A stretch of 64,000 nt of DNA from Chaetoderma sp. LZ-2023a. Taxonomy: Eukaryota; Mollusca; Caudofoveata; Chaetodermatida; Chaetodermatidae. The notes beneath the pieces were generated by a model that was not told the DNA's origin, made no database searches, and worked only from the letters and a program-made list of their open reading frames with translations. Where the stretch lies: the NCBI GenBank assembly GCA_034401795.1, contig CM067365.1:16793166-16857165 (forward strand), read 5' to 3'. Positions 1 through 64,000 of this stretch are shown in pieces. Made by a program: the position numbers and the translations under genes. Numbering within the stretch: the stretch's first letter is position 1; the number at the start of each line of letters is the position of its first letter.

Positions 1-372
1 GTTCTTCGGACCACCAAGGACAATCTCCCACACCAGATTTGTAATGATTCCTTCATTAGAACTTGAGTTGTCATCCGGAAATACAATATAACATAATTAA
101 TTAGGTCAGCATCACTTTTTATGGCAAAATCGATAGGGTTCTTCGGATCACCAAGCAAAAACTCCCACACCAGATTGGTAACGATCCCTTCAATAGAACT
201 TGAGTTATCCAGGAGCGCAATATTACATAATTAATTAGGTCACTGTGACCTTGACCTTTGACCATTTGGCGTAAAAATTGATACAGTTCTTCAGACCACC
301 AAGGGCAAGCTCCCACACCAAATTGGTAACGGTCCCTTCAATAGAGCTCGAGTTATCATCCGGAAATGAAAG
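1..372. repeat. ~145-bp tandem repeat, three units (cut by window start)
   Basis: Units begin with variants of gttcttcggaccaccaagg at 1, about 140 and about 287. They contain the 'gtcactgtgaccttgacctttga' type phrase and 'caatagaactcgagttatc'. The same array, with five units, lies at 3790-4470. The window begins inside the array. Confidence 0.85.
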
Positions 373-741
373 CCTGAATGGACAAACGGACAGGAAAAGC
401 AAACACGAAATACCTCCCCATATATTTATATGGGGGGAAGCATAATTATCTTTGTTAAAATATATATAAAAAATATATAGCTTTTATAGTTATTGCTTTG
501 TCATAAATATTTATTTAAATAGCTAGTAAACAGCTTTTACATCAATAAACTAAATAAAAATCAATCGTAAAAAAAGTCTGTGACATACTGCATTACAGAG
601 ATTACCATTACCATACACCTACCCACATGCCACCGTCCATCCAGAGACAAATTGCCACAATGATGGACGGACAGAGGCACAGACATACATAGTGATTACT
701 ACATGTTTCTTCTCACACAGAGATATATACGAATTGAAAAC

Positions 742-958
742 TTAATCCTTTCACCGACAAATTCTCCATAGCTCAATCTCAGCGCTAACAAACAGAAAAG
801 GTGTTGAATGTTTTGAAATTAATATGACTGGAAGCCATTGCTGCCTTAGGCAGCAATGGCTTCTAGTCATATTAATTTTAAAATATTCAACAGAATATCC
901 TATAAACTGTACAGAATTTATATTTTCAGGGATTTGGCGTCGTCGTTGAAAGGGTTAA
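742..958. mobile_element. Foldback MITE with TTAA ends (copy repeated at 4840-5056)
   Basis: Bounded by TTAA with inverted ends ttaatcctttca and tgaaagggttaa. The core is a long hairpin around the centre gctgccttaggcagc, with arms 'gttgaatgttttgaaattaatatgactgga' type. TTAA target sites suggest piggyBac-like mobilisation; that is inference. No coding capacity. Confidence 0.75.
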
Positions 959-1673
959 TCCGGGGAGACATAATATCTGCATTACACAAGACATTTCAAT
1001 AACACTTTAATGGATAAAACACTCGGCAAGAAAATTTAAATTTCTGATTATTGAACGTCAATTTGCAAGTTAAGAGATTCCACCTTTTAAAAATCTTTAC
1101 CATGACTGCATACACCAGTCATTTCCATGTTAAAGGTGCACATTCACAACAAAATGCTCGATGTGCATCGATGGAATGAAACAAAATAAATCTTAACAAT
1201 ATGATGATTTCATTCCGTCTAAGTAAATTTCGTATTTTTAGTTATGAAACTGAAATAGAGGCACGGTCCCCTAATTCAAATTCACAACTTAAAAATTTAT
1301 ATTAATTTATACGTAATGAAATCATCATATGTTAAGATTTATTTCGTTTCTTTACATCTTTACACAATTTAAGCCTCTAAATGTATACTATTTTAACAAT
1401 TTTATTTTCCGGCATTTAGGTGTGACTACGCACTTTAACTTTTTGAAAATAGTCTTCTCTTGGCATGCAAATGGAGATTTCAGAAGCCCCACCACAGAGG
1501 CTATTTTTGGATGTCTTGACTATTAACTTTTTCAATGACAAATCTCTGAAAAAGGTGTTTGCCCTCAGATTAAGATACAGGGGATTTATCAGTGACCGGA
1601 TTAAATGGCAAGAATACAAATATATAGTTTGTTCACTGTGCATGAGAACTACTGATCTCTTGTAGATAACAAA

Positions 1674-1939
1674 TAGAGATATCCATTTCTAGCTATGCCC
1701 GCCTATTTCTAGTTAGGCCCCACCCATTTCTAGCTAAGCTCCACCCATACATTGGGATCGATTTATATACTTTGAACCCTAAATTCTCAGAATCCCAATC
1801 TCAAGCTAACCATGTAGGTAAGCTGTTGAATATTTTGAAACTAATTTCACTGAGCATTGTTGCTGTCTATGACAAGTCCAATTAGTTTCAAAATATTCAA
1901 CAGAATGCTTAATAAATAGTAAATCCAGTGTATACATGT
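1674..1939. mobile_element. Composite foldback MITE, left part (interrupted by hAT-like element)
   Basis: Carries the arm motif 'tttctagctatgccc' repeated, the gggatcgat segment, and the hairpin core 'gttgaatattttgaaacta...tagtttcaaaatattcaac'. In the right duplicate the same element occupies 5772-6037 and resumes at 7064-7205 after the hAT-like insertion. Related copies: 9842-10135, 11975-12375 (reverse), 13960-14270, 42030-42400 and 60248-60520. Confidence 0.7.
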
Positions 1940-2373
1940 TAGGGCTGTGCGGTTTGGCTTACAGCCATATCGGTTTCGATATGACTTTTGATATCGGTTT
2001 TAACCGAATATCGGTTTTATGGACATGAAACAAAAAATTTAAATGATAAAAAATAGCACGAAAACAGAACGTATTTTCACGCCCTGATACATTCGTAATG
2101 TTTTACGCCTTTAAAGCTTAATATACCTTATAATATCCATCATCGCGGGAGTGAAATTATTAATTAGACCGCTTAAATATTACGCACAGTTAAATAAACA
2201 TCGTTTATTTTGTCAAAATTAATCATAAATCAGCAAAACAGGTTGCGAAAAGATGTAGGAAAAGTTTACAGATCGAACATACAGTATATTTATAGTATGC
2301 GGTATACCATGAGTTTTACATGAGGCTGTAGCCACTGCACCGGACAAGCACGTGATCAGGGCTCATATATAAA

Positions 2374-3283
2374 GCTCAGGATGGTCAAAGATAAGTCCTT
2401 TATTGTTCCAGGTTCCCACTCTAGTTCTCATCTCTGAACAAAAGATCAGGATGGTCAAAGGTAAGTCCTTTATTGTTCCAGGTTCCCACTCTAGTTCTTG
2501 TTTCTGAACAAAAGATCAGGATGGTCAAAGATAAGTCCTTTATTGTTCCAGGTTCCCACTCTAGTTCTCGTCTCTGAACAAAAGATCAGGATGGTCAAAG
2601 ATAAGTCCTTTATTGTTCCAGGTTCCGACTCTAGTTCTCGTCTTTGAACAAAAGATCAGGATGGTCAAAGATAAGTCCTTTATTGTTCTAGGTTCTCACT
2701 CTAGTTCTCATCTCTGAACAAAAGATCAGGATGGTCAAAGATAAGTCCTTTATTGTTCCAGGTTCCGACTCTAGTTCTCGTCTTTGAACAAAAGATCAGG
2801 ATGGTCAAAGATAAGTCCTTTATTGTTCTAGGTTCTCACTCTAGTTCTCATCTCTGAACAAAAGATCAGGATGGTCAAAGATAAGTCCTTTATTGTTCTA
2901 GGTTCCCACTCTAGTTCTCATCTCTGAACAAAAGATCAGGATGGTCAAAGATAAGTCCTTTATTGTTCTAGGTTCCCACTCTAGTTCTCATCTCTGAACA
3001 AAAGATCAGGATGGTCAAAGATAAGTCCTTTATTGTTCTAGGTTCCCACTCTAGTTCTCATCTCTGAACAAAAGATCAGGATGGTCAAAGATAAGTCCTC
3101 TATTGTTCCAGGTTCCCACTCTAGTTCTCATCTCTGAACAACAGATCAGGATGGTCAAAGATAAGTCCTTTATTGTTCCAGGTTCTCACTCTAGTTCTCG
3201 TCTCTGAACAAAAGATCAGGATGGTCAAAGATAAGTCCTTTATTGTTCCAGGTTCCCACTCTAGTTCTCATCTTTGAACAAAT
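2374..3283. repeat. 70-bp satellite, 13 tandem units
   Basis: The phrase 'gatcaggatggtcaaagataag' recurs exactly every 70 bp from 2374 to 3214, giving thirteen units with few mismatches between neighbours. The repeats are directly adjacent with no unique spacers, so this is a minisatellite. It lies in the 1.84-kb spacer between the two 2.26-kb repeats. 3284-3790 is unique sequence with no feature seen. Confidence 0.97.
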
Positions 3284-3789
3284 GCCAGGTACTGTGTAAC
3301 AACTACACATAGTGCCAACATCAGTTCCAGCTTTATGCCATACATTTCCCCTTCACTAACTAGTAACATTTTGATAAGTAGTCAAGGACTTTTGGGTCAA
3401 TCTAAATGTAATTGTCAAGCTGGACACAAACAGCCACTGCAGTGGCACTCAATGTGCGGGTGGGAATGTAAGAATGAAGGACTGTGTCTCTGGTCACCCT
3501 TCCCAGCATAACTGAGCCTTAAACTTGATCATGGGGTTGGCCACTATCATGATTTTGGTATCACGTAAAACTTATGGTATAAGTCTACCACTGACTCTAA
3601 CAATAAACTTCGCCAGCCAAACAGTGGACAAGTTAATCAAAACGGTGAAGGATAGGTACAAATAGAGCCTTATGTAGATGAGCAAACCTTCGCAACCCAC
3701 TGTCCAAAATTATCTGCATATACAAAGTACGACAATCAGAGATTGCTAAAGTAATCCAAGATTGGTCACCGTGACCATGACCGTTGACA

Positions 3790-4470
3790 CCAAAATCGAT
3801 AAGGTTCTTTGGATCACCAAGGAAAAAGCTCCCACGGCAGATTGATAACGATCCATTCAATAGAACTCGAGTTATCATCTGGAAACGCAATATTATGTCA
3901 TTAATTAGGTCGTTGTGACCTTGACTTTTGCCTCCTAAATCAATAGGGTTCTTCGGACCACCAAGGACAAACTCCCACACCAGACTGGTAAAGATCCCTT
4001 CAATAGAACTCGAGTGAGCATCTGGAAGCGCACTATTATATAATTAATTATGTCACTGTGACCTTGAACTTTGACTAATTGGTGCAAAAATTGACGCAGT
4101 TCTTCGGACCACCAAGGACAATCTCCCACACCAGATTTGTAATGATTCCTTCATTAGAACTTGAGTTGTCATCCGGAAATACAATATAACATAATTAATT
4201 AGGTCAGCATCACTTTTTATGGCAAAATCGATAGGGTTCTTCGGATCACCAAGCAAAAATTCCCACACCAGATTGGTAACGATCCCTTCAATAGAACTTG
4301 AGTTATCCAGGAGCGCAATATTACATAATTAATTAGGTCACTGTGACCTTGACCTTTGACCATTTGGCGTAAAAATTGATACAGTTCTTCAGACCACCAA
4401 GGGCAAGCTCCCACACCAAATTGGTAACGGTCCCTTCAATAGAGCTCGAGTTATCATCCGGAAATGAAAG
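3790..4470. repeat. ~145-bp tandem repeat, five units
   Basis: 'ttcttyggaycacc' recurs at about 3805, 3949, 4100, 4248 and 4385. Each unit has a gtgacc/ttgacc phrase and a ctcgagttatcatc phrase. The right duplicate starts inside this array at 4099. Confidence 0.85.
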
Positions 4471-6355
4471 CCTGAATGGACAAACGGACAGGAAAAGCAA
4501 ACACGAAATACCTCCCCATATATTTATATGGGGGGAAGCATAATTATCTTTGTTAAAATATATATAAAAAATATATAGCTTTTATAGTTATTGCTTTGTC
4601 ATAAATATTTATTTAAATAGCTAGTAAACAGCTTTTACATCAATAAACTAAATAAAAATCAATCGTAAAAAAAGTCTGTGACATACTGCATTACAGAGAT
4701 TACCATTACCATACACCTACCCACATGCCACCGTCCATCCAGAGACAAATTGCCACAATGATGGACGGACAGAGGCACAGACATACATAGTGATTACTAC
4801 ATGTTTCTTCTCACACAGAGATATATACGAATTGAAAACTTAATCCTTTCACCGACAAATTCTCCATAGCTCAATCTCAGCGCTAACAAACAGAAAAGGT
4901 GTTGAATGTTTTGAAATTAATATGACTGGAAGCCATTGCTGCCTTAGGCAGCAATGGCTTCTAGTCATATTAATTTTAAAATATTCAACAGAATATCCTA
5001 TAAACTGTACAGAATTTATATTTTCAGGGATTTGGCGTCGTCGTTGAAAGGGTTAATCCGGGGAGACATAATATCTGCATTACACAAGACATTTCAATAA
5101 CACTTTAATGGATAAAACACTCGGCAAGAAAATTTAAATTTCTGATTATTGAACGTCAATTTGCAAGTTAAGAGATTCCACCTTTTAAAAATCTTTACCA
5201 TGACTGCATACACCAGTCATTTCCATGTTAAAGGTGCACATTCACAACAAAATGCTCGATGTGCATCGATGGAATGAAACAAAATAAATCTTAACAATAT
5301 GATGATTTCATTCCGTCTAAGTAAATTTCGTATTTTTAGTTATGAAACTGAAATAGAGGCACGGTCCCCTAATTCAAATTCACAACTTAAAAATTTATAT
5401 TAATTTATACGTAATGAAATCATCATATGTTAAGATTTATTTCGTTTCTTTACATCTTTACACAATTTAAGCCTCTAAATGTATACTATTTTAACAATTT
5501 TATTTTCCGGCATTTAGGTGTGACTACGCACTTTAACTTTTTGAAAATAGTCTTCTCTTGGCATGCAAATGGAGATTTCAGAAGCCCCACCACAGAGGCT
5601 ATTTTTGGATGTCTTGACTATTAACTTTTTCAATGACAAATCTCTGAAAAAGGTGTTTGCCCTCAGATTAAGATACAGGGGATTTATCAGTGACCGGATT
5701 AAATGGCAAGAATACAAATATATAGTTTGTTCACTGTGCATGAGAACTACTGATCTCTTGTAGATAACAAATAGAGATATCCATTTCTAGCTATGCCCGC
5801 CTATTTCTAGTTAGGCCCCACCCATTTCTAGCTAAGCTCCACCCATACATTGGGATCGATTTATATACTTTGAACCCTAAATTCTCAGAATCCCAATCTC
5901 AAGCTAACCATGTAGGTAAGCTGTTGAATATTTTGAAACTAATTTCACTGAGCATTGTTGCTGTCTATGACAAGTCCAATTAGTTTCAAAATATTCAACA
6001 GAATGCTTAATAAATAGTAAATCCAGTGTATACATGTTAGGGCTGTGCGGTTTGGCTTACAGCCATATCGGTTTCGATATGACTTTTGATATCGGTTTTA
6101 ACCGAATATCGGTTTTATGGACATGAAACAAAAAATTTAAATGATAAAAAATAGCACGAAAACAGAACGTATTTTCACGCCCTGATACATTCGTAATGTT
6201 TTACGCCTTTAAAGCTTAATATACCTTATAATATCCATCATCGCGGGAGTGAAATTATTAATTAGACTGCTTAAATATTACGCACAGTTAAATAAACATC
6301 GTTTATTTTGTCAAAATTAATCATAAATCAGCAAAACAGGTTGCGAAAAGATGTA
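4099..6355. repeat. Right copy of the 2.26-kb direct repeat
   Basis: Nearly identical to 1-2257. It differs from the left copy in being continuous with the complete hAT-like element (to 7063), which identifies it as the copy that still has its original right flank. The unit of the tandem duplication is 4098 bp. Confidence 0.95.
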
Positions 6356-7063
6356 AATCACGTGATTGTAATTAATTATGATGTAATTATCTCCCTTTCT
6401 TCTTTCATTTCCAATTCAGCCCAAGGACGAAATCATGCCGTGACGAAAATATTAACTGTAATATTGCGAATGCGAATTTCATAAGTTAATATGATATTGT
6501 GCATAGAAGATAACGTTTTAAAAACGGTTTGAGTAATAATTTTATTTAAAATTATGTCCTAATCAGCAAAATGTATTCAGCATTATATTTATTGGCGAGA
6601 TTTTTATGCATTCAGGCGATTTAGTTTTGGGACAACTTTGCATTATGTAAATAAAATGGATGCCATTGTTTAGAAATGTTTTCCACGATACAAATTTCAA
6701 TGACAAATTCCCTCGTTAGTATTGTGTTTTATATTGCAAATTTATCTGAGACTACCAGAGAAAAGACGAGTTTATATTTACTTAATTAATATGCTGCTTG
6801 ATTTCTCTCGCCGTACAGCGAGTTACATGGAGTTACACAATTGGGGCCACATTCAATTATTAGTTGCCCCGAACATAGCTTAATGGAAAGTATGGCCATT
6901 ATTATTTATGCTCGTTAGTATCTTTTATTTTTAACAATCCTGATACGAAAAAACGAAAATATTTTCATATTCGTTTTTTCGATATTTATTTTTTACAATT
7001 GGTTATGAAACCGTCAGTGCAGGATATCGGTTTTAAATATGGTATCAGTATCGCGCACCCCTA
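6038..7063. mobile_element. Non-autonomous hAT-like DNA transposon
   Basis: Starts tagggctgtgcggtttgg and ends gtatcgcgcacccccta-type (revcomp of the end reads tagggg tgcgcgat), with inverted 'atatcggttt' subterminal motifs. Flanks are atacatgt and atacagtt, a decayed 8-bp target duplication. Inserted in the composite MITE. No transposase frame. AT-rich interior. The left 220 bp or so of interior also resembles the element at 58050-60239. Confidence 0.7.
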
Positions 7064-7504
7064 ATACAGTTCATACATTTGACGGACTATACAATGTTCA
7101 TGACGGAGATAGATACATCATTTATTACGATAATTGTGACATCAGCCTGCATGTGACATAATTCATTATGATGTCATCTACTTGAGTGACAGATCGGATC
7201 TCGCAATTCATCCAAAATAAAAATATTTATTTAGCAGCCAGGCAGTTAAAGCTGGACACATTTTAAGATGTGTCTAGCTTTAACACGCTGGTGTTGCAGC
7301 AGGTCAAGAGTTATTGCCCATTGAAATTATTGTCTGATGGCTTGCAGCAGTAAGACAGTTAACAATGTATTTCTATAAGCATATTCATTTCCAATTGTCT
7401 TTGGTGACGAAACTATGGTGATCCTTTAGAACAGGTGTCTGAGAAACCCACCATCCCAAACATCCTATGGCAGGGTTGCATGTATACAATTTGCATTAAA
7501 CAAA

Positions 7505-7905
7505 CTTCTGTCTTTAGTGACCACCTATCTTTAGAGACTACCTGTCCTTATAGACCACTTGTATTTAGTGACCACCTGTCCTTAGAGACCACTTGTCTTT
7601 AGAGAAGACTTGTGTTTAGAGACACCCATCTTTAGAAACCACCTGTCCTTAGAGACCCCTTGTCTTTAGTGATCGTTAACACGTCTTTAGAGACCTGTCC
7701 TTAGACACCACTCGTCTTTAGTGATCACTAATACATGTCTTTAGAGACCTCCTGTCTTTAGTGACCACCTGTCCTTAGACACCACTTGTCTTTAGTGTTC
7801 ACTAACAAATGTCTTTAGAGATCACCTATCTTTAGTGACCACCTGTCCTTAGACATCACTTGTCTTTAGAGACCACTTGTCTTTAGTGATTAACCCTCAT
7901 GTCAG
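7505..7905. repeat. Degenerate minisatellite of ctttagagaccacctgtc
   Basis: A run of about twenty imperfect 16-20 bp units combining tctttagtgacc, acctgtcc and ttagagaccact. A short hairpin (taaagctggacacatttta...tgtctagcttta, 7247-7285) lies to its left. No gene in 7205-7890. Confidence 0.8.
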
Positions 7906-8121
7906 CGTAAAACAGCTTCTACAGTGGTCCTGAGAAATGTCCATTTGCATGCCAAGAAAAAACTATTTAAAAAAATTTACCACTGGAATGACTGGCTCAA
8001 TTATCGAGCCAGTCATTCCAGTGGTAAATTTTCAAAAACAGTCTTCTCTTGGTCTAGAAATAGACATTTTCTATGAGAAAATTGAAATTTTCTTGAACAA
8101 ATTTGAGTGTTAATGGATTAA
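7890..8121. mobile_element. TTAA foldback MITE
   Basis: Bounded by TTAA. Centre is the palindrome ccactggaatgactggctc...gagccagtcattccagtgg flanked by matching 'aagaaa/ttctcttgg' arms. Same family as the copies at 8460, 8776, 11375, 12989, 13395, 15480, 24068, 40954 and 60521. Confidence 0.8.
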
Positions 8122-8179
8122 GTAATTGTAATGTATGAGGTTACAATAAACATGAGCAAACAACCATCGTGTATATATA

Positions 8180-8250
8180 TAAAGTCCAAGTTATAAATAT
8201 ATATATATATATATATATAAAGTCCAAGTTATAAATATATATAAAAAATA
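8180..8250. repeat. AT microsatellite with duplicated 22-bp flank
   Basis: (TA)n tract. 'ataaagtccaagttataaat' occurs on both sides of it (about 8179 and 8218). Confidence 0.85.
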
Positions 8251-8459
8251 GTCTTCTTTCGGCCTGCAAATGGAAATACATTCAGAGAAAAATGTACATT
8301 TTTGTGAACGATCTTGTTAAAAAATAATTAAAAGGTTGAAATTGAAATACTTTATGCAGTAGAAATTATTCACGATTATATAATTTTTAATCGTACAAAT
8401 TCGCGATTTAAAAAACAATCGTGATTTTCGATTTAATCGCGCGAGTCTAATCGTGACCG

Positions 8460-8653
8460 TTAACACTTATATCAGGCCAAAACGGCTTCTGCAGTGCACT
8501 TGAGAAATGGTTTTTTTGCGTACAAAGAGAAGACTATTTTGAAAATTTAAGACTGGAATGACTTGCTCGGTTATCAAAAATAGTCTTCTCTTGGTCTACA
8601 AATGGACATTTCTCAGAAGTCGTTTTTGGCTGACATGAGTGTTAGAGAGTTAA
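8460..8653. mobile_element. TTAA foldback MITE, degenerate
   Basis: Same family as 7890-8121: ends ttaacactta and gagagttaa, core 'gactggaatgacttgctcggtta'. One arm of the central palindrome is incomplete. 8336-8459 holds AT-rich sequence with atcgtgattttcgat motifs resembling hAT-like ends. Confidence 0.65.
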
Positions 8654-8775
8654 ACTGACAGTCACTAAGCAAAAATGTCAACTGTTTTTACAGTTCATAA
8701 TGAGACGGTTAAAGAGAATTCAGAGGAGCTTTCTTTGGGATTATTTTCGAAATATTCAACCTGAATACTGCCTTT

Positions 8776-9011
8776 AAAACTTTAATGGTTAAATTTGGTC
8801 AAGAAAATTTAAACATCTTCCTATTGAATGTCGATTTACACGCCAAGAGAATACAATTTTTGAAAACTTATCACTGGGATGCCCGATTCGGTTATTGACA
8901 GTTTATCCAGTGGTAAATTTTCAAAAATTATATTATCTTGGCCTGTAAATGGACATTCTACAAGACCATAAGAGTGGCCGGTTATTGCCGACATGACAGT
9001 CAAAGGGTTAA
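8776..9011. mobile_element. TTAA foldback MITE
   Basis: Ends ctttaatggtt and gtcaaagggttaa. Arms 'ccaagagaatacaatttttgaaaa' and 'ttttcaaaaattatattatcttgg'. The centre is diverged. Confidence 0.75.
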
Positions 9012-9289
9012 CAGATAGAAGGAATTTAGGTGTGAATGAATTAATCCTTTAAATGACCATTCCGTTAAAACTGAGCCAGTTATTCCAGCGGTTAATTTTC
9101 AAAAACAATCTCTTGGTCTAGATATTTATGGATTTTTTAGATCATGACTAAGGTTGTGGAATCCTAGTGTACAGTCATCAAACCATTTCTTGTGTTGAAA
9201 TTTTAGCAAAATCGGACCAGTAGTTTCCGAGATATACACATATCCATAATTTGATTCAGTCAGGATCCGGATTTTTAGATGCCACCCCT

Positions 9290-9385
9290 GACACAGAAAG
9301 ACAGACAGGCAGACAGACAGACAGACAGACAGACAGACAGGCAGTCAGTCAGTCAGACAGACAGCCACAGACAGACAGACAGACC
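9290..9385. repeat. (CAGA)n microsatellite
   Basis: Repeated cagacagacaga with minor variants, about 160 bp downstream of the phosphatase stop codon and possibly within its 3' UTR. Confidence 0.95.
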
Positions 9386-9541
9386 TGAATGCAATACCCT
9401 CTTCTTCTTACAGGGATTTGCAACCATCCAGGAAATACACATGGTGCAGCCCTGGCCCACTATCAAAGCTTACAATATTTATATGTGGAATTCTTACCGA
9501 AGAAATATATGCAGCGCTGATTAAAACTACGCACGATAGCT

Positions 9542-9699
9542 TTAATCTTCATTATCTATTAAGTGAGAGTATTTATAAGTGAGATCTCTGTCCGGCACCA
9601 TTTTCCTTCTACAGTATTGCTTCTTAATAAAGTAGATGCACAGCAGAGTGCATATATTTCCTACAATAAGTCCAATGGCTCCAGGGATGAGCAGTGTGT
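9542..9699 (-). CDS. ACP2-like: ACP2-like terminal exon g: transmembrane helix and sorting tail
   Basis: 158 nt including the TAA stop at 9542-9544. The acceptor is gtgttgtttcag. The split codon with exon f gives Tyr. About 24 hydrophobic residues (TLLIPGAIGLIVGNICTLL and on) form a membrane anchor. A basic stop-transfer KKQYCRRK follows, then a short tail ending YKYSHLIDNED. YSHL fits YxxPhi, the class of signal that sorts ACP2 to lysosomes (human tail has YRHV, also followed by acidic residues). No clear AATAAA could be assigned downstream; a (CAGA)n tract lies about 160 bp past the stop. Confidence 0.93.
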
Positions 9700-12600
9700 C
9701 TGAAACAACACAAAAACACAATAAATATATCACAATGCTAGAACTATTGTCCACTCAATTTAAGACTTTATCCGTCACAGCTTCATCATGTATCTTTCAC
9801 CCAACGTACCTTTCCAGTTTTAGATATGTTCCGCACATCCCTACTTAAGCTCCACCCACACCTCACTCGTGTTGGGATTGATCGATCCCTGAACTCCTTG
9901 ATTATCAATTCCATAAAACTGAGGCAGCAACAGTGGGCAGTTAAATTAATTTCAAAATATTCAACAGAATGTATATTAAATGGTAAAGACATACAATTTG
10001 TACAATGTGTCAGACCATTAAGTGTTAAAGATGGACTATATCGAGTCATTGACGATGTCATAATTATGACATCAGCCCACACGTCACGTAGTTGATTATG
10101 ACATCATATGATTGCGTGAAGAAATGGATTCATGAATTATTTTATTGAAGCAAAATTCGGCCATATACCATGTATGTAATGTTTTATCTTATCTCTCTAC
10201 CAAATATTGGCTATTGTAAACAAGTACAAATATGTCCAATACCCGCGTCGTTGATATATTTTCCCGGCGAGCTGTCACAAGGTTAAACGTGTCTATTTTG
10301 GAAACAATATTGCTGAAAGCTGTTGCGTTTTAGTTTTTGACCACAAAATTGCCATACATGTTCAGGACTCTGTGGGCATGATTCTACCAGAGTTTGGAGA
10401 ATATTTCCACAGTAGAAATTGACACAACATTAGCATACATGTTTGGGACCCAACAGGTATGCTTCCCATCAAAATTGGAAAAGATTCATCCAGTAGAACC
10501 AGTTATTAAAAATGTGTTAAGAACAACAAGAGGAATAAATGTGCAATTTTTATAATCACGATCATTTTGGATAAATAATCAGGATTATTCAATTAATCGT
10601 AGATGTACTGGTGGGTTATAGGTTGGGAAGGCATACAGCTTTCAAAACCGCTAGTATTGGCAATATCTGAAACGACCAACAAACTTTCCCTCGAACTGGA
10701 ATTGTGACCACTAAAAACACCTCCAGTCTAATTTCCAGATAGTAATAGGCATTTAACAATCACAGTTAATATGCTATTATACACAATTAGAGTACTATTT
10801 CCAAACACAATATCAATATAATCCATTTTGTAATGTAAGCGACAAACATAAAATGATCCAAAACGGAATCAGATGTGCAAAAACACACCACAGTCAGCGA
10901 ATTAAAATGAGGTAGCCTGTTTCTTATGTTGGTGGGCCAGTCACAAAAACAATAAACCTCTTGTGATTTGAGGCGCATGACATGTTCTCACAAAAATCTA
11001 ACACACTAACGGAAGTTTGAGACAGGGAAGGGTTAGATCGCATTGATCTATAACCCTTCCTTGTCTGAAACGACTCCTATCAATGTGCAATACATTATCA
11101 AAACGGCACCTATTATTCTGATCGCACCTAAGACACAATACTCAGTTATCATCACGCAATGGTAATATATAGCAATTTCTCCGAGTCTAGGATATTTAAA
11201 TCTTCGAGTACTCGCTCTAAATATTGTTGATACTTCTTAATTTGCCTTTATCGTAGCGGATTCCTAATATCATGCGAGTTATATTTTTTCGCGATAACAT
11301 TTTCTGTCAAATTCAGGATTAACTTTGATGTAAAAAACAATCTTTATTAAAAGATACACAATAGGACGTCCCATTTAACCCTTTAATGACTAGATTTGTT
11401 TAAAAAATTAACATATTTAATCATTGTATGCCTATTTCCAGACCAAGAGAATACAATTTTTGAAAACTTACCACTGGAATGACTGGCTCGGTTATCGAGC
11501 CAGTCATTCCAGTTGTACATTTTCAAAAAATGGTCTTCTCTTGGCCTGCGAATGGACATTCTCCAGGACAACTACAGAGGCCGGTTTTGGCCGGCTTCGT
11601 CATGAAAGGGTTAATAATTTCACTTTCGCATATATGTTTCAGACATCCATTAAACATAGATGTAAGGCGGCTAGAATTTGTTCCAGGAAATTGTGTTTAA
11701 TTCTTGTGCTATTGTCTAGCCATTTTAGACAATGGATTTCAACTGATTTTTAAATATACATAATATAAGCCTGTAACCTTTCTCAGAGATGTTGGTTTGG
11801 TAAGAGGACAGATCTTCGCCTACTAGAAGCCTAGACTACTAATAGGCAATATATGGTACTGATTTTCTGATCAGCGTAAAAGTTTGGATGATTTCATGAA
11901 GACCTCCAAGGAAAAACAGACAGAGGTAGTGTCTGTGGTGATTTCAAACCATAGCATACAAAACACAATACAACATAGGAATGGTTAGATCCGATCTGTC
12001 ATTCAATTATATGTCATAATAAATTATGTCACATAACAATCAAAATGTGCAATGACTGACATATCTAGCTGTCATGAGCATTGAATATATAGTCCGTATA
12101 TAGTCCGTCAAGTCTACAAATTGCATGTCTTTGCCATTTAATAGATATTCCGTTGACAATTTTGAAACTAATCTGACTGGGTGCTGTTGCTGCCTATGGC
12201 AGCAACAGCACACAGTCAAATTTGTTTCAAAATAGTCAACAGATTACCTGTATAGTTACCATGAAATTGGGATTCTGGGAATTTATGATTCAAAGTATAT
12301 AAATCAATCCCAGCACGCGCAAAGCATGGGTGCAGAACATAGCTAGAAAATGGCGGGGCATAGCTAGAAATCCATCACTCTATTGACAGTATTCAATCCT
12401 ATAATCGAAGGAGATGCATGCTCACATAGTCAGGGATTCTCATAAGGGTCCGTTTGAGGATATATACCCCTAAAATACACCGTGGGACCCCCAAAATTAG
12501 TGCCACTGGGTCCTATGGGACCTCTGAAAATCTTGTAGAATTATTAAATATTAATGAGGTGTATATGTTTTTGCTAAAAAAAATACCCATAAAATCTAGC

Positions 12601-15600
12601 ATAGGATAGCCATATTTCATAGCTGTGAGTTCATGGTATCATCTACTTTTAGCATGGATGAGAAAAACTTCATTGGTAACCCAGATTTTCACTTTGGGAC
12701 CTCTGGATTTATCTTAGGACACCAACTTTTCAGGGTGTGGGAGGGGGGTCCTCCAAAATTTAGATACCATGAGAAACACTGTACATAATCCTATTGAATA
12801 AGCTGAATAAATCCTATAAACACCTACATTGTGTGTCAGACACACAATGTAGGTGTTTATAGGATTTATTCAGCTTATTCAATAGGATTATGTACAGTGT
12901 TTCTCATACTGTCAATATATCTGTAATGGTTTGAGTTGGTTGATTTTTGTATAATCCAATGTAAATCATTCACACCGTCAGTGTCATTTTAACGTTTTAA
13001 TGGTCAAGCTGTCTCTTGCAGTCGTCTCTGGTCAAGAAACAGTCTTTGGAGTCGTCTTGAGCAATGTCCACTTACAGGCCAAGAGAAGACAATTTTAGAA
13101 CATTTACCTCTAAAATGACTGGCTCAGAGCAAGTTATTCTGTGGGTAAATTTTCAAAAATTGTCCCGTAAATGGACACTGGCTAAACAAAACTATTTATT
13201 TTCTTGACCATTAATTCGTGAATGACAATGGCGGTGAAAATGGCTTGTGTACGGATTTTGATGAATATCCATTTGCAGGACAACAGAAACCTATTTTTTT
13301 GTGTTAATTTTAGAGGTAAATTGACAAAAACATAGTATTCTCCTGACCGGCAGCCATTCTAAGTTTCATGAAATATCTTGACCATTAAAACACTTTAACA
13401 CTCATATCAGCTTTCTGCAATGCTCTTGAGAAATGACCATTTGTAGACCAAGAAGACTATTTTTGAAAATTTACAACTGGAATGACTGGCTCGGTTATCG
13501 AGCCAGTCATTCCAGTGGTAAATTTTCAAAAACAGTCTTCTCAAAAGGACATTTTCTATGATAAAATTGAAATTTTCCTGAACAAATTTGAGTGTTAAAA
13601 GATTAATATGAGCAAGATTTTAGTGTTTTGAGGCCGTGTTAACACAAGAGAAGTTAACAGCAGTTCTTGAAATGAACGACACAATAACACAGCTTCCCTC
13701 CACCATTTATGAAATCAACCGAGTACTTACACATGTTTGTTTTGTGAAAAATGTTATCATCATCTGCAGCAGCAGCTTTCATGCGTGTCGTGTTGCTTTT
13801 ACATGCCGTAAGCAAATCAACACTTGTCAATGACAGGAACTGATTAAACGGGCACTTCTCATGGCATCCTGTGGGATACGATAAGCAACAGTTAGCATGT
13901 CTCCATCAGAATAATTAACTCTACCAGATATCCTTTTGGTAAATACATTTGGTAATGGAGGAATCCAGTTTTAGCTATGCCTTTCCCATTTCTAGCTAAG
14001 CTCCACCCACACTTTGACCGTGTTGATCGATCGATCTCTGAATCTCAATTTACAGAAAACTATACACTCAGGTAAGCTGTTGAATATTTTGAAACTACCT
14101 TATTTGTCTGATAGCAACAAACATAAAATTTGTACAACAATGCATAGTCTGTAATCAACTAATCGTTCGTGACAAACTTATCTACGCCATTCATGATGTC
14201 ATTGAGTATGACATCAGCCTACATGTCACGTAGTTGATTGTGACATTATATGATTGATGGAAAAACTGGAAAGGTCCATTATGTTGCTGAACATAACAAT
14301 GTTAGGCACAGCCTCCAGTGAACTGCCTGTTATCATATTTGTAATTGTTATATTTAGCAAGAGAATAAATCAAATCACACCAAATCAGTGTTGCTGAATA
14401 AAAAGTCTTGTTTTGTCTGTCTGCCTGTTTGTCCGCCAATCTGTCCACCCATCTGCTCGCTCGCCAGTCCATCTTGCTGTCTGTGTGTGTGCCTCACCGT
14501 CCGTATATCAGTCAGTCTGTCTGTCCGGAGCTGTATCTAAAAACTACTGATCCCAATCTGGCTCAAATTTTAACACAACAAAATGAGCTCGCCACAAAAT
14601 AAAATTTGGCCATGATCCAGGTAAAAAACAGATCTAGATCAGATTAAATTCTGTATCTATCGATATATACATGCCGGAGTCGGCTCAGATTTTAACACAG
14701 GACTGTACATTAGGATTCCACAAGGTTGATTGTGATCTGAAAAAATCCAGTAAACAATCAGCAGGAAAATCAAAACAATCTTTACAATGAAACAAAAAGG
14801 TGAGTGCGAGGGTTTGATCATTCCTGTTGCCATCCGTATACTTATGGTAACCACAGATATCTCCTACACAAACACACACAGATTACAGAATTTGAATATA
14901 CAGACTCGACAGAAAATGCACATTTTGAAAATTTACCACTGGAATGAATGGTTCAATTATTGAGCCAGTCATTCCAGGGACAAATTAAAAAAATAATCTC
15001 TGGACGAGCAACAGAACATTTTTAAAGAGAACTGTGGAGGCGTTTATGACCAGCTATGTCCATTTATCACTTTCACACCTAAATTCCCATATCTCAATCT
15101 CATGGCAACTACACAGGAAAGCTTTTACATATTTTGAAATTAATAAGCAACAGTGGCTTCCAGTCATATCAATTTGAATATATTCTACAGACTATGTTAA
15201 TACATCATAAAGAATTTAATTTTTCAGGGATTTGTCGTTGAAATGGTTAATGGCTCTGACTAATGGCTTACCAGGAATATTAAGTAGATGTGGGTCTCCT
15301 GAGTCATTCTTGTATTTTATCTGAACATAAAAATCCTCATCAGAGTCGCTATCTTGTTGATACAGCTCCAAAAGAATGGTTGCCGTATACGGGGGCTGGA
15401 TCCAATTGGAAATATTCAATGCACTGAACAACCCTTTAAGTGTCACATCATGCTGAAAGTGGTCACAGCAGTAATGTATGTAACCCTTTAAATTTGTTCA
15501 AGAAATTTCAATTTTCCCATAGAAAACATCCATTTCCAGACCAAGAAGACGATTTTTCAAAATTTATCACTGGAATTACTGTCTCAGTTATCGAGCTAGT

Positions 15601-18600
15601 CATTCCAGTGGTAAATTTTCCAAAATAGTCTTCTCTTGGTCTGCCAATTTCCCAAGACGACTGCAGAAGCCATTCTTGGCGGATATGAGTGTCAAAGGGT
15701 TAAGAACTGAAAATTCAGAAGAATTTAAAGCTGCTTTAATTTTGAACTAGAAAGCACAGTCACAAGACCCCATGCTTTCTCCAACTTTGCCATTCTGCTT
15801 CTACCCTACCCCACCCACCACCCTGAGGGCAGAACGTAATTTAAATAGTGTGCATATTTTTTAACAACTTGGTGGATGATGTTGCTTCCACCAAATTTTT
15901 TGAAAAAACGAGCACCTGTTCATCTTTTAATTTTAAGATTTTGACATCAGAGCAGTAAGGGTTAAAGTGTTAATCCTTTCAATACTACATGTAAATGATG
16001 GGACAAATTTTTGGTAATGTAAGGAATTTCAACAGCATTCTATATTATGTAATATAATTTCACTGAGACTCCTAATAAAATTATGTACAAAATTTTCAAA
16101 AATGTATGATTTTGCCGTGCTTTGGGATTTCCAACATTAAGGATTCATTAACCCTTTAATGGTCCAGCCGGCCCAAACTGGCCTCTCTTATGGTCTTGTG
16201 GAATAAACGAAATCACAGATTTTTTTTTTTCATGAGAGAGTTATACTTACCTCCCTAACACTCTATATTTCCTAAATATCGACCTTCTCTCAATAACCCC
16301 GGATTAAAAAAGAAAGGTGCCCATACTTGGCAGGTAGACAGTCTGCCGGATGCCAGCCCCAACCTCACACATGCGCAGACTGACACTGCCTCAGCTTGAC
16401 TAATGGCCAACACATACAACTTAAAAGCCTGAAGACCGAGCCTCTGTGAGGCAGGGTCCATGTTAGGGAGGTAAATATAACTACTCTCTCATGAAAAAAG
16501 AAATCCATGATTTCGTTTATTTCACTTCCTAACACTCTGCCAGAATTCGTAAGTGAATTCGGCGGGAGGGATGCGAGGTCAAAAGACCAGCTCATCCCTT
16601 GCATGTTTTTGCGCATGAAGCACTAGCATCTGAAATTGTGTGACAAATGCAATCCGGCAATGATTTGAACATCAGACAACACAACGGATGATGAGAGTAA
16701 TGACTGCATGTAAAATGCGCTCCCCCCTCCTTTTGGGAAAGGAGAGGCTATGACCTCAACATCCCATATGCTCCCTAAGTACTGGTGCTAAGTACTACAG
16801 GACACGAGACGAGACTTCATTTTCATATACTCTCAATAAATGAACCACATAATACACAGGTACCATTACATTCTTATTAAGAAAGGGTAATACATCGCGA
16901 CAATAAATTATGTAACAACAAAAGGCAGTACTGACCTTATGCATGTAAGCTGGATCCATCCAGTCTACTTCAGTGAAAGAAAAAATGATACACAATTATG
17001 CCGTTGTTTCCACAATTAAAATGTGCTGTCTGAAGACAGCAAGTGCAACTTATGTACAATATATACAGCTGATCATCTTTTGAATATCGATAAGGCAAGA
17101 GGATTAGTGGTGTCACGGAGGTAATGGTCGGTAAAACTTGACTCACAGTGCCACTGAGCTACCTACATAATGTCATCCACCGGCACCCCGTTAAACAGGA
17201 TGGTGGACGCCACTACGCAACGGACACTGTGAGCCTTGGCTAAGTCAACTTGTTTACCAGTGGCGGATTTGTGGCAAAATTTAATAAATTCCACAATCCA
17301 CCTAGATATAGTGTCTTTTGACGCCCTGCCATGGGGTTCAATATAAGACAACCATAATGAGTATGGGTCCGTCCTCCATTCCTTTGTTACATTTTTTGTA
17401 CCTGTTTAATGCGTGGACTGGACACCATGCTTTTGAATTAGGATCAAACCTAGTCAATGCTGGTAAAATAATTGGTTAACCTGGATATTTAAAAAACTGA
17501 TTCTTAGCCATGAAATTAATCTTAGGTAGAAGCCTAAAGCTTCCCCTATAACCACACAATGGTCTGCCTCGGCGGAAAAAGCAGGAATTTCGCTTCTCCA
17601 TCTTGCAGAAGCCGCAGCAATTAGAAATACAGGTTTAAGTGTCAACATTTTCATAGAAATGGTACTTAGTGGTTCAAAGGGTTTATCAGCTAGAACTTGA
17701 AGCACTAGAGATAAACTCCAAGACGGAATCACTGCTGGATATCTCGGTCTTAGATTCCCATGCCTTTTATTAAAGTGTTCAATGAACAGACTTCGACACT
17801 TCCCCTATCAGCCAAGCAAGGTATAACTGACATTAAAGCTGACTTGTAGTCAGCAATAGAGTTAGGCTTGAGGCTATAGGCAGCATATAGGTGACTGAGG
17901 AAATCAGCTACTACCTGAATAGATGTATCCATTGGATTAACATCTCTGTCTGAGCACCATTCTGCAAATCTATTGATTTTATAGTTATATGCTCTGGAGG
18001 TTGACCCCTCCTGGCTTTTGCCATAAACATGGCTGCTTGATCAGAAAAACCCTCCTTAACTTTAGATTCCTTGACAACATCAAATTGGAACATTGACGGG
18101 TTGTTGTGAAGGGACTTGCCCTGGAAAATAATATTGTCCATCAGAGGCAGAGGAACCGGATTGCAGACCAGAAGATCCAGCAGATCCGTATACCATGATC
18201 GGCTCACCAATTTGGGGCGATCAGAAGCACTTGGCACTCCTCCTGCCTGATTTTCTGAAGAACCTTTGGAATCAGGATTGCTGGTGGGAATGCGCATGCA
18301 TACATTCTCTCCCAACTGATAGCTAGCGCATCTGTTGCGTAAGTGCTTGGATCTGGAATCGGAGACATACGTCATCATCTTCGCATTCTTGTTAGTTGCG
18401 AACAAATCTATGTTGAGTTTCCCCCAGTGGTCGAACAGATGATCCGCCACACATTGATTTAGTCGCCAATCCGTGGGCAAAACACTCATCCTCCGGCTCA
18501 ATGAGTCTGCTAACAGATTTAGCTTCCCCGGAATGTGAACTGCCTTCAAGGTGATCATATGATCTAGACACCAGCAAAGCAGTTTCCAAATCATCACATA

Positions 18601-21307
18601 GAGACTGGGCGACTTCATTCCGCCCTGGCGGTTTATGTAAGTCATTACTGTTGAGTTGTCTGATCGAACTAGAACAATCTTGCTCTGAACTTTCTTTAAG
18701 AAATGTTCCAGGCCCAGAACTACTGCTCGTAATTCCAGTAGATTTATATGTTCCTGTGACTAATCCCAATTCCAAAGCCCTGATACTGCGGCTTCTTCCA
18801 GGCAAGGCTCCCATCCCTCCATTGATGCATCCGTGTACATCGATACATGAGGGTGGGGAGGGGTGAGCATCACACCCACCAGGAGATTATCTCTCTTCAT
18901 CCACCATTGAAGGAGGTGAATAAGAGGTTCCAACACTGACACCTCTGCGTCCAGGGAACCTGTCCTCTGGGTCCACTGTGTCATGAGAAATAACTGGATA
19001 GGCCCCCTGCGCAAGGCTGCCTGTGGAATGACTGGTTCCAGAGAAATCATCAACCCAGCATTCTCAAGTAAACCTGTGCCAGTACATGACAACTCTTGCA
19101 CACTGACTGTATTACTGAGATAAGTATTTCTACTTTCTCTTGAGTAGGATAAACATATCCTATCTCGAGATCGAAGAACATTCCCAGGTAAACAAACTTC
19201 TGGGATGGAGTCAGCTCTGATTTCTGAAAGTTTATTATCCAGCCTAAGTCTGTGAGTTTTCAAAACTATCTCCAGATTTGCGGAAAGACTTTCCTGATTG
19301 TGTGCTTTTAACAACCAATCAACTATGTAAGTGTGGACTGCTTTACTTCTCCTGATGAGGTATGCTGTTATTGCAAGAACCACCCTGGTAAAGACCCGAG
19401 AAGCCATGGAAATTCCAAATGATAGCACTTTGAATTCCCACTGTCGGCCATGGAATGCGAATCTCAGGTACCGACGATAAATTCGCAATTGTAATGTGGA
19501 AATAAGCATCCTTCAGATCTATTGACGCCGTCCAAATTCCCTTCTCCAACCCCGCCAACACCGTCTTGACTGTTTCCATCTTGAAACTCGGTGTGTCTAT
19601 GAACTTGTTCAATGGCTTGAGGTTGAGAATTTGTCTCCACCCTCCAGTGCTCTTTGTTACTAGAAACACGGTTGGTTGAATAGAAGCCTGGGCAATTTTG
19701 TGACGGTTGAATTGCTCCTTTTAGTATGAGGGAATTTATCTCTTCCTCTATACACAACCGTTGATCGGGATCTCTTGGAATTTGAGTCCAGATCGGAACC
19801 AGATACAGGTGTGATGGTGGGCCTATTGCCCCGTCGGACTGGTACCCGGCTGAAAGCCATCACAAGACTAAGCGGTCCTGGGTTAACCACTCCCACTCCT
19901 GCTTGTGGTGGGCCAATCGACCTCCCATGGGTCCACCTAGGAAGAGAGGTGGACATAAGCAGTGTAAGAGTGGGACTGTCTCTGGTTCTAGCATTGGTTT
20001 GGTTCTTGTGGAAATCGGCCCATCAGGCACGATTACCACGACCATATCCTTGCACGCCACGGCTTGCGCCGCCCGCCACGGCCCGCGCCTCGTGTGTGCA
20101 CAGGTGGCTGCCTGGCTGGCAGCGCTTGAGGAGCCTGCGCTCCCCCCACCACTGCAGGCCAGTGCTGGCATGGCCATGGCCTATGCCGCGCCGGTGGCTG
20201 GCCTCTGACTTGACCAGCGCCACCTCGGGCCTGCTGCGGACGGTACGCAGGGGGCGCTGCGCGAATGTGCTCCCTACGAAGCACCTCAAATTGCTCACGT
20301 AGCGCCCTATGATTGCTGACTAAAGTGACTGTCTCCTGGAGGTGTCTACATCCCTCACCCCCAACGAGACCAGGACCTGACATAGGCATCCGCAGCAGCC
20401 AGTTGTACAAATCTTGGGACGGACACAAATTGTCTAATGCAAATGTGCGTCTCGCCCTGACACTTCTAGTCACTGCCCTAGTCATACAGTCCAGAGCCAG
20501 GTTAATACCATCCTAGACTGCCTCTGGGCTAGCAAAGAGTGCTAACCCGGGCTGGCCAGGGAATGTACCATAAGAGCTGGCGGTACCTGTGTCCAGCGGC
20601 CCCGGCCCAAGATCAACCGATGAGGCAAGCCTCCAGCCGGGATCATTTAGGCCTGCTCCAGCATCCATTGACAAGGCGGCGGACCTTCCAAGATCTACTG
20701 AAGCCACCACTGAGACTGAAACATTTTCAGACCATGGACCACGACGGAAACCAGAATCAGTGGCGGGGATATTATGCTCGGGGGGGGGGGGGGGGGGGGG
20801 GAGGCAGATGAAGAAGACAATAAAGTACTCGGCCCACGAAGCATGCTGTGAAGTAGCTCTGGTACCAAATCCTTATTGTCTTTTTCATCTCCCCCATCAT
20901 CTCTAACCTGAAAGACTCCATTTCCGAAGAAACAGAGGCCTTTCTCTTACCTTTGCCATGTACACTCTTCTTCGCACACTTCTCCTCCTCCGATGCCTTA
21001 TCCTTCGCCTGTAACCACAAGAATTCAGAAAATAAGTCCCCCCCCCACTGTTTAGAGACATCACATTTCAATAATGGATCGCAAGGTGAACACTTAACAC
21101 ATATGTGAGGAGCAAACTTAAGCTTGATAGAGTTACAACCTGCACAAAAAGGCTTCTGAAAAAGGGACAAGACGACGGCAATGAGTTAATGTTTCTTTTA
21201 TAAATAAACCTTTCAAATTAAATAAATTAACTCATAAACGAGAGAGAAATCACCTATAGGCCTAAACAGGATGGTGAGAAAGATAAACAACCAGCCTCAT
21301 GAAGGAT

Positions 21308-21377
<70 letters not shown>

Positions 21378-24307
21378 TTGATTATGACGTCATAATTTCC
21401 ATAAATAGAAACAGATGAACAACATCCAGGTGTAAGATGAATTGTATAAATACAAGAACACACTAAACAGTAAATGAACACAGTAATAGTCCATGATAAT
21501 GATACAGATAAACAGTATGACTGAATAAAATATTTGCAGCAAATAATCACAAATATTTTCAAATATTTTACAGTGCCATAAAGCATAACTAGAGTACCTG
21601 CGTCTTTAGCAAAGGCATACCACCACGTCTTGCTCTCGGAAGCTCCACTAGACAACCACTCTTCATCGCCACTCACTTACTTATAAAGGGAGGGGTGGGA
21701 CCAAAGGGTAGAATGACAAGCTCGCTCTTATGGGAGCCTCTATCACTCCGGGTTGGGCCCGATGTACTCATGTACTCAGTATTCGTGTACTCGAGTACAG
21801 ATTTTCAAGTACTCGCGTGTGCTCAGTACTTGTGCCTTTTTATGAGTACATCCACTTGTACTCAGCCTCAGTACATTTCCAAAGTACTTGTACTTGTACT
21901 CGAGTACATATTCTGTACTTGTACTTTTGAGTACTTAAAAGTACATGCCGAGTACTTATCCATTTTCTACATACAAATAGGGCAATTGCTGCAGTAGGTA
22001 TGCTTATATGGAATAAGATAACACGCATTTGACTAATGACACTAATGAAACCTTTTTATCTAAATTTCAAGGCTGTCATACACGAAACCATTGAATATTT
22101 TAAACATAAATTGACTAGAATCTGTTGCTGCTTGAGCCAGCAACTGCTTCTAGCCAAATTAATTTCAAAATATTTAAAAACTTAGCAGTTAATTGGGTTT
22201 AAAATTGAAATTCTGGATGTTTGTGTTGAAATGGGCAATTGCTGTACATGTATGCTAATAGGAAATAAGATCAAACAAGTAAAGTATTTAACCCATGCAC
22301 TATTAAAATCCTCTTTATCTACCTTTCAAGGCAGTCATACAGGTAAGCTTAATAATTTGTCTGAAAACCATAATTGCTGCTTAAAGCAGCAAGACCTACC
22401 ACCAAATAACTTTCAAAATGTTCAATAGAGTCTTTTTTAGCAACATAAATATTGTCATTTCTGATCATTTATCATTGAAAGTGTTGAGAGATGTAGGAAG
22501 GGTTAGAACAGAGCTTGTGCAAGAGCACAAGCCTTATGTCAACAAAGGCCTGCCCGCGGGAGGGTGGGGGGGCCAATTATATGCCTACTTGATAAGATAC
22601 CATTCATGTGTGATAGTCCAGACAATGAAATTGGACAAAGCCCATTATTTAGGGGCTTTATAGACCTCCCAACTCTTAACCTTTTAACACTCAATCCAGC
22701 GAAAAAAGCCTTCTGCGGTTGTCTTGGAAGATGTCAATTTTCCAAGAGAAGTCCGATCACATATATGTTCAAAATATTCAACAAGGTACCTTTCTTTAGT
22801 AAATAAATATAGGGAAACACCACTACAGATGTCATATTTTACATTTATGTATATTTATAGAATTCACAGCAACTCCACCCCATATAGCAAGTACAGGGTA
22901 ATATTATATTATGACTGTTCTCCCCCACCCCCTCCATAGCCACCTTGGATGACATTTTGGTATTAACATGTACTTGTACTCGTACTCAAGTACATTTACA
23001 ATGTACTCGTACTCAGCCTCAGTACAATTGCAAAAAGTACATGTACTTGTACTCGGCCTCAAGTACTCAGCCTCAGTACAGCTGCCTGTACTCGACCCCA
23101 ACCCTGCGTATCACTCTGGGCAGTCTTTTTTCCTAACATTTTATAGGGAAATAGTGGAGACAAACCCTCTTAGATGTGTACAAACCTGTGGACACAAGCA
23201 TAAAGAGAGATTAGCATTTTATGGCGCCAGATAATAAAATTACCAGTTTTCTGGGCGCCTATAACGTCTATACCACATCACTGAAATAGGTGACACCACA
23301 TAATTAACACGTAATTAAAACATAATTGTACTAGAGTTCATCTGATAATTCGGTCCTGAAGTGGCCTCAGATGAATTATGATGGTCACACATGACAACAA
23401 ACACTCTAGAACAACTTTTGATAGATAATCAAGCAAAAACTTAGCAAGTAGTAGAAAAACACAAGCATATGGTTCTGGCCAATAGTCAAGAAAGAGGCAG
23501 TGTCAGTCTGCGCATGCGCGAGGTTGGGGCCGGCCTCTGGCAGACTGTCACCTGTCTACCTACCCAGTAAGTGCACCTTTCTTTATTAATCTGGGGTTAT
23601 TGAGTGAAGATCGATATTTAGGAAATATCATAGCGTTAGGGCGGTAAGTATATCTCTTGAAGTGAAATGTCCATTTACAGGCTAAGAGAATACAATTTTT
23701 GGAAAATTCACCACTGGAATGACTGGCTCGATAACCGAGCCAGTCATTCCAGTGATAAATTTTCAAAAATTGTATTATCTTAGCCTGTAAATGGACATTC
23801 AATAGGCATATATTTAATTTTTCTTGACCAAATTTAACCATTAAAGGGTTAAATATAAGCCTGCGTGCCCTTGAATAAAAATGTACACATTAGAATGAGA
23901 AAACAGATGGTATACATACAGCAGAATACATATATAGTTTATGCTTCAGAGCGCTGGAATCATCATTCACTTTTAAACGCATATGGTCCGTTATCTCACT
24001 TAGTAGTGGACCTGAAAAGGAATCATTATTAACCGTATTATTAATAAGTGAGTGAATGCTTAAACCTTTAACCCTCAAATTTGTTCCAAAAAATTCCTAT
24101 TTCCTCAGAAAAAATGCCCACTTCGTCCAATCGAAGACTATTTTTGAAAATTTACCACTAGAATGGCTGGCTCGGTTACCGACCAGTCATTCTGGTTGTA
24201 AATTTTCAAAAATTATCTTATCTTGGTCTGCAAATAGACATTTCTCAAGACCACTGCAGATGCCATTTTTGGCTTATATAAGTGTCAAAGGATTAATTAT
24301 TATGATT

Positions 24308-24362
<55 letters not shown>

Positions 24363-27300
24363 ATTCAATTTGTCAGAGGCCAGAAAACTGAATAAATTAA
24401 AATTTATAAATCAATTCTAAATTATGCCTTATATAATTTGATAGTTGGCTGATTTTCTGGATATGTCTAGCTATCTACCAAGTCTATATTCATGACGCGT
24501 AAACAGGGAATGACCGATGATGACTATAGACAAGCCAACATGTATACTACAGCCATTAACACTTACCACTTCCATGTCAATATTGTTTATTTTAAAATTA
24601 AATTAAAACATCAATATCGCTCAACAAAATTGCTAAAAGATGTACACCAGTTTCTTTGCTACTGACACGGTAAAAGATAGAATATTGACGTCTTAAAATG
24701 CCATTTTGACAATTCCTATGGAAGGGCCCCATCTTCATGACATATTCTACCCAGACATTACTTTTTGGTGTTTGAACTTAAGATTGAATCATAAATCCTG
24801 ATTACTTTTAGAAAATTGATTGGGATCTATCAAAGTAAAATAAACGAAATCAAGGATTTCTTTTTTCACGAGAGAGTTGATACTTACCTCCCTAATACTT
24901 TTGATATTGCTAAATATCGGCTTTCACTCAATAAACACTCAGATTAAAACAGTTAGGTGCCCCTACTGGGCAGGGAGTCAGAGCGTAGTCTGGCGGATGC
25001 CAGCCCCACCACCGCGCATGCGCAGACTAGCACTTCCTCTGACTAATTTATTGGCTGATACACATGCAACTATTAAGAGCCTGAAGACCGAGCCTCTGTG
25101 GGGTGGAGAGGCCGGGTCCGTATCTAGGGAGGTAAGTATCAACTCTCTCGTGAAAAAAGAAATCCTTGATTTCGTTTATTTCACATCAAGAGTATACTTA
25201 CCTCCCTAATACTTTTGATATTGCCAGAATTCGACAGTGAATTCGGCGGGAGGGAGGCGAGGTCAAAAGACCAGCTCATCCCTATACGCTTTTCTGCGTT
25301 TAAGGCACTTAAACTTCTGAAACTGTATGAAAAAACAGTCAGGATTTGACTAACCATCGGATAACACCACCGATGTATGAGAGATGACCGAATGTCATAT
25401 GCGCTCCCCCCCCCCTCCTTCCTGGGAGGAAGAGTCGAATGACCTCAATGTCCTATACGCTCTCTACGTACAAGTGCCATGTACTACAGGACAGAGACGA
25501 AAAAACTCCATTTTCGTATACTCTCAACAATGAACCACATAAATACACAAAACCATCATCATATTAATAACGGGTAACGTGACAAGACAATCAACAATGG
25601 ACAACCCATGCACAAGACTGACCTTGTTGAAATGGCTGCTGACATCCTCTTCCCATTGGTGAAGAATGATGCAGTCCCAAAAAAGTGGTTGTTTCCATAA
25701 ATTAATTGTGAAATATATAAGCAATGAGGAAACCTCATCAAAAATATAAGCCTAGTTATTTTTTCAAAATCGACAAGGCGAGAGGATTAGAGGTGTCACG
25801 GAGATAATGGTCTGTAAAACTTGACTCACAGTGCCACTGAGCCACCGACATAATATCATCCACAGGGACCCCATTAAATAGGCCAGTGGATGTCACTACG
25901 CCGCGGACACTGTGAGCCTTGGCCACGTCAACCTGCTTCCCGGTGGCGGATTTATGACAAAACTGAATGCATTCTACAATCCACCTGGAAATGGTGTCCT
26001 TAGAAGCCCTGCCATGGGGTTCAATATATGACAACCATAACGCCGACTGGTCGGTGCGCCACTCCGATGTACGTTGTTTGTACCGGAGAAGCGCCCGGAC
26101 GGGACACCATGCTTTAGAATTAGGATCATATCTAGTTAAAGCAGGCAAAACAATAGGTTGACCTGGATATTTCAACGACTGATTCTTAGCCAAGAAATTA
26201 ATCCTAGGTAGCAGCTTAAGGCCTTCCCCTGAAACCACAAAACGGTCATCCTCAGCTGATAAGGCATGAATTTCACTTCTACGCCTAGCCGAGGCCGCAG
26301 CAATTAAAAACACAGTCTTCAGTGTTAATAGTTTCATAGAAATGGAACTAAGTGGTTCAAAAGGCTTATCACCTAGTACTTGAAGCACTAGCGATAAACT
26401 CCAAGACGGAATCACAGGGGGATTCCTTGGTCTTAGATTGCCCATGCCTTTAAGTAATACATTTAATGTATTTACTTCATCACTTCCCCTCTTAGCCAAG
26501 CAAGGAATAACAGACATTAAAGCTGACTTATAACCAGCAATAGAGTTAGGCTTGAGGCTATAGGCATCATACAGGTGACAGAGGAAATCAGCTACTACCT
26601 GAATAGATGAATCCATTGGATCAATACATCTTTTTGAGCACCATTCTGCAAATCTGTTGATTTTATAATTATATGCTCTGGAGGTTGACCCCCTCCTGGC
26701 CTTGGCCATAAACATGGCTGCTTGCTCAGAAAAGCCCTCCTTAATTCTAGATTCCTTGACAACATCCACGCACTCAATCTGAACATTGACGGATTGTTGT
26801 GAAGGGCCTTGCCCTGGAAGATAATGTCGTCCATCAGAGGCAGAGGAACCGGATTGCAGACCAGAAGGTCCAGCAGATCCGTATACCATGATCGGCTTGG
26901 CCAATCCGGGGCGATCAGAAGCACGTGGCATTCCTCTTGTCTGATTTTCTGAAGAATTTTTGGAATCAGGATTGCTGGAGGGAATGCGTATGCATACATT
27001 CTCCCCCAGCTGATAGCTAACGCATCTGTTGCGAAAGCGCTTGGATCCGGAATCGGAGAGACGTACGTCGTCATCTTCGCATTCTTCTTCGTTGCGAACA
27101 AATCGATGTTGGGTTTCCCCCAATGGTCGAACAGACGATCCGCCACACATTGATTTAGTTGCCATTCCGTGGGTAAAACACTCATCCTTCGGCTCAATGA
27201 GTCTGCTAGCAGATTTAACCTTCCCGGAATATGAACTGCTTTCAAGGTAACCTGGTGATCCAGGCACCAACAAAGCAGTCTCCATGTCATCATACAGAGA

Positions 27301-30300
27301 CTGGGCGACTTCGTTCCGCCCTGGCGGTTTATGTACGTCACAACTGTTGAGTTGTCTGAACGAATAAGAACAATCTTGCCCTGAACTTTCTGTAAGAAAT
27401 GTTCCAGGCCCAGGACTACTGCTCTTAGCTCCAGTAGATTTATATGTTCCTTTGACTGTTCCAGATTCCAAAGCCCTGATATCGTGGATTCTTCCAGGCA
27501 AGCTCCCCAGCCCTCCATCGATGCATCTGTATACACAGTCACCTGAGGGTGGGGAGGGGTTAGCATAACCCCCACCAAGAGATTCTCTGTGTCCAACCAC
27601 CATTGCAGGTGATGAATCAGAGGCGCCAACACTGACACGTTCGAGTCCAGTGAACCTGTACTCTGGGTCCATTGTGTCATGAGAAATAACTGTATCCAAT
27701 GAAACCATCAACCCCAGCATTCTCAAGTAAACCCGTGCCAGGACATGACGACTGTCGCACACTGACTGAATTAATGAGATGAGTTTCTGAACTCTCTCCT
27801 GAGTAGGAAAAACATATCCTGTCTCTAGATCGAAGAACATCCCCAGGTAAACAAACTTCTGGGATGGAGTCAGCGCTGATTTTGGGAAATTGATCATCCA
27901 GCCCAAGTCTGTGAGAGTCTTCAAAACAATCTCCAGACTGGCCGATAAACTTTCCTGGGTGTGCGCTTTCAACAGCCAGTCGTCTATGTACGTGTGGACT
28001 GCTATGCTTCTCCTGCGGAGGTATGCGGCGATCGCAAGAACCACACGGGTGAAAACCCGAGGAGCCGTGGAAATTCCGAAGGGTAACACCCTGAATTCCC
28101 ACTGTCTGCCCTGGAATGCAAATCTCAGGAAGCGACGGAAACTCCTGTGTATGGGGATGTGGAAATAAGCGTACTTCAAATCTATCGACGCTGTCCACAT
28201 TCCCCTCTCTAACCCCGCCAACACCGAGCGCACAGTCTCCATCTTGAAACTGGGCGTCTCTATGAACTTGTTCAATGGCTTGAGGTTGAGAATTGGTCTC
28301 CACCCTCCGGTGTTTTTTGTTACTAAGAACAGGGTTGAATAGAAGCCCGGACACCTTTGTGCCGGCTGAATAGCTCCTTTTTGTATGAGGGAATTTATTT
28401 CCTCCTCGATACACAACCTTTGCTCTGGATCTCTCGGATTTGGAGTCCAGATCGGCACTAGAGACAGTCGCGATGGCGGGCCTGTCATCCAATCGGGATG
28501 ATACCCGACTGAAAGCCATCGCAAGACTAAACGGTCCTGAGTTAACCGTTCCCACTCTTGCATGTGGTCGGCTAGCCGGCCTCCCACCGGTCCACCTAGG
28601 GATAGAGGTGGACATAAGGAGTGCAAGAGCGGCACTGTCTCCTTTGCCAGAAACACCGGAGCGGTTCTCACCGCGGTAACCGTCCCATCAGGAACGATTA
28701 CCACGCCCAGATCCTCGCGCGCCACGACCAGCACTGCGCGCACCTGGGTGCGCAGGCGGCTGCCTGGCTGACTGCGCCTGAGGAGCCTGCGCCCCCCTCG
28801 CTGCTGGCCGAATCGCACGCGGCCGAGGCCGACGCTGCGATGGTGGTTGGCCTCTGACCTGGCCACCACCACCACCTCGAGCCTGCAGGGGACGATACGC
28901 AGGGGGTGCGGCGCGAACGTTAGCACAACGAAGCACCTCAAACTGCTCGCGCAGCGCCCTCTGGTTATTTACCAGAGTAACCGTCTCCTGGAGGTGCCTA
29001 CATCCCTCACCTCCAAAGAGACCAGGACCTGTCATAGGCGTACGCAGTAGCCTATTGTACAGGTCCTGGGACGGGCACAGATTGTCCAAGGCAAATGTGC
29101 GCCTTGCCCGGACACTCCTGGTCACCGCCCGCGTCATACAGTCCAGAGCCAGGTTGATACCATCCTGGATGGCTCGCTGGACTGTGACCGGACTTGGCTG
29201 GCGCGATGCGGATGCTGTTACTACCCCTTGAAACAGCTGGGAGACGTGGGACAGAGCGGCAATCGAAGCCCTCCCACTCTCCTCCGCATCACGCAACGCG
29301 GTATTTGCTGAACGCAACGCCTTCGAACCCAAGACTCCCGTGTCAGAACGGGAGCCTGGCCGCGCATCCTCACCCAAAGCCGCGCGGTCATCCACGCTTG
29401 GCTTAGGTACCACACCGTACCGCTGGTAATCCAGGGGCACGATGCGGCAACGCCTGGCCACCTCGCATGGGGCCTTCGCGAGACGTCCACTCGACTTAAT
29501 GGACGTCTCCGCCGCCTCGAACATGTCAACGACATGCTCTGCCAGCGGCAGAGAAGGCATAGCGTTAGCAGTAGGCTTACCAGCTAACCACGGCCTGTGG
29601 TCACGCTGGCTAGCCGACTGCTCCACGGGCAGATCTGGTCTAACACTCACCAACCACTGGCAAGCGTCAGACCAATCCTCCTCCGTGGCTAGCTGCGAGC
29701 GCTCTACAAGACGGGGGCCTTCGTCTTCCTCCTGAGCGCAAGCAACAGAGCTTGACGGCGGATACGCTGATATCCCTGGCAAGCCAGGGAGAGCATGCGG
29801 GCCTGACAACACCGGCATGCTAATCTCACTGGCTTGACCAGGAGCAGGCGCCGTGGTAGAGCGCCGGGCACATACCGCCCCACCACGGCCCCGGCCAGCA
29901 CCAGCAACACTCTCGGCAAGCCGAGGTATGCGGTAACGCTGGCCCTCAGCGCCCAGGGCCAGTCTGAACCGTGGATTCTACCCCTGCGTGAGTAGAACCG
30001 TGGAATAAGTCGCCTGTATTCCCCGCGAGGGGTGCACAGACGTCATAATCCATGGCCACGTCCTCAGATGGCGACCCCAACAGGTAATCCTCATCCCCCT
30101 GGCCAGACAGATTAGACTCTGGGTCAGCAAAGAGAGCTAACCCGGACTGGCCAGGGAAGGTGCCATAGGAGGTACTGGCACCCGCGGTGTGCGGATACCC
30201 CTGGACTGATAAGCAGCCCGCGGGTTCCAGCGACAACCGTCCACGGCCCCTCGGCGCGGCACTAAGCCTGCTGCCAGGGTCGTGGAACGCCCCCTCTAAT

Positions 30301-33300
30301 GGGGCCACCTCTGAATCTTCGAACAACGGAAGCGTACTAAGGAAAGGTGATTCAGAGGTGGGGATTACCTGCTCCGAAGCAGATGATGAGGACAGCAAAG
30401 GATTTGGTCCAGGAAGCATGCCACGAAGCAATTCTGGAACCAAATCCTTTATTGTCCTCCTCATCTCTCCCAACATCTCGGTCCGGAAGGCCTCCATGTC
30501 CACCGCGGACGAGGCCTTCCTCTTACCCTTCTTACTCACACCCTCTCTTTTCTGCTTCTTCTTCTCCTCCTCCACTACCTTGTCCTTCGCCTGCAAGCAC
30601 AAGAATTCGGACATTAGCTCGCCCCCCCAGTGCTTACATATCTCGCAATTAAGCAAGGGACCACAGGGGCTACACTGATAACAGAGATGAGGCACAAACT
30701 TGTCCTTCAAAAACCGTCCACAGGACGCACAACCAGGTCTCTGAAACAGGGCAAAGGACGAGGAGTATGAGCAATCTAGTTAAGCTCAGAAACTCACCAA
30801 CTCAAGAGAAGGAAATGATCATAAAGATCAATATTCATCAGAAAACCAGCTTCGGACAAACTTTAATTGTTAATAAAGAGCAAGGCTGATTATGATGTCA
30901 TTAATCCTATGACAGGAAAAAATCGATCCCCAACAAACATCCAAGTGCAAGGACGAATTGTATCTCTAACCAGAACATGTGCAGAATGGACATTTCGACT
31001 ACACAACCATCAGATATATACTGATAACAATGGCAAATACTGTTAATTATCTCCCTTTCCTCTCTAAATAATTAACATCACCTCATATCAATAATTAGAT
31101 ACCTGACACTTTGTATAGACAAACCATCCAACGTGATGAACTGGAGCACTCCACCAACTGAACGCCTCTTAACTCTCTCCACCTCTAGGGGAAGGAATTG
31201 GATCAAGAGGGCAAAGTGAGAAGACCTTTATACTAGGCCTCCGACTCACTGGACATAAAATTTTTGGTTAGATAACCTAACAGTATTAGTAGGAAATGGA
31301 ACCATGGTGGAGAGAAACAAACCCTCTGCTGATGTGATGTCCATTACATATCGTCACACAGACCACCGGACATAAACACAAAGAGAGATTAGTATTATAT
31401 AGCACCTAGTTGAAATAAACCAACTAAACAAGGCGCTTATCACGGTAACCGCGAGTCCCGGAAACACATTACACCGGGGACAAAACTCGCTAATTTTACT
31501 AGAAGTCACCTGATTTAAAGGTCCTGGGCCCTCCTCTGGCGAAGTCATCCTTCCTGCCATCTTTATCAGGGATAAACACTTCCAAATTCACACAAAAAGA
31601 CTAAGAATTGAGTCAAGAAAAGCTCTAGCACAAAAACATGTGTAGACTCTCTGCCAATAAATTAGCAAAGAGGAAGTGCTAGTCTGCGCATGCGCGGTGG
31701 TGGGGCTGGCATCCGCCAGACTACGCTCTGACTCCCTGCCCAGTAGGGGCACCTAACTGTTTTAATCTGAGTGTTTATTGAGTGAAAGCCGATATTTAGC
31801 AATATCAAAAGTATTAGGGAGGTAAGTATACTCTTGATGTGAAAATGGTACAACACACATGCACAAACACAATCGCACGCATGCACCACCCACACAAATG
31901 CACACATGCATGCACACACTCACACATACGCAAACACATGCGTGCGCATATACCATACCAGATATTAAATGTCTTATTTCTAAGGATTCGCTGGTATATG
32001 CACTCCGGTCCAGAACACGCAGCATTTCTGTGTATACAGTTGAATTGGCCCACGACGGTAATGTTACATTGTTCATCCTCTGAAAACAACGATATAAATC
32101 ATATAACCCTTTGAAACCCGAGTCACAGAATATCAATTTCAAGGCAACCATACAGGTACACAGTTGAATATTTTGAACCAAATTTGACAGGAACCTGTTG
32201 CTCCCTATGGCAGCTACAGCTTCCTGTCAAATTAAGTTCAAAATATTCAACAGAATAGTTCTTGAGGCCATCCGTAAACAATAGTTTGGTTGTCCTCTCC
32301 CGACTGGCCCTAAAAAAAACCTGCCGACTCAAAATCTTTTTTTTTGTAGTTTCATGTGAAGAATTATTTTTACTTTCTACATGTCTAGGGCCCCTCCATA
32401 GCAAGGGGTAACACCGCCTCAAATCTAAGGAGAGAGTCCTACAGGCGAGCACAATAGCAACGCCAACAGAGGAGACAGCAGATGCCGTCCCACCTTGCAG
32501 GCCGCCATGACCATTCATGGGGGTCAGCAGCAAGGATCCTCCAACCCAACAGACCCAGAGTCAACACCATGGAGGAGACGCAAAGAATCCCGTTGTATTC
32601 ACCAACTCCCCACCATGGAAGCAATAGGAATTAACTTAGCAGGGTGAGCACGCACATTTTCATGTGGGTCTAACCCAACACCCACATATGTCGTTATTAT
32701 CCTTTTAGAATCCGGTGCATCCAAGCCGTTTCATACTTTTTCATTGACCACAGTGGTTGCACTCCATAAAACTGACCTTTTATGATGTCACACCTATGAC
32801 GTCCCTGTCAACCGAGGCGGCTGACATCATAAACATCCCCACCAACCCCACCACAACAGACATTAGTGACACTTCTGCAACAAGAATTATGCAAATGCGT
32901 GTGGCCTAAAGCGCCACATAGTTTCCCACACAGTGGGTTTGCACTTCATGTACGATGCAGATGAGTGTGGCCTGAAGCGCCACACAGTTTCCCACAGTGG
33001 GTTTGCGCTTCATGTACCTTCACGCACATACAAGCACTACTCCCAAACACTCACATAAATCCACGCATGCTCACAAACACTAACGCACACACCATATGGA
33101 ACATGAAACCCATACAAAATATGCCACAAAAAGCACTATTGCTTCTGATGAGTTCAAATTTTTATGAACGAAATGTTATAAAGTCTGAATCATGCCCTCA
33201 TGCATAAACTGAGGACATCAAAACCTAAACCGCTGAATAAACGAAATCTAGGATTTCTTTTTTCACGAGAGAGTTGATACTTACCTCCCTAATACTTTTG

Positions 33301-36300
33301 ATATTGCTAAATATCGGCTTTCACTCAATAAAACACTCAGATTAAAAACAGTTAGGTGCCCCTACTGGGCAGGGAGTCAGAGGTAGTCCGGCGGATGCTC
33401 GCCCCACCACCGCGCATGCGCCGACTACTACTTCCTCTGGCTCATTTATTGGCTAACACATGCAACTACCAAGAGCCTGAAGACCGAGCCTCTGTGGGGC
33501 GGAGAGGCCGGGTCAGTATCTAGGGAGGTAAGTATCAACTCTCTCGTGAAAAAAGAAATCCTAGATTTCGTTTATTTCACATCAAGAGTATACTTACCTC
33601 CCTAATACTTTTGATATTGCCAGAATTCGAAAGTGAATCTGGCGGGAGGGAGGCGAGGTCAAAAGACCAGCTCTTCCCTATACGCTTTCAAGCGTTTAAG
33701 GCACTTATGACGTCTGAAAACTGTGTGAAAACACAGTCAGGATTTGATAAACCATCGGATAACACAACCGATGCCTGAGAGATGACCGATTTGTCATATG
33801 CGCTCCCCCCCCTCCCTTGGGAGGAAGATTAAATGACCTCAATGTCCTACACGCTCTCTACGTACTAGTGCTAAGTACTATAGGACAGAGACGAAAAGGC
33901 TCCATTTTCGTATACTCTCTCTAAAGAACCACAACCCACATAAACCATCACCATATTAATAACACTGGGTAACGTGACAATACAAAACAATGAACAACAC
34001 ATGAACAAGACTGACCTTGTTGTACTAGGAAGCTGTCATCATGAATCCAGTAGAGAAGGATGATACAGTCCCGACAAGTGGTTGTCACCGTCGCTGAATG
34101 GCGAAGTATATAAGCAATGCGGAGGCACTCTTCACAAACATAAAGCGGTTATTGTTTCAAAATCGACAAGGCGAGAGGGTTAGAGGTGTCACGGAGGTAA
34201 TGGTCTGTAAAACTTGACTCACAGTGCCACTGAGCCACTGACATAATATCATCCACAGGGACCCCATTAAAAAGGGCAGTGGATGTCACGACACCGCGGA
34301 CACTGTGAGCCTTGGCCACGTCAACCTGTCGCCCGGTGGCGGATTTGTGACAAAATTGAATACATTCCACAATCCACCTAGAAATGGTGTCCTTAGACGC
34401 CCTACCATGGGGTTCAATATATGACAACCATAACGCTGACTGGTCGGTACGCCACTCCGAAGTACGCTGTTTGTACCGGAGCAGCGCCCGTACGGGGCAC
34501 CATACTTTAGAATTAGGATCATATCTAGTTAAAGATGGCAAAAAAATAGGTTGACCTGGATATTTCAATGACTGATTTTTAGACAAGAAATTAATCCTAG
34601 GTAGAAGCTTAAGGCCTTCCCCTGTAACCACAAAACGGTCAACCTCGGCTGATAAGGCGTGAATTTCACTCCTACGCCTCGCCGAGGCCGCAGCAATTAA
34701 AAATACAGTTTTAAGAGTTAACATTTTCATAGAAATGGAACTAAGTGGTTCAAAAGGCTTATCACCTAGTACCTGGAGCACCAGTGATAAACTCCAAGAC
34801 GGAATCAGTGGAGGATTCCTTGGTCTTAGATTGCCCATGCCTTTAATTAATACATTTAATGTACTTACTTCATCACTCCCCCTATTAGCCAAGCAAGGAA
34901 TAACAGTCATTAAAGCTGACTTATAACCAGCAATAGAGTTAGGCTTGAGGCTATAGGCATCATATAGGTGACAGAGGAAATCAGCCACTACCTGAATAGA
35001 TGATTCCATTGGATCAATACATCTTTTTGAGCACCATTCTGCAAATCTGTTGATTTTATAATTATATGCTCTGGAGGTTGACCCCCTCCTGGCTTTGGCC
35101 ATAAACATGGCCGCTTGCTCAGAAAAGCCCTCCTTAATTCTAGATTCCTTGACAACATCCACGCAGTCAATCGGAACATTGACGGATTGTCGTGAAGGGC
35201 CTTGCCCTGGAAGATAAGGTTGTCCATCAGAGGCAGCGGAACCGGATTGCAGACCAGAAGGTCCAGCAGATCCGTATACCACGATCGGCTTGGCCAATCC
35301 GGGGCGATCAGAAGCACTTGGCACTCCTGCTGCCTGATTTTCTGAAGCACCTTTGGAATCAGGATTGCTGGGGGGAATGCGTATGCATACATTCCCTCCC
35401 AGCTGATAGCTAACGCATCTGTTGCGAAAGCGCTTGGGTCTGGAATCGGAGAGACGTACGTCGTCATCTTCGCATTCTTCTTCATCGCGAACAAATCTAT
35501 GTTGGGTTTCCCCCAATGGTCGAACAGACGATCCGCCACACATTGATTTAGTTGCCATTCCGTGGGTAAAACACTCATCCTTCGGCTCAATGAGTCTGCT
35601 AGCAGATTTAACCTCCCCGGAATATGAACTGCTTTCAAGGTGATCCCATGATCCAGGCACCAACAAAGCAGTTTCCATGTCATCATACAGAGACTGGGCG
35701 ACTTCGTTCCGCCCTGGCGGTTTATGTAAGTCACTACCGTTGAGTTGTCTGAACGAATTAGAACAATCTTGCCCTGAACTTTCTGTAAGAAATGTTCCAG
35801 GCCCAGGACTACTGCTCTTAGCTCTAGTAGATTGATATGTTCCTTGGACTGATCCAGATCCCAAAGCCCTGATACTGTGGACTCTTCCAGACAAGCTCCC
35901 CACCCCTCCATCGATGCATCTGTATACACAGTCACCTGAGGGTGGGGAGGGGTTAGCAAAACCCCCAGCAAGAGATTCTCTGTATTCAACCACCATTGCA
36001 GGTGGTGAATCAGAGGCGCCAACACCGACACGTTCGAGTCCAGCGAACCTGAACTCTGGGTCCACTGTGTCATGAGAAACAACTGGATCGGACGCCTGCG
36101 CAAGGCGGCCTGTGGAATGACTGGTTCCAAAGAAACCATCAAGCCCAGCATTCTCAAGTAAACCCGTGCCAGGACATGACGACTGTCGCACACCGACTGA
36201 ATTACCGAGATGAGTACTTGAACCCTCTCCTGAGTGGGGTACACATACCCCGTCTCCAGATCGAAGAACATGCCCAGGTAAACAAACTTCTGGGATGGAG

Positions 36301-39300
36301 TTAGCTCTGATTTCGGGAAATTGATCAGCCAGCCCAAGTCCGAGAGAGTTTTCAAAACAATCTCCAGATTGGCTGACAACGATTCCCGGGTGTGTGCTTT
36401 CAACAGCCAGTCGTCTATGTACGTGTGGACTGCTATGCTTCTCCTGCGGAGGTATGCAGTGATCGCGAGAACCACACGGGTGAAGACCCGAGGAGCCGTG
36501 GAAATTCCGAAGGGTAACACCCTGAATTCCCACCGCCGGCCCTGAAATGCAAATCTCAGGAAGCGACGGAAACTCCTCTCTATGGGAATGTGGAAATAAG
36601 CATCCTTCAAATCTATCGACGCTGTCCACATCCCTCGCTCTAACCCCGCCAACACCGAGCGCACAGTCTCCATCTTGAAACTGGGTGTCTCGATGAACTT
36701 GTTCAACGGCTTGAGGTTGAGAATCGGCCTCCACCCTCCGGTGTTTTTTGTTACCAAGAACAGGGTTGAATAGAAGCCCGGGCACCTCTGTGCCGGCTGA
36801 ATGGCTTCTTTTAGTATGAGGGAATTTATTTCCTCCTCTATACACAACCTCTGATCCGGATCCCGTGGAATGGGAGTCCAGATCGGCGCGAGAGACAGTC
36901 GCGATGGCGGGCCTGTCACCCAGTCGGGACGATACCCGACCGAAAGCCATCGCAAGACTAAACGGTCCTGAGTCAACCGCTTCCACTCTGGCAAGCGGGC
37001 GGCCAAACGGCCGCCCACCGGTCCACCTAGGGATAGAGGTGGACATAAGGAGGGCCAGAGTGGCACTGTTCTCTCGGCCTGAAACACCGGAGTGGTTCCC
37101 ACCGCGGTAACCAGGCCATCAGGCCCGATTACCGCGACCAGATCCCCGCGCGCCCCGCCCAGCGCCGCGCGCACCACGGTGCGCGGGCGGCTGTCTGGCT
37201 GGGTGCGGCTGGGGAGCCTGCGCCCCCCTCACTGCTGGCCGAATCGCCCGTGGCCTAGGCCTACGTTGCGACGGTGGCTGGCCCCTGACCTGGCCAGCAC
37301 CACCTCGAGCCTGCAGAGGACGATACGCAGGGGGTGCCGCGCGAACACGCTCCCGCCGGAGCACCTCAAATTGTTCCCGCAGCGCCCTCTGGTTATTAAC
37401 CAGAGTGACCGTCTCCTGGAGGTGCCTGCATCCCTCACCTCCAAAGAGACCAGGACCTGTCATAGGCGTCCGCAGCAGCCTATTATACAGGTCCTGGGAC
37501 GGGCACAGATTGTCAAGCGCAAACGTGCGCCTCGCCCGGACACTTCTGGTTACCGCCCGCGTCAAACAGTCCAAAGCCAGGTTGATACCATCCTGAATGG
37601 CTCTCTGGACTGTCACCGGGCTTGGTTGGCGTGATGCGGAAGCCGCTACCACCCCTTGTAGCAGCTGGGAGACGTGGGACAGAGCGGCAATCGACGCTCT
37701 CCCACTCTCCTCCGCATCCCGCAGCGCGGCATTTGCCGAACGCAACGCGTTCGAGCACAAGACTCCCGTGTCAGAACGGGAGCCCGGCCGCGCATCTTCG
37801 CCCAAAGCCGCGCGATCATCAACGCTTGGCTTCGGCACCACACCGTACCGCTGGTAATCCAGGGGCACGATGCGGCACCGCTTCGCCACCTCGCGAGGGG
37901 CCTTCGCGAGACGTCCATTCACCTTAATGGACGCCTCTGCAGCTTCGAACATGTCCACGACATGCTCAGCAAGCGGCAGAGATGGCATAGCGGTAGCCGC
38001 CGGCCTACCAGCTAACCACGGCCTATGGTCACGCTGGCTAGCCGGCAGCTCCACGGGTAGATCTGGCCGAACACTTACCAGCCACTGGCAAGCGTCCGAC
38101 CAATCCTCCTCCGTGGCTAACTGCGAGCGCTCTACTAGACGAGGGCCTTCGTCTTCCTCCAGAGCACTCGCAGTTGATGTCGACGGCGGGTAAGCTGATA
38201 CCCCTGGCAAGCCTGGAAAAGCATGCGGGCCCGAGAGAGCAGGCATGCTAAATTCCGCGGCTTGACCAGGAGCAGGCGCCGTGGCAGAGCGCGGGGTAAA
38301 CACCGCTCTACCACGGGTCTGACCAGCACCAGCCATACCATCGGCAAGCCGAGGTATGCGGTATCCGTGGTCAACAGCACCGCCCGGGGACACCCTCTGG
38401 ACCGTGAAATCTACTCCTGCGTGAGTAGAACCATGGAACACGTCGCCTGCATTCCCCGCGAGGGGTGCACAGACGTCGTATTCCATGGCCACGTCCTCAG
38501 AAGGCGACCCCAGCAGGAGATCCTCTTCTTCCTGGCCAGAAAGATTAGACTCCGGGTCAGCAAAGAGAGCTAACCCGGACTGGCCAGGAAAGGTGCCATA
38601 GGAGGGTTTGGCACCTTCGGCGCGCGGATACCCGGGGTCTGATGAGCAGACCGCGGGTCCCAGCAACAACCGTTGTCCACGGCCCCTCGGCGCGGCGCCA
38701 TGCCTGCTGCCAGGGCCTTGGACTGCCCCCAACAAAGGGGCCACCTCTGAATCCACAACCGGACCGGACCTAAAGAGACCGGATTCAGAGGCGGGGATCA
38801 CCTGCTCGTAAGCAGATGCCGAGGACAACAAAGGAGCTGGCCCAGGGAGCATGCCACGAAGCAACTCTGGGACCAGATCCTTTATTGTCCTCTGCATCTC
38901 TTGCAACATTTCGGATCTGAAGGCCTCCATATCCACCGCGGATGAGGCCTTCTTCTTACCCTTCTTACAAACTTTCTCCTTCTTCTTCCTCTCTTCCTCC
39001 ATTACCTTCTCCCTTGCCTGCAATGCGAGAAAATCAGACATTAATTCGCCCCCCCACTGCTTACATACGTCGCACTTCAGCAACGGTCCACAGGGACTGC
39101 AGCTGAAGCACAAGTGCGGGACGAAGCGGCTTTTAAGAAACCTCCCGCAGGACGGGCAACCAGGTCTCTGAAACAGGACAAAGGACAGGGACAATGAGCA
39201 AGATAGTTAAGGTTAGCGAACTCAAAACCAACTAAAAAGAGAGGACAGGATCATCAAGATCAGAAATCAAGAAGAACCAGCCATGGACAAAACGTTAATT

Positions 39301-42300
39301 GTTAATAAAAAGGCCAAGGCCGATTATGACGTCATCACTCTCGTGACCAAATTAATCGATCCGCAACAAGCACCAAGAGCAAGAACGAATTGTATAAGTA
39401 AACGGAACATTTCCGTTGAATTGGCATTTCGAGTACACAACAATCAGATATACAGAGATAACTCCTTCCAATTCTAGCATTGGCAAAAAGGGAAATTATC
39501 TCCCCTTTTGTTTACAATAATTAGATACCTGATCCTTGTATAGACAAACCATCCAACGTGATGAACCGGAGAACTCCACCATAGTACGCCTCTACATTCT
39601 CTCCACCTCAGGGGAAGGAATTGGAGCAAGAGGGCAAAGTGAGAAGACCTTTATAACAGGCCTCCAACTCACTGAACATAGATTTTTTGGTTAGATAACC
39701 TAACAGTATTAGTAGGAAATGGAACCGTGGTGGAGAGAAAACATATCCTCTTGTGCCGAGAAGTCCATCAAAGCGTCTATGCGATACCTGTGGACAAAAC
39801 ACAAAGAGAAATGAGACATATGAAGCACCATGTTGTAAAAAACCAACATAATCAGGCGCTAATCACGGTAAGCGCGAGTCCCGGAAATACATTAAACCGG
39901 GACAAAACACGCTAGCATATCAAAGAATTCACCTGATAAAGCGATCCCGCTCCTTCTAAAGGCGAATCCTCCCTTTCCGACATGCTTCCACCAAAAAATA
40001 ATCGTCAAACGTGAGCAAAAAACAAGGCAACGCGCAGAAAAGTATGAAGAACACAAAACCGCATGTAACCCTTTGCCAATAAATGAGCAAAGAGGAAGTA
40101 GTAGTCGGCGCATGCGCGGTGGTGGGGCGAGCATCCGCCGGACTACCTCTGACTCCCTGCCCAGTAGGGGCACCTAACTGTTTTTAATCTGAGTGTTTTA
40201 TTGAGTGAAAGCCGATATTTAGCAATATCAAAAGTATTAGGGAGGTAAGTATACTCTTGATGTGAAAATGGTCTTATACCCATCTGCCACAAGAACACCA
40301 CTACCAACCACTACAATTTCCCTACCCCCAAACCCCATCCCTTAACAATAGCCTCCAAGACATCCCAAATGATAAAGGACCAAAAAACTATCAAAGCCGC
40401 CAAAACCACCAAAAAGCTGCCAGGCCACCAAACCACCCACCCAGTCTCCCACTGCGCATGCGCAGACACATGCGCACAACCACATAGCCGCCCACTAAAG
40501 GCTGCCAACACCAGGCCGGCAAAAAGGGTATAAAAGGGGCCCCACAAAACAAACCCAGCCCATTCAGACTTTCAGGATTACACAAAAAATGTAATCAAGC
40601 GTCAGGCTTAAGAAACAAACTACTGTTCTCAATACGTAGTTATTAACCTATGTCCTTTTAGGCCAAAATAAATATGTAATTCATATCCATGTGTTGTGTT
40701 ATCTGTGCATGTGTTAATGTGTCATTATAAGGAAGTGATGTGCCCAGGTTTGAGTCCACTATGCTTAACCAAACCTGAGATATAAGCAGAAAAGCTGAGA
40801 TAAATGCAAATTGGCCACTGCCACCGGATGACATGCCGGATAACACAACAGCTTGTTTTACTTCATAAAGTTGAGCTAAAAATAGTATTAACTTGTCGTG
40901 CAAACAGACATTCCTCAAGATCACAGCAGAAATCTGTCTTGACAAGTACATAGTTAACCCCTTAATGGTCATGCCAGTCAAAACCAGCTTCTGTTATGGT
41001 CTTGTGGAATGTCCATTTACAGGCCAAGAGAATAGAATTTTTGAAGATTTACCACTGGAATGACTGGCTCGATAACTGAGCCAGTCTTTCCAATGATAAA
41101 TTTTCACAAATTCTATTCTCTTGGCCTGTAAATGGTCATTCAATAGGCAGACACCAAATTTGACCAGTAAAGGGTTAAGGTACTTACACATATATTTCAT
41201 ATTTACCTTGCAGAAAATGCTATCAGCTATTACACCTAGTGCTGCCATGTCATCCCATGTGGTTCCAGTGTGTTCAGCTATATACTGGTATAAACCCTGT
41301 GAACATCAAACAATATCTATTAATAGTTTGACTAACAAAGGTATAATCTGTGATTCTCATAAGGGTCCTTTTGAGGGTATATACCCCAAAATTCAGCCTG
41401 GGACCCCCAAAAGTAATGGCAGTGGGTCCCAAGCAGAGTTATAGGATTTTGCATAAAAATACCTACATGTACCGAATCTAGTACGGGACATACATAATTC
41501 ATAGTTGTGGGTCCCTGGTACCCGCTAATCTTAGCATGGATGAGATAATACTGCTTGGGAACTCCAAATTTGAGGTTTGGGACCCCAAGATTTCAGCTGG
41601 GGACCACCAGATTTCAGGGTGTGGGGTCACTGTGACCTCCATAATTTAGATGCCATGAGAAACACTGGGTAGAATATGATTACCAAGCAGCGTGGTTGAT
41701 GCCTATAAGATCCATACAATGTAGTTGATGGATCGAGAATATTTCACGATCCTTAAGGAGTGGTTGCTTCCGTGCGATCAGGATCAATTCTGGTCACACA
41801 CACCTCCGTGCAGCCGCATCTGGAAAAGTATAAAAGGAAGGCCCAAACTGTGTCTTGGCATCCATACTCAAACTGACACCACAGTTCGCGTGAGAAAAAA
41901 TAATCATAATCAAGTTTTCTGAAGAATTCTATGAAGCTTTATCCAGTCTGTCCTTTTCGCATCAAATGGAAATATTGCTATATGTCTATTCACTAATAAA
42001 ATATTACAAGCTGTTATTACCTCATCATGTAATGGAGAAATCCAGTTTTAGCTATGCCCTGCCCATCTCTAGCTAAGGTCCACCCACACTTAGCTCGTGT
42101 TGGGATCGATCGATCCCTGAACTCTCTGACTATCAATTTCCAGAAAACTATACAAGCTGTTGAATAATTTGAGACTAATTTGACTGGGTGCTGCTGCTGC
42201 TGCCAACGTTAAATTAGTTTCAAAATATTTAACAGCATGTTTATTAAATAGTAAAGACATACAATTCGTACAACAACGCTTAGGCCATCATCAATCACAT

Positions 42301-45300
42301 GTGTTCATGATAAACTTGGCTATATCATTCACGATATAATTGATTATGATGTCATCATATACGTCACATAGTTGATCATGACACCATATTTCTGTCTTTC
42401 CTGCAAAATTAAGTTGAAATCCTCCCAGTGGTTTAAACGAAATCTAGGATTTCTTTTTTCATGAGAGAGTTGATACTTACCTCCCTAATACTTTTGATAT
42501 TGCTAAATATCGGCTTTCACTCAATAAACACTCAGATTAAAACAGTTAGGTGCCCCTACTGGGCAGGGAGTCAGAGTGTAGTCTGGCGGATGCCAGCCCC
42601 ACCACCGCGCATGCGCAGACTAGCACTTCCTCTAACTAATTTATTGGCTGATACACATGCAACTATTAAGAGCCTGAAGACCGAGCCTCTGTGGGGTGGA
42701 GAGGCCGGGTCCGTATCTAGGGAGGTAAGTATCAACTCTCTCGTGAAAAAAGAAAACCTAGATTTCGTTTATTTCACATCAAGAGTATACTTACCTCCCT
42801 AATACTTTTGATATTGCCAGAATTCGACAGTGAATTCGGCGGGAGGGAGGCGAGGTCAAAAGACCAGCTCATCCCTATACGCTTTTCTGCGTTTAAGGCA
42901 CTTAAACTTCTGAAACTGTATGAAAAAACAGTCAGGATTTGACTAACCATCGGATAACACCACCGATGTATGAGAGATGACCGAATGTCATATGCGCTCC
43001 CCCCCCCTCCTTCCTGGGAGGAAGAGTCGAATGACCTCAATGTTCTATATGCTCTCTACGTACAAGTGCCATGTACTACAGGACAGAGACGAAAAAACTC
43101 CATTTTCGTATACTCTCAACAATGAACCACATAAATACACAAAACCATCATCATATAAATAACGGGTAACGTGACAAGACAATCAACAATGGACAACACG
43201 TGAACAAGACTGACCTTGTTGAAAATGGCTGCTGACATCATCTTCCCATTGGTGAAGAATGATGCAGTCCCAAAAAAGTGGTTGTTTCCATAAATTAATT
43301 GTGAAATATATAAGCAATGAGGAAACCTCATCAAAAATATAAACCTAGCTATTTTTTCAAAATCGACAAGGCGAGAGGATTAGAGGTGTCACGGAGATAA
43401 TGGTCTGTAAAACTTGACTCAGTGCCATTGAGCCACCGACATAATATCATCCACAGGGACCCCATTAAATAGGCCAGTGGATGTCACTACGCCGCGGACA
43501 CTGTGAGCCTTGGCCACGTCAACCTGCTTCCCGGTGGCGGATTTATGACAAAACTGAATGCATTCTACAATCCACCTAGAAATGGTGTCCTTAGAAGCCC
43601 TGCCATGGGGTTCAATATATGACAACCATAACGCCGATTGGTCGGTGCGCCACTCCGATGTACGTTGTTTGTACCGGAGAAGCGCCCGGACGGGACACCA
43701 TGCTTTAGAATTAGGATCATATCTAGTTAAAGCAGGTAAAACAATCGGTTGACCTGGATATTTCAACGACTGATTCTTAGCCAAGAAATTAATCCTAGGT
43801 AGCAGCTTAAGGCCTTCCCCTGAAACCACAAAACGGTCATCCTCGGCTGATAAGGCATGAATTTCACTTCTACGCTTAGCCGAGGCCGCAGCAATTAAAA
43901 ACACAGTCTTAAGTGTTAATAGTTTCATAGAAATGGAACTAAGTGGTTCAAAAGGCTTATCACCTAGTACTTGAAGCACTAGCGATAAACTCCAAGACGG
44001 AATCACAGAGGGATTACTAAGAACAGGGTTGAATAGAAGCCCGGACACCTCTGTGCCGGCTGAATAGCTCCTTTTTGTATGAGGGAATTTATTTCCTCCT
44101 CGATACACAACCTTTGCTCTGGATCTCTCGGATTTGGAGTCCAGATCGGCACTAGAGACAGTCGCGATGGCGGGCCTGTCATCCAATCGGGATGATACCC
44201 GACTGAAAGCCATCGCAAGACTAAACGGTCCTGAGTTAACCGTTCCCACTCTTGCATGTGGTCGGCTAACCAGCCTCCCACCGGTCCACCTAGGGATAGA
44301 GGTGGACACAAGGAGTGCAAGAGCGGCACTGTCTCCTTTGCCAGAAACCCCGGAGCGGTTCTCACCGTGGTAAACGTCCCATCAGGAACGATAACCACGC
44401 CCAGATCCTCGCGCGCCACGACCAGCACCGCGCGCACCTCGGTGCGTGGGCGGATGCCTGGCTGACTGCGCCTGAGGAGCCTGCGCCCCCCCTCGCTGCT
44501 GCCGAATCGCACGCGGCCGACGCTGCGATGGTGGCTGGCCTCTGACCTGGCCACCGCCACCTCGAGCCTGCAGGGGACGATACGTAGGGGGTGCGGCGCG
44601 AACGTTAGCACGACGAAGCACCTCAAACTGCTCGCGCAGCGCCCTCTGGTTATTTACCAGAGTAACCGTCTCCTGGAGGTGTCTACATCCCTCACCTCCA
44701 AAGAGACCCGGACCTGTCATAGGCGTACGCAGTAGCCTATTGTACAGGTCCTGGGACTGGCACAGATTGTCCAAGGCAAATGTGCGCCTTGCCCGGACAC
44801 TCCTGGTCACCGCCCGAGTCATACAGTCCAGAGCCAAGTTGATACCATCCTGGATGGCTCGCTGGACTGTGACCGGACTTGGCTGGCGCGATGCGGATGC
44901 TGTTACTACCCCTTGTAACAGCTGGGAGACGTGGGACAGAGCGGCAAGCCCGTCGACTCTCCTCCGCATCACGCAACGCGGTATTTGCTGAACGCAACGC
45001 GTTCGAACACAAGACTCCCGTGTCAGAACGGGAGCCTGGCCGCGCATCCTCACCCAAAGCCGCGCGGTCATCCACGCTCGGCTTAGGAACCACACCGTAC
45101 CGCTGGTAATCCAGGGGCACGATGCGACAACGCCTGGCCACCTCGCGCGGGGCCTTCGCGAGACGTCCACTCGACTTAATGGATGTCTCCGCCGCCTCAA
45201 ACATGTCAACGACATGCTCTGCCAGCGGCAGAGAAGGCATAGCGTTATCAGTAGGCTTACCAGCTAACCACGGCCTGTGTTCACGCTGGCTAGCCGACTG

Positions 45301-48300
45301 CTCCACGGGCAGTTATGGCCTAACACTTACCAACCACTGGCAAGCGTCAGACCAATCCTCTTCCGTGGCTAACTGTAAGCGCTCTACAAGACGGGGGCCT
45401 TCGTCTTCCTCCTGAGCGCAAGCAGCAGAGCTTGACGGCGGATACGCTGATACCCCTGGCAAGCCAGGGAAAACATGCGGGCCTGCCAAGACCGGCATGC
45501 TAATCTCACTGGCTTGACCAGGAGCAGGCGCCGTGGTAGAGCGCGGGGCACATACTGCCCCACCACGGCCCCGGCCAGCACCAGCGACACTCTCGGCAAG
45601 TGTGCACAAATGTCATAATCCATGGCCACGTCCTCAGACGGCGACCCCAACAGGTAATCCTCTTCCTCCTGGCCAGACAGATTAGACTCCGAGTCAGCAA
45701 AGAAAGCTAACCCGGACTGGCCAGGGAAGGTGCCATACGAGGTACTGGCACCCACGGCGTGCGGATACCCCTGGACTGATAAGCAGCCCGCGGGTTCCAG
45801 CGACAGCCGTCCACGGCCCCTCGGCGCGGCACTAAGCCTGCTGCCAGGGTCGTGGAACGCCCCCTCTAATGGGGCCACCTCTGAATCTTCGAACGGAAGC
45901 GTACTAAGGAAAGGTGATTCAGAGGTGGGGATTACCTGCTCCGAAGCAGATGATGAGGACGGCAAAGGATTTGGTCCAGGGAGCATGCCACGAAGCAACT
46001 CTGGAACCAAATCCTTTATCGTCCTCCTCATCTCTCCCAACATCTCGGTCCGGAAGGCCTCCATGTCCACCGCGGACGAGGCCTTCCTCTTACCCTTCTT
46101 ACTCACACTCTCGCTTTTCTGCTTCTTTTTCTTCTCCTCCTCCACCACCTTGTCCTTCGCCTGTAAGCACAAGAATTCGGACATTAGCTCGCCCCCCCCC
46201 CCCCCAGTGCTTACATATCTCGCAATTAAGCAAGGGACCACAGGGGCTACACTGATAACAGAGATGAGGCAAAAACTTGTCCCTCAAAAACCGTCCACAG
46301 GACGCACACCCCGGTCTCTGAAACAGGGCAAAGGACGAGGAATATGAGCAATCTAGTTAAGCTAAGAACCCAACCAACTCCAGAGAAGGAAAATGATCAT
46401 AACGATCAATATTCATCAGAAAACCAGCTTTGGACAAACTTTAATTGTTAAAAAAGAGCAAGGCTGATTATGACGTCATTAATCCTATGACAGGAAAAAA
46501 TCGATCCCCAACAAACATCCAAGTGCAAGGACGAATTGTATCTCTAACCAGAACATGTGCAGACTGGACATTTCGAATACACAACCATCAGATATATACT
46601 GATAACAATGGCAAATACTGTTAATTATCTCCCTTTCCTCTCTAATAATTAACATTACCTCATATCAATAATTAAATACCTGACACTTTGTATAGACAAA
46701 CCATCCAACGTGATGAACTGGAGCACTCCACCAACTGAACGCCTCTTAACTCTCTCCACCTTATAGGGGAAGGAATTGGATCAAGAGGGCAAAGTGAGAA
46801 GACCTTTATACTAGGCCTCCAACTCACTGGACATAAATTTTTGGGTTAGATAACCTAACAGTATTAGTAGGAAATGGAACCATGGTGGAGAGAAACAAAC
46901 CCTCTGCTGATGTGATGTCCATTACATATTGTCCCATAGACCTGTGGACATAAACACAAAGAGAGATTAGTCTTAAATAGCACCTAGTTGAAATAAACCA
47001 ACTAAACAAGGCACTTATCACGGTAAACGCGAGTCCCGGAAACACATTACACCGGGAAAAAACTCGCTAATTTTACTAGAAGTCACCTGATTTAAAGGTC
47101 CTAGGCCCTCCTGTGGCGAAGTCACTCTCTCTGCCATCTTTATCAGGGATAAAACTTCTACAAAACCGTCCAAAAAGCTTCGAAAAGAGTATAGAAAATC
47201 TCTAGCACAAAAGCATGTGTAGACTCTCTGCCAATAAATTAGCAAAGAGGAAGTGCTAGTCTGCGCATGCGCGGTGGTGGGGCTAGCATCCGCCAGACTA
47301 CACTCTGACTCCCTGCCCAGTAGGGGCACCTAACTGTTTTAATCTGAGTGTTTATTGAGTGAAAGCCGATATTTAGCAATATCAAAAGTATTAGGGAGGT
47401 AAGTATACTCTTGATGTGAAAAGTGATGAGTACCATTTTGACAATTTCTGTTAAATCTTTCATAAAATATAAGATTTCCACCCAAAAAATTGATCAATCA
47501 AAATTCTGAATAGAGGTTCTAGAGCCTAGCATGATAGAATACGTCTAGCCAAATTTGGTTGAATTATGTCAAGCAACTGAGGAGTAGCATTTTGACAATT
47601 TCCGGTATATTTTTCATAAAATCCAAGATTTTCACCCATAAAATTGACAAATCAAAATTCTGAATAGAGGTTCTGGAGGGTATCAGCATAGGTTTCCTTG
47701 AGCCAAATTTGGTTGAAATCAGTCAAAGCATTAAGAAGCGACGGGTGGACGATGGACTGGCGGTGCACGGCTATACCGCCGCCATGCCATAAGCTCACTT
47801 GACCCTTCGGGAAGCATATGTCCAAGTTCGGGTTCAGTATGATTAACGAAAAATTAGATATAAACTGATAAGTTGAGCTAAACGGAAACAGTTAACGTTG
47901 AAAAAACACAATTTTTCCAAGGTCAGTGACCTTGGGCTTTCTGATACCAAGGTCATTGTATCATGCCTATGTGTCAAAGTTTGAGTCCTGCATGATTAAC
48001 CAAGGATGAGATATAAACTGCTCAGTTGAGCTAAACAGGAAACGATAATGTTGAAGTTTTTTACCAGGGTCACAGTAACCTTTGACCTGTTGACCTCACC
48101 ATCCTTGTGCGATGTCGTGTCCTTATAAGGAAGCATGTGTCCAAGATTGGGTCAAGTATGATTAATCAAACCTGAGATATAAAAAGAAAATAAATGGATA
48201 ATGTAGGAAAAAAAGCAAGGTTTTTACCAAGATCACAGTGACCGTGACCTTTTGACACCAAGGTCATTGTGAGATACCATGTCATTATAAGGAAGCATGT

Positions 48301-51300
48301 GCCCAAGTTTGGGTACAGTATAATTAACCAAACCTGAGATATAAAAAGTTGAGCTAAACGCAAATTGGCCGCCACCGGCATCACCGCTGGACGACATGCA
48401 GGGTATCACAATAACTCGTTTTACTTCGTAAAGTCGAGCTAAAGAGCTTTGTTGAAGAGTACAAGAATGCATTTGTGGGTACAAGAATACATTTGACAGA
48501 TTTCTCTTAACAAAGCTAATTTTCCAGTGCACATTCACCACATCACTGAACGGCGTATTCCGTAATTATAATGATGTCACGCTACTATGACATCAGGGCT
48601 AACTACGGGATTAGCCTACCTATCCATATCTGCCTAGACAAATCCAGGCCCCATCAAAGGCCCAAAAAGAGGACCTCAGTAGATTCTAGAGCACCACCAC
48701 TAGGCTCAGACAGAGAAGATGCCATCCAGCTCATAATAAATCTATTAAACGAATTCTTGTACCCACATGAAACAAGAGGCATAAGAGGACCAAGGGGCCT
48801 GTATCGTTCACCTGCAATTATTGGCCACTGGCACAACCGAAGAAAATGAGATGACCACTGGAAAAATTTATCAATCAAATTTCTGTGAAGAAGGTTTAGC
48901 CAAGTTTTACTAAAATCGGCCCAGTGTTTAATAAGTTGTCTTTTTATGATTTTCTCAGAAATGTGCAGAAAATACCAGATGTCCACCAAAAAAGCTAAAC
49001 TTTGATTGATTCATGGCGGACATCTTGTTTGAGATATCGCTATGGAACAAACTCTAATGGTTTTTAGTCCCTAATCATATCTCCCAAATTTTGTACTGAC
49101 CCATACAAGCGGTTCTGGAGAAGTGGTTTTCACTAAAAAATAGGTCATCCAAGATGGCCGCTGAACCATTTGACCAATCAAGTTCCCTTGAACAAACTTG
49201 GTTCAGCTCTTACCAGAACTGATATTTCATGAGTTTGAAATCAATTTCCCAAATGGTTTCGGAGATTTTTAGACGTTTATAAAAATTGCCCAAAATCCAA
49301 GATGGCCGTTGGCCAAATTGGCCGATCGGGTTTGTTTGAACAAACATGGATCTGTATGCCCTAAGAATGGTTCCTGCCACATATTCCTGAAATCAGTCCA
49401 GTGGTTCTCGATAAGACATTTTAACTTTCCCATTGCTTTAGTATGGGAGCTTTGGCAGGAAAACGATCCAAGATGGCCACCAAACCATTTATCCGACAGT
49501 TTCGAAAATGGCAAATTTGAAATCAGAATACCCGCAAAAAATAATATATAAAATCAATTTAGGGCCTCAAAATCCATCAAATAGAAGAATCCAATATGGC
49601 CGCCAAACCATCTACATGTTGATTGGCCCGTGGCTGCCATGTTTTTTGATGGATCAACTTCCCTTGAACTAACTTTAATGGCCCTTAGTTCCTAATCATA
49701 TCTGCCAAATTTTGGCCCAATCCATCCAGCTTTTCGCGAAAACTAGGCTAGCCAAGATGGTTACTGAACTATTTGGCCAACAAAGTTCCCTTGAATAAAC
49801 TTGGTTCAGCTCTTCTCCATGATCATATTTCATGAGTTTTGAATCGATGCTCCAAGCGGTATTGGAGATTTTTAAAGATATTAAAAAAAATCAACCAAAA
49901 TCCAAGATGGCCAGCAGCCAAATTGGCCGATTGACTTCGTTTGAACAAACTTGTATCTCTATGACCTAAGGATTGTTCCTGTCAAATATAATTGAAATTG
50001 GCACCCTGGTTCTCGAGAAGACGCTTTAAATTTTCCACTGATTTTCCAGCTTTAGGCGGGAAAATGATGGCCACCAAACCATTTATCCGACAGTTTCGAA
50101 AATTGCAAATTTGAAATCAGAACCCCAGAAAAATATATAAAACCAATTTCAGCCTCACAAATACATCAAATTAAAAAATCCAACATGGCCACCAAACACG
50201 CTACATTTTAAACGAAATCACAGATTTCTTTTTCCACGAGAGTTGATACTTACCACCTTGACACTCTATGATATTTCCCAAATATTGACCTAGCTTCAAT
50301 AAGACTTTCTATTCTGTCTCTTTCTATTCCAAATTATTGGCCGACAAATTGCAACATAAAATGCCGATAGACTGAGCCTCTGCGGGACGGAGAGGCCGGG
50401 ATCGCATCAGGGTGGTAAGTATCACCTTTCTCGTGATTTTGTTTATTTCACATCAAGAGTATACTTACCACCCTGATACTCTATGATATAGCATAATTCG
50501 TAAGTGAATTCGGCGGGAGGGAGGCCAGATGACCGGCTCATCCTTAGAAGAGCAAGCTCTTGCTTTTGGAGCATAAAAACATCTCAAATTGTGAAAAGAC
50601 TTGGACATCGGCTAACACGACCCATGTTGAGAGTAATGACCATTTAACATGCGCTCCAACCCCCTCTTTTGTAAAAAAAGGGGAGCAATGACCTCAATGT
50701 CCTATACGCTCTCTATATACTCATGCTAAAGTACTATAAGACATTGAACGAAAGCTTCATTTCGTATACTCTCCGACGGAACCACAAAAAACACGAACCA
50801 TCATCATATTAGTAAGTAATAATAAACGTGACAAAATAACCATCACCAAACATAGGACTAACCTATTTTGATGAGATTCCCTTTAATCACCGCTGCCGAT
50901 GATAGGTACAGTACGGAAAAGTGGGGATTCCACCACTAAATTGCACTGTGTGTGAGTCAAAGGCCGTATGAACAATATTTACAAATATATACAGATTAAC
51001 GTTTATGTAAAATCGATAAGGCAAGCGGATTTGACGTGTCACGGATCTGTAAAACTAGACTCAGAGTGCCACTGTGCTAATGACATAATGTCATCCACCG
51101 GCACTCCGTTAAACAGAGCCGTTGATGTCACTATGCCTCGGACACTGTGAGCCTTGGCCATGTCAACTTGTTTTCCCATGGCGGCTTTGTGGCAATGCTG
51201 GATGCAGTCCACAATCCACCTACAAATGGTATCTTTAGAAGCTCTCCCATGGGTTCAATGTAAGATAGCCATAAAGCACCAGGGTCCGTCCGCCATTCCT

Positions 51301-54300
51301 GTGTACGTTGTTTATAACGTGTTAATGCATGGACAGGACACCAAGCCTTTGAAGTAGGATCAAACCTAGTCAAAGCAGGTAAAACTATAGGCTGACCAGG
51401 GCATTTTAAAGACTGGATATTCATCATAAAGGTAACTCTAGGTAGAAGCCTAAGGCTTTCCCCTGTAACCACAAAACGGTCTGGCTCTGCTGACAAAGCA
51501 TGTATTTCAATTCTTCGTCTGGCTGAAGCTGCAGCAATCAGAAAAACTGTTTTAAGCGTCAACATTCTCATGAAAAATGGAGCTTAGTTGTTCAAAGGGT
51601 TTATCCGCTAATACTTGAAGTGCTAACGATAAACTCCAATATGGAATCATTGGAGGATTCCTTGGTCTTAGATTATCCATGCCTTTGACTAAAGTATTTA
51701 GATTACATACTTCATCACTTCCCCTATTAGTCAAGCAAGGGATAACTGGCATTAAAGCTGACTTGTAACCGGCAATAGAGTTAGGCTTGAGGATACAGGC
51801 ATCTAAAAGGTGACAGAGGAAATCGGCTACTACCTGAATAGATGCATCCATTGGATTAATACATCTTTTTGAGCACAATTCAGCAAATCTGTTGATTTTA
51901 TAATTATATGCTCTGGCGGTTGACCCTATTCTGGATCTTGCCATAAACATGGCTGCTTGCTCAGAAAAGCCCTCCTTAACTGCTGATTCCTTGACAACAT
52001 CCACACCAGCAAAGCAGTTTCCATGTCATCATACAGAGACTGGCCGATTTCGTTCCGCCCTGGCGGTTTATGTAAGTCACTACTGTTGTATTGTCTGTAG
52101 GAAGTGTTCCATGGCTAAGACTACTGCTCGCATTTCTAGCAGATTGATATGTTCTTTTCACTGATCCAGATTCCAAAGCCCTGATACTTTGTCTTCTTCC
52201 AGGCAAGCTGCCCCTCCCTCCATTGATGCATCTGTGTATATCATTACCTGAGGGTGGAGAGGTGACAACATCAACCCCGCCAGGAGATTTTCTCTTTTCA
52301 CCCACCATTGAAGGTGGTGAATAAGAGGTTCCAACACTGACACCCTTGAGTCCAGGAATCCTGTACTCTGGATCCAATGTGTCATGAGAAATAGCTGGAT
52401 AGGCCACCGGCGTAAGGCTGCCTGTGGAATGACTGGTTCCAGAGAAACCATCAACCCCAGCATTCTCAAGTAGACCCGTGCCAGGACATAACGACTGTTG
52501 CACACTGATTGTATGACTGAGATGAGTACTTCTACTCTCTCCTGAGAAGGGTAACCATACCATGTCTCTAGATTGAAGAACATGCCCAGGTAAACAAACT
52601 TCTGGGATGGTGTCAGCTCTGATTTTTGAAAGTTGATTATCCAGCCTAGATCTGTAAGAGTTTTCAAAACTATCTCGAAATTTGCAGATATGTTTGGACT
52701 GCTATGTGTCTCCTGCGGAGGTATGATGTCATAGCTTGGACCACACGAGTGAAGACCTGAGGAGCTGTCAAAATTCCAAATGGGAGAACCTGAATTCCCA
52801 TTGGCGGCCATGAAATGCAAATCTCAGAAACCGATGAAAGCTCTTGGCAATGGGAATGTGAAAATAAGCATCTTTTAGATCTATTGATGCTGTCCACATT
52901 CCCTTCCTCAATCCTGCTAACACCGTTCTTACAGTTTCCATTTTGAAACTTGGTGTGAGGATAAACCTGTTAGAGGTTTGAGGTTGAGAACTGGTCTCCA
53001 CCCTCCAGTGCTTTTTGTCACTACGAACACAGTTGAATAGTAACCCAGACAGTTCTGTGCGGGTTGAATTGCATGTTTTTGTATAAGGGATTGAATTTCT
53101 TCCTCTATACACAACCGCTGATCTGGATCATGTGGATTTTGAGTCCAGATCGGAACCAGAGACAGGCGCGATGGCTGGCTTGATATTCAGTCAGGATGGT
53201 AACCGACTGAAAGCCATCGCAAGACTGAATAACCTGCTCCCACTCTTGCATGTGGAAGGCCAGGCGGCCTCCCACAGGTCCAACTAAGGATTGAGGTGGA
53301 CCCGAGAAGTGCAAGAGCAGCCCTGTCTCTGGTGGTTGTCCTAGCAGCATGGCGCCGACCCATCAGGCTCGGCTCCCACGACCAGAACCTCTGCCAGCGC
53401 CACACGCACCTCGATAGGCGGGCTGCCTGGCAGGTTGCACTGGAGGAACCTGCGTTCCCCCCTAGTTGGCTTACGCTGGCGTTGCCATGGCCGACACTGC
53501 ATAGGCAGTTAACCTCTGACAAGGCCACCACCACGTCTAGCCAGCTGAGGGTGGAAGGCAGGAGGTGCTGCTCGAATGCGCTCCCTGCAGAGCACTTCAA
53601 ACTGCTCACGCAGCGCCGTCTGGTTGTTCAGCAGGTTTACGGTTTGTTGGCGGTGCAGGCATCCTTCACCTCCAAACAACCCTGGACCTGACATCGGCGT
53701 CCGAAGATGCAGAGTGTACAGATCCTGCGAGTCGCCCACAAACTTCTGGTTACGGATCTCGTCATACAATCCAGAGCCAGGTTAATGGCGTCCTGGATGG
53801 CTCTCTGGACTGTAAGAGATGCTTGGCGGGCCATGGATGCCGCTACTACCCTCTGTAGCAGCTTGGAAATGTGCAAGAGCCGATATGGCTCCTCTCATAC
53901 TTTTCTCCGTGTCCCGCATCACAGAATTTGCCGCGTGTCTTCACACAAAGCTGCACGGTCATCCGTGCATGGCTTTGGAACGACGAAGTACTTCTGATAA
54001 AGATCATAACTGATATGGCAGCACCATGCCACCTCGCGAGGGGCATTCGCAAGGCGTCCATTTGGCTGAATGGACGTCTCTGCCGCAGCGAACATATCCA
54101 TGATATGCTCCGCATACGGGAGATGGCATCGTGCTTGTCACCGGCTTCCCTCCCAACCATGGGCGCTGGACCCGCTGGGAAGCCGGTGGATCCAGCTGGA
54201 GTTCCAGCTTGATGCCTACCAGCCATTGGCAGGCATCCAGCCAGTCCTCCTCGCTGGCCACCTGTGAATGTTCGACGAGCCTAGGGCCTTCGTCATCTTC

Positions 54301-57158
54301 AAACACATTCACTGGTGGGGTAGCAGCTGGAGCCGGAGATACTCCTGGATAGCCAGGGAAGCCATACGGACCTGCAAGGGCCGGCATGGCTTGTGCCATG
54401 GCTATTCCAGGAGCCGGAGCTATAGCGTCATGGGGGGCTAAATGCATGACATCATAGTCCAGGCTTTCCTCACGGTAACTATTGGCAAGCCGAGGGATAC
54501 AGTATGGATGGCCATCGGCTCAAAGCCGGCCTAGCAATTGAGCCATGAAACCTGCTCCTGAAAAGGTCACCCATGTGCCCCCTGGGGGTTGGGTGGGGGG
54601 TGGGGTGGGGGAACGGATGGATTTCCATTTCTGTGGCCATCAGCTCATCGGTAGGCCACAACAGTGTCCTCTTCTTCCTGCCCAAATAGATTAGATGCCA
54701 AGCTTGAAAAGGGATCAAACTTGGCCCGAGCAAGAGGGATATTGCATGAGGCGCTGACACATTTAGCCGTAGGCTGCTCTAGGACGTTTGTTAAGCGAAT
54801 GCCCGAGGCCATGGCTTTCGCTCCACGGGCGAGGCAAGCATCAGCGCCGGACCAGCATCTCTGGGTCTTTTACATTGAAAACTGGCATCCTAACAGAACC
54901 AGAGACGGGAACACTCTGTCTAGAGCAAATGAGGAAGACAATGACGAACTTGAACCGGGAAGCAAGCTGCGAAGCAACTCTGGGACAAGATCCATGATTG
55001 TCTTCTTCATTTCTCCCATCATTTCCAGACGGAAGGCCTCAATGTCTGGCATGGATGCCTTCCTCTTCTAACCACAAGACTCCTTGTCAAGACGCCTCTT
55101 TTCATCCGCCGCCTGGTCCTTTACCTGCTGATTAATGAAATCAGTAAACGCCTCCACCGGCACGACTCACACACGTGGCAATTTAGCAAAGGCCCACATG
55201 TACTGCACCTAGTGCAGTCATGTGGGAAGTAGCAGGCCTCTACTTGGTGGCAGGATGGGCATTTGTTTCCAATAACCCTCGGAAAGACACAAACAGAAAC
55301 AATTAGTTTTTAGTTATGACGAACCACAAAAAAAAACGAATTGCAGAAGGCTAATAGATTCCTTACGGAAAACTTAGACCCAACAGATGAAAAAAGATAA
55401 GTCAGGCCCATAGAAAATAATATATGGACCTGACCAAAAGTAAACAAACCCTAAACTTCTGCTTCATGAAGACAAGGGAGATATTTGAACTTAAATACTT
55501 GAGAAGCGAATGCTAGACTCCACACTCAAACAAAGATTCATTAGTAGTTGAACTTTATAAACACAATGCACCTAAGCAAACCATCAAGAGAGATAAATAA
55601 CACAACACTCAGTCATAAAAAATTTCCATAATTTTTTAGAAAAAAAATGACTGAAAACTTACTCTCCATACTAAAACCTCAGAAGAATGAACTCCTGAAG
55701 AACAAGTGAAGTCTACTGAACAACAGCAAGAATACCTGATCCTGAATCCAACCCTGTGGTGGGGGGGGGGAAGGGGAAGAATGCGGAAAAATTACTTCTT
55801 ATGGTAATAATTCCCTCTGCAAACTCATAATAAATTATTTGGACCCAGAAAACCAAGTATAAATAATTGTTCAGATGAAGGATACATGTGAACGATGTCA
55901 CAAATCAGCTAAATGTGTCTGAAAATACAAAGCACAACATGCATTAGATAATATTTAGGCATCCCCCAAAATGAGCTAACCTAATATAGACATATCCGGT
56001 ACAACATTTTCTATCAATAAATATATAGTAAATAACATCTGATGGCTAGGACCGGGAGCATCCTCCGGCGACTTGGCAGCATCAGACATTATATAGTAGT
56101 CAAAAACTAAGTTGTAAACAACTCAGAAGCTCCAAAAAGATTTAATTGGCAAAAGCAATCCTTGGATAAAACTAAGGCATATGCTATGGCAGGTCAATAA
56201 TTTGAGAAGAGAAAGAGATGGCCCTGCGGATGCATGGGTTTTGGCGGCACATCCGCCAGACTGTCAGTTGAGTAACCTGCCCAGTGGGGGCGGGTTCTTT
56301 TTAATTTGTAGTCTTTTATTGAAGCTAGGTCGATATTCGGGAAATATCAATCATAGAGTATCAGGGTTGTAAGTATACTCTTGATGTGAAATGATTGGAT
56401 CACGGTGACCATCTTTTTTGACGGATCAACTCTTGACCAAACATTAATGGCCCTTAGTCTCTAATCATATCTCCCAAAATTTCGTCCTGATCGCTTCAGC
56501 GCTTCTGGAGAAGTCGTTTTTGCGAAAACTACGTCATCCGAGATGGCCGCTGAACCATTTGGTCCATCAAGTTCTCTTGAACAAACCTGGCTAAACTCTT
56601 CCCCTAGATGATGTTTCATGGGTTTTGAATCGCGAATTTTGGAGAAGATTTTTAACATTTCCAAAAATGTGCCAAAATTAAAGATGGCTACCAGCCAAAT
56701 TGGCCGATCAGCTTCGTTTGAACAAAGTTGAATCTCTATACCGTAAGGATGCTTCCAGCCAAATATAATTGAAATTGGCCCAGAGGTTCTTGAGAAGAAG
56801 TCGTTTAAAGGAAAAGTTGACAGACGACGGACAGACAGATGACGGATGGGTGCCATGGCATAAGCTCACTTGGCCTTTCAGGCCAGGTGAGCTAATAACT
56901 CTTTTTCCTATTACCTCATACCACAGATTGATAAAAACATAATAAACCTTATGATCCCTCTTTATCTGTAAAACCACAAACATGTATGTAAATCCTCTGA
57001 GCTCCCTTCACGGAGCGAAATGCCCTAAAGTTAGATCTCAGAATGGGTTTGGAAATGTGTCATACTATTTATTGTAAGAGCCATGCATTCCTACCAGCTA
57101 GTCCCTGTTTATACCAGAAGGAAACACTCACTCACTCGCTCACTCACTCACTCACTCA

Positions 57159-57194
<36 letters not shown>

Positions 57195-60100
57195 CACACG
57201 CACACACATGCAAAACCCTGGCGCACCTAAGCCATTTACCCTTCAATTATTGGTACCCGTCAAAGAGTACTCTGCACTGCAAGGTAATCAACGGTACCCT
57301 GAGGGTCTATCCCATGATTCTCATAAGGGTCCTTTTGAGGGTGTATACTGGCAAAATGCAACTTGGGACCCCCAAAAGTAGGACCCCTGATAATCTTGTA
57401 TGATAATTAAATATTAATTAGTTTTCTACATTTTTGCACTAAAATATCAACAAAATCTAGCATGGAAGCAACATATAATTCATAGCTGTGAGATCATGGT
57501 TCCTTATAATTTTAGCACGGATGAGAAAAACTGCATTTGGAGAAACATATTTAAAGTTTGGGGGGGCCCCAGATTTCATCTTGAGACCCCCAGATTTCAG
57601 GATGTGGGGTTCCTGGGACCTCCAAAGTTTAGATGCCATGAGAAACACTGGGTCTATCGAAGAGCAATCAGTGAGCAAATGCATCAGGTATACCTCAGCT
57701 TTGTGGCTTATCATGTTTTACCAGTTACTACTACTACTGCTACTACTACTCCTACTACCACCAAAATAATTTTGAATATTTTGAAACTAATTTGACTGAA
57801 AGGTGGTGGTGTACAAGGCGGCACCAGTTTCCAGTTAAATTGGTTTCAAAATATTCAGAAGCTTACTTATCTCTTGACTGTAAAAGTGAGATACTCGGAT
57901 TAAAAGGTTCGAATGAGTAATAATGTGATAACTATCTTTGATTTGGGGGCCTCTTATTTTTAATCCGACTCTCAGAGCACTCCGTTCCTGCACTTTCTGG
58001 GGATTTCTATGAAATGTGGGTATTCCTTTCACTTTAGACAGGTCTACTGTAGGCTTGCACGATTATCCGATATTATCGAAAATCACGATTTTTTTTTCAG
58101 CCACGATTTCTTACGATGTGATTTTGAAAAAAATCGAAATATCGCCAAAATTTTACTGTCATGCCGTATTCTGTCTATCTGTAGCATAGGTGTCTATTAT
58201 GTCAAGCTGTTCAATTTATTTCCAACCCAACATCTCTGAGAAAGGGGTGGGATTATACTAGAAATAGGTAAAAAAGGTTGAAGTTCATTCTCTAAAATTC
58301 CTTTAAAAGATGAACACTAATACGAAAATTCAACGCAATCTACTGGTATAATTTCTTGCCCCTTACTGTATACTTCAAAACCATGATCGCGGGAGTGAAA
58401 TTATTACCTGGGAAGGTATAAATATTGCATGTTTTGTAATAAGCATGGTTTATAAAATCAAAAGTACCGTAAAAATTTGACTAAAGGACGCATTTTTTTG
58501 TCAAAATACATCTACTAGAAAGGGGGGGTGCATCCTATAATCGAGAACATTCTTTCCGCACATTTTTGGGTCAAAATTTTTCTTAAAAATTCACAGATTA
58601 TACCACGGAAATTGAACTAAATGTTACCCTAGACAGTTCGCGCCGCCTGACGACTATGTTTAATGTATACTAAAAAACCACCAAGCGGAAGTGAAATTAT
58701 TAAATTGGGACGCCTAAATGTTGCTTATTCTTTAATACATATCGCTTATTACATCAAAATTAATCCAGAATTTGACATAAAATGGCGTCGAGAAAAGATA
58801 CGTGTATAAATCACGTGATTCGCCTCCAATCGCAAAAGATCTTTATTCTAATTAGAGCGAGTACTCGGATCTAAATATTCTGGACTCGGAAATTGCTATA
58901 TATCATCATTGCGCAATAGGAATGAATGTTCCCGTACCCGTTTGATAACCAACTCCCGTTAGCGCATAAGATTACACAGCGCCTCCAAACGCAAGAGCCA
59001 TTACAATCTGTTTCTATCACGCGAGTTGTATGTTTTCAAGGAGACATTTTATACCAAAATTAGATTGATTTTGATGTAATAAACAATCTTTATTGAAGAT
59101 ACACGATATTTAGCCGGTCCTATTTAATAATTTCTCTTCCACCATGATAATTTTAATCATGCATTAAACAAAGCGCAGAGTGATGGTTATTTTTTATACC
59201 AATTTTCGATTTTTTAAAGGTATGTTTTTTCTAAATTTAAGAGCGTCTTATATTTGATTATAAGGGTTTTTTGGGCGGATTTTGGTCAAATTTGGGACAG
59301 CGTCCTATATTCGAGGGCGGCCTTTAGTCGAAAAATTACGGTAATCTAAAATTTGACATTAAATGGCATCGTGGGAATATATAAATCACGTGATATTGCT
59401 TGCTCTCCTGTTTTTGGAGGCGAGAGGTGGTGCGTTCACAAATGTGATAGCTAAATGAGATGGTATACACGCTTTAGCAAGCATTGCGAACTATCCTAGA
59501 TGTTTCTAAAGGCTAACTATTATTAGTAAAATATATAAATCATGTGATATTGCTCGCTCTCCTGGTTTTGGAGGTGAGGGTGGTGCGTTCACAAATGTGA
59601 TAGCTAAATGAGATAGTATACACGCTTTAGCAAGCAAGGTGAACTATCCAAGATGTTTCTGAAGGCTAACTATTATTATTAACCGGGTACTTGGTAAATG
59701 CGGAGCAGATCTAAACATTAGATGTCTATGGTTTTAAAGTACATTCCTAATATCACGTGATTTGTATATTTTCACAAAGACGACATGAAATGTCAAATTT
59801 TAGGATTTATTTTCGTGTAATAAACGATGATTTTAACAGAGTACGCAATATTTAGGTTGTCCAATGTAATAATTTCACTCCCGCAATGATAGATATGGCA
59901 TACATTAAGCCAAGGGGTAAGGCGGCAGGAAATTATTAATTGTGTCCTATTTTCGTGTTATTAATGATCGGTTTTAGTTTAAGCATCTTGGCGACTGGAT
60001 TTCAAGTTTTTGTTGAAATTTACCGATTAGAAGTCATCGGGCTAAAACTGATATGACAACTCAAGAGCGAAACCGATATGGCTACATAAGCCACACCACG

Positions 60101-62381
60101 CAGTCCAACTCAACCCAAGACCAATTCACCCCGTGAATTCATATACCTTAAAATAGGCTATACGATATATCGAAATATCGCAATTTTTGCACCACGATAT
60201 ATATCGCGATACCTCCTAGGACAATATCATGCAAGCCTAGTCTACTGTATCTAGAATGGTGCATAATGGAGGGATCATATCTGTCACTCAATTATCTGAC
60301 ATCATAATCAGAATATGTCGCTTGTTAGCTGACAGCACAATCAAAATGACAGAGGTCCATTATGACAGTGGCAAAGGTCTGATAGTAAATGTTGTTTAAG
60401 CTGCATATCTGTGGAATATTTTGAATCTAATTTGACTTAATTTAACTTAATTTCAAAACATACAACAGCTTACCTATAAATGTAATTGAAATTCAGATTC
60501 TTGGAATTCATTGTTTAGTGTTAAGCCTTTAGAAATGTCAATTTGCAGACCACAAGATTACTTTTGAAAATTTACCACTGGAATGACTGGCTCGATAACT
60601 GAGCCTGTCATTCCAATAGTAAATTTTCAAAAGGTCTTCTCACGGTCTGCAAATTGACATTTTCAATGAGAAAATTGAAATTTTCTTGAACAAATTTGAG
60701 GGTTAAAGGATTAAACTTGGTTCAAACGTGTGCACAAGGTGGGTGGAACTTAGCTGGACATGAGCGGGGCATAGATAGAAATGGGTAGGGCATAGCTAGA
60801 GATGAGTGGAGCTTAGCTATAAATGAGCAGGGCATAGCTATAAATAGGCAAGGCATAGCTGGACATGGCCGGGGCATAGTTATAAATGGGTGGGGCATAG
60901 CTGGAAATGGGCGGGGCATAGCTAGAAATGGGTGGGTCATAACTAGAAATGGGTGGGGCATAGCTAGAAATGAGTGGAGCTTAGCTAGAAATCGGGAAGG
61001 GAATAGCTATAAATAGGCGGGGCATAGTTGGAAATGGGTGGGGCAGTTAGAAATGGGCGGGGCATAGCTGGGAATGGACGGGGCATAGTTAGAAATGGGC
61101 GGGTAATAGCTGGAAATGGGTGGGGGCATAGTTAGAAATGGGTGGGGCATAGCTGGAAATGGGTGGGGCATAGCTAGAAATGAGTGGAGCTTAGCTAGAA
61201 ATGGGCAGGGTATAGCTATAAATAGGCAAGGCATAGCTGGAAATGGCCGGGGCATGGTTAGAAATGAGTGGGGCATAGCTGGAAGTGGGCGGGGCACAGC
61301 TGGAAATGGCGGGGCATAGTTATAAATGGGTGGGTCATAGCTGGAAATGGGTGGGGCATAGGTAGAAATGGCGGGGCATAGTTAATAATGGGAGGGGCAT
61401 AGTTAGAAATGGGTGGGGCATAGCTGGAAATGGGTGGGGCATAGGTAGTAATAGCAGGGAATAGCTGGAAATGGGTGGGGCATAGGTAGTAATGGCGGGA
61501 CATAGTTAGAAATGGGTGGGCCATAGCTAGAAATGGGTTGGGCATAGCTAGAAATGGGTGGAGCTTAGCTAGAAATAGGCGGGCATAGCTGGAAATGGCC
61601 AGGGCATAGCTGGAAATGGACGGGGCATAGGTAGAAATGGCGGGCATAGTTAGAAATGTGTGGGACATAGCTAGAAATGGGTGGGGCAAAGTTGGGAATG
61701 GGTGGGGCATAGCTGGAAATGTGCAGGGCATAGTTAGAAATGGGTGGGGCATAGCTGTAACTGGGCAGAGGCATAGGTAGAAATGAGTGTAGCATAGAGA
61801 GAAATGGGTGGGCATAGTTAGAAATGGGTGGAGCTTAGCTAGAAATGGGCAGGGCATAACTATAAATAGGTGGGGCATGGGTAGAAATGGGTGGGGTATA
61901 GCTGAAAATGGATGGGGCATAGCTAGAAATGGGTAGGTCATAGCCGGACATGGGTGGGTCATAGCCAGAAATGGGTGGGTCATAGCCAGAAATGGGTGGG
62001 GCATAGCTAGAAATGGGTGGGGCAGTTAGAAATGGGTGGGGCATAGCTAGAAATAGGTGGGGCAAAGCTGGAAATGGGTGGGGCAGTTAGAAATAGGTGG
62101 GGCAAAGCTGGAAATGGGTGGGGCAGTTAGAAATGGGTGGGGCAAAGCTGGAAATGGGTGGGGCAGTTAGAAATGGGTGGGGCAAAGCTGAAAATGGGTG
62201 GGGCATAGCTGGAAATGGAGCCCACCATGTCTGCACCGATGTCCCAAAATAAGACATAGAAAACAGTAAAGCACATATAACATACTTTATTCTTCTGCAA
62301 TGCATTGTGTACAAAGGTTGATTGGCTCTCTGTGGCAAGGAGATCCATTAATCGTTGACAGTTTAGAGGTTGAGACATAAC
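9542..62381 (-). CDS. ACP2-like: Histidine acid phosphatase gene, lysosomal acid phosphatase-like (3' seven exons; 5' part outside window)
   Basis: Seven exons on the minus strand (62286-62381, 41207-41296, 31959-32079, 23920-24011, 15272-15452, 13731-13868, 9542-9699) join in phase into 291 codons and a stop. Each internal boundary has an AG acceptor and a GT donor. The order of family landmarks matches vertebrate ACP2/ACP3: an NCxR segment, a NVTLPSWA block, PLLSEI, YSAHD (the catalytic His-Asp motif), PPYTATILLELYQ, and an IPGCHEKCPF cysteine block. These are followed by one transmembrane helix and a basic tail with YSHL. Family enzymes hydrolyse phosphate monoesters at acid pH in the lysosome lumen or secretory pathway; a TM helix plus tyrosine signal is the ACP2 arrangement. 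The N-terminal catalytic RHGxRxP exon and signal peptide were not found and are expected right of 64000. Four of the six introns contain transposons of 5-7 kb. The gene looks intact in the part seen. Paralogue assignment (ACP2 versus ACP3/ACP4) is inference. Confidence 0.92.
9842..10135. mobile_element. Composite foldback MITE
   Basis: Contains ctaagctccaccca-type arm, gggattgatcgatccctga, one half of the 'aatttcaaaatattcaacag' core, and the right arm 'tgacatcagcccacacgtcacgtagttgatta'. Lies in the intron between exons f and g. Confidence 0.65.
10136..11374. other. Intron sequence without gene; hairpin and hAT remnant
   Basis: No coding signal seen. At about 11010-11073 there is a foldback with arms gtttgagacagggaagggtt and aacccttccttgtctgaaac. 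About 11140-11375 resembles, partly inverted, the interior of the hAT-like element at 58850-59110 (shared 'cgagtactcgctcta' and 'caatctttatt' segments). Confidence 0.5.
11375..11614. mobile_element. TTAA foldback MITE, well preserved
   Basis: TTAA-bounded, 240 bp, ends ttaaccctttaatgac and gtcatgaaagggttaa. Central palindrome ggaatgactggctcg-gttat-cgagccagtcattcc. Inner arms 'gaccaagagaatac' and 'ttctcttggcctg'. CCC immediately inside TTAA is like piggyBac termini (inference). Confidence 0.85.
11975..12375. mobile_element. Composite foldback MITE, reverse orientation
   Basis: Reads in reverse relative to 1674-1939: right-arm tgtcataataaattatgtcac first, then a core with centre gttgctgcctatggcagcaac and flanks gaaactaatctgactg / cagtcaaatttgtttc, then cagaatt/gatcaatccca, ending in 'catagctagaaat' motifs. 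Confidence 0.75.
12426..12777. repeat. Dispersed repeat family 'gattctcataagggtcc', copy 1
   Basis: About 350 bp starting gattctcataagggtcc and ending ataccatgagaaacact. Other copies are at 41350-41670 and 57311-57650. Internal phrases shared: 'gggacccccaaaa', 'aaaatctagca', 'catggatgagaaaa'. The short inverted ends (gtttctcat / gattctcat) suggest a MITE; class not certain. Confidence 0.75.
12769..12907. repeat. Perfect 139-bp palindrome
   Basis: A 69-nt arm beginning atgagaaacactgtac and ending gtgtgtc is followed by a single base and then its exact reverse complement ending gtacagtgtttctcat. No mismatch found in the arms. The first arm continues the repeat family at 12426; the second arm is its inverted copy. 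Confidence 0.97.
12989..13214. mobile_element. TTAA foldback MITE, diverged
   Basis: Ends ttaacgttttaatggtc and gaccattaa. Arms 'caggccaagagaagacaatttt' and 'aaaattgtcccgtaaatgg'. Central hairpin partly eroded. 13215-13394 holds a further diverged half copy. Confidence 0.65.
13395..13606. mobile_element. TTAA foldback MITE
   Basis: Ends ttaacactcata and gagtgttaaaagattaa. Central palindrome ggaatgactggctcg-gttat-cgagccagtcattcc intact. About 125 bp beyond the donor of exon f. Confidence 0.8.
13731..13868 (-). CDS. ACP2-like: ACP2-like exon f, cysteine-rich C-terminal segment
   Basis: 138 nt, phase 1 at both ends. The acceptor is cgtatcccacag and the donor gtaagtac. The split Gly codon from exon e completes GCHEKCPFNQFLSLT, matching GCxHxCPLxxFxxLT of ACP2/ACP3. 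Leu-rich and Cys residues (LLTACKSNTT) match the family EC region. An alanine run and an acidic DDD stretch lead to the membrane segment encoded next. Confidence 0.95.
13960..14270. mobile_element. Composite foldback MITE
   Basis: Begins ccagttttagctatgcc and tttctagctaagctccaccc; the hairpin core is partly lost; ends 'gacatcagcctacatgtcacgtagttgat'. Aligns by eye with 42030-42400. Confidence 0.7.
14400..14880. repeat. Degenerate tctgtc tract and repeat debris in intron
   Basis: 14412-14525 is an imperfect (TCTG)n run. 14530-14720 repeats 'aaattttaacacaaca' style phrases found at dispersed-repeat ends. No exon is supported here (see rejected items). Confidence 0.6.
15272..15452 (-). CDS. ACP2-like: ACP2-like exon e, catalytic His-Asp exon
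   Basis: 181 nt, entering in phase 0 and leaving in phase 1. The acceptor is gaccactttcag and the donor gtaagc. The exon opens with HDVTLKGLFSALN, the HD motif of histidine acid phosphatases whose Asp donates the proton to the leaving group. Next comes PPYTATILLELYQ (family PPYASCHLFELY). An acidic insert DSDSDED, then FYVQIKYKND, fit the FSVEMYYRNE beta strand; the exon ends at LLNIP-G, the LTLPG turn. Potential glycosylation sequons are NIS and NDS. Confidence 0.97.
15480..15703. mobile_element. TTAA foldback MITE next to exon e acceptor
   Basis: Ends taaccctttaaat and gtcaaagggttaa with central palindrome variants ggaattactgtctcagttatcgagctagtcattcc. It starts about 28 bp upstream (minus-strand sense) of the exon e acceptor. 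A further degenerate partial copy is at 14905-15050, and a related foldback runs about 15052-15255. Confidence 0.75.
16148..16202. mobile_element. TTAA foldback MITE, left fragment (right fragment 23668-23852)
   Basis: ttaaccctttaatggtcc...tatggtcttgtgg, continued on the far side of DIRS copy 1 at 23668 (tgtccatttacaggctaag...) and closing in ccattaaagggttaa at 23852. The intact sibling at 40954-41178 reads gtcttgtggaatgtccattt across the same point, so DIRS copy 1 inserted into this MITE. Confidence 0.9.
21309..21376. repeat. (AAT)n microsatellite
   Basis: About 22 uninterrupted taa/aat triplets inside DIRS copy 1. Confidence 0.98.
21749..23108. mobile_element. hAT-like non-autonomous element inside DIRS copy 1
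   Basis: Flanked by the perfect 8-bp duplication tatcactc (21741-21748 and 23109-23116). Ends read cgggttgggcccgatgtac and gtactcgaccccaaccctgcg, inverted with respect to each other. Both subterminal zones (21755-21960, 22960-23095) are packed with gtactcgtac / gtacttgtactc motifs, typical of multiple transposase-binding repeats in hAT ends. The interior holds foldback cores at about 22085-22200 and 22325-22430 but no transposase frame. Confidence 0.85.
23920..24011 (-). CDS. ACP2-like: ACP2-like exon d
   Basis: 92 nt, entering in phase 1 and leaving in phase 0. The acceptor is gattccttttcag and the donor gtatgt. The peptide PLLSEITDHM...KLYMYSA matches the family segment GVLVNEI...KLIMYSA that leads into the His-Asp catalytic motif on the next exon. 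It is a tiny coding island of 92 bp between DIRS copies 1 and 2: the nearest element ends are 252 bp and 827 bp away. Confidence 0.95.
24068..24296. mobile_element. TTAA foldback MITE
   Basis: Ends ttaaccctcaaatttg and agtgtcaaaggattaa. Central hairpin gaatggctggctcggttaccga-ccagtcattc. Located 56 bp upstream (minus sense) of the exon d acceptor. Confidence 0.8.
24308..24360. repeat. (AGC)n microsatellite
   Basis: About 15 agc triplets followed by tagtagtag. 24361-24838 holds no gene or recognised repeat. Confidence 0.97.
24839..25050. repeat. DIRS copy 2 left inverted terminal repeat
   Basis: From the aat core through taaacgaaatcaagg, ttacctccctaatac and the gggcagggagtcaga/gcgcatgcgcaga segments. 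The reverse complement recurs at about 31670-31830. Outer 40 bp differ between the two ends, as expected for DIRS with unequal terminal extensions. Confidence 0.93.
25123..25225. repeat. DIRS copy 2 internal complementary region (circle-junction template)
   Basis: Reads gggaggtaagtatcaactc...ccttgatttcgttta-ttt-cacatcaagagtatac. It is the reverse complement of the right end (…ctcttgatgtga) fused through AAT to the left end (aaacgaaatcaagg…). This is the hallmark of DIRS replication through a circular intermediate. Equivalent regions: about 16465-16540, 33520-33621, 42720-42815, 50405-50490. Confidence 0.95.
31850..31950. repeat. Degenerate (CA)n tract
   Basis: cacacatgcacaaacaca and similar between the end of DIRS copy 2 and the donor of exon c. 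Confidence 0.85.
31959..32079 (-). CDS. ACP2-like: ACP2-like exon c
   Basis: 121 nt, entering in phase 0 and leaving in phase 1. The acceptor is cgttgttttcag and the donor gtatgg. The peptide RMNNVTLPSWANSTVY contains the NxTLPSWA block that is nearly identical in human ACP3 (HNFTLPSWA), with two potential N-glycosylation sequons (NVT and NST). The exon then runs through a helical stretch to RHLIS-G. The donor is only 113 bp from the outer end of DIRS copy 2 (31845). Confidence 0.95.
32104..32270. mobile_element. Foldback MITE core
   Basis: Arms 'gttgaatattttgaaccaaatttgacagga' and 'cctgtcaaattaagttcaaaatattcaac' around ttgctccctatggcagctac. Sits about 25 bp upstream (minus sense) of the exon c acceptor. 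Confidence 0.85.
32300..33235. other. Intron sequence, no gene; 66-bp duplicated segment
   Basis: No supported coding signal. 'gtggcctaaagcgccacata...cccacagtgggtttgc' occurs twice in tandem at about 32900-32955 and 32960-33015. Each unit has gtggc..gccac and cccac..gtggg short palindromes. Otherwise degenerate (CA)-rich sequence at 33020-33100. Confidence 0.6.
34149..35230 (-). CDS. DIRS copy 3 tyrosine recombinase (about 360 aa)
   Basis: C-terminal part of an open frame ending at 34149; the start is not fixed, and the recombinase proper begins near VVKESRIKEGFSEQAA. An N-terminal SAM-like core-binding segment is followed by the catalytic domain. The first Arg is in ARRRSEIHALS, HxxR is HSVRGV, the third position is QWH, and the nucleophile Tyr is in TDHYLRD. 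This replaces the DDE integrase of LTR elements and explains the lack of target duplication. Confidence 0.92.
34988..37177 (-). CDS. DIRS copy 3 reverse transcriptase-RNase H (729 aa)
   Basis: RT motifs in order: LFLVTKNTGGWRPILNLKPL, SIDLKDAYFHIPI, FRVLPFGISTAPRVFTRV, HTYIDDWLLKAH (the YxDD active site), then FVYLGMFFD. RNase H follows: VTVYTDASMEGWGACLEE, INLLELRAV, RSDNSTVVTYINRQGG, and NLLADSLSRR, supplying the acidic residues of the family. The tail (NIDLFAMKKN, YAYAFPPAILIPKVL, LLIAPDWPSRSWY) is the conserved segment after RNase H in DIRS polyproteins. I see no clear DPPW/DPPY adenine methylase motif. Overlaps the end of gag and the start of the recombinase frame. Confidence 0.95.
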   Translation of the reverse strand: MVRAALGGARGDLVAVIGPDGLVTAVGTTPVFQAERTVPLWPSLCPPLSLGGPVGGRLAARLPEWKRLTQDRLVLRWLSVGYRPDWVTGPPSRLSLAPIWTPIPRDPDQRLCIEEEINSLILKEAIQPAQRCPGFYSTLFLVTKNTGGWRPILNLKPLNKFIETPSFKMETVRSVLAGLERGMWTASIDLKDAYFHIPIERSFRRFLRFAFQGRRWEFRVLPFGISTAPRVFTRVVLAITAYLRRRSIAVHTYIDDWLLKAHTRESLSANLEIVLKTLSDLGWLINFPKSELTPSQKFVYLGMFFDLETGYVYPTQERVQVLISVIQSVCDSRHVLARVYLRMLGLMVSLEPVIPQAALRRRPIQLFLMTQWTQSSGSLDSNVSVLAPLIHHLQWWLNTENLLLGVLLTPPHPQVTVYTDASMEGWGACLEESTVSGLWDLDQSKEHINLLELRAVVLGLEHFLQKVQGKIVLIRSDNSTVVTYINRQGGTKSPSLCMMTWKLLCWCLDHGITLKAVHIPGRLNLLADSLSRRMSVLPTEWQLNQCVADRLFDHWGKPNIDLFAMKKNAKMTTYVSPIPDPSAFATDALAISWEGMYAYAFPPAILIPKVLQKIRQQECQVLLIAPDWPSRSWYTDLLDLLVCNPVPLPLMDNLIFQGKALHDNPSMFRLTAWMLSRNLELRRAFLSKRPCLWPKPGGGQPPEHIIIKSTDLQNGAQKDVLIQWNHLFR
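37119..39194 (-). CDS. DIRS copy 3 gag-like protein (691 aa)
   Basis: Begins with a cysteine cluster within the first 50 residues (CPSCGRFL..., HLCFSCSPCG, CDVCKQWGG), i.e. spaced CxxC pairs of a zinc-ribbon type. A lysine/glutamate-rich coiled segment follows (REKVMEEERKKKEK...), then PLLSS/EVAPL low-complexity sequence, a central conserved block (VERSQLATEEDWSDACQWL), and an Arg/Gly/Ala/Gln-rich basic C-terminus suited to RNA binding. First frame of the element, so gag-like by position. No classical CCHC knuckle is seen. Also recognisable in copies 2, 4, 5 and 1. Confidence 0.8.
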   Translation of the reverse strand: MSLSFVLFQRPGCPSCGRFLKSRFVPHLCFSCSPCGPLLKCDVCKQWGGELMSDFLALQAREKVMEEERKKKEKVCKKGKKKASSAVDMEAFRSEMLQEMQRTIKDLVPELLRGMLPGPAPLLSSASAYEQVIPASESGLFRSGPVVDSEVAPLLGAVQGPGSRHGAAPRGRGQRLLLGPAVCSSDPGYPRAEGAKPSYGTFPGQSGLALFADPESNLSGQEEEDLLLGSPSEDVAMEYDVCAPLAGNAGDVFHGSTHAGVDFTVQRVSPGGAVDHGYRIPRLADGMAGAGQTRGRAVFTPRSATAPAPGQAAEFSMPALSGPHAFPGLPGVSAYPPSTSTASALEEDEGPRLVERSQLATEEDWSDACQWLVSVRPDLPVELPASQRDHRPWLAGRPAATAMPSLPLAEHVVDMFEAAEASIKVNGRLAKAPREVAKRCRIVPLDYQRYGVVPKPSVDDRAALGEDARPGSRSDTGVLCSNALRSANAALRDAEESGRASIAALSHVSQLLQGVVAASASRQPSPVTVQRAIQDGINLALDCLTRAVTRSVRARRTFALDNLCPSQDLYNRLLRTPMTGPGLFGGEGCRHLQETVTLVNNQRALREQFEVLRRERVRAAPPAYRPLQARGGAGQVRGQPPSQRRPRPRAIRPAVRGAQAPQPHPARQPPAHRGARGAGRGARGSGRGNRA
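40269..40953. promoter_or_regulatory. GC-rich segment with a TATA box and a later AATAAA (LTR-like or promoter-like), plus repeat tail
   Basis: Plus-strand tataaaagg at about 40530 lies after a gcgcatgcgcag motif and before attcagactttcagg; aataaa follows at about 40666. This is the layout of a promoter/terminator such as a solo LTR, but no terminal repeats, target duplication or partner copy can be shown. 40690-40900 matches the dispersed repeat at 48120-48435 (ataaggaag, aaacctgagatata, ttttacttcataaagt). No gene seen. Confidence 0.3.
40954..41178. mobile_element. TTAA foldback MITE, intact reference copy
   Basis: ttaaccccttaatggtc...gaccagtaaagggttaa. Central hairpin ggaatgactggctcgataactgagccagtctttcc, arms gtccatttacaggccaagag / ctcttggcctgtaaatgg. 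Uninterrupted counterpart of the MITE split by DIRS copy 1. Confidence 0.88.
41207..41296 (-). CDS. ACP2-like: ACP2-like exon b
   Basis: 90 nt, 30 codons, phase 0-0. The acceptor is gatgttcacag and the donor gtaaat. The peptide starts GLYQYIAEHTG and ends IADSIFCK; it corresponds to the family segment running from the KLSG/ETGL region to the PLYCE/TLFCE cysteine. A TTAA-type foldback MITE (40954-41178) sits just 28 bp downstream of the donor. Intron upstream is about 21 kb and holds DIRS copies 4 and 5; intron downstream is about 9.1 kb and holds copy 3. Confidence 0.9.
41350..41670. repeat. Dispersed repeat family 'gattctcataagggtcc', copy 2
   Basis: Starts gattctcataagggtcc and ends agatgccatgagaaacact. 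Aligns with 12426-12777 and 57311-57650. 41671-42030 holds no recognised feature, although 'cctataagatccatacaatgtag' resembles the palindrome arm at 12815. Confidence 0.75.
42030..42400. mobile_element. Composite foldback MITE, fullest copy
   Basis: Left arm ccagttttagctatgcc and tctagctaaggtccaccc; gggatcgatcgatccctga; hairpin core around gctgctgctgctgcc; right arm with 'attatgatgtcatcatatacgtcac'. Serves as the reference for 13960-14270 and 9842-10135. Confidence 0.75.
42432..47422 (-). mobile_element. DIRS retrotransposon copy 4 (short, broken, young)
   Basis: 5.0 kb with both ends, terminal repeats and an internal complementary region (about 42720-42815), so it is about 2 kb shorter than its full-length siblings. 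Gag-like region (about 44400-46290) and much of the recombinase (about 43360-44010) are recognisable; most RT and RNase H is not. Flanks and termini are almost the same as in copy 2 (compare 42780-43340 with 25190-25750), so the two share a recent master. A C run at 46193-46205 is within the gag-like region. Orientation matches the host gene. Confidence 0.94.
47423..48545. repeat. Two tandem repeat blocks, no gene
   Basis: 47425-47720: two units of about 150 bp sharing 'ccattttgacaatttc', 'cataaaatataagatttcc' and 'attctgaatagaggttct'. 47790-48435: three to four units of about 150-190 bp sharing 'aagcatgtgtccaag', 'gattaaccaa', 'gagatataaa' and 'gttgagctaaacg', ending ttttacttcgtaaagtcgagctaaa. 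Such phrases are found at the ends of dispersed elements. Confidence 0.75.
48546..49010. other. Intron sequence, no supported gene
   Basis: A short open frame (48571-48849, plus) has no recognisable domain and lies next to repeat tails. 48870-48960 carries 'aaaatcggcccagtg' phrases typical of the neighbouring array. Confidence 0.5.
49010..50206. repeat. ~600-bp tandem repeat, units 1-2 (unit 3 at 56393-56880)
   Basis: 'cctaatcatatctcccaaatttt' occurs at about 49068 and 49687 and, beyond DIRS copy 5, at about 56458. Each unit has aagatggcc motifs several times, 'ttcccttgaacaaacttgg', and 'ttggccgatcgg'. DIRS copy 5 interrupts the boundary between units 2 and 3; removal of its length restores the period. 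Confidence 0.88.
50207..56392 (-). mobile_element. DIRS retrotransposon copy 5 (old, broken)
   Basis: 6.2 kb with both ends: left aaacgaaatcacag..., right ...ctcttgatgtgaaat, inverted repeats (about 50207-50330 and 56230-56392) and an internal complementary region (about 50405-50490). Minus-strand parts: gag-like (about 53190-55290), RT and RNase H (about 52060-53115), tyrosine recombinase (about 51010-52004). It has many breaks and is clearly diverged from copies 2-4, nearer in style to copy 1. Inserted in a ~600-bp tandem repeat. Same orientation as the host gene. Confidence 0.93.
56393..56895. repeat. ~600-bp repeat unit 3 and hairpin tail
   Basis: Continues the array at 49010-50206. Ends with cagacgacggacagacagatgacgg and the hairpin agctcacttggcc-tttca-ggccaggtgagct (about 56862-56893), a common terminal structure of dispersed elements in molluscan-type genomes (recollection, not checked). 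Confidence 0.8.
57125..57210. repeat. (ACTC)n then (ACGC)n microsatellite
   Basis: Compound tetranucleotide tract: cactcactcgctcactcact then acgcacgcacgc and cacacgcacac. 56896-57124 holds no recognised feature. Confidence 0.95.
57311..57650. repeat. Dispersed repeat family 'gattctcataagggtcc', copy 3
   Basis: Starts gattctcataagggtcc and ends agatgccatgagaaacact. Shares 'tgggacccccaaaag' and 'gatgagaaaaactgc' with the other copies. Followed by an (ACT)n tract at 57727-57760. Confidence 0.75.
57768..57865. mobile_element. Foldback MITE core
   Basis: Arms 'gaatattttgaaactaatttgactg' and 'cagttaaattggtttcaaaatattc' around ggtggtggtgtacaaggcggcacc. Confidence 0.8.
58465..59343. mobile_element. 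MITE with TACCGTAA ends, nested
   Basis: Begins taccgtaaaaatttgactaaagg and ends cctttagtcgaaaaattacggta, nearly perfect inverted ends bounded by TA. Subterminal gcgtcctatattcgag and 'gcatcctataatcgag' also mirror each other. TA ends suggest Tc1/mariner-type mobilisation (inference). No coding capacity. Confidence 0.75.
59391..59680. repeat. 144-bp segment in tandem duplicate
   Basis: 'ataaatcacgtgatattgct...aggctaactattatta' at 59391 recurs at 59534 with about ten differences. Internal to the hAT-like element. Confidence 0.9.
60248..60727. mobile_element. Composite foldback MITE interrupted by TTAA MITE
   Basis: Reverse-oriented right arm (ctcaattatctgacatcataatcag), core 'ggaatattttgaatctaatttgactta...aatttcaaaacatacaac', then a TTAA MITE at 60521-60714 with palindrome ggaatgactggctcgataactgagcctgtcattcc, then directly the 21-bp array. 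Confidence 0.75.
60728..62218. repeat. 21-bp satellite of gggtggggcatagctagaaat, about 70 units
   Basis: A 21-bp unit with variants (catagctggaaat, cttagctagaaat, catagttagaaat, shortened 'ggggcagttagaaat') runs for about 1.49 kb. Because 21 is divisible by three, frames through it stay open, giving artificial heptapeptide repeats. The unit equals the terminal arm motif of the composite MITE beside it. The array ends about 70 bp from exon a. Confidence 0.97.
62286..62381 (-). CDS. ACP2-like: ACP2-like exon a (first visible exon)
   Basis: 96 nt, 32 codons, phase 0 at both ends, read from 62381 down. The acceptor follows a pyrimidine run (ctttttcag) and the donor is gtatgt. The peptide begins VMSQPLNCQRLMDLL, and the NCxR cysteine aligns with the NCPR/PCPR segment of mammalian ACP3/ACP2 that precedes the variable mid-domain helix. 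It directly borders the 21-bp satellite (ends ~62218), only about 70 bp downstream of its donor. Alone this exon would be weak. Its phase match and position before the next exon make it likely. Confidence 0.8.
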
Positions 62382-62554
62382 CTGAAAAAGGATAGCGGTC
62401 AATATACATTTCTACAGTTCAGAAATCACTAGAAACACGGTTTATAATTTTGCCTCATTGCTTGAATCTTTTTAACACTGATTTTAGAAAAGAGTTTCGT
62501 TGCACAGCAAAATACAGTATAAGTTAGAAAAAATTGAAGTTGGTTCCAAAACAA

Positions 62555-62670
62555 AATGAAATGTTCTGTTGAATAGTTTGGACTTAATTTGATTGGACAC
62601 CATTGCTGCTTTCCAAGGCAGAAATGACATCCAATCAAATTAACTCAAAAAATATTCAATAGTACATAAA
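62555..62670. mobile_element. Foldback MITE core
   Basis: Arms 'ctgttgaatagtttggacttaatttgattggac' and 'atccaatcaaattaactcaaaaaatattcaatag' around attgctgctttccaaggcag. 62671-62949 has no recognised feature. Confidence 0.8.
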
Positions 62671-62949
62671 TAAATTTCTTACATACCCCGTATTCATCCT
62701 TTTACAGGCGCTTGCTTTAATAGAAGTCTACTCCCAAACTCAGCAATGCTAGATTTTCTTAGCACCTTCAAAACTGGAAAACTCGCTAAAATACACCTAC
62801 CCTCACCCCACCCCCACAACACAGCATCTTGGTCTGATAACCGTCAATAAATTATCCATCGCTTATTACATCAGAATTCATCATATAAGTTGAAATCCAG
62901 TCTTGAAAATGATAATGATAATGCTCTTCATACACTATTTTCTTTCTAT

Positions 62950-63432
62950 GGTTATGATTAGATCAGATTGTTTATTGCTTTTATTCATACGTTTGGACAT
63001 GGCAAGATACAAACAATATATAATTATATATAAATGAAATATACATAATATAAAATGATGTATATGTGGACCAGATTAATTGAAAGTTGTTGTTGACAGA
63101 TGGGATGGTGTTAATTTACACAGCATATATGCATATTCTTCCTTATGTCAGTAATCAAGGTAACAAATTTCATAAAATCCTTTGCTATTTCAATATCACC
63201 TCCTGAGTTACAGAACATCAAGAATTTAAGCTTATCAGCATCATTTAGTGTATCAGACGCTGAATACTTCGAGAGTTCAACGAAGAAATGACCTCGCTCT
63301 TGTTGAGATACATCACATTCATTGACAAAGTGCGTTTCATCTTTTACATTATCAGACTTACACAATCTGCATATTCTGTATTCAACCGGAACCTTTGGAC
63401 AATGGTAGTGATCAGTTTCTATGCACAGAAGC
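62950..63432 (-). pseudogene. LINE (non-LTR retrotransposon) 3' end, 5'-truncated
   Basis: The minus-strand frame ending at 63111 reads EYRICRLCKSDNVKDETHFV-NEC and then a helical tail to IRKNMHICCVN. The CxLC...DETHFxxxC pattern is the cysteine/histidine motif after the reverse transcriptase in CR1/L2/RTE-type LINE ORF2 proteins. After the stop, about 160 nt of AT-rich 3' UTR ends gaataaaagcaataaacaatctgat, a plausible polyadenylation zone and short 3' repeat. It is cut on its 5' side by a cagacagaca tract at 63434-63480. Only about 110 codons remain; the catalytic domains are absent. Confidence 0.7.
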
Positions 63433-63433
63433 C

Positions 63434-63482
63434 AGAGAGACAGACAGACACACAGACTGACAGACACACATTGACACACAAT
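63434..63482. repeat. cagacaga/cacaca microsatellite
   Basis: Imperfect gacagacagacacacagactgac run adjoining the LINE fragment. Confidence 0.85.
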
Positions 63483-63764
63483 TGCAAATGCAAACTAATT
63501 TGCAAACTAATTGTACATAATTTAGCAATTCCAAGACACATTTTATGATGTTTCAAATCAGCATCAATTTCAAAATTGTTTTAACCATCTCATGGTCAAG
63601 TGACTAAAAATGGCATCTGCAGTGGTTTAAGAATGTCCATTACAATACCACTGAAATTTCAACACTCGAATGACCGTGCAAATAAAATTGGTATCCAAGA
63701 GCATCAGTACTATCTACAGTTTATGCAAGATGAGAATCACAGCTGGACATACAGTACAGCTCAT

Positions 63765-63955
63765 AAGTTAACATGTTTCCAAAACAAAAACAGAAATAGG
63801 TTAATTTAAAAAATGACTTTGGAAATGTTCTGTTGAATATTGTGAACATAATTGGATTGGAACACGTTGCTGCTTTAGGCAACAATTTCTTCCAATTCAA
63901 TTAAATTCACAAAAGTATGTTTTATTTTGTTTTGGAAACCTGTTAAGTTATTTCT
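63765..63955. mobile_element. Foldback MITE with longer arms
   Basis: Outer arms 'ttaacatgtttccaaaacaaaaa' and 'attttgttttggaaacctgttaa'; inner arms 'ttgtgaacataattggattgg' and 'ccaattcaattaaattcacaa'; centre ttgctgctttaggcaacaa. TTAA at both ends. A degenerate TTAA MITE fragment occupies about 63582-63700. Confidence 0.75.
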
Positions 63956-64000
63956 GAGCTGTAATGTAGTTAAGATTTTCCATACATTTTTCAATCAGCA

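Follow-up and report, generated by a model that had tools for sequence, protein, structure and literature searches.

Five DIRS copies in the introns of an acid-phosphatase gene

The window analysed here is a stretch of 64,000 nucleotides (C7:16793166-16857165) of the 2.44-Gb genome of the caudofoveate mollusc Chaetoderma sp. LZ-2023a. It contains an acid-phosphatase (ACP) gene on the minus strand, in which we delimited five exons, a to e, with AG/GT borders (for exon e the acceptor AG only) and a frame that is consistent across the joins:

62286-62381, minus strand: exon a, ag/gt borders and frame
41207-41296, minus strand: exon b, ag/gt borders and frame
31959-32079, minus strand: exon c, ag/gt borders and frame
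23920-24011, minus strand: exon d, ag/gt borders
15219-15452, minus strand: exon e, acceptor at 15452, with a provisional 3' limit where the open frame ends at 15219

The joined translation of exons a-e matches prostatic acid phosphatase at E=4.8e-16, with a query that was made while the borders of c and d were still provisional and that carries about six intron residues at two joins; exon e matches PF00328 at 4.2e-4, under the cut-off in bits. Further acid-phosphatase-family matches lie upstream on the same strand, beyond the window (C7:16857289, 3.8e-4, and C7:16864721, weak at 1.5), and such matches are packed densely on both strands at C2:117.07-117.63 Mb. Shortly downstream of exon a, a minisatellite with a 21-bp unit and marked GC skew occupies 60704-62086 of the window, and a tandem array with a 70-bp unit lies at 2231-3370.

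The introns of the gene contain five DIRS copies, for which coordinates are approximate and identities were obtained by blastn against copy B:

about 16204-23667, minus strand: copy A, intron d-e, ~79.7% identical to B over the main aligned piece
about 24841-31845, minus strand: copy B, intron c-d, almost identical to other copies in the genome over 601 bp
about 33238-40268, minus strand: copy C, intron b-c, 86.8% identical to B
about 42434-47422, minus strand: copy D, intron a-b, with an internal deletion, 94.8-98.2% identical to B
about 50209-56391, minus strand: copy E, intron a-b, the oldest, ~69-75% identical to B over the aligning pieces

A 29-base word common to A-E, and picked for being shared, lies on the minus strand in 5/5 (in copy E at 51139-51167). 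An earlier sequence-only reading of the window had described five DIRS insertions in introns a-b (two), b-c, c-d and d-e, all on the minus strand like the gene, and this is borne out by the copy coordinates, the shared word and the exon borders. Its estimate that introns c-d and d-e would measure about 0.9 and 1.0 kb without the elements also holds, as our coordinates give ~0.94 and ~1.0 kb. Since A-E differ in identity to B, they are separate insertions of different ages; on these identities A and E are judged old, and B and D close to each other. Copy D apparently sits within a unit of a tandem-repeat family (fam10, described below). That reading had also called five equal orientations out of five only suggestive, and we agree: the observation is weak alone and takes its strength from the wider strand map.

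DIRS1-like anatomy of the elements

On their sequence features the elements are classed as DIRS1-like, with inverted terminal repeats, an internal complementary region, a reverse transcriptase (RT), a marginal RNase H, a weak Dam-like stretch and a C-terminus like that of a tyrosine recombinase (YR). The arms of the inverted terminal repeats in B, C and D measure 161-162 bp and are 99-100% complementary (162 bp and 100% in C). In B, the internal complementary region (25120-25224) corresponds in reverse complement to the two ends of the element, which meet there at the ATT circle junction, and reads CGTTT-ATT-TCAC; the circle junction is the canonical one. Among six 3' ends inspected, ATT is present in A, B, C and the copy in L048 and not in D or E, and no target duplication was seen by eye in the flanks of the copies inspected. 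Copy B has two overlapping open frames:

25756-28968, minus strand: open frame with RT (PF00078, 4e-21) and a YR-like C-terminus, R..HSVR..Y by eye
26595-27707, minus strand: overlapping open frame with RNase H-like and Dam-like stretches

The RT of copy C matches PF00078 at 4.6e-23. RNase H is marginal (RT_RNaseH, 2.9e-5, 24.6 bits against a cut-off of 24.8), and the Dam-like stretch (PF05869, E=0.0015-0.0017, under the curated cut-off) is placed after it as expected. The tyrosine recombinase stretch matches Phage_int_SAM_1 at E=0.013 in C and 0.01 in E, under the cut-off, and a PHROG integrase at 0.0062; it had no meaningful match among PDB sequences, and its structure model (pLDDT 38) was too poor for use. 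We considered and rejected a PAT-like YR retrotransposon, which would need split direct repeats, the termini here being inverted.

The terminal repeats carry short motifs close to the element ends. At 15-17 nt from the 5' end, A-D and all six inspected 5' ends of a second DIRS family (F6, below) have ATACTTACC, while E has ATACTTAC; at 45-47 nt from the 3' end, all five copies A-E have GTAAGTAT. The terminal-repeat boundary motifs are found at 31820-31829 and 24880-24889 of the window, at the same place in A, C, D and E, and for F6 in L041, L042, L045 and L050. ATACTTACC is exactly complementary to the 5' splice-site consensus and equals the 5' end of U1 snRNA; it is a candidate guide for insertion, and insertion guided by splice sites in this way is improbable. 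A short deleted DIRS copy with both ends kept lies in sense orientation in the DNAJC13 stretch (L048:6108-6739), inside what looks by eye like a ~20-bp minisatellite.

Neighbouring DIRS copies lie on one strand

With a pattern for the first family that consists of the 29-base word from the recombinase stretch, common to A-E and with two free positions, the whole genome gives 4230 forward and 4085 reverse matches (8315), and the second, clearly different family F6 gives 1351 and 1348 (2699). Strand maps were drawn from the first 100 places listed per family, that is 100 of 8315 (C1, 2.0-33.4 Mb) and 100 of 2699 (C1). The first-family places listed on C1 form dense groups, mostly of a single strand each. 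Among these first 100 of 8315, adjacent pairs agree in strand in 45/45 cases under 40 kb and in 53/56 under 60 kb, the latter value being reached by none of 100,000 label shuffles (maximum 44). Clustering is evident in 100-kb bins, where the first family has a variance/mean of 2.47 and F6 one of 1.36, compared with 1.05 for a Gypsy family. Mapping the family against random placement had been proposed with the sequence-only reading, and on the first 100 of 8315 listed places the result speaks for non-random orientation and for clustering.

In the stretch shared by both maps there are 33 F6 copies, of which 23 are within 50 kb of a first-family copy, all 23 on the same strand. The merged map of 133 copies has 71 adjacent pairs under 40 kb and 71/71 agree, including 55/55 at 8-40 kb and 24/24 between families; the other 16 pairs lie less than 8 kb apart, some F6 copies look tandemly duplicated, and neighbouring insertions are perhaps not independent. 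At C1:19.274-19.288 Mb, F6 copies recur at two successive spacings of ~3.85 kb, probably by local tandem duplication. Beyond 40 kb, agreement is 7/12 at 40-60 kb, 9/13 at 60-100 kb and 16/36 farther. When clusters are delimited by gaps of up to 50 kb, 23/26 are of one strand and 3/26 are mixed. All first-family pairs at 200-500 kb, which are non-independent, share a strand in 26/133 cases because neighbouring clusters happen to be opposite.

Longer DIRS-derived fragments in L041, L042, L043, L045, L046, L048, L050 and L058 have the strand of their cluster, several of them being F6 copies that the counts above include. Matches to a repeat probably nested in copy A are short and occur on both strands, and matches to the terminal inverted repeats are strand-uninformative. 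The first copy search had given a strand skew, 38/40 minus, with only 40 of 601 candidates scored, and the reverse-complement query led to the same 40 places; as the whole-genome counts are balanced, we read this skew as a selection effect and made no use of it. A degenerate pattern designed independently of the window was uninformative.

Young copies were defined by an exact 120-base word with 523 and 463 matches on the two strands (986), and the first 100 listed, on C1 and C2, partly overlap the first-family list. Among these 100 of 986, young-young pairs agree in 7/7 cases under 40 kb, 5/5 at 40-60 kb, 5/7 at 60-100 kb (0/2 for those on C2) and 10/12 at 200-500 kb. Against F6, young copies agree in 11/12 pairs under 40 kb, with one discordant. 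Compared with B, the best-scoring genome copies have 2-3 differing sites out of 601, for the most part at two B-specific positions, among the 26 copies that read cleanly (L017 was left out for its length, L019 and L030 with ~460 mismatches); the burst is therefore recent. In the sample, the common strand is thus found in young as well as old copies.

Host genes within the clusters share the DIRS strand

To relate DIRS strand to gene strand we used 29 stretches between neighbouring DIRS copies in 14 C1 clusters, a non-random sample (first along C1, then short gaps), in which exons were predicted on both strands alike and used at a score of 6 or more. At this score 8/14 clusters have a non-mobile exon prediction, in all 8 sense to DIRS, and 6/14 gave none; with the ACP gene of the window, gene strand equals DIRS strand in 9/9. 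Individual predictions number 22 sense and 5 antisense at scores of at least 6 and 33 and 10 at at least 3, where inspection covered the five antisense ones at 6 or more and the sense ones were not each screened for mobile-element frames. One of these five lies in a hAT frame, three fall within a Gypsy frame or overlap its start, and the last is, by eye, in a LINE-like RT. The genes read in the C1 clusters are:

C1 cluster, DIRS strand: ARMC8, 1.6e-40, four exons in gene order
C1:14345081-14404366, plus strand: RME-8/DNAJC13, 1.1e-18, 18 exon matches in order
C1 cluster, minus strand with minus DIRS: CFAP65 (L038 exons), 2.6e-7 in a PDB search
C1 cluster, DIRS strand: ankyrin protein, inversin-like (name by eye), 1e-4
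C1 cluster, DIRS strand: collagen, 4e-6, slightly short of the bit-score cut-off
C1 cluster, DIRS strand: guanylate kinase, weak, E=0.03
C1 cluster, plus strand as DIRS: c5b, exon prediction with an ASH match, E=0.067
C1 cluster, DIRS strand: c19, exon prediction that gave no homologue match

For DNAJC13, a J-domain match (7.6e-4) follows on the plus strand at 14443297, and the matches bracket five plus-strand DIRS copies, four of the first family (14.368, 14.391, 14.401 and 14.422 Mb) and one of F6 (14.409 Mb). About 50 kb from the minus-strand CFAP65 cluster lies the plus-strand exon cluster c5b, with plus-strand DIRS of both families. In the sample, it is well supported that at least two DIRS families, clustered inside genes, have the orientation of the host gene, and the five copies of the window are one example. 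The view of the sequence-only reading that their common orientation is meaningful is backed by 9/9 genes read and, in the mapped stretch, by 71/71 neighbouring DIRS pairs less than 40 kb apart.

Other repeats and strand composition

In the sample, the strand rule is absent for one Gypsy family relative to DIRS. This family has 1155 and 1150 matches on the two strands of the genome and is not clustered (97 of the first 100 listed places, on C1); its pairs under 40 kb are few, agreeing in 2/6 cases with the first family, 0/1 with F6, 2/2 with young copies and 4/5 with itself. For hAT, one of the first 100 of 392 places listed is less than 40 kb from a listed first-family DIRS, on the opposite strand (read from the lists), and the LINE pattern has only 2 copies in the genome. 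Gypsy, hAT and LINE-like (by eye) frames at L039:3489-7157, L057:1614-3488 and L037:2383-2494 are antisense to the DIRS strand in 3/3 cases.

Two tandem-repeat families, fam10 (~153-bp units) and fam4a, occur in sense orientation only, in 5 and 4 clusters with the window counted, so the rule may reach beyond DIRS. Their places are 47426-47734, 47810-48446 and 40719-40882 in the window and L031, L044, L056, L059, L037 and L048. We rejected fam10 repeats as a general DIRS target, as they adjoin only some copies. The two largest non-DIRS repeat families have orientations of 48:41 and 33:39, rough counts with thousands of sign conflicts, and DIRS-masked matches between clusters number 2020 same and 1847 opposite, with F6 pieces and the sense-only tandem repeats still in the set.

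A target motif was also set aside: by eye, CA precedes TTT(T)CAC in the 5' flanks of 5/6 first-family copies, some with GTA near -11, which is too few. The ratio of ATT to AAT on the sense strand is 1.07 (ATT 7% commoner), and the 3-bp junction word by itself therefore cannot dictate orientation. In 12/14 sampled clusters and in the introns of the window the DIRS-sense strand has a positive T-A skew, weak at 0.036 overall; outside the ACP exons the window has a positive T-A skew as well (0.025), and the sign of the G-C skew varies. Copies B, C, D and E have no clear strand excess of poly(A)-like or splice-like signals; copy A has antisense poly(A)-like signals in numbers of 10 and 7 against 4 and 2 in sense.

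What sets the orientation of DIRS copies

A cause acting at insertion is likely but unproven. The best explanation, to which we give a probability of about 0.62, is that DIRS integration is directed into genes and along transcription. It is favoured because young copies agree, a simulation of random insertion fails (see below) and copies B-E carry no consistent antisense signal excess. A complex of tyrosine recombinase and circle would join the ATT junction preferentially to DNA under transcription, and the geometry of insertion would be set by the direction of transcription, for example through an exposed non-template strand or a tether to the transcription machinery. We infer transcription as the cue, and a physical coupling to it; for the more specific version, in which integration reads the direction of transcription and circles enter active genes aligned with the nascent transcript, we put the odds at even.

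The main rival is insertion that is targeted to genes and blind to strand, followed by rapid loss of strongly harmful antisense copies. It predicts both the clustering in genes and survivors that are all sense, and in mammals the orientation of intronic elements is generally attributed to selection, according to the excerpts consulted of PMC3517506 and PMC3088655; mammals, however, lose sense copies instead. The excess of antisense poly(A)-like signals in copy A would suit it, but the two strands of B, C, D and E hardly differ in poly(A)-like and splice-like signals, and very young copies already agree, in 7/7 young-young pairs under 40 kb. We regard this rival as unlikely, though well ahead of the others. 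The sequence-only reading had offered two interpretations, and a preferred, oriented integration fits better than tolerance of sense copies alone, in view of the clustering, the agreement of young copies and the even signals in B-E (those in A are not even). Selection against antisense copies may contribute.

Orientation could also follow the direction of replication forks, a different strand landmark or the composition of the target's strands, with oriented intronic tandem repeats as an example; we consider this improbable. The sense-only tandem repeats in 5 and 4 clusters, with copy D apparently inside one, would fit, as would the T-A skew in 12/14 clusters and the window introns and the young pairs that agree in 10/12 cases at 200-500 kb, beyond the likely reach of one gene (these pairs overlap). 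Yet the sense-only repeats are found in only part of the clusters, the skew is weak and positive outside the ACP exons too, G-C skew varies in sign, the ATT excess is 7%, and agreement in the merged map is gone beyond ~40 kb and flips between neighbouring clusters.

Still less probable is that DIRS attract DIRS head to tail, through array growth or local duplication, with genes irrelevant. DIRS-1 forms clusters in Dictyostelium, spacing here is close and some F6 copies recur at ~3.85 kb (C1:19.28 Mb), but the copies are of mixed ages and families, are separated by exons in the window gene and DNAJC13, and match the gene strand in 9/9 genes where 50% would be expected. Random insertion genome-wide with loss of antisense copies in genes, the simplest account of a sense excess in genes and near to the first interpretation of the sequence-only reading, is highly improbable. 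When it was simulated in a simple way, with 400 runs for each of 8 settings of gene fraction and gene length, the runs averaged ~21 pairs under 40 kb (at most 34), 4-10 of them discordant, whereas 71 pairs and no discordant one were observed.

Comparison with known systems

To our knowledge, little is known of target choice in tyrosine-recombinase retrotransposons, and insertion that follows the direction of transcription, if true, would be unusual behaviour for a mobile element. A consistent sense orientation in genes would help to explain how 7-kb elements can fill several introns of one gene. The test of strand agreement between neighbours needs no gene annotation and is applicable to any DIRS-rich genome. 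Introner elements have many copies in introns, and the intronic abundance is alike; they would create the intron, whereas here ~0.94-1.0 kb of intron with AG/GT borders is left once the element is taken away; the intron is thus not the product of the element, and we rejected an Introner.

Among the open-access matches listed (titles and abstract starts, with subscription papers and preprints outside the scope) there was no report of sense-oriented DIRS in introns, and the excerpts of PMC9341512, PMC12477816 and PMC5890265 likewise contain none. An overview of DIRS1-like elements (PMC3266345) describes, in the part available, a 3-bp junction with no target duplication and ATT termini in several mollusc elements and a Daphnia element. 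Our copies have in common with the elements of that part (PMC3266345) the inverted termini, internal complementary regions, 3-bp junction, lack of target duplication, RT/RNase H and MT- and YR-like stretches, and insertion orientation or gene preference is not mentioned in it. In mammals, the excerpts of PMC3517506 and PMC3088655 report that antisense intronic elements are favoured, by ~2:1 for LTR elements, and ascribe this to selection. Both there and here, intronic elements are oriented non-randomly relative to the gene; in contrast to the mammalian bias, DIRS copies are in sense orientation without exception in the nine genes read. A consistent sense orientation in genes, opposite to that of mammals, would point to a transcription-coupled integration pathway.
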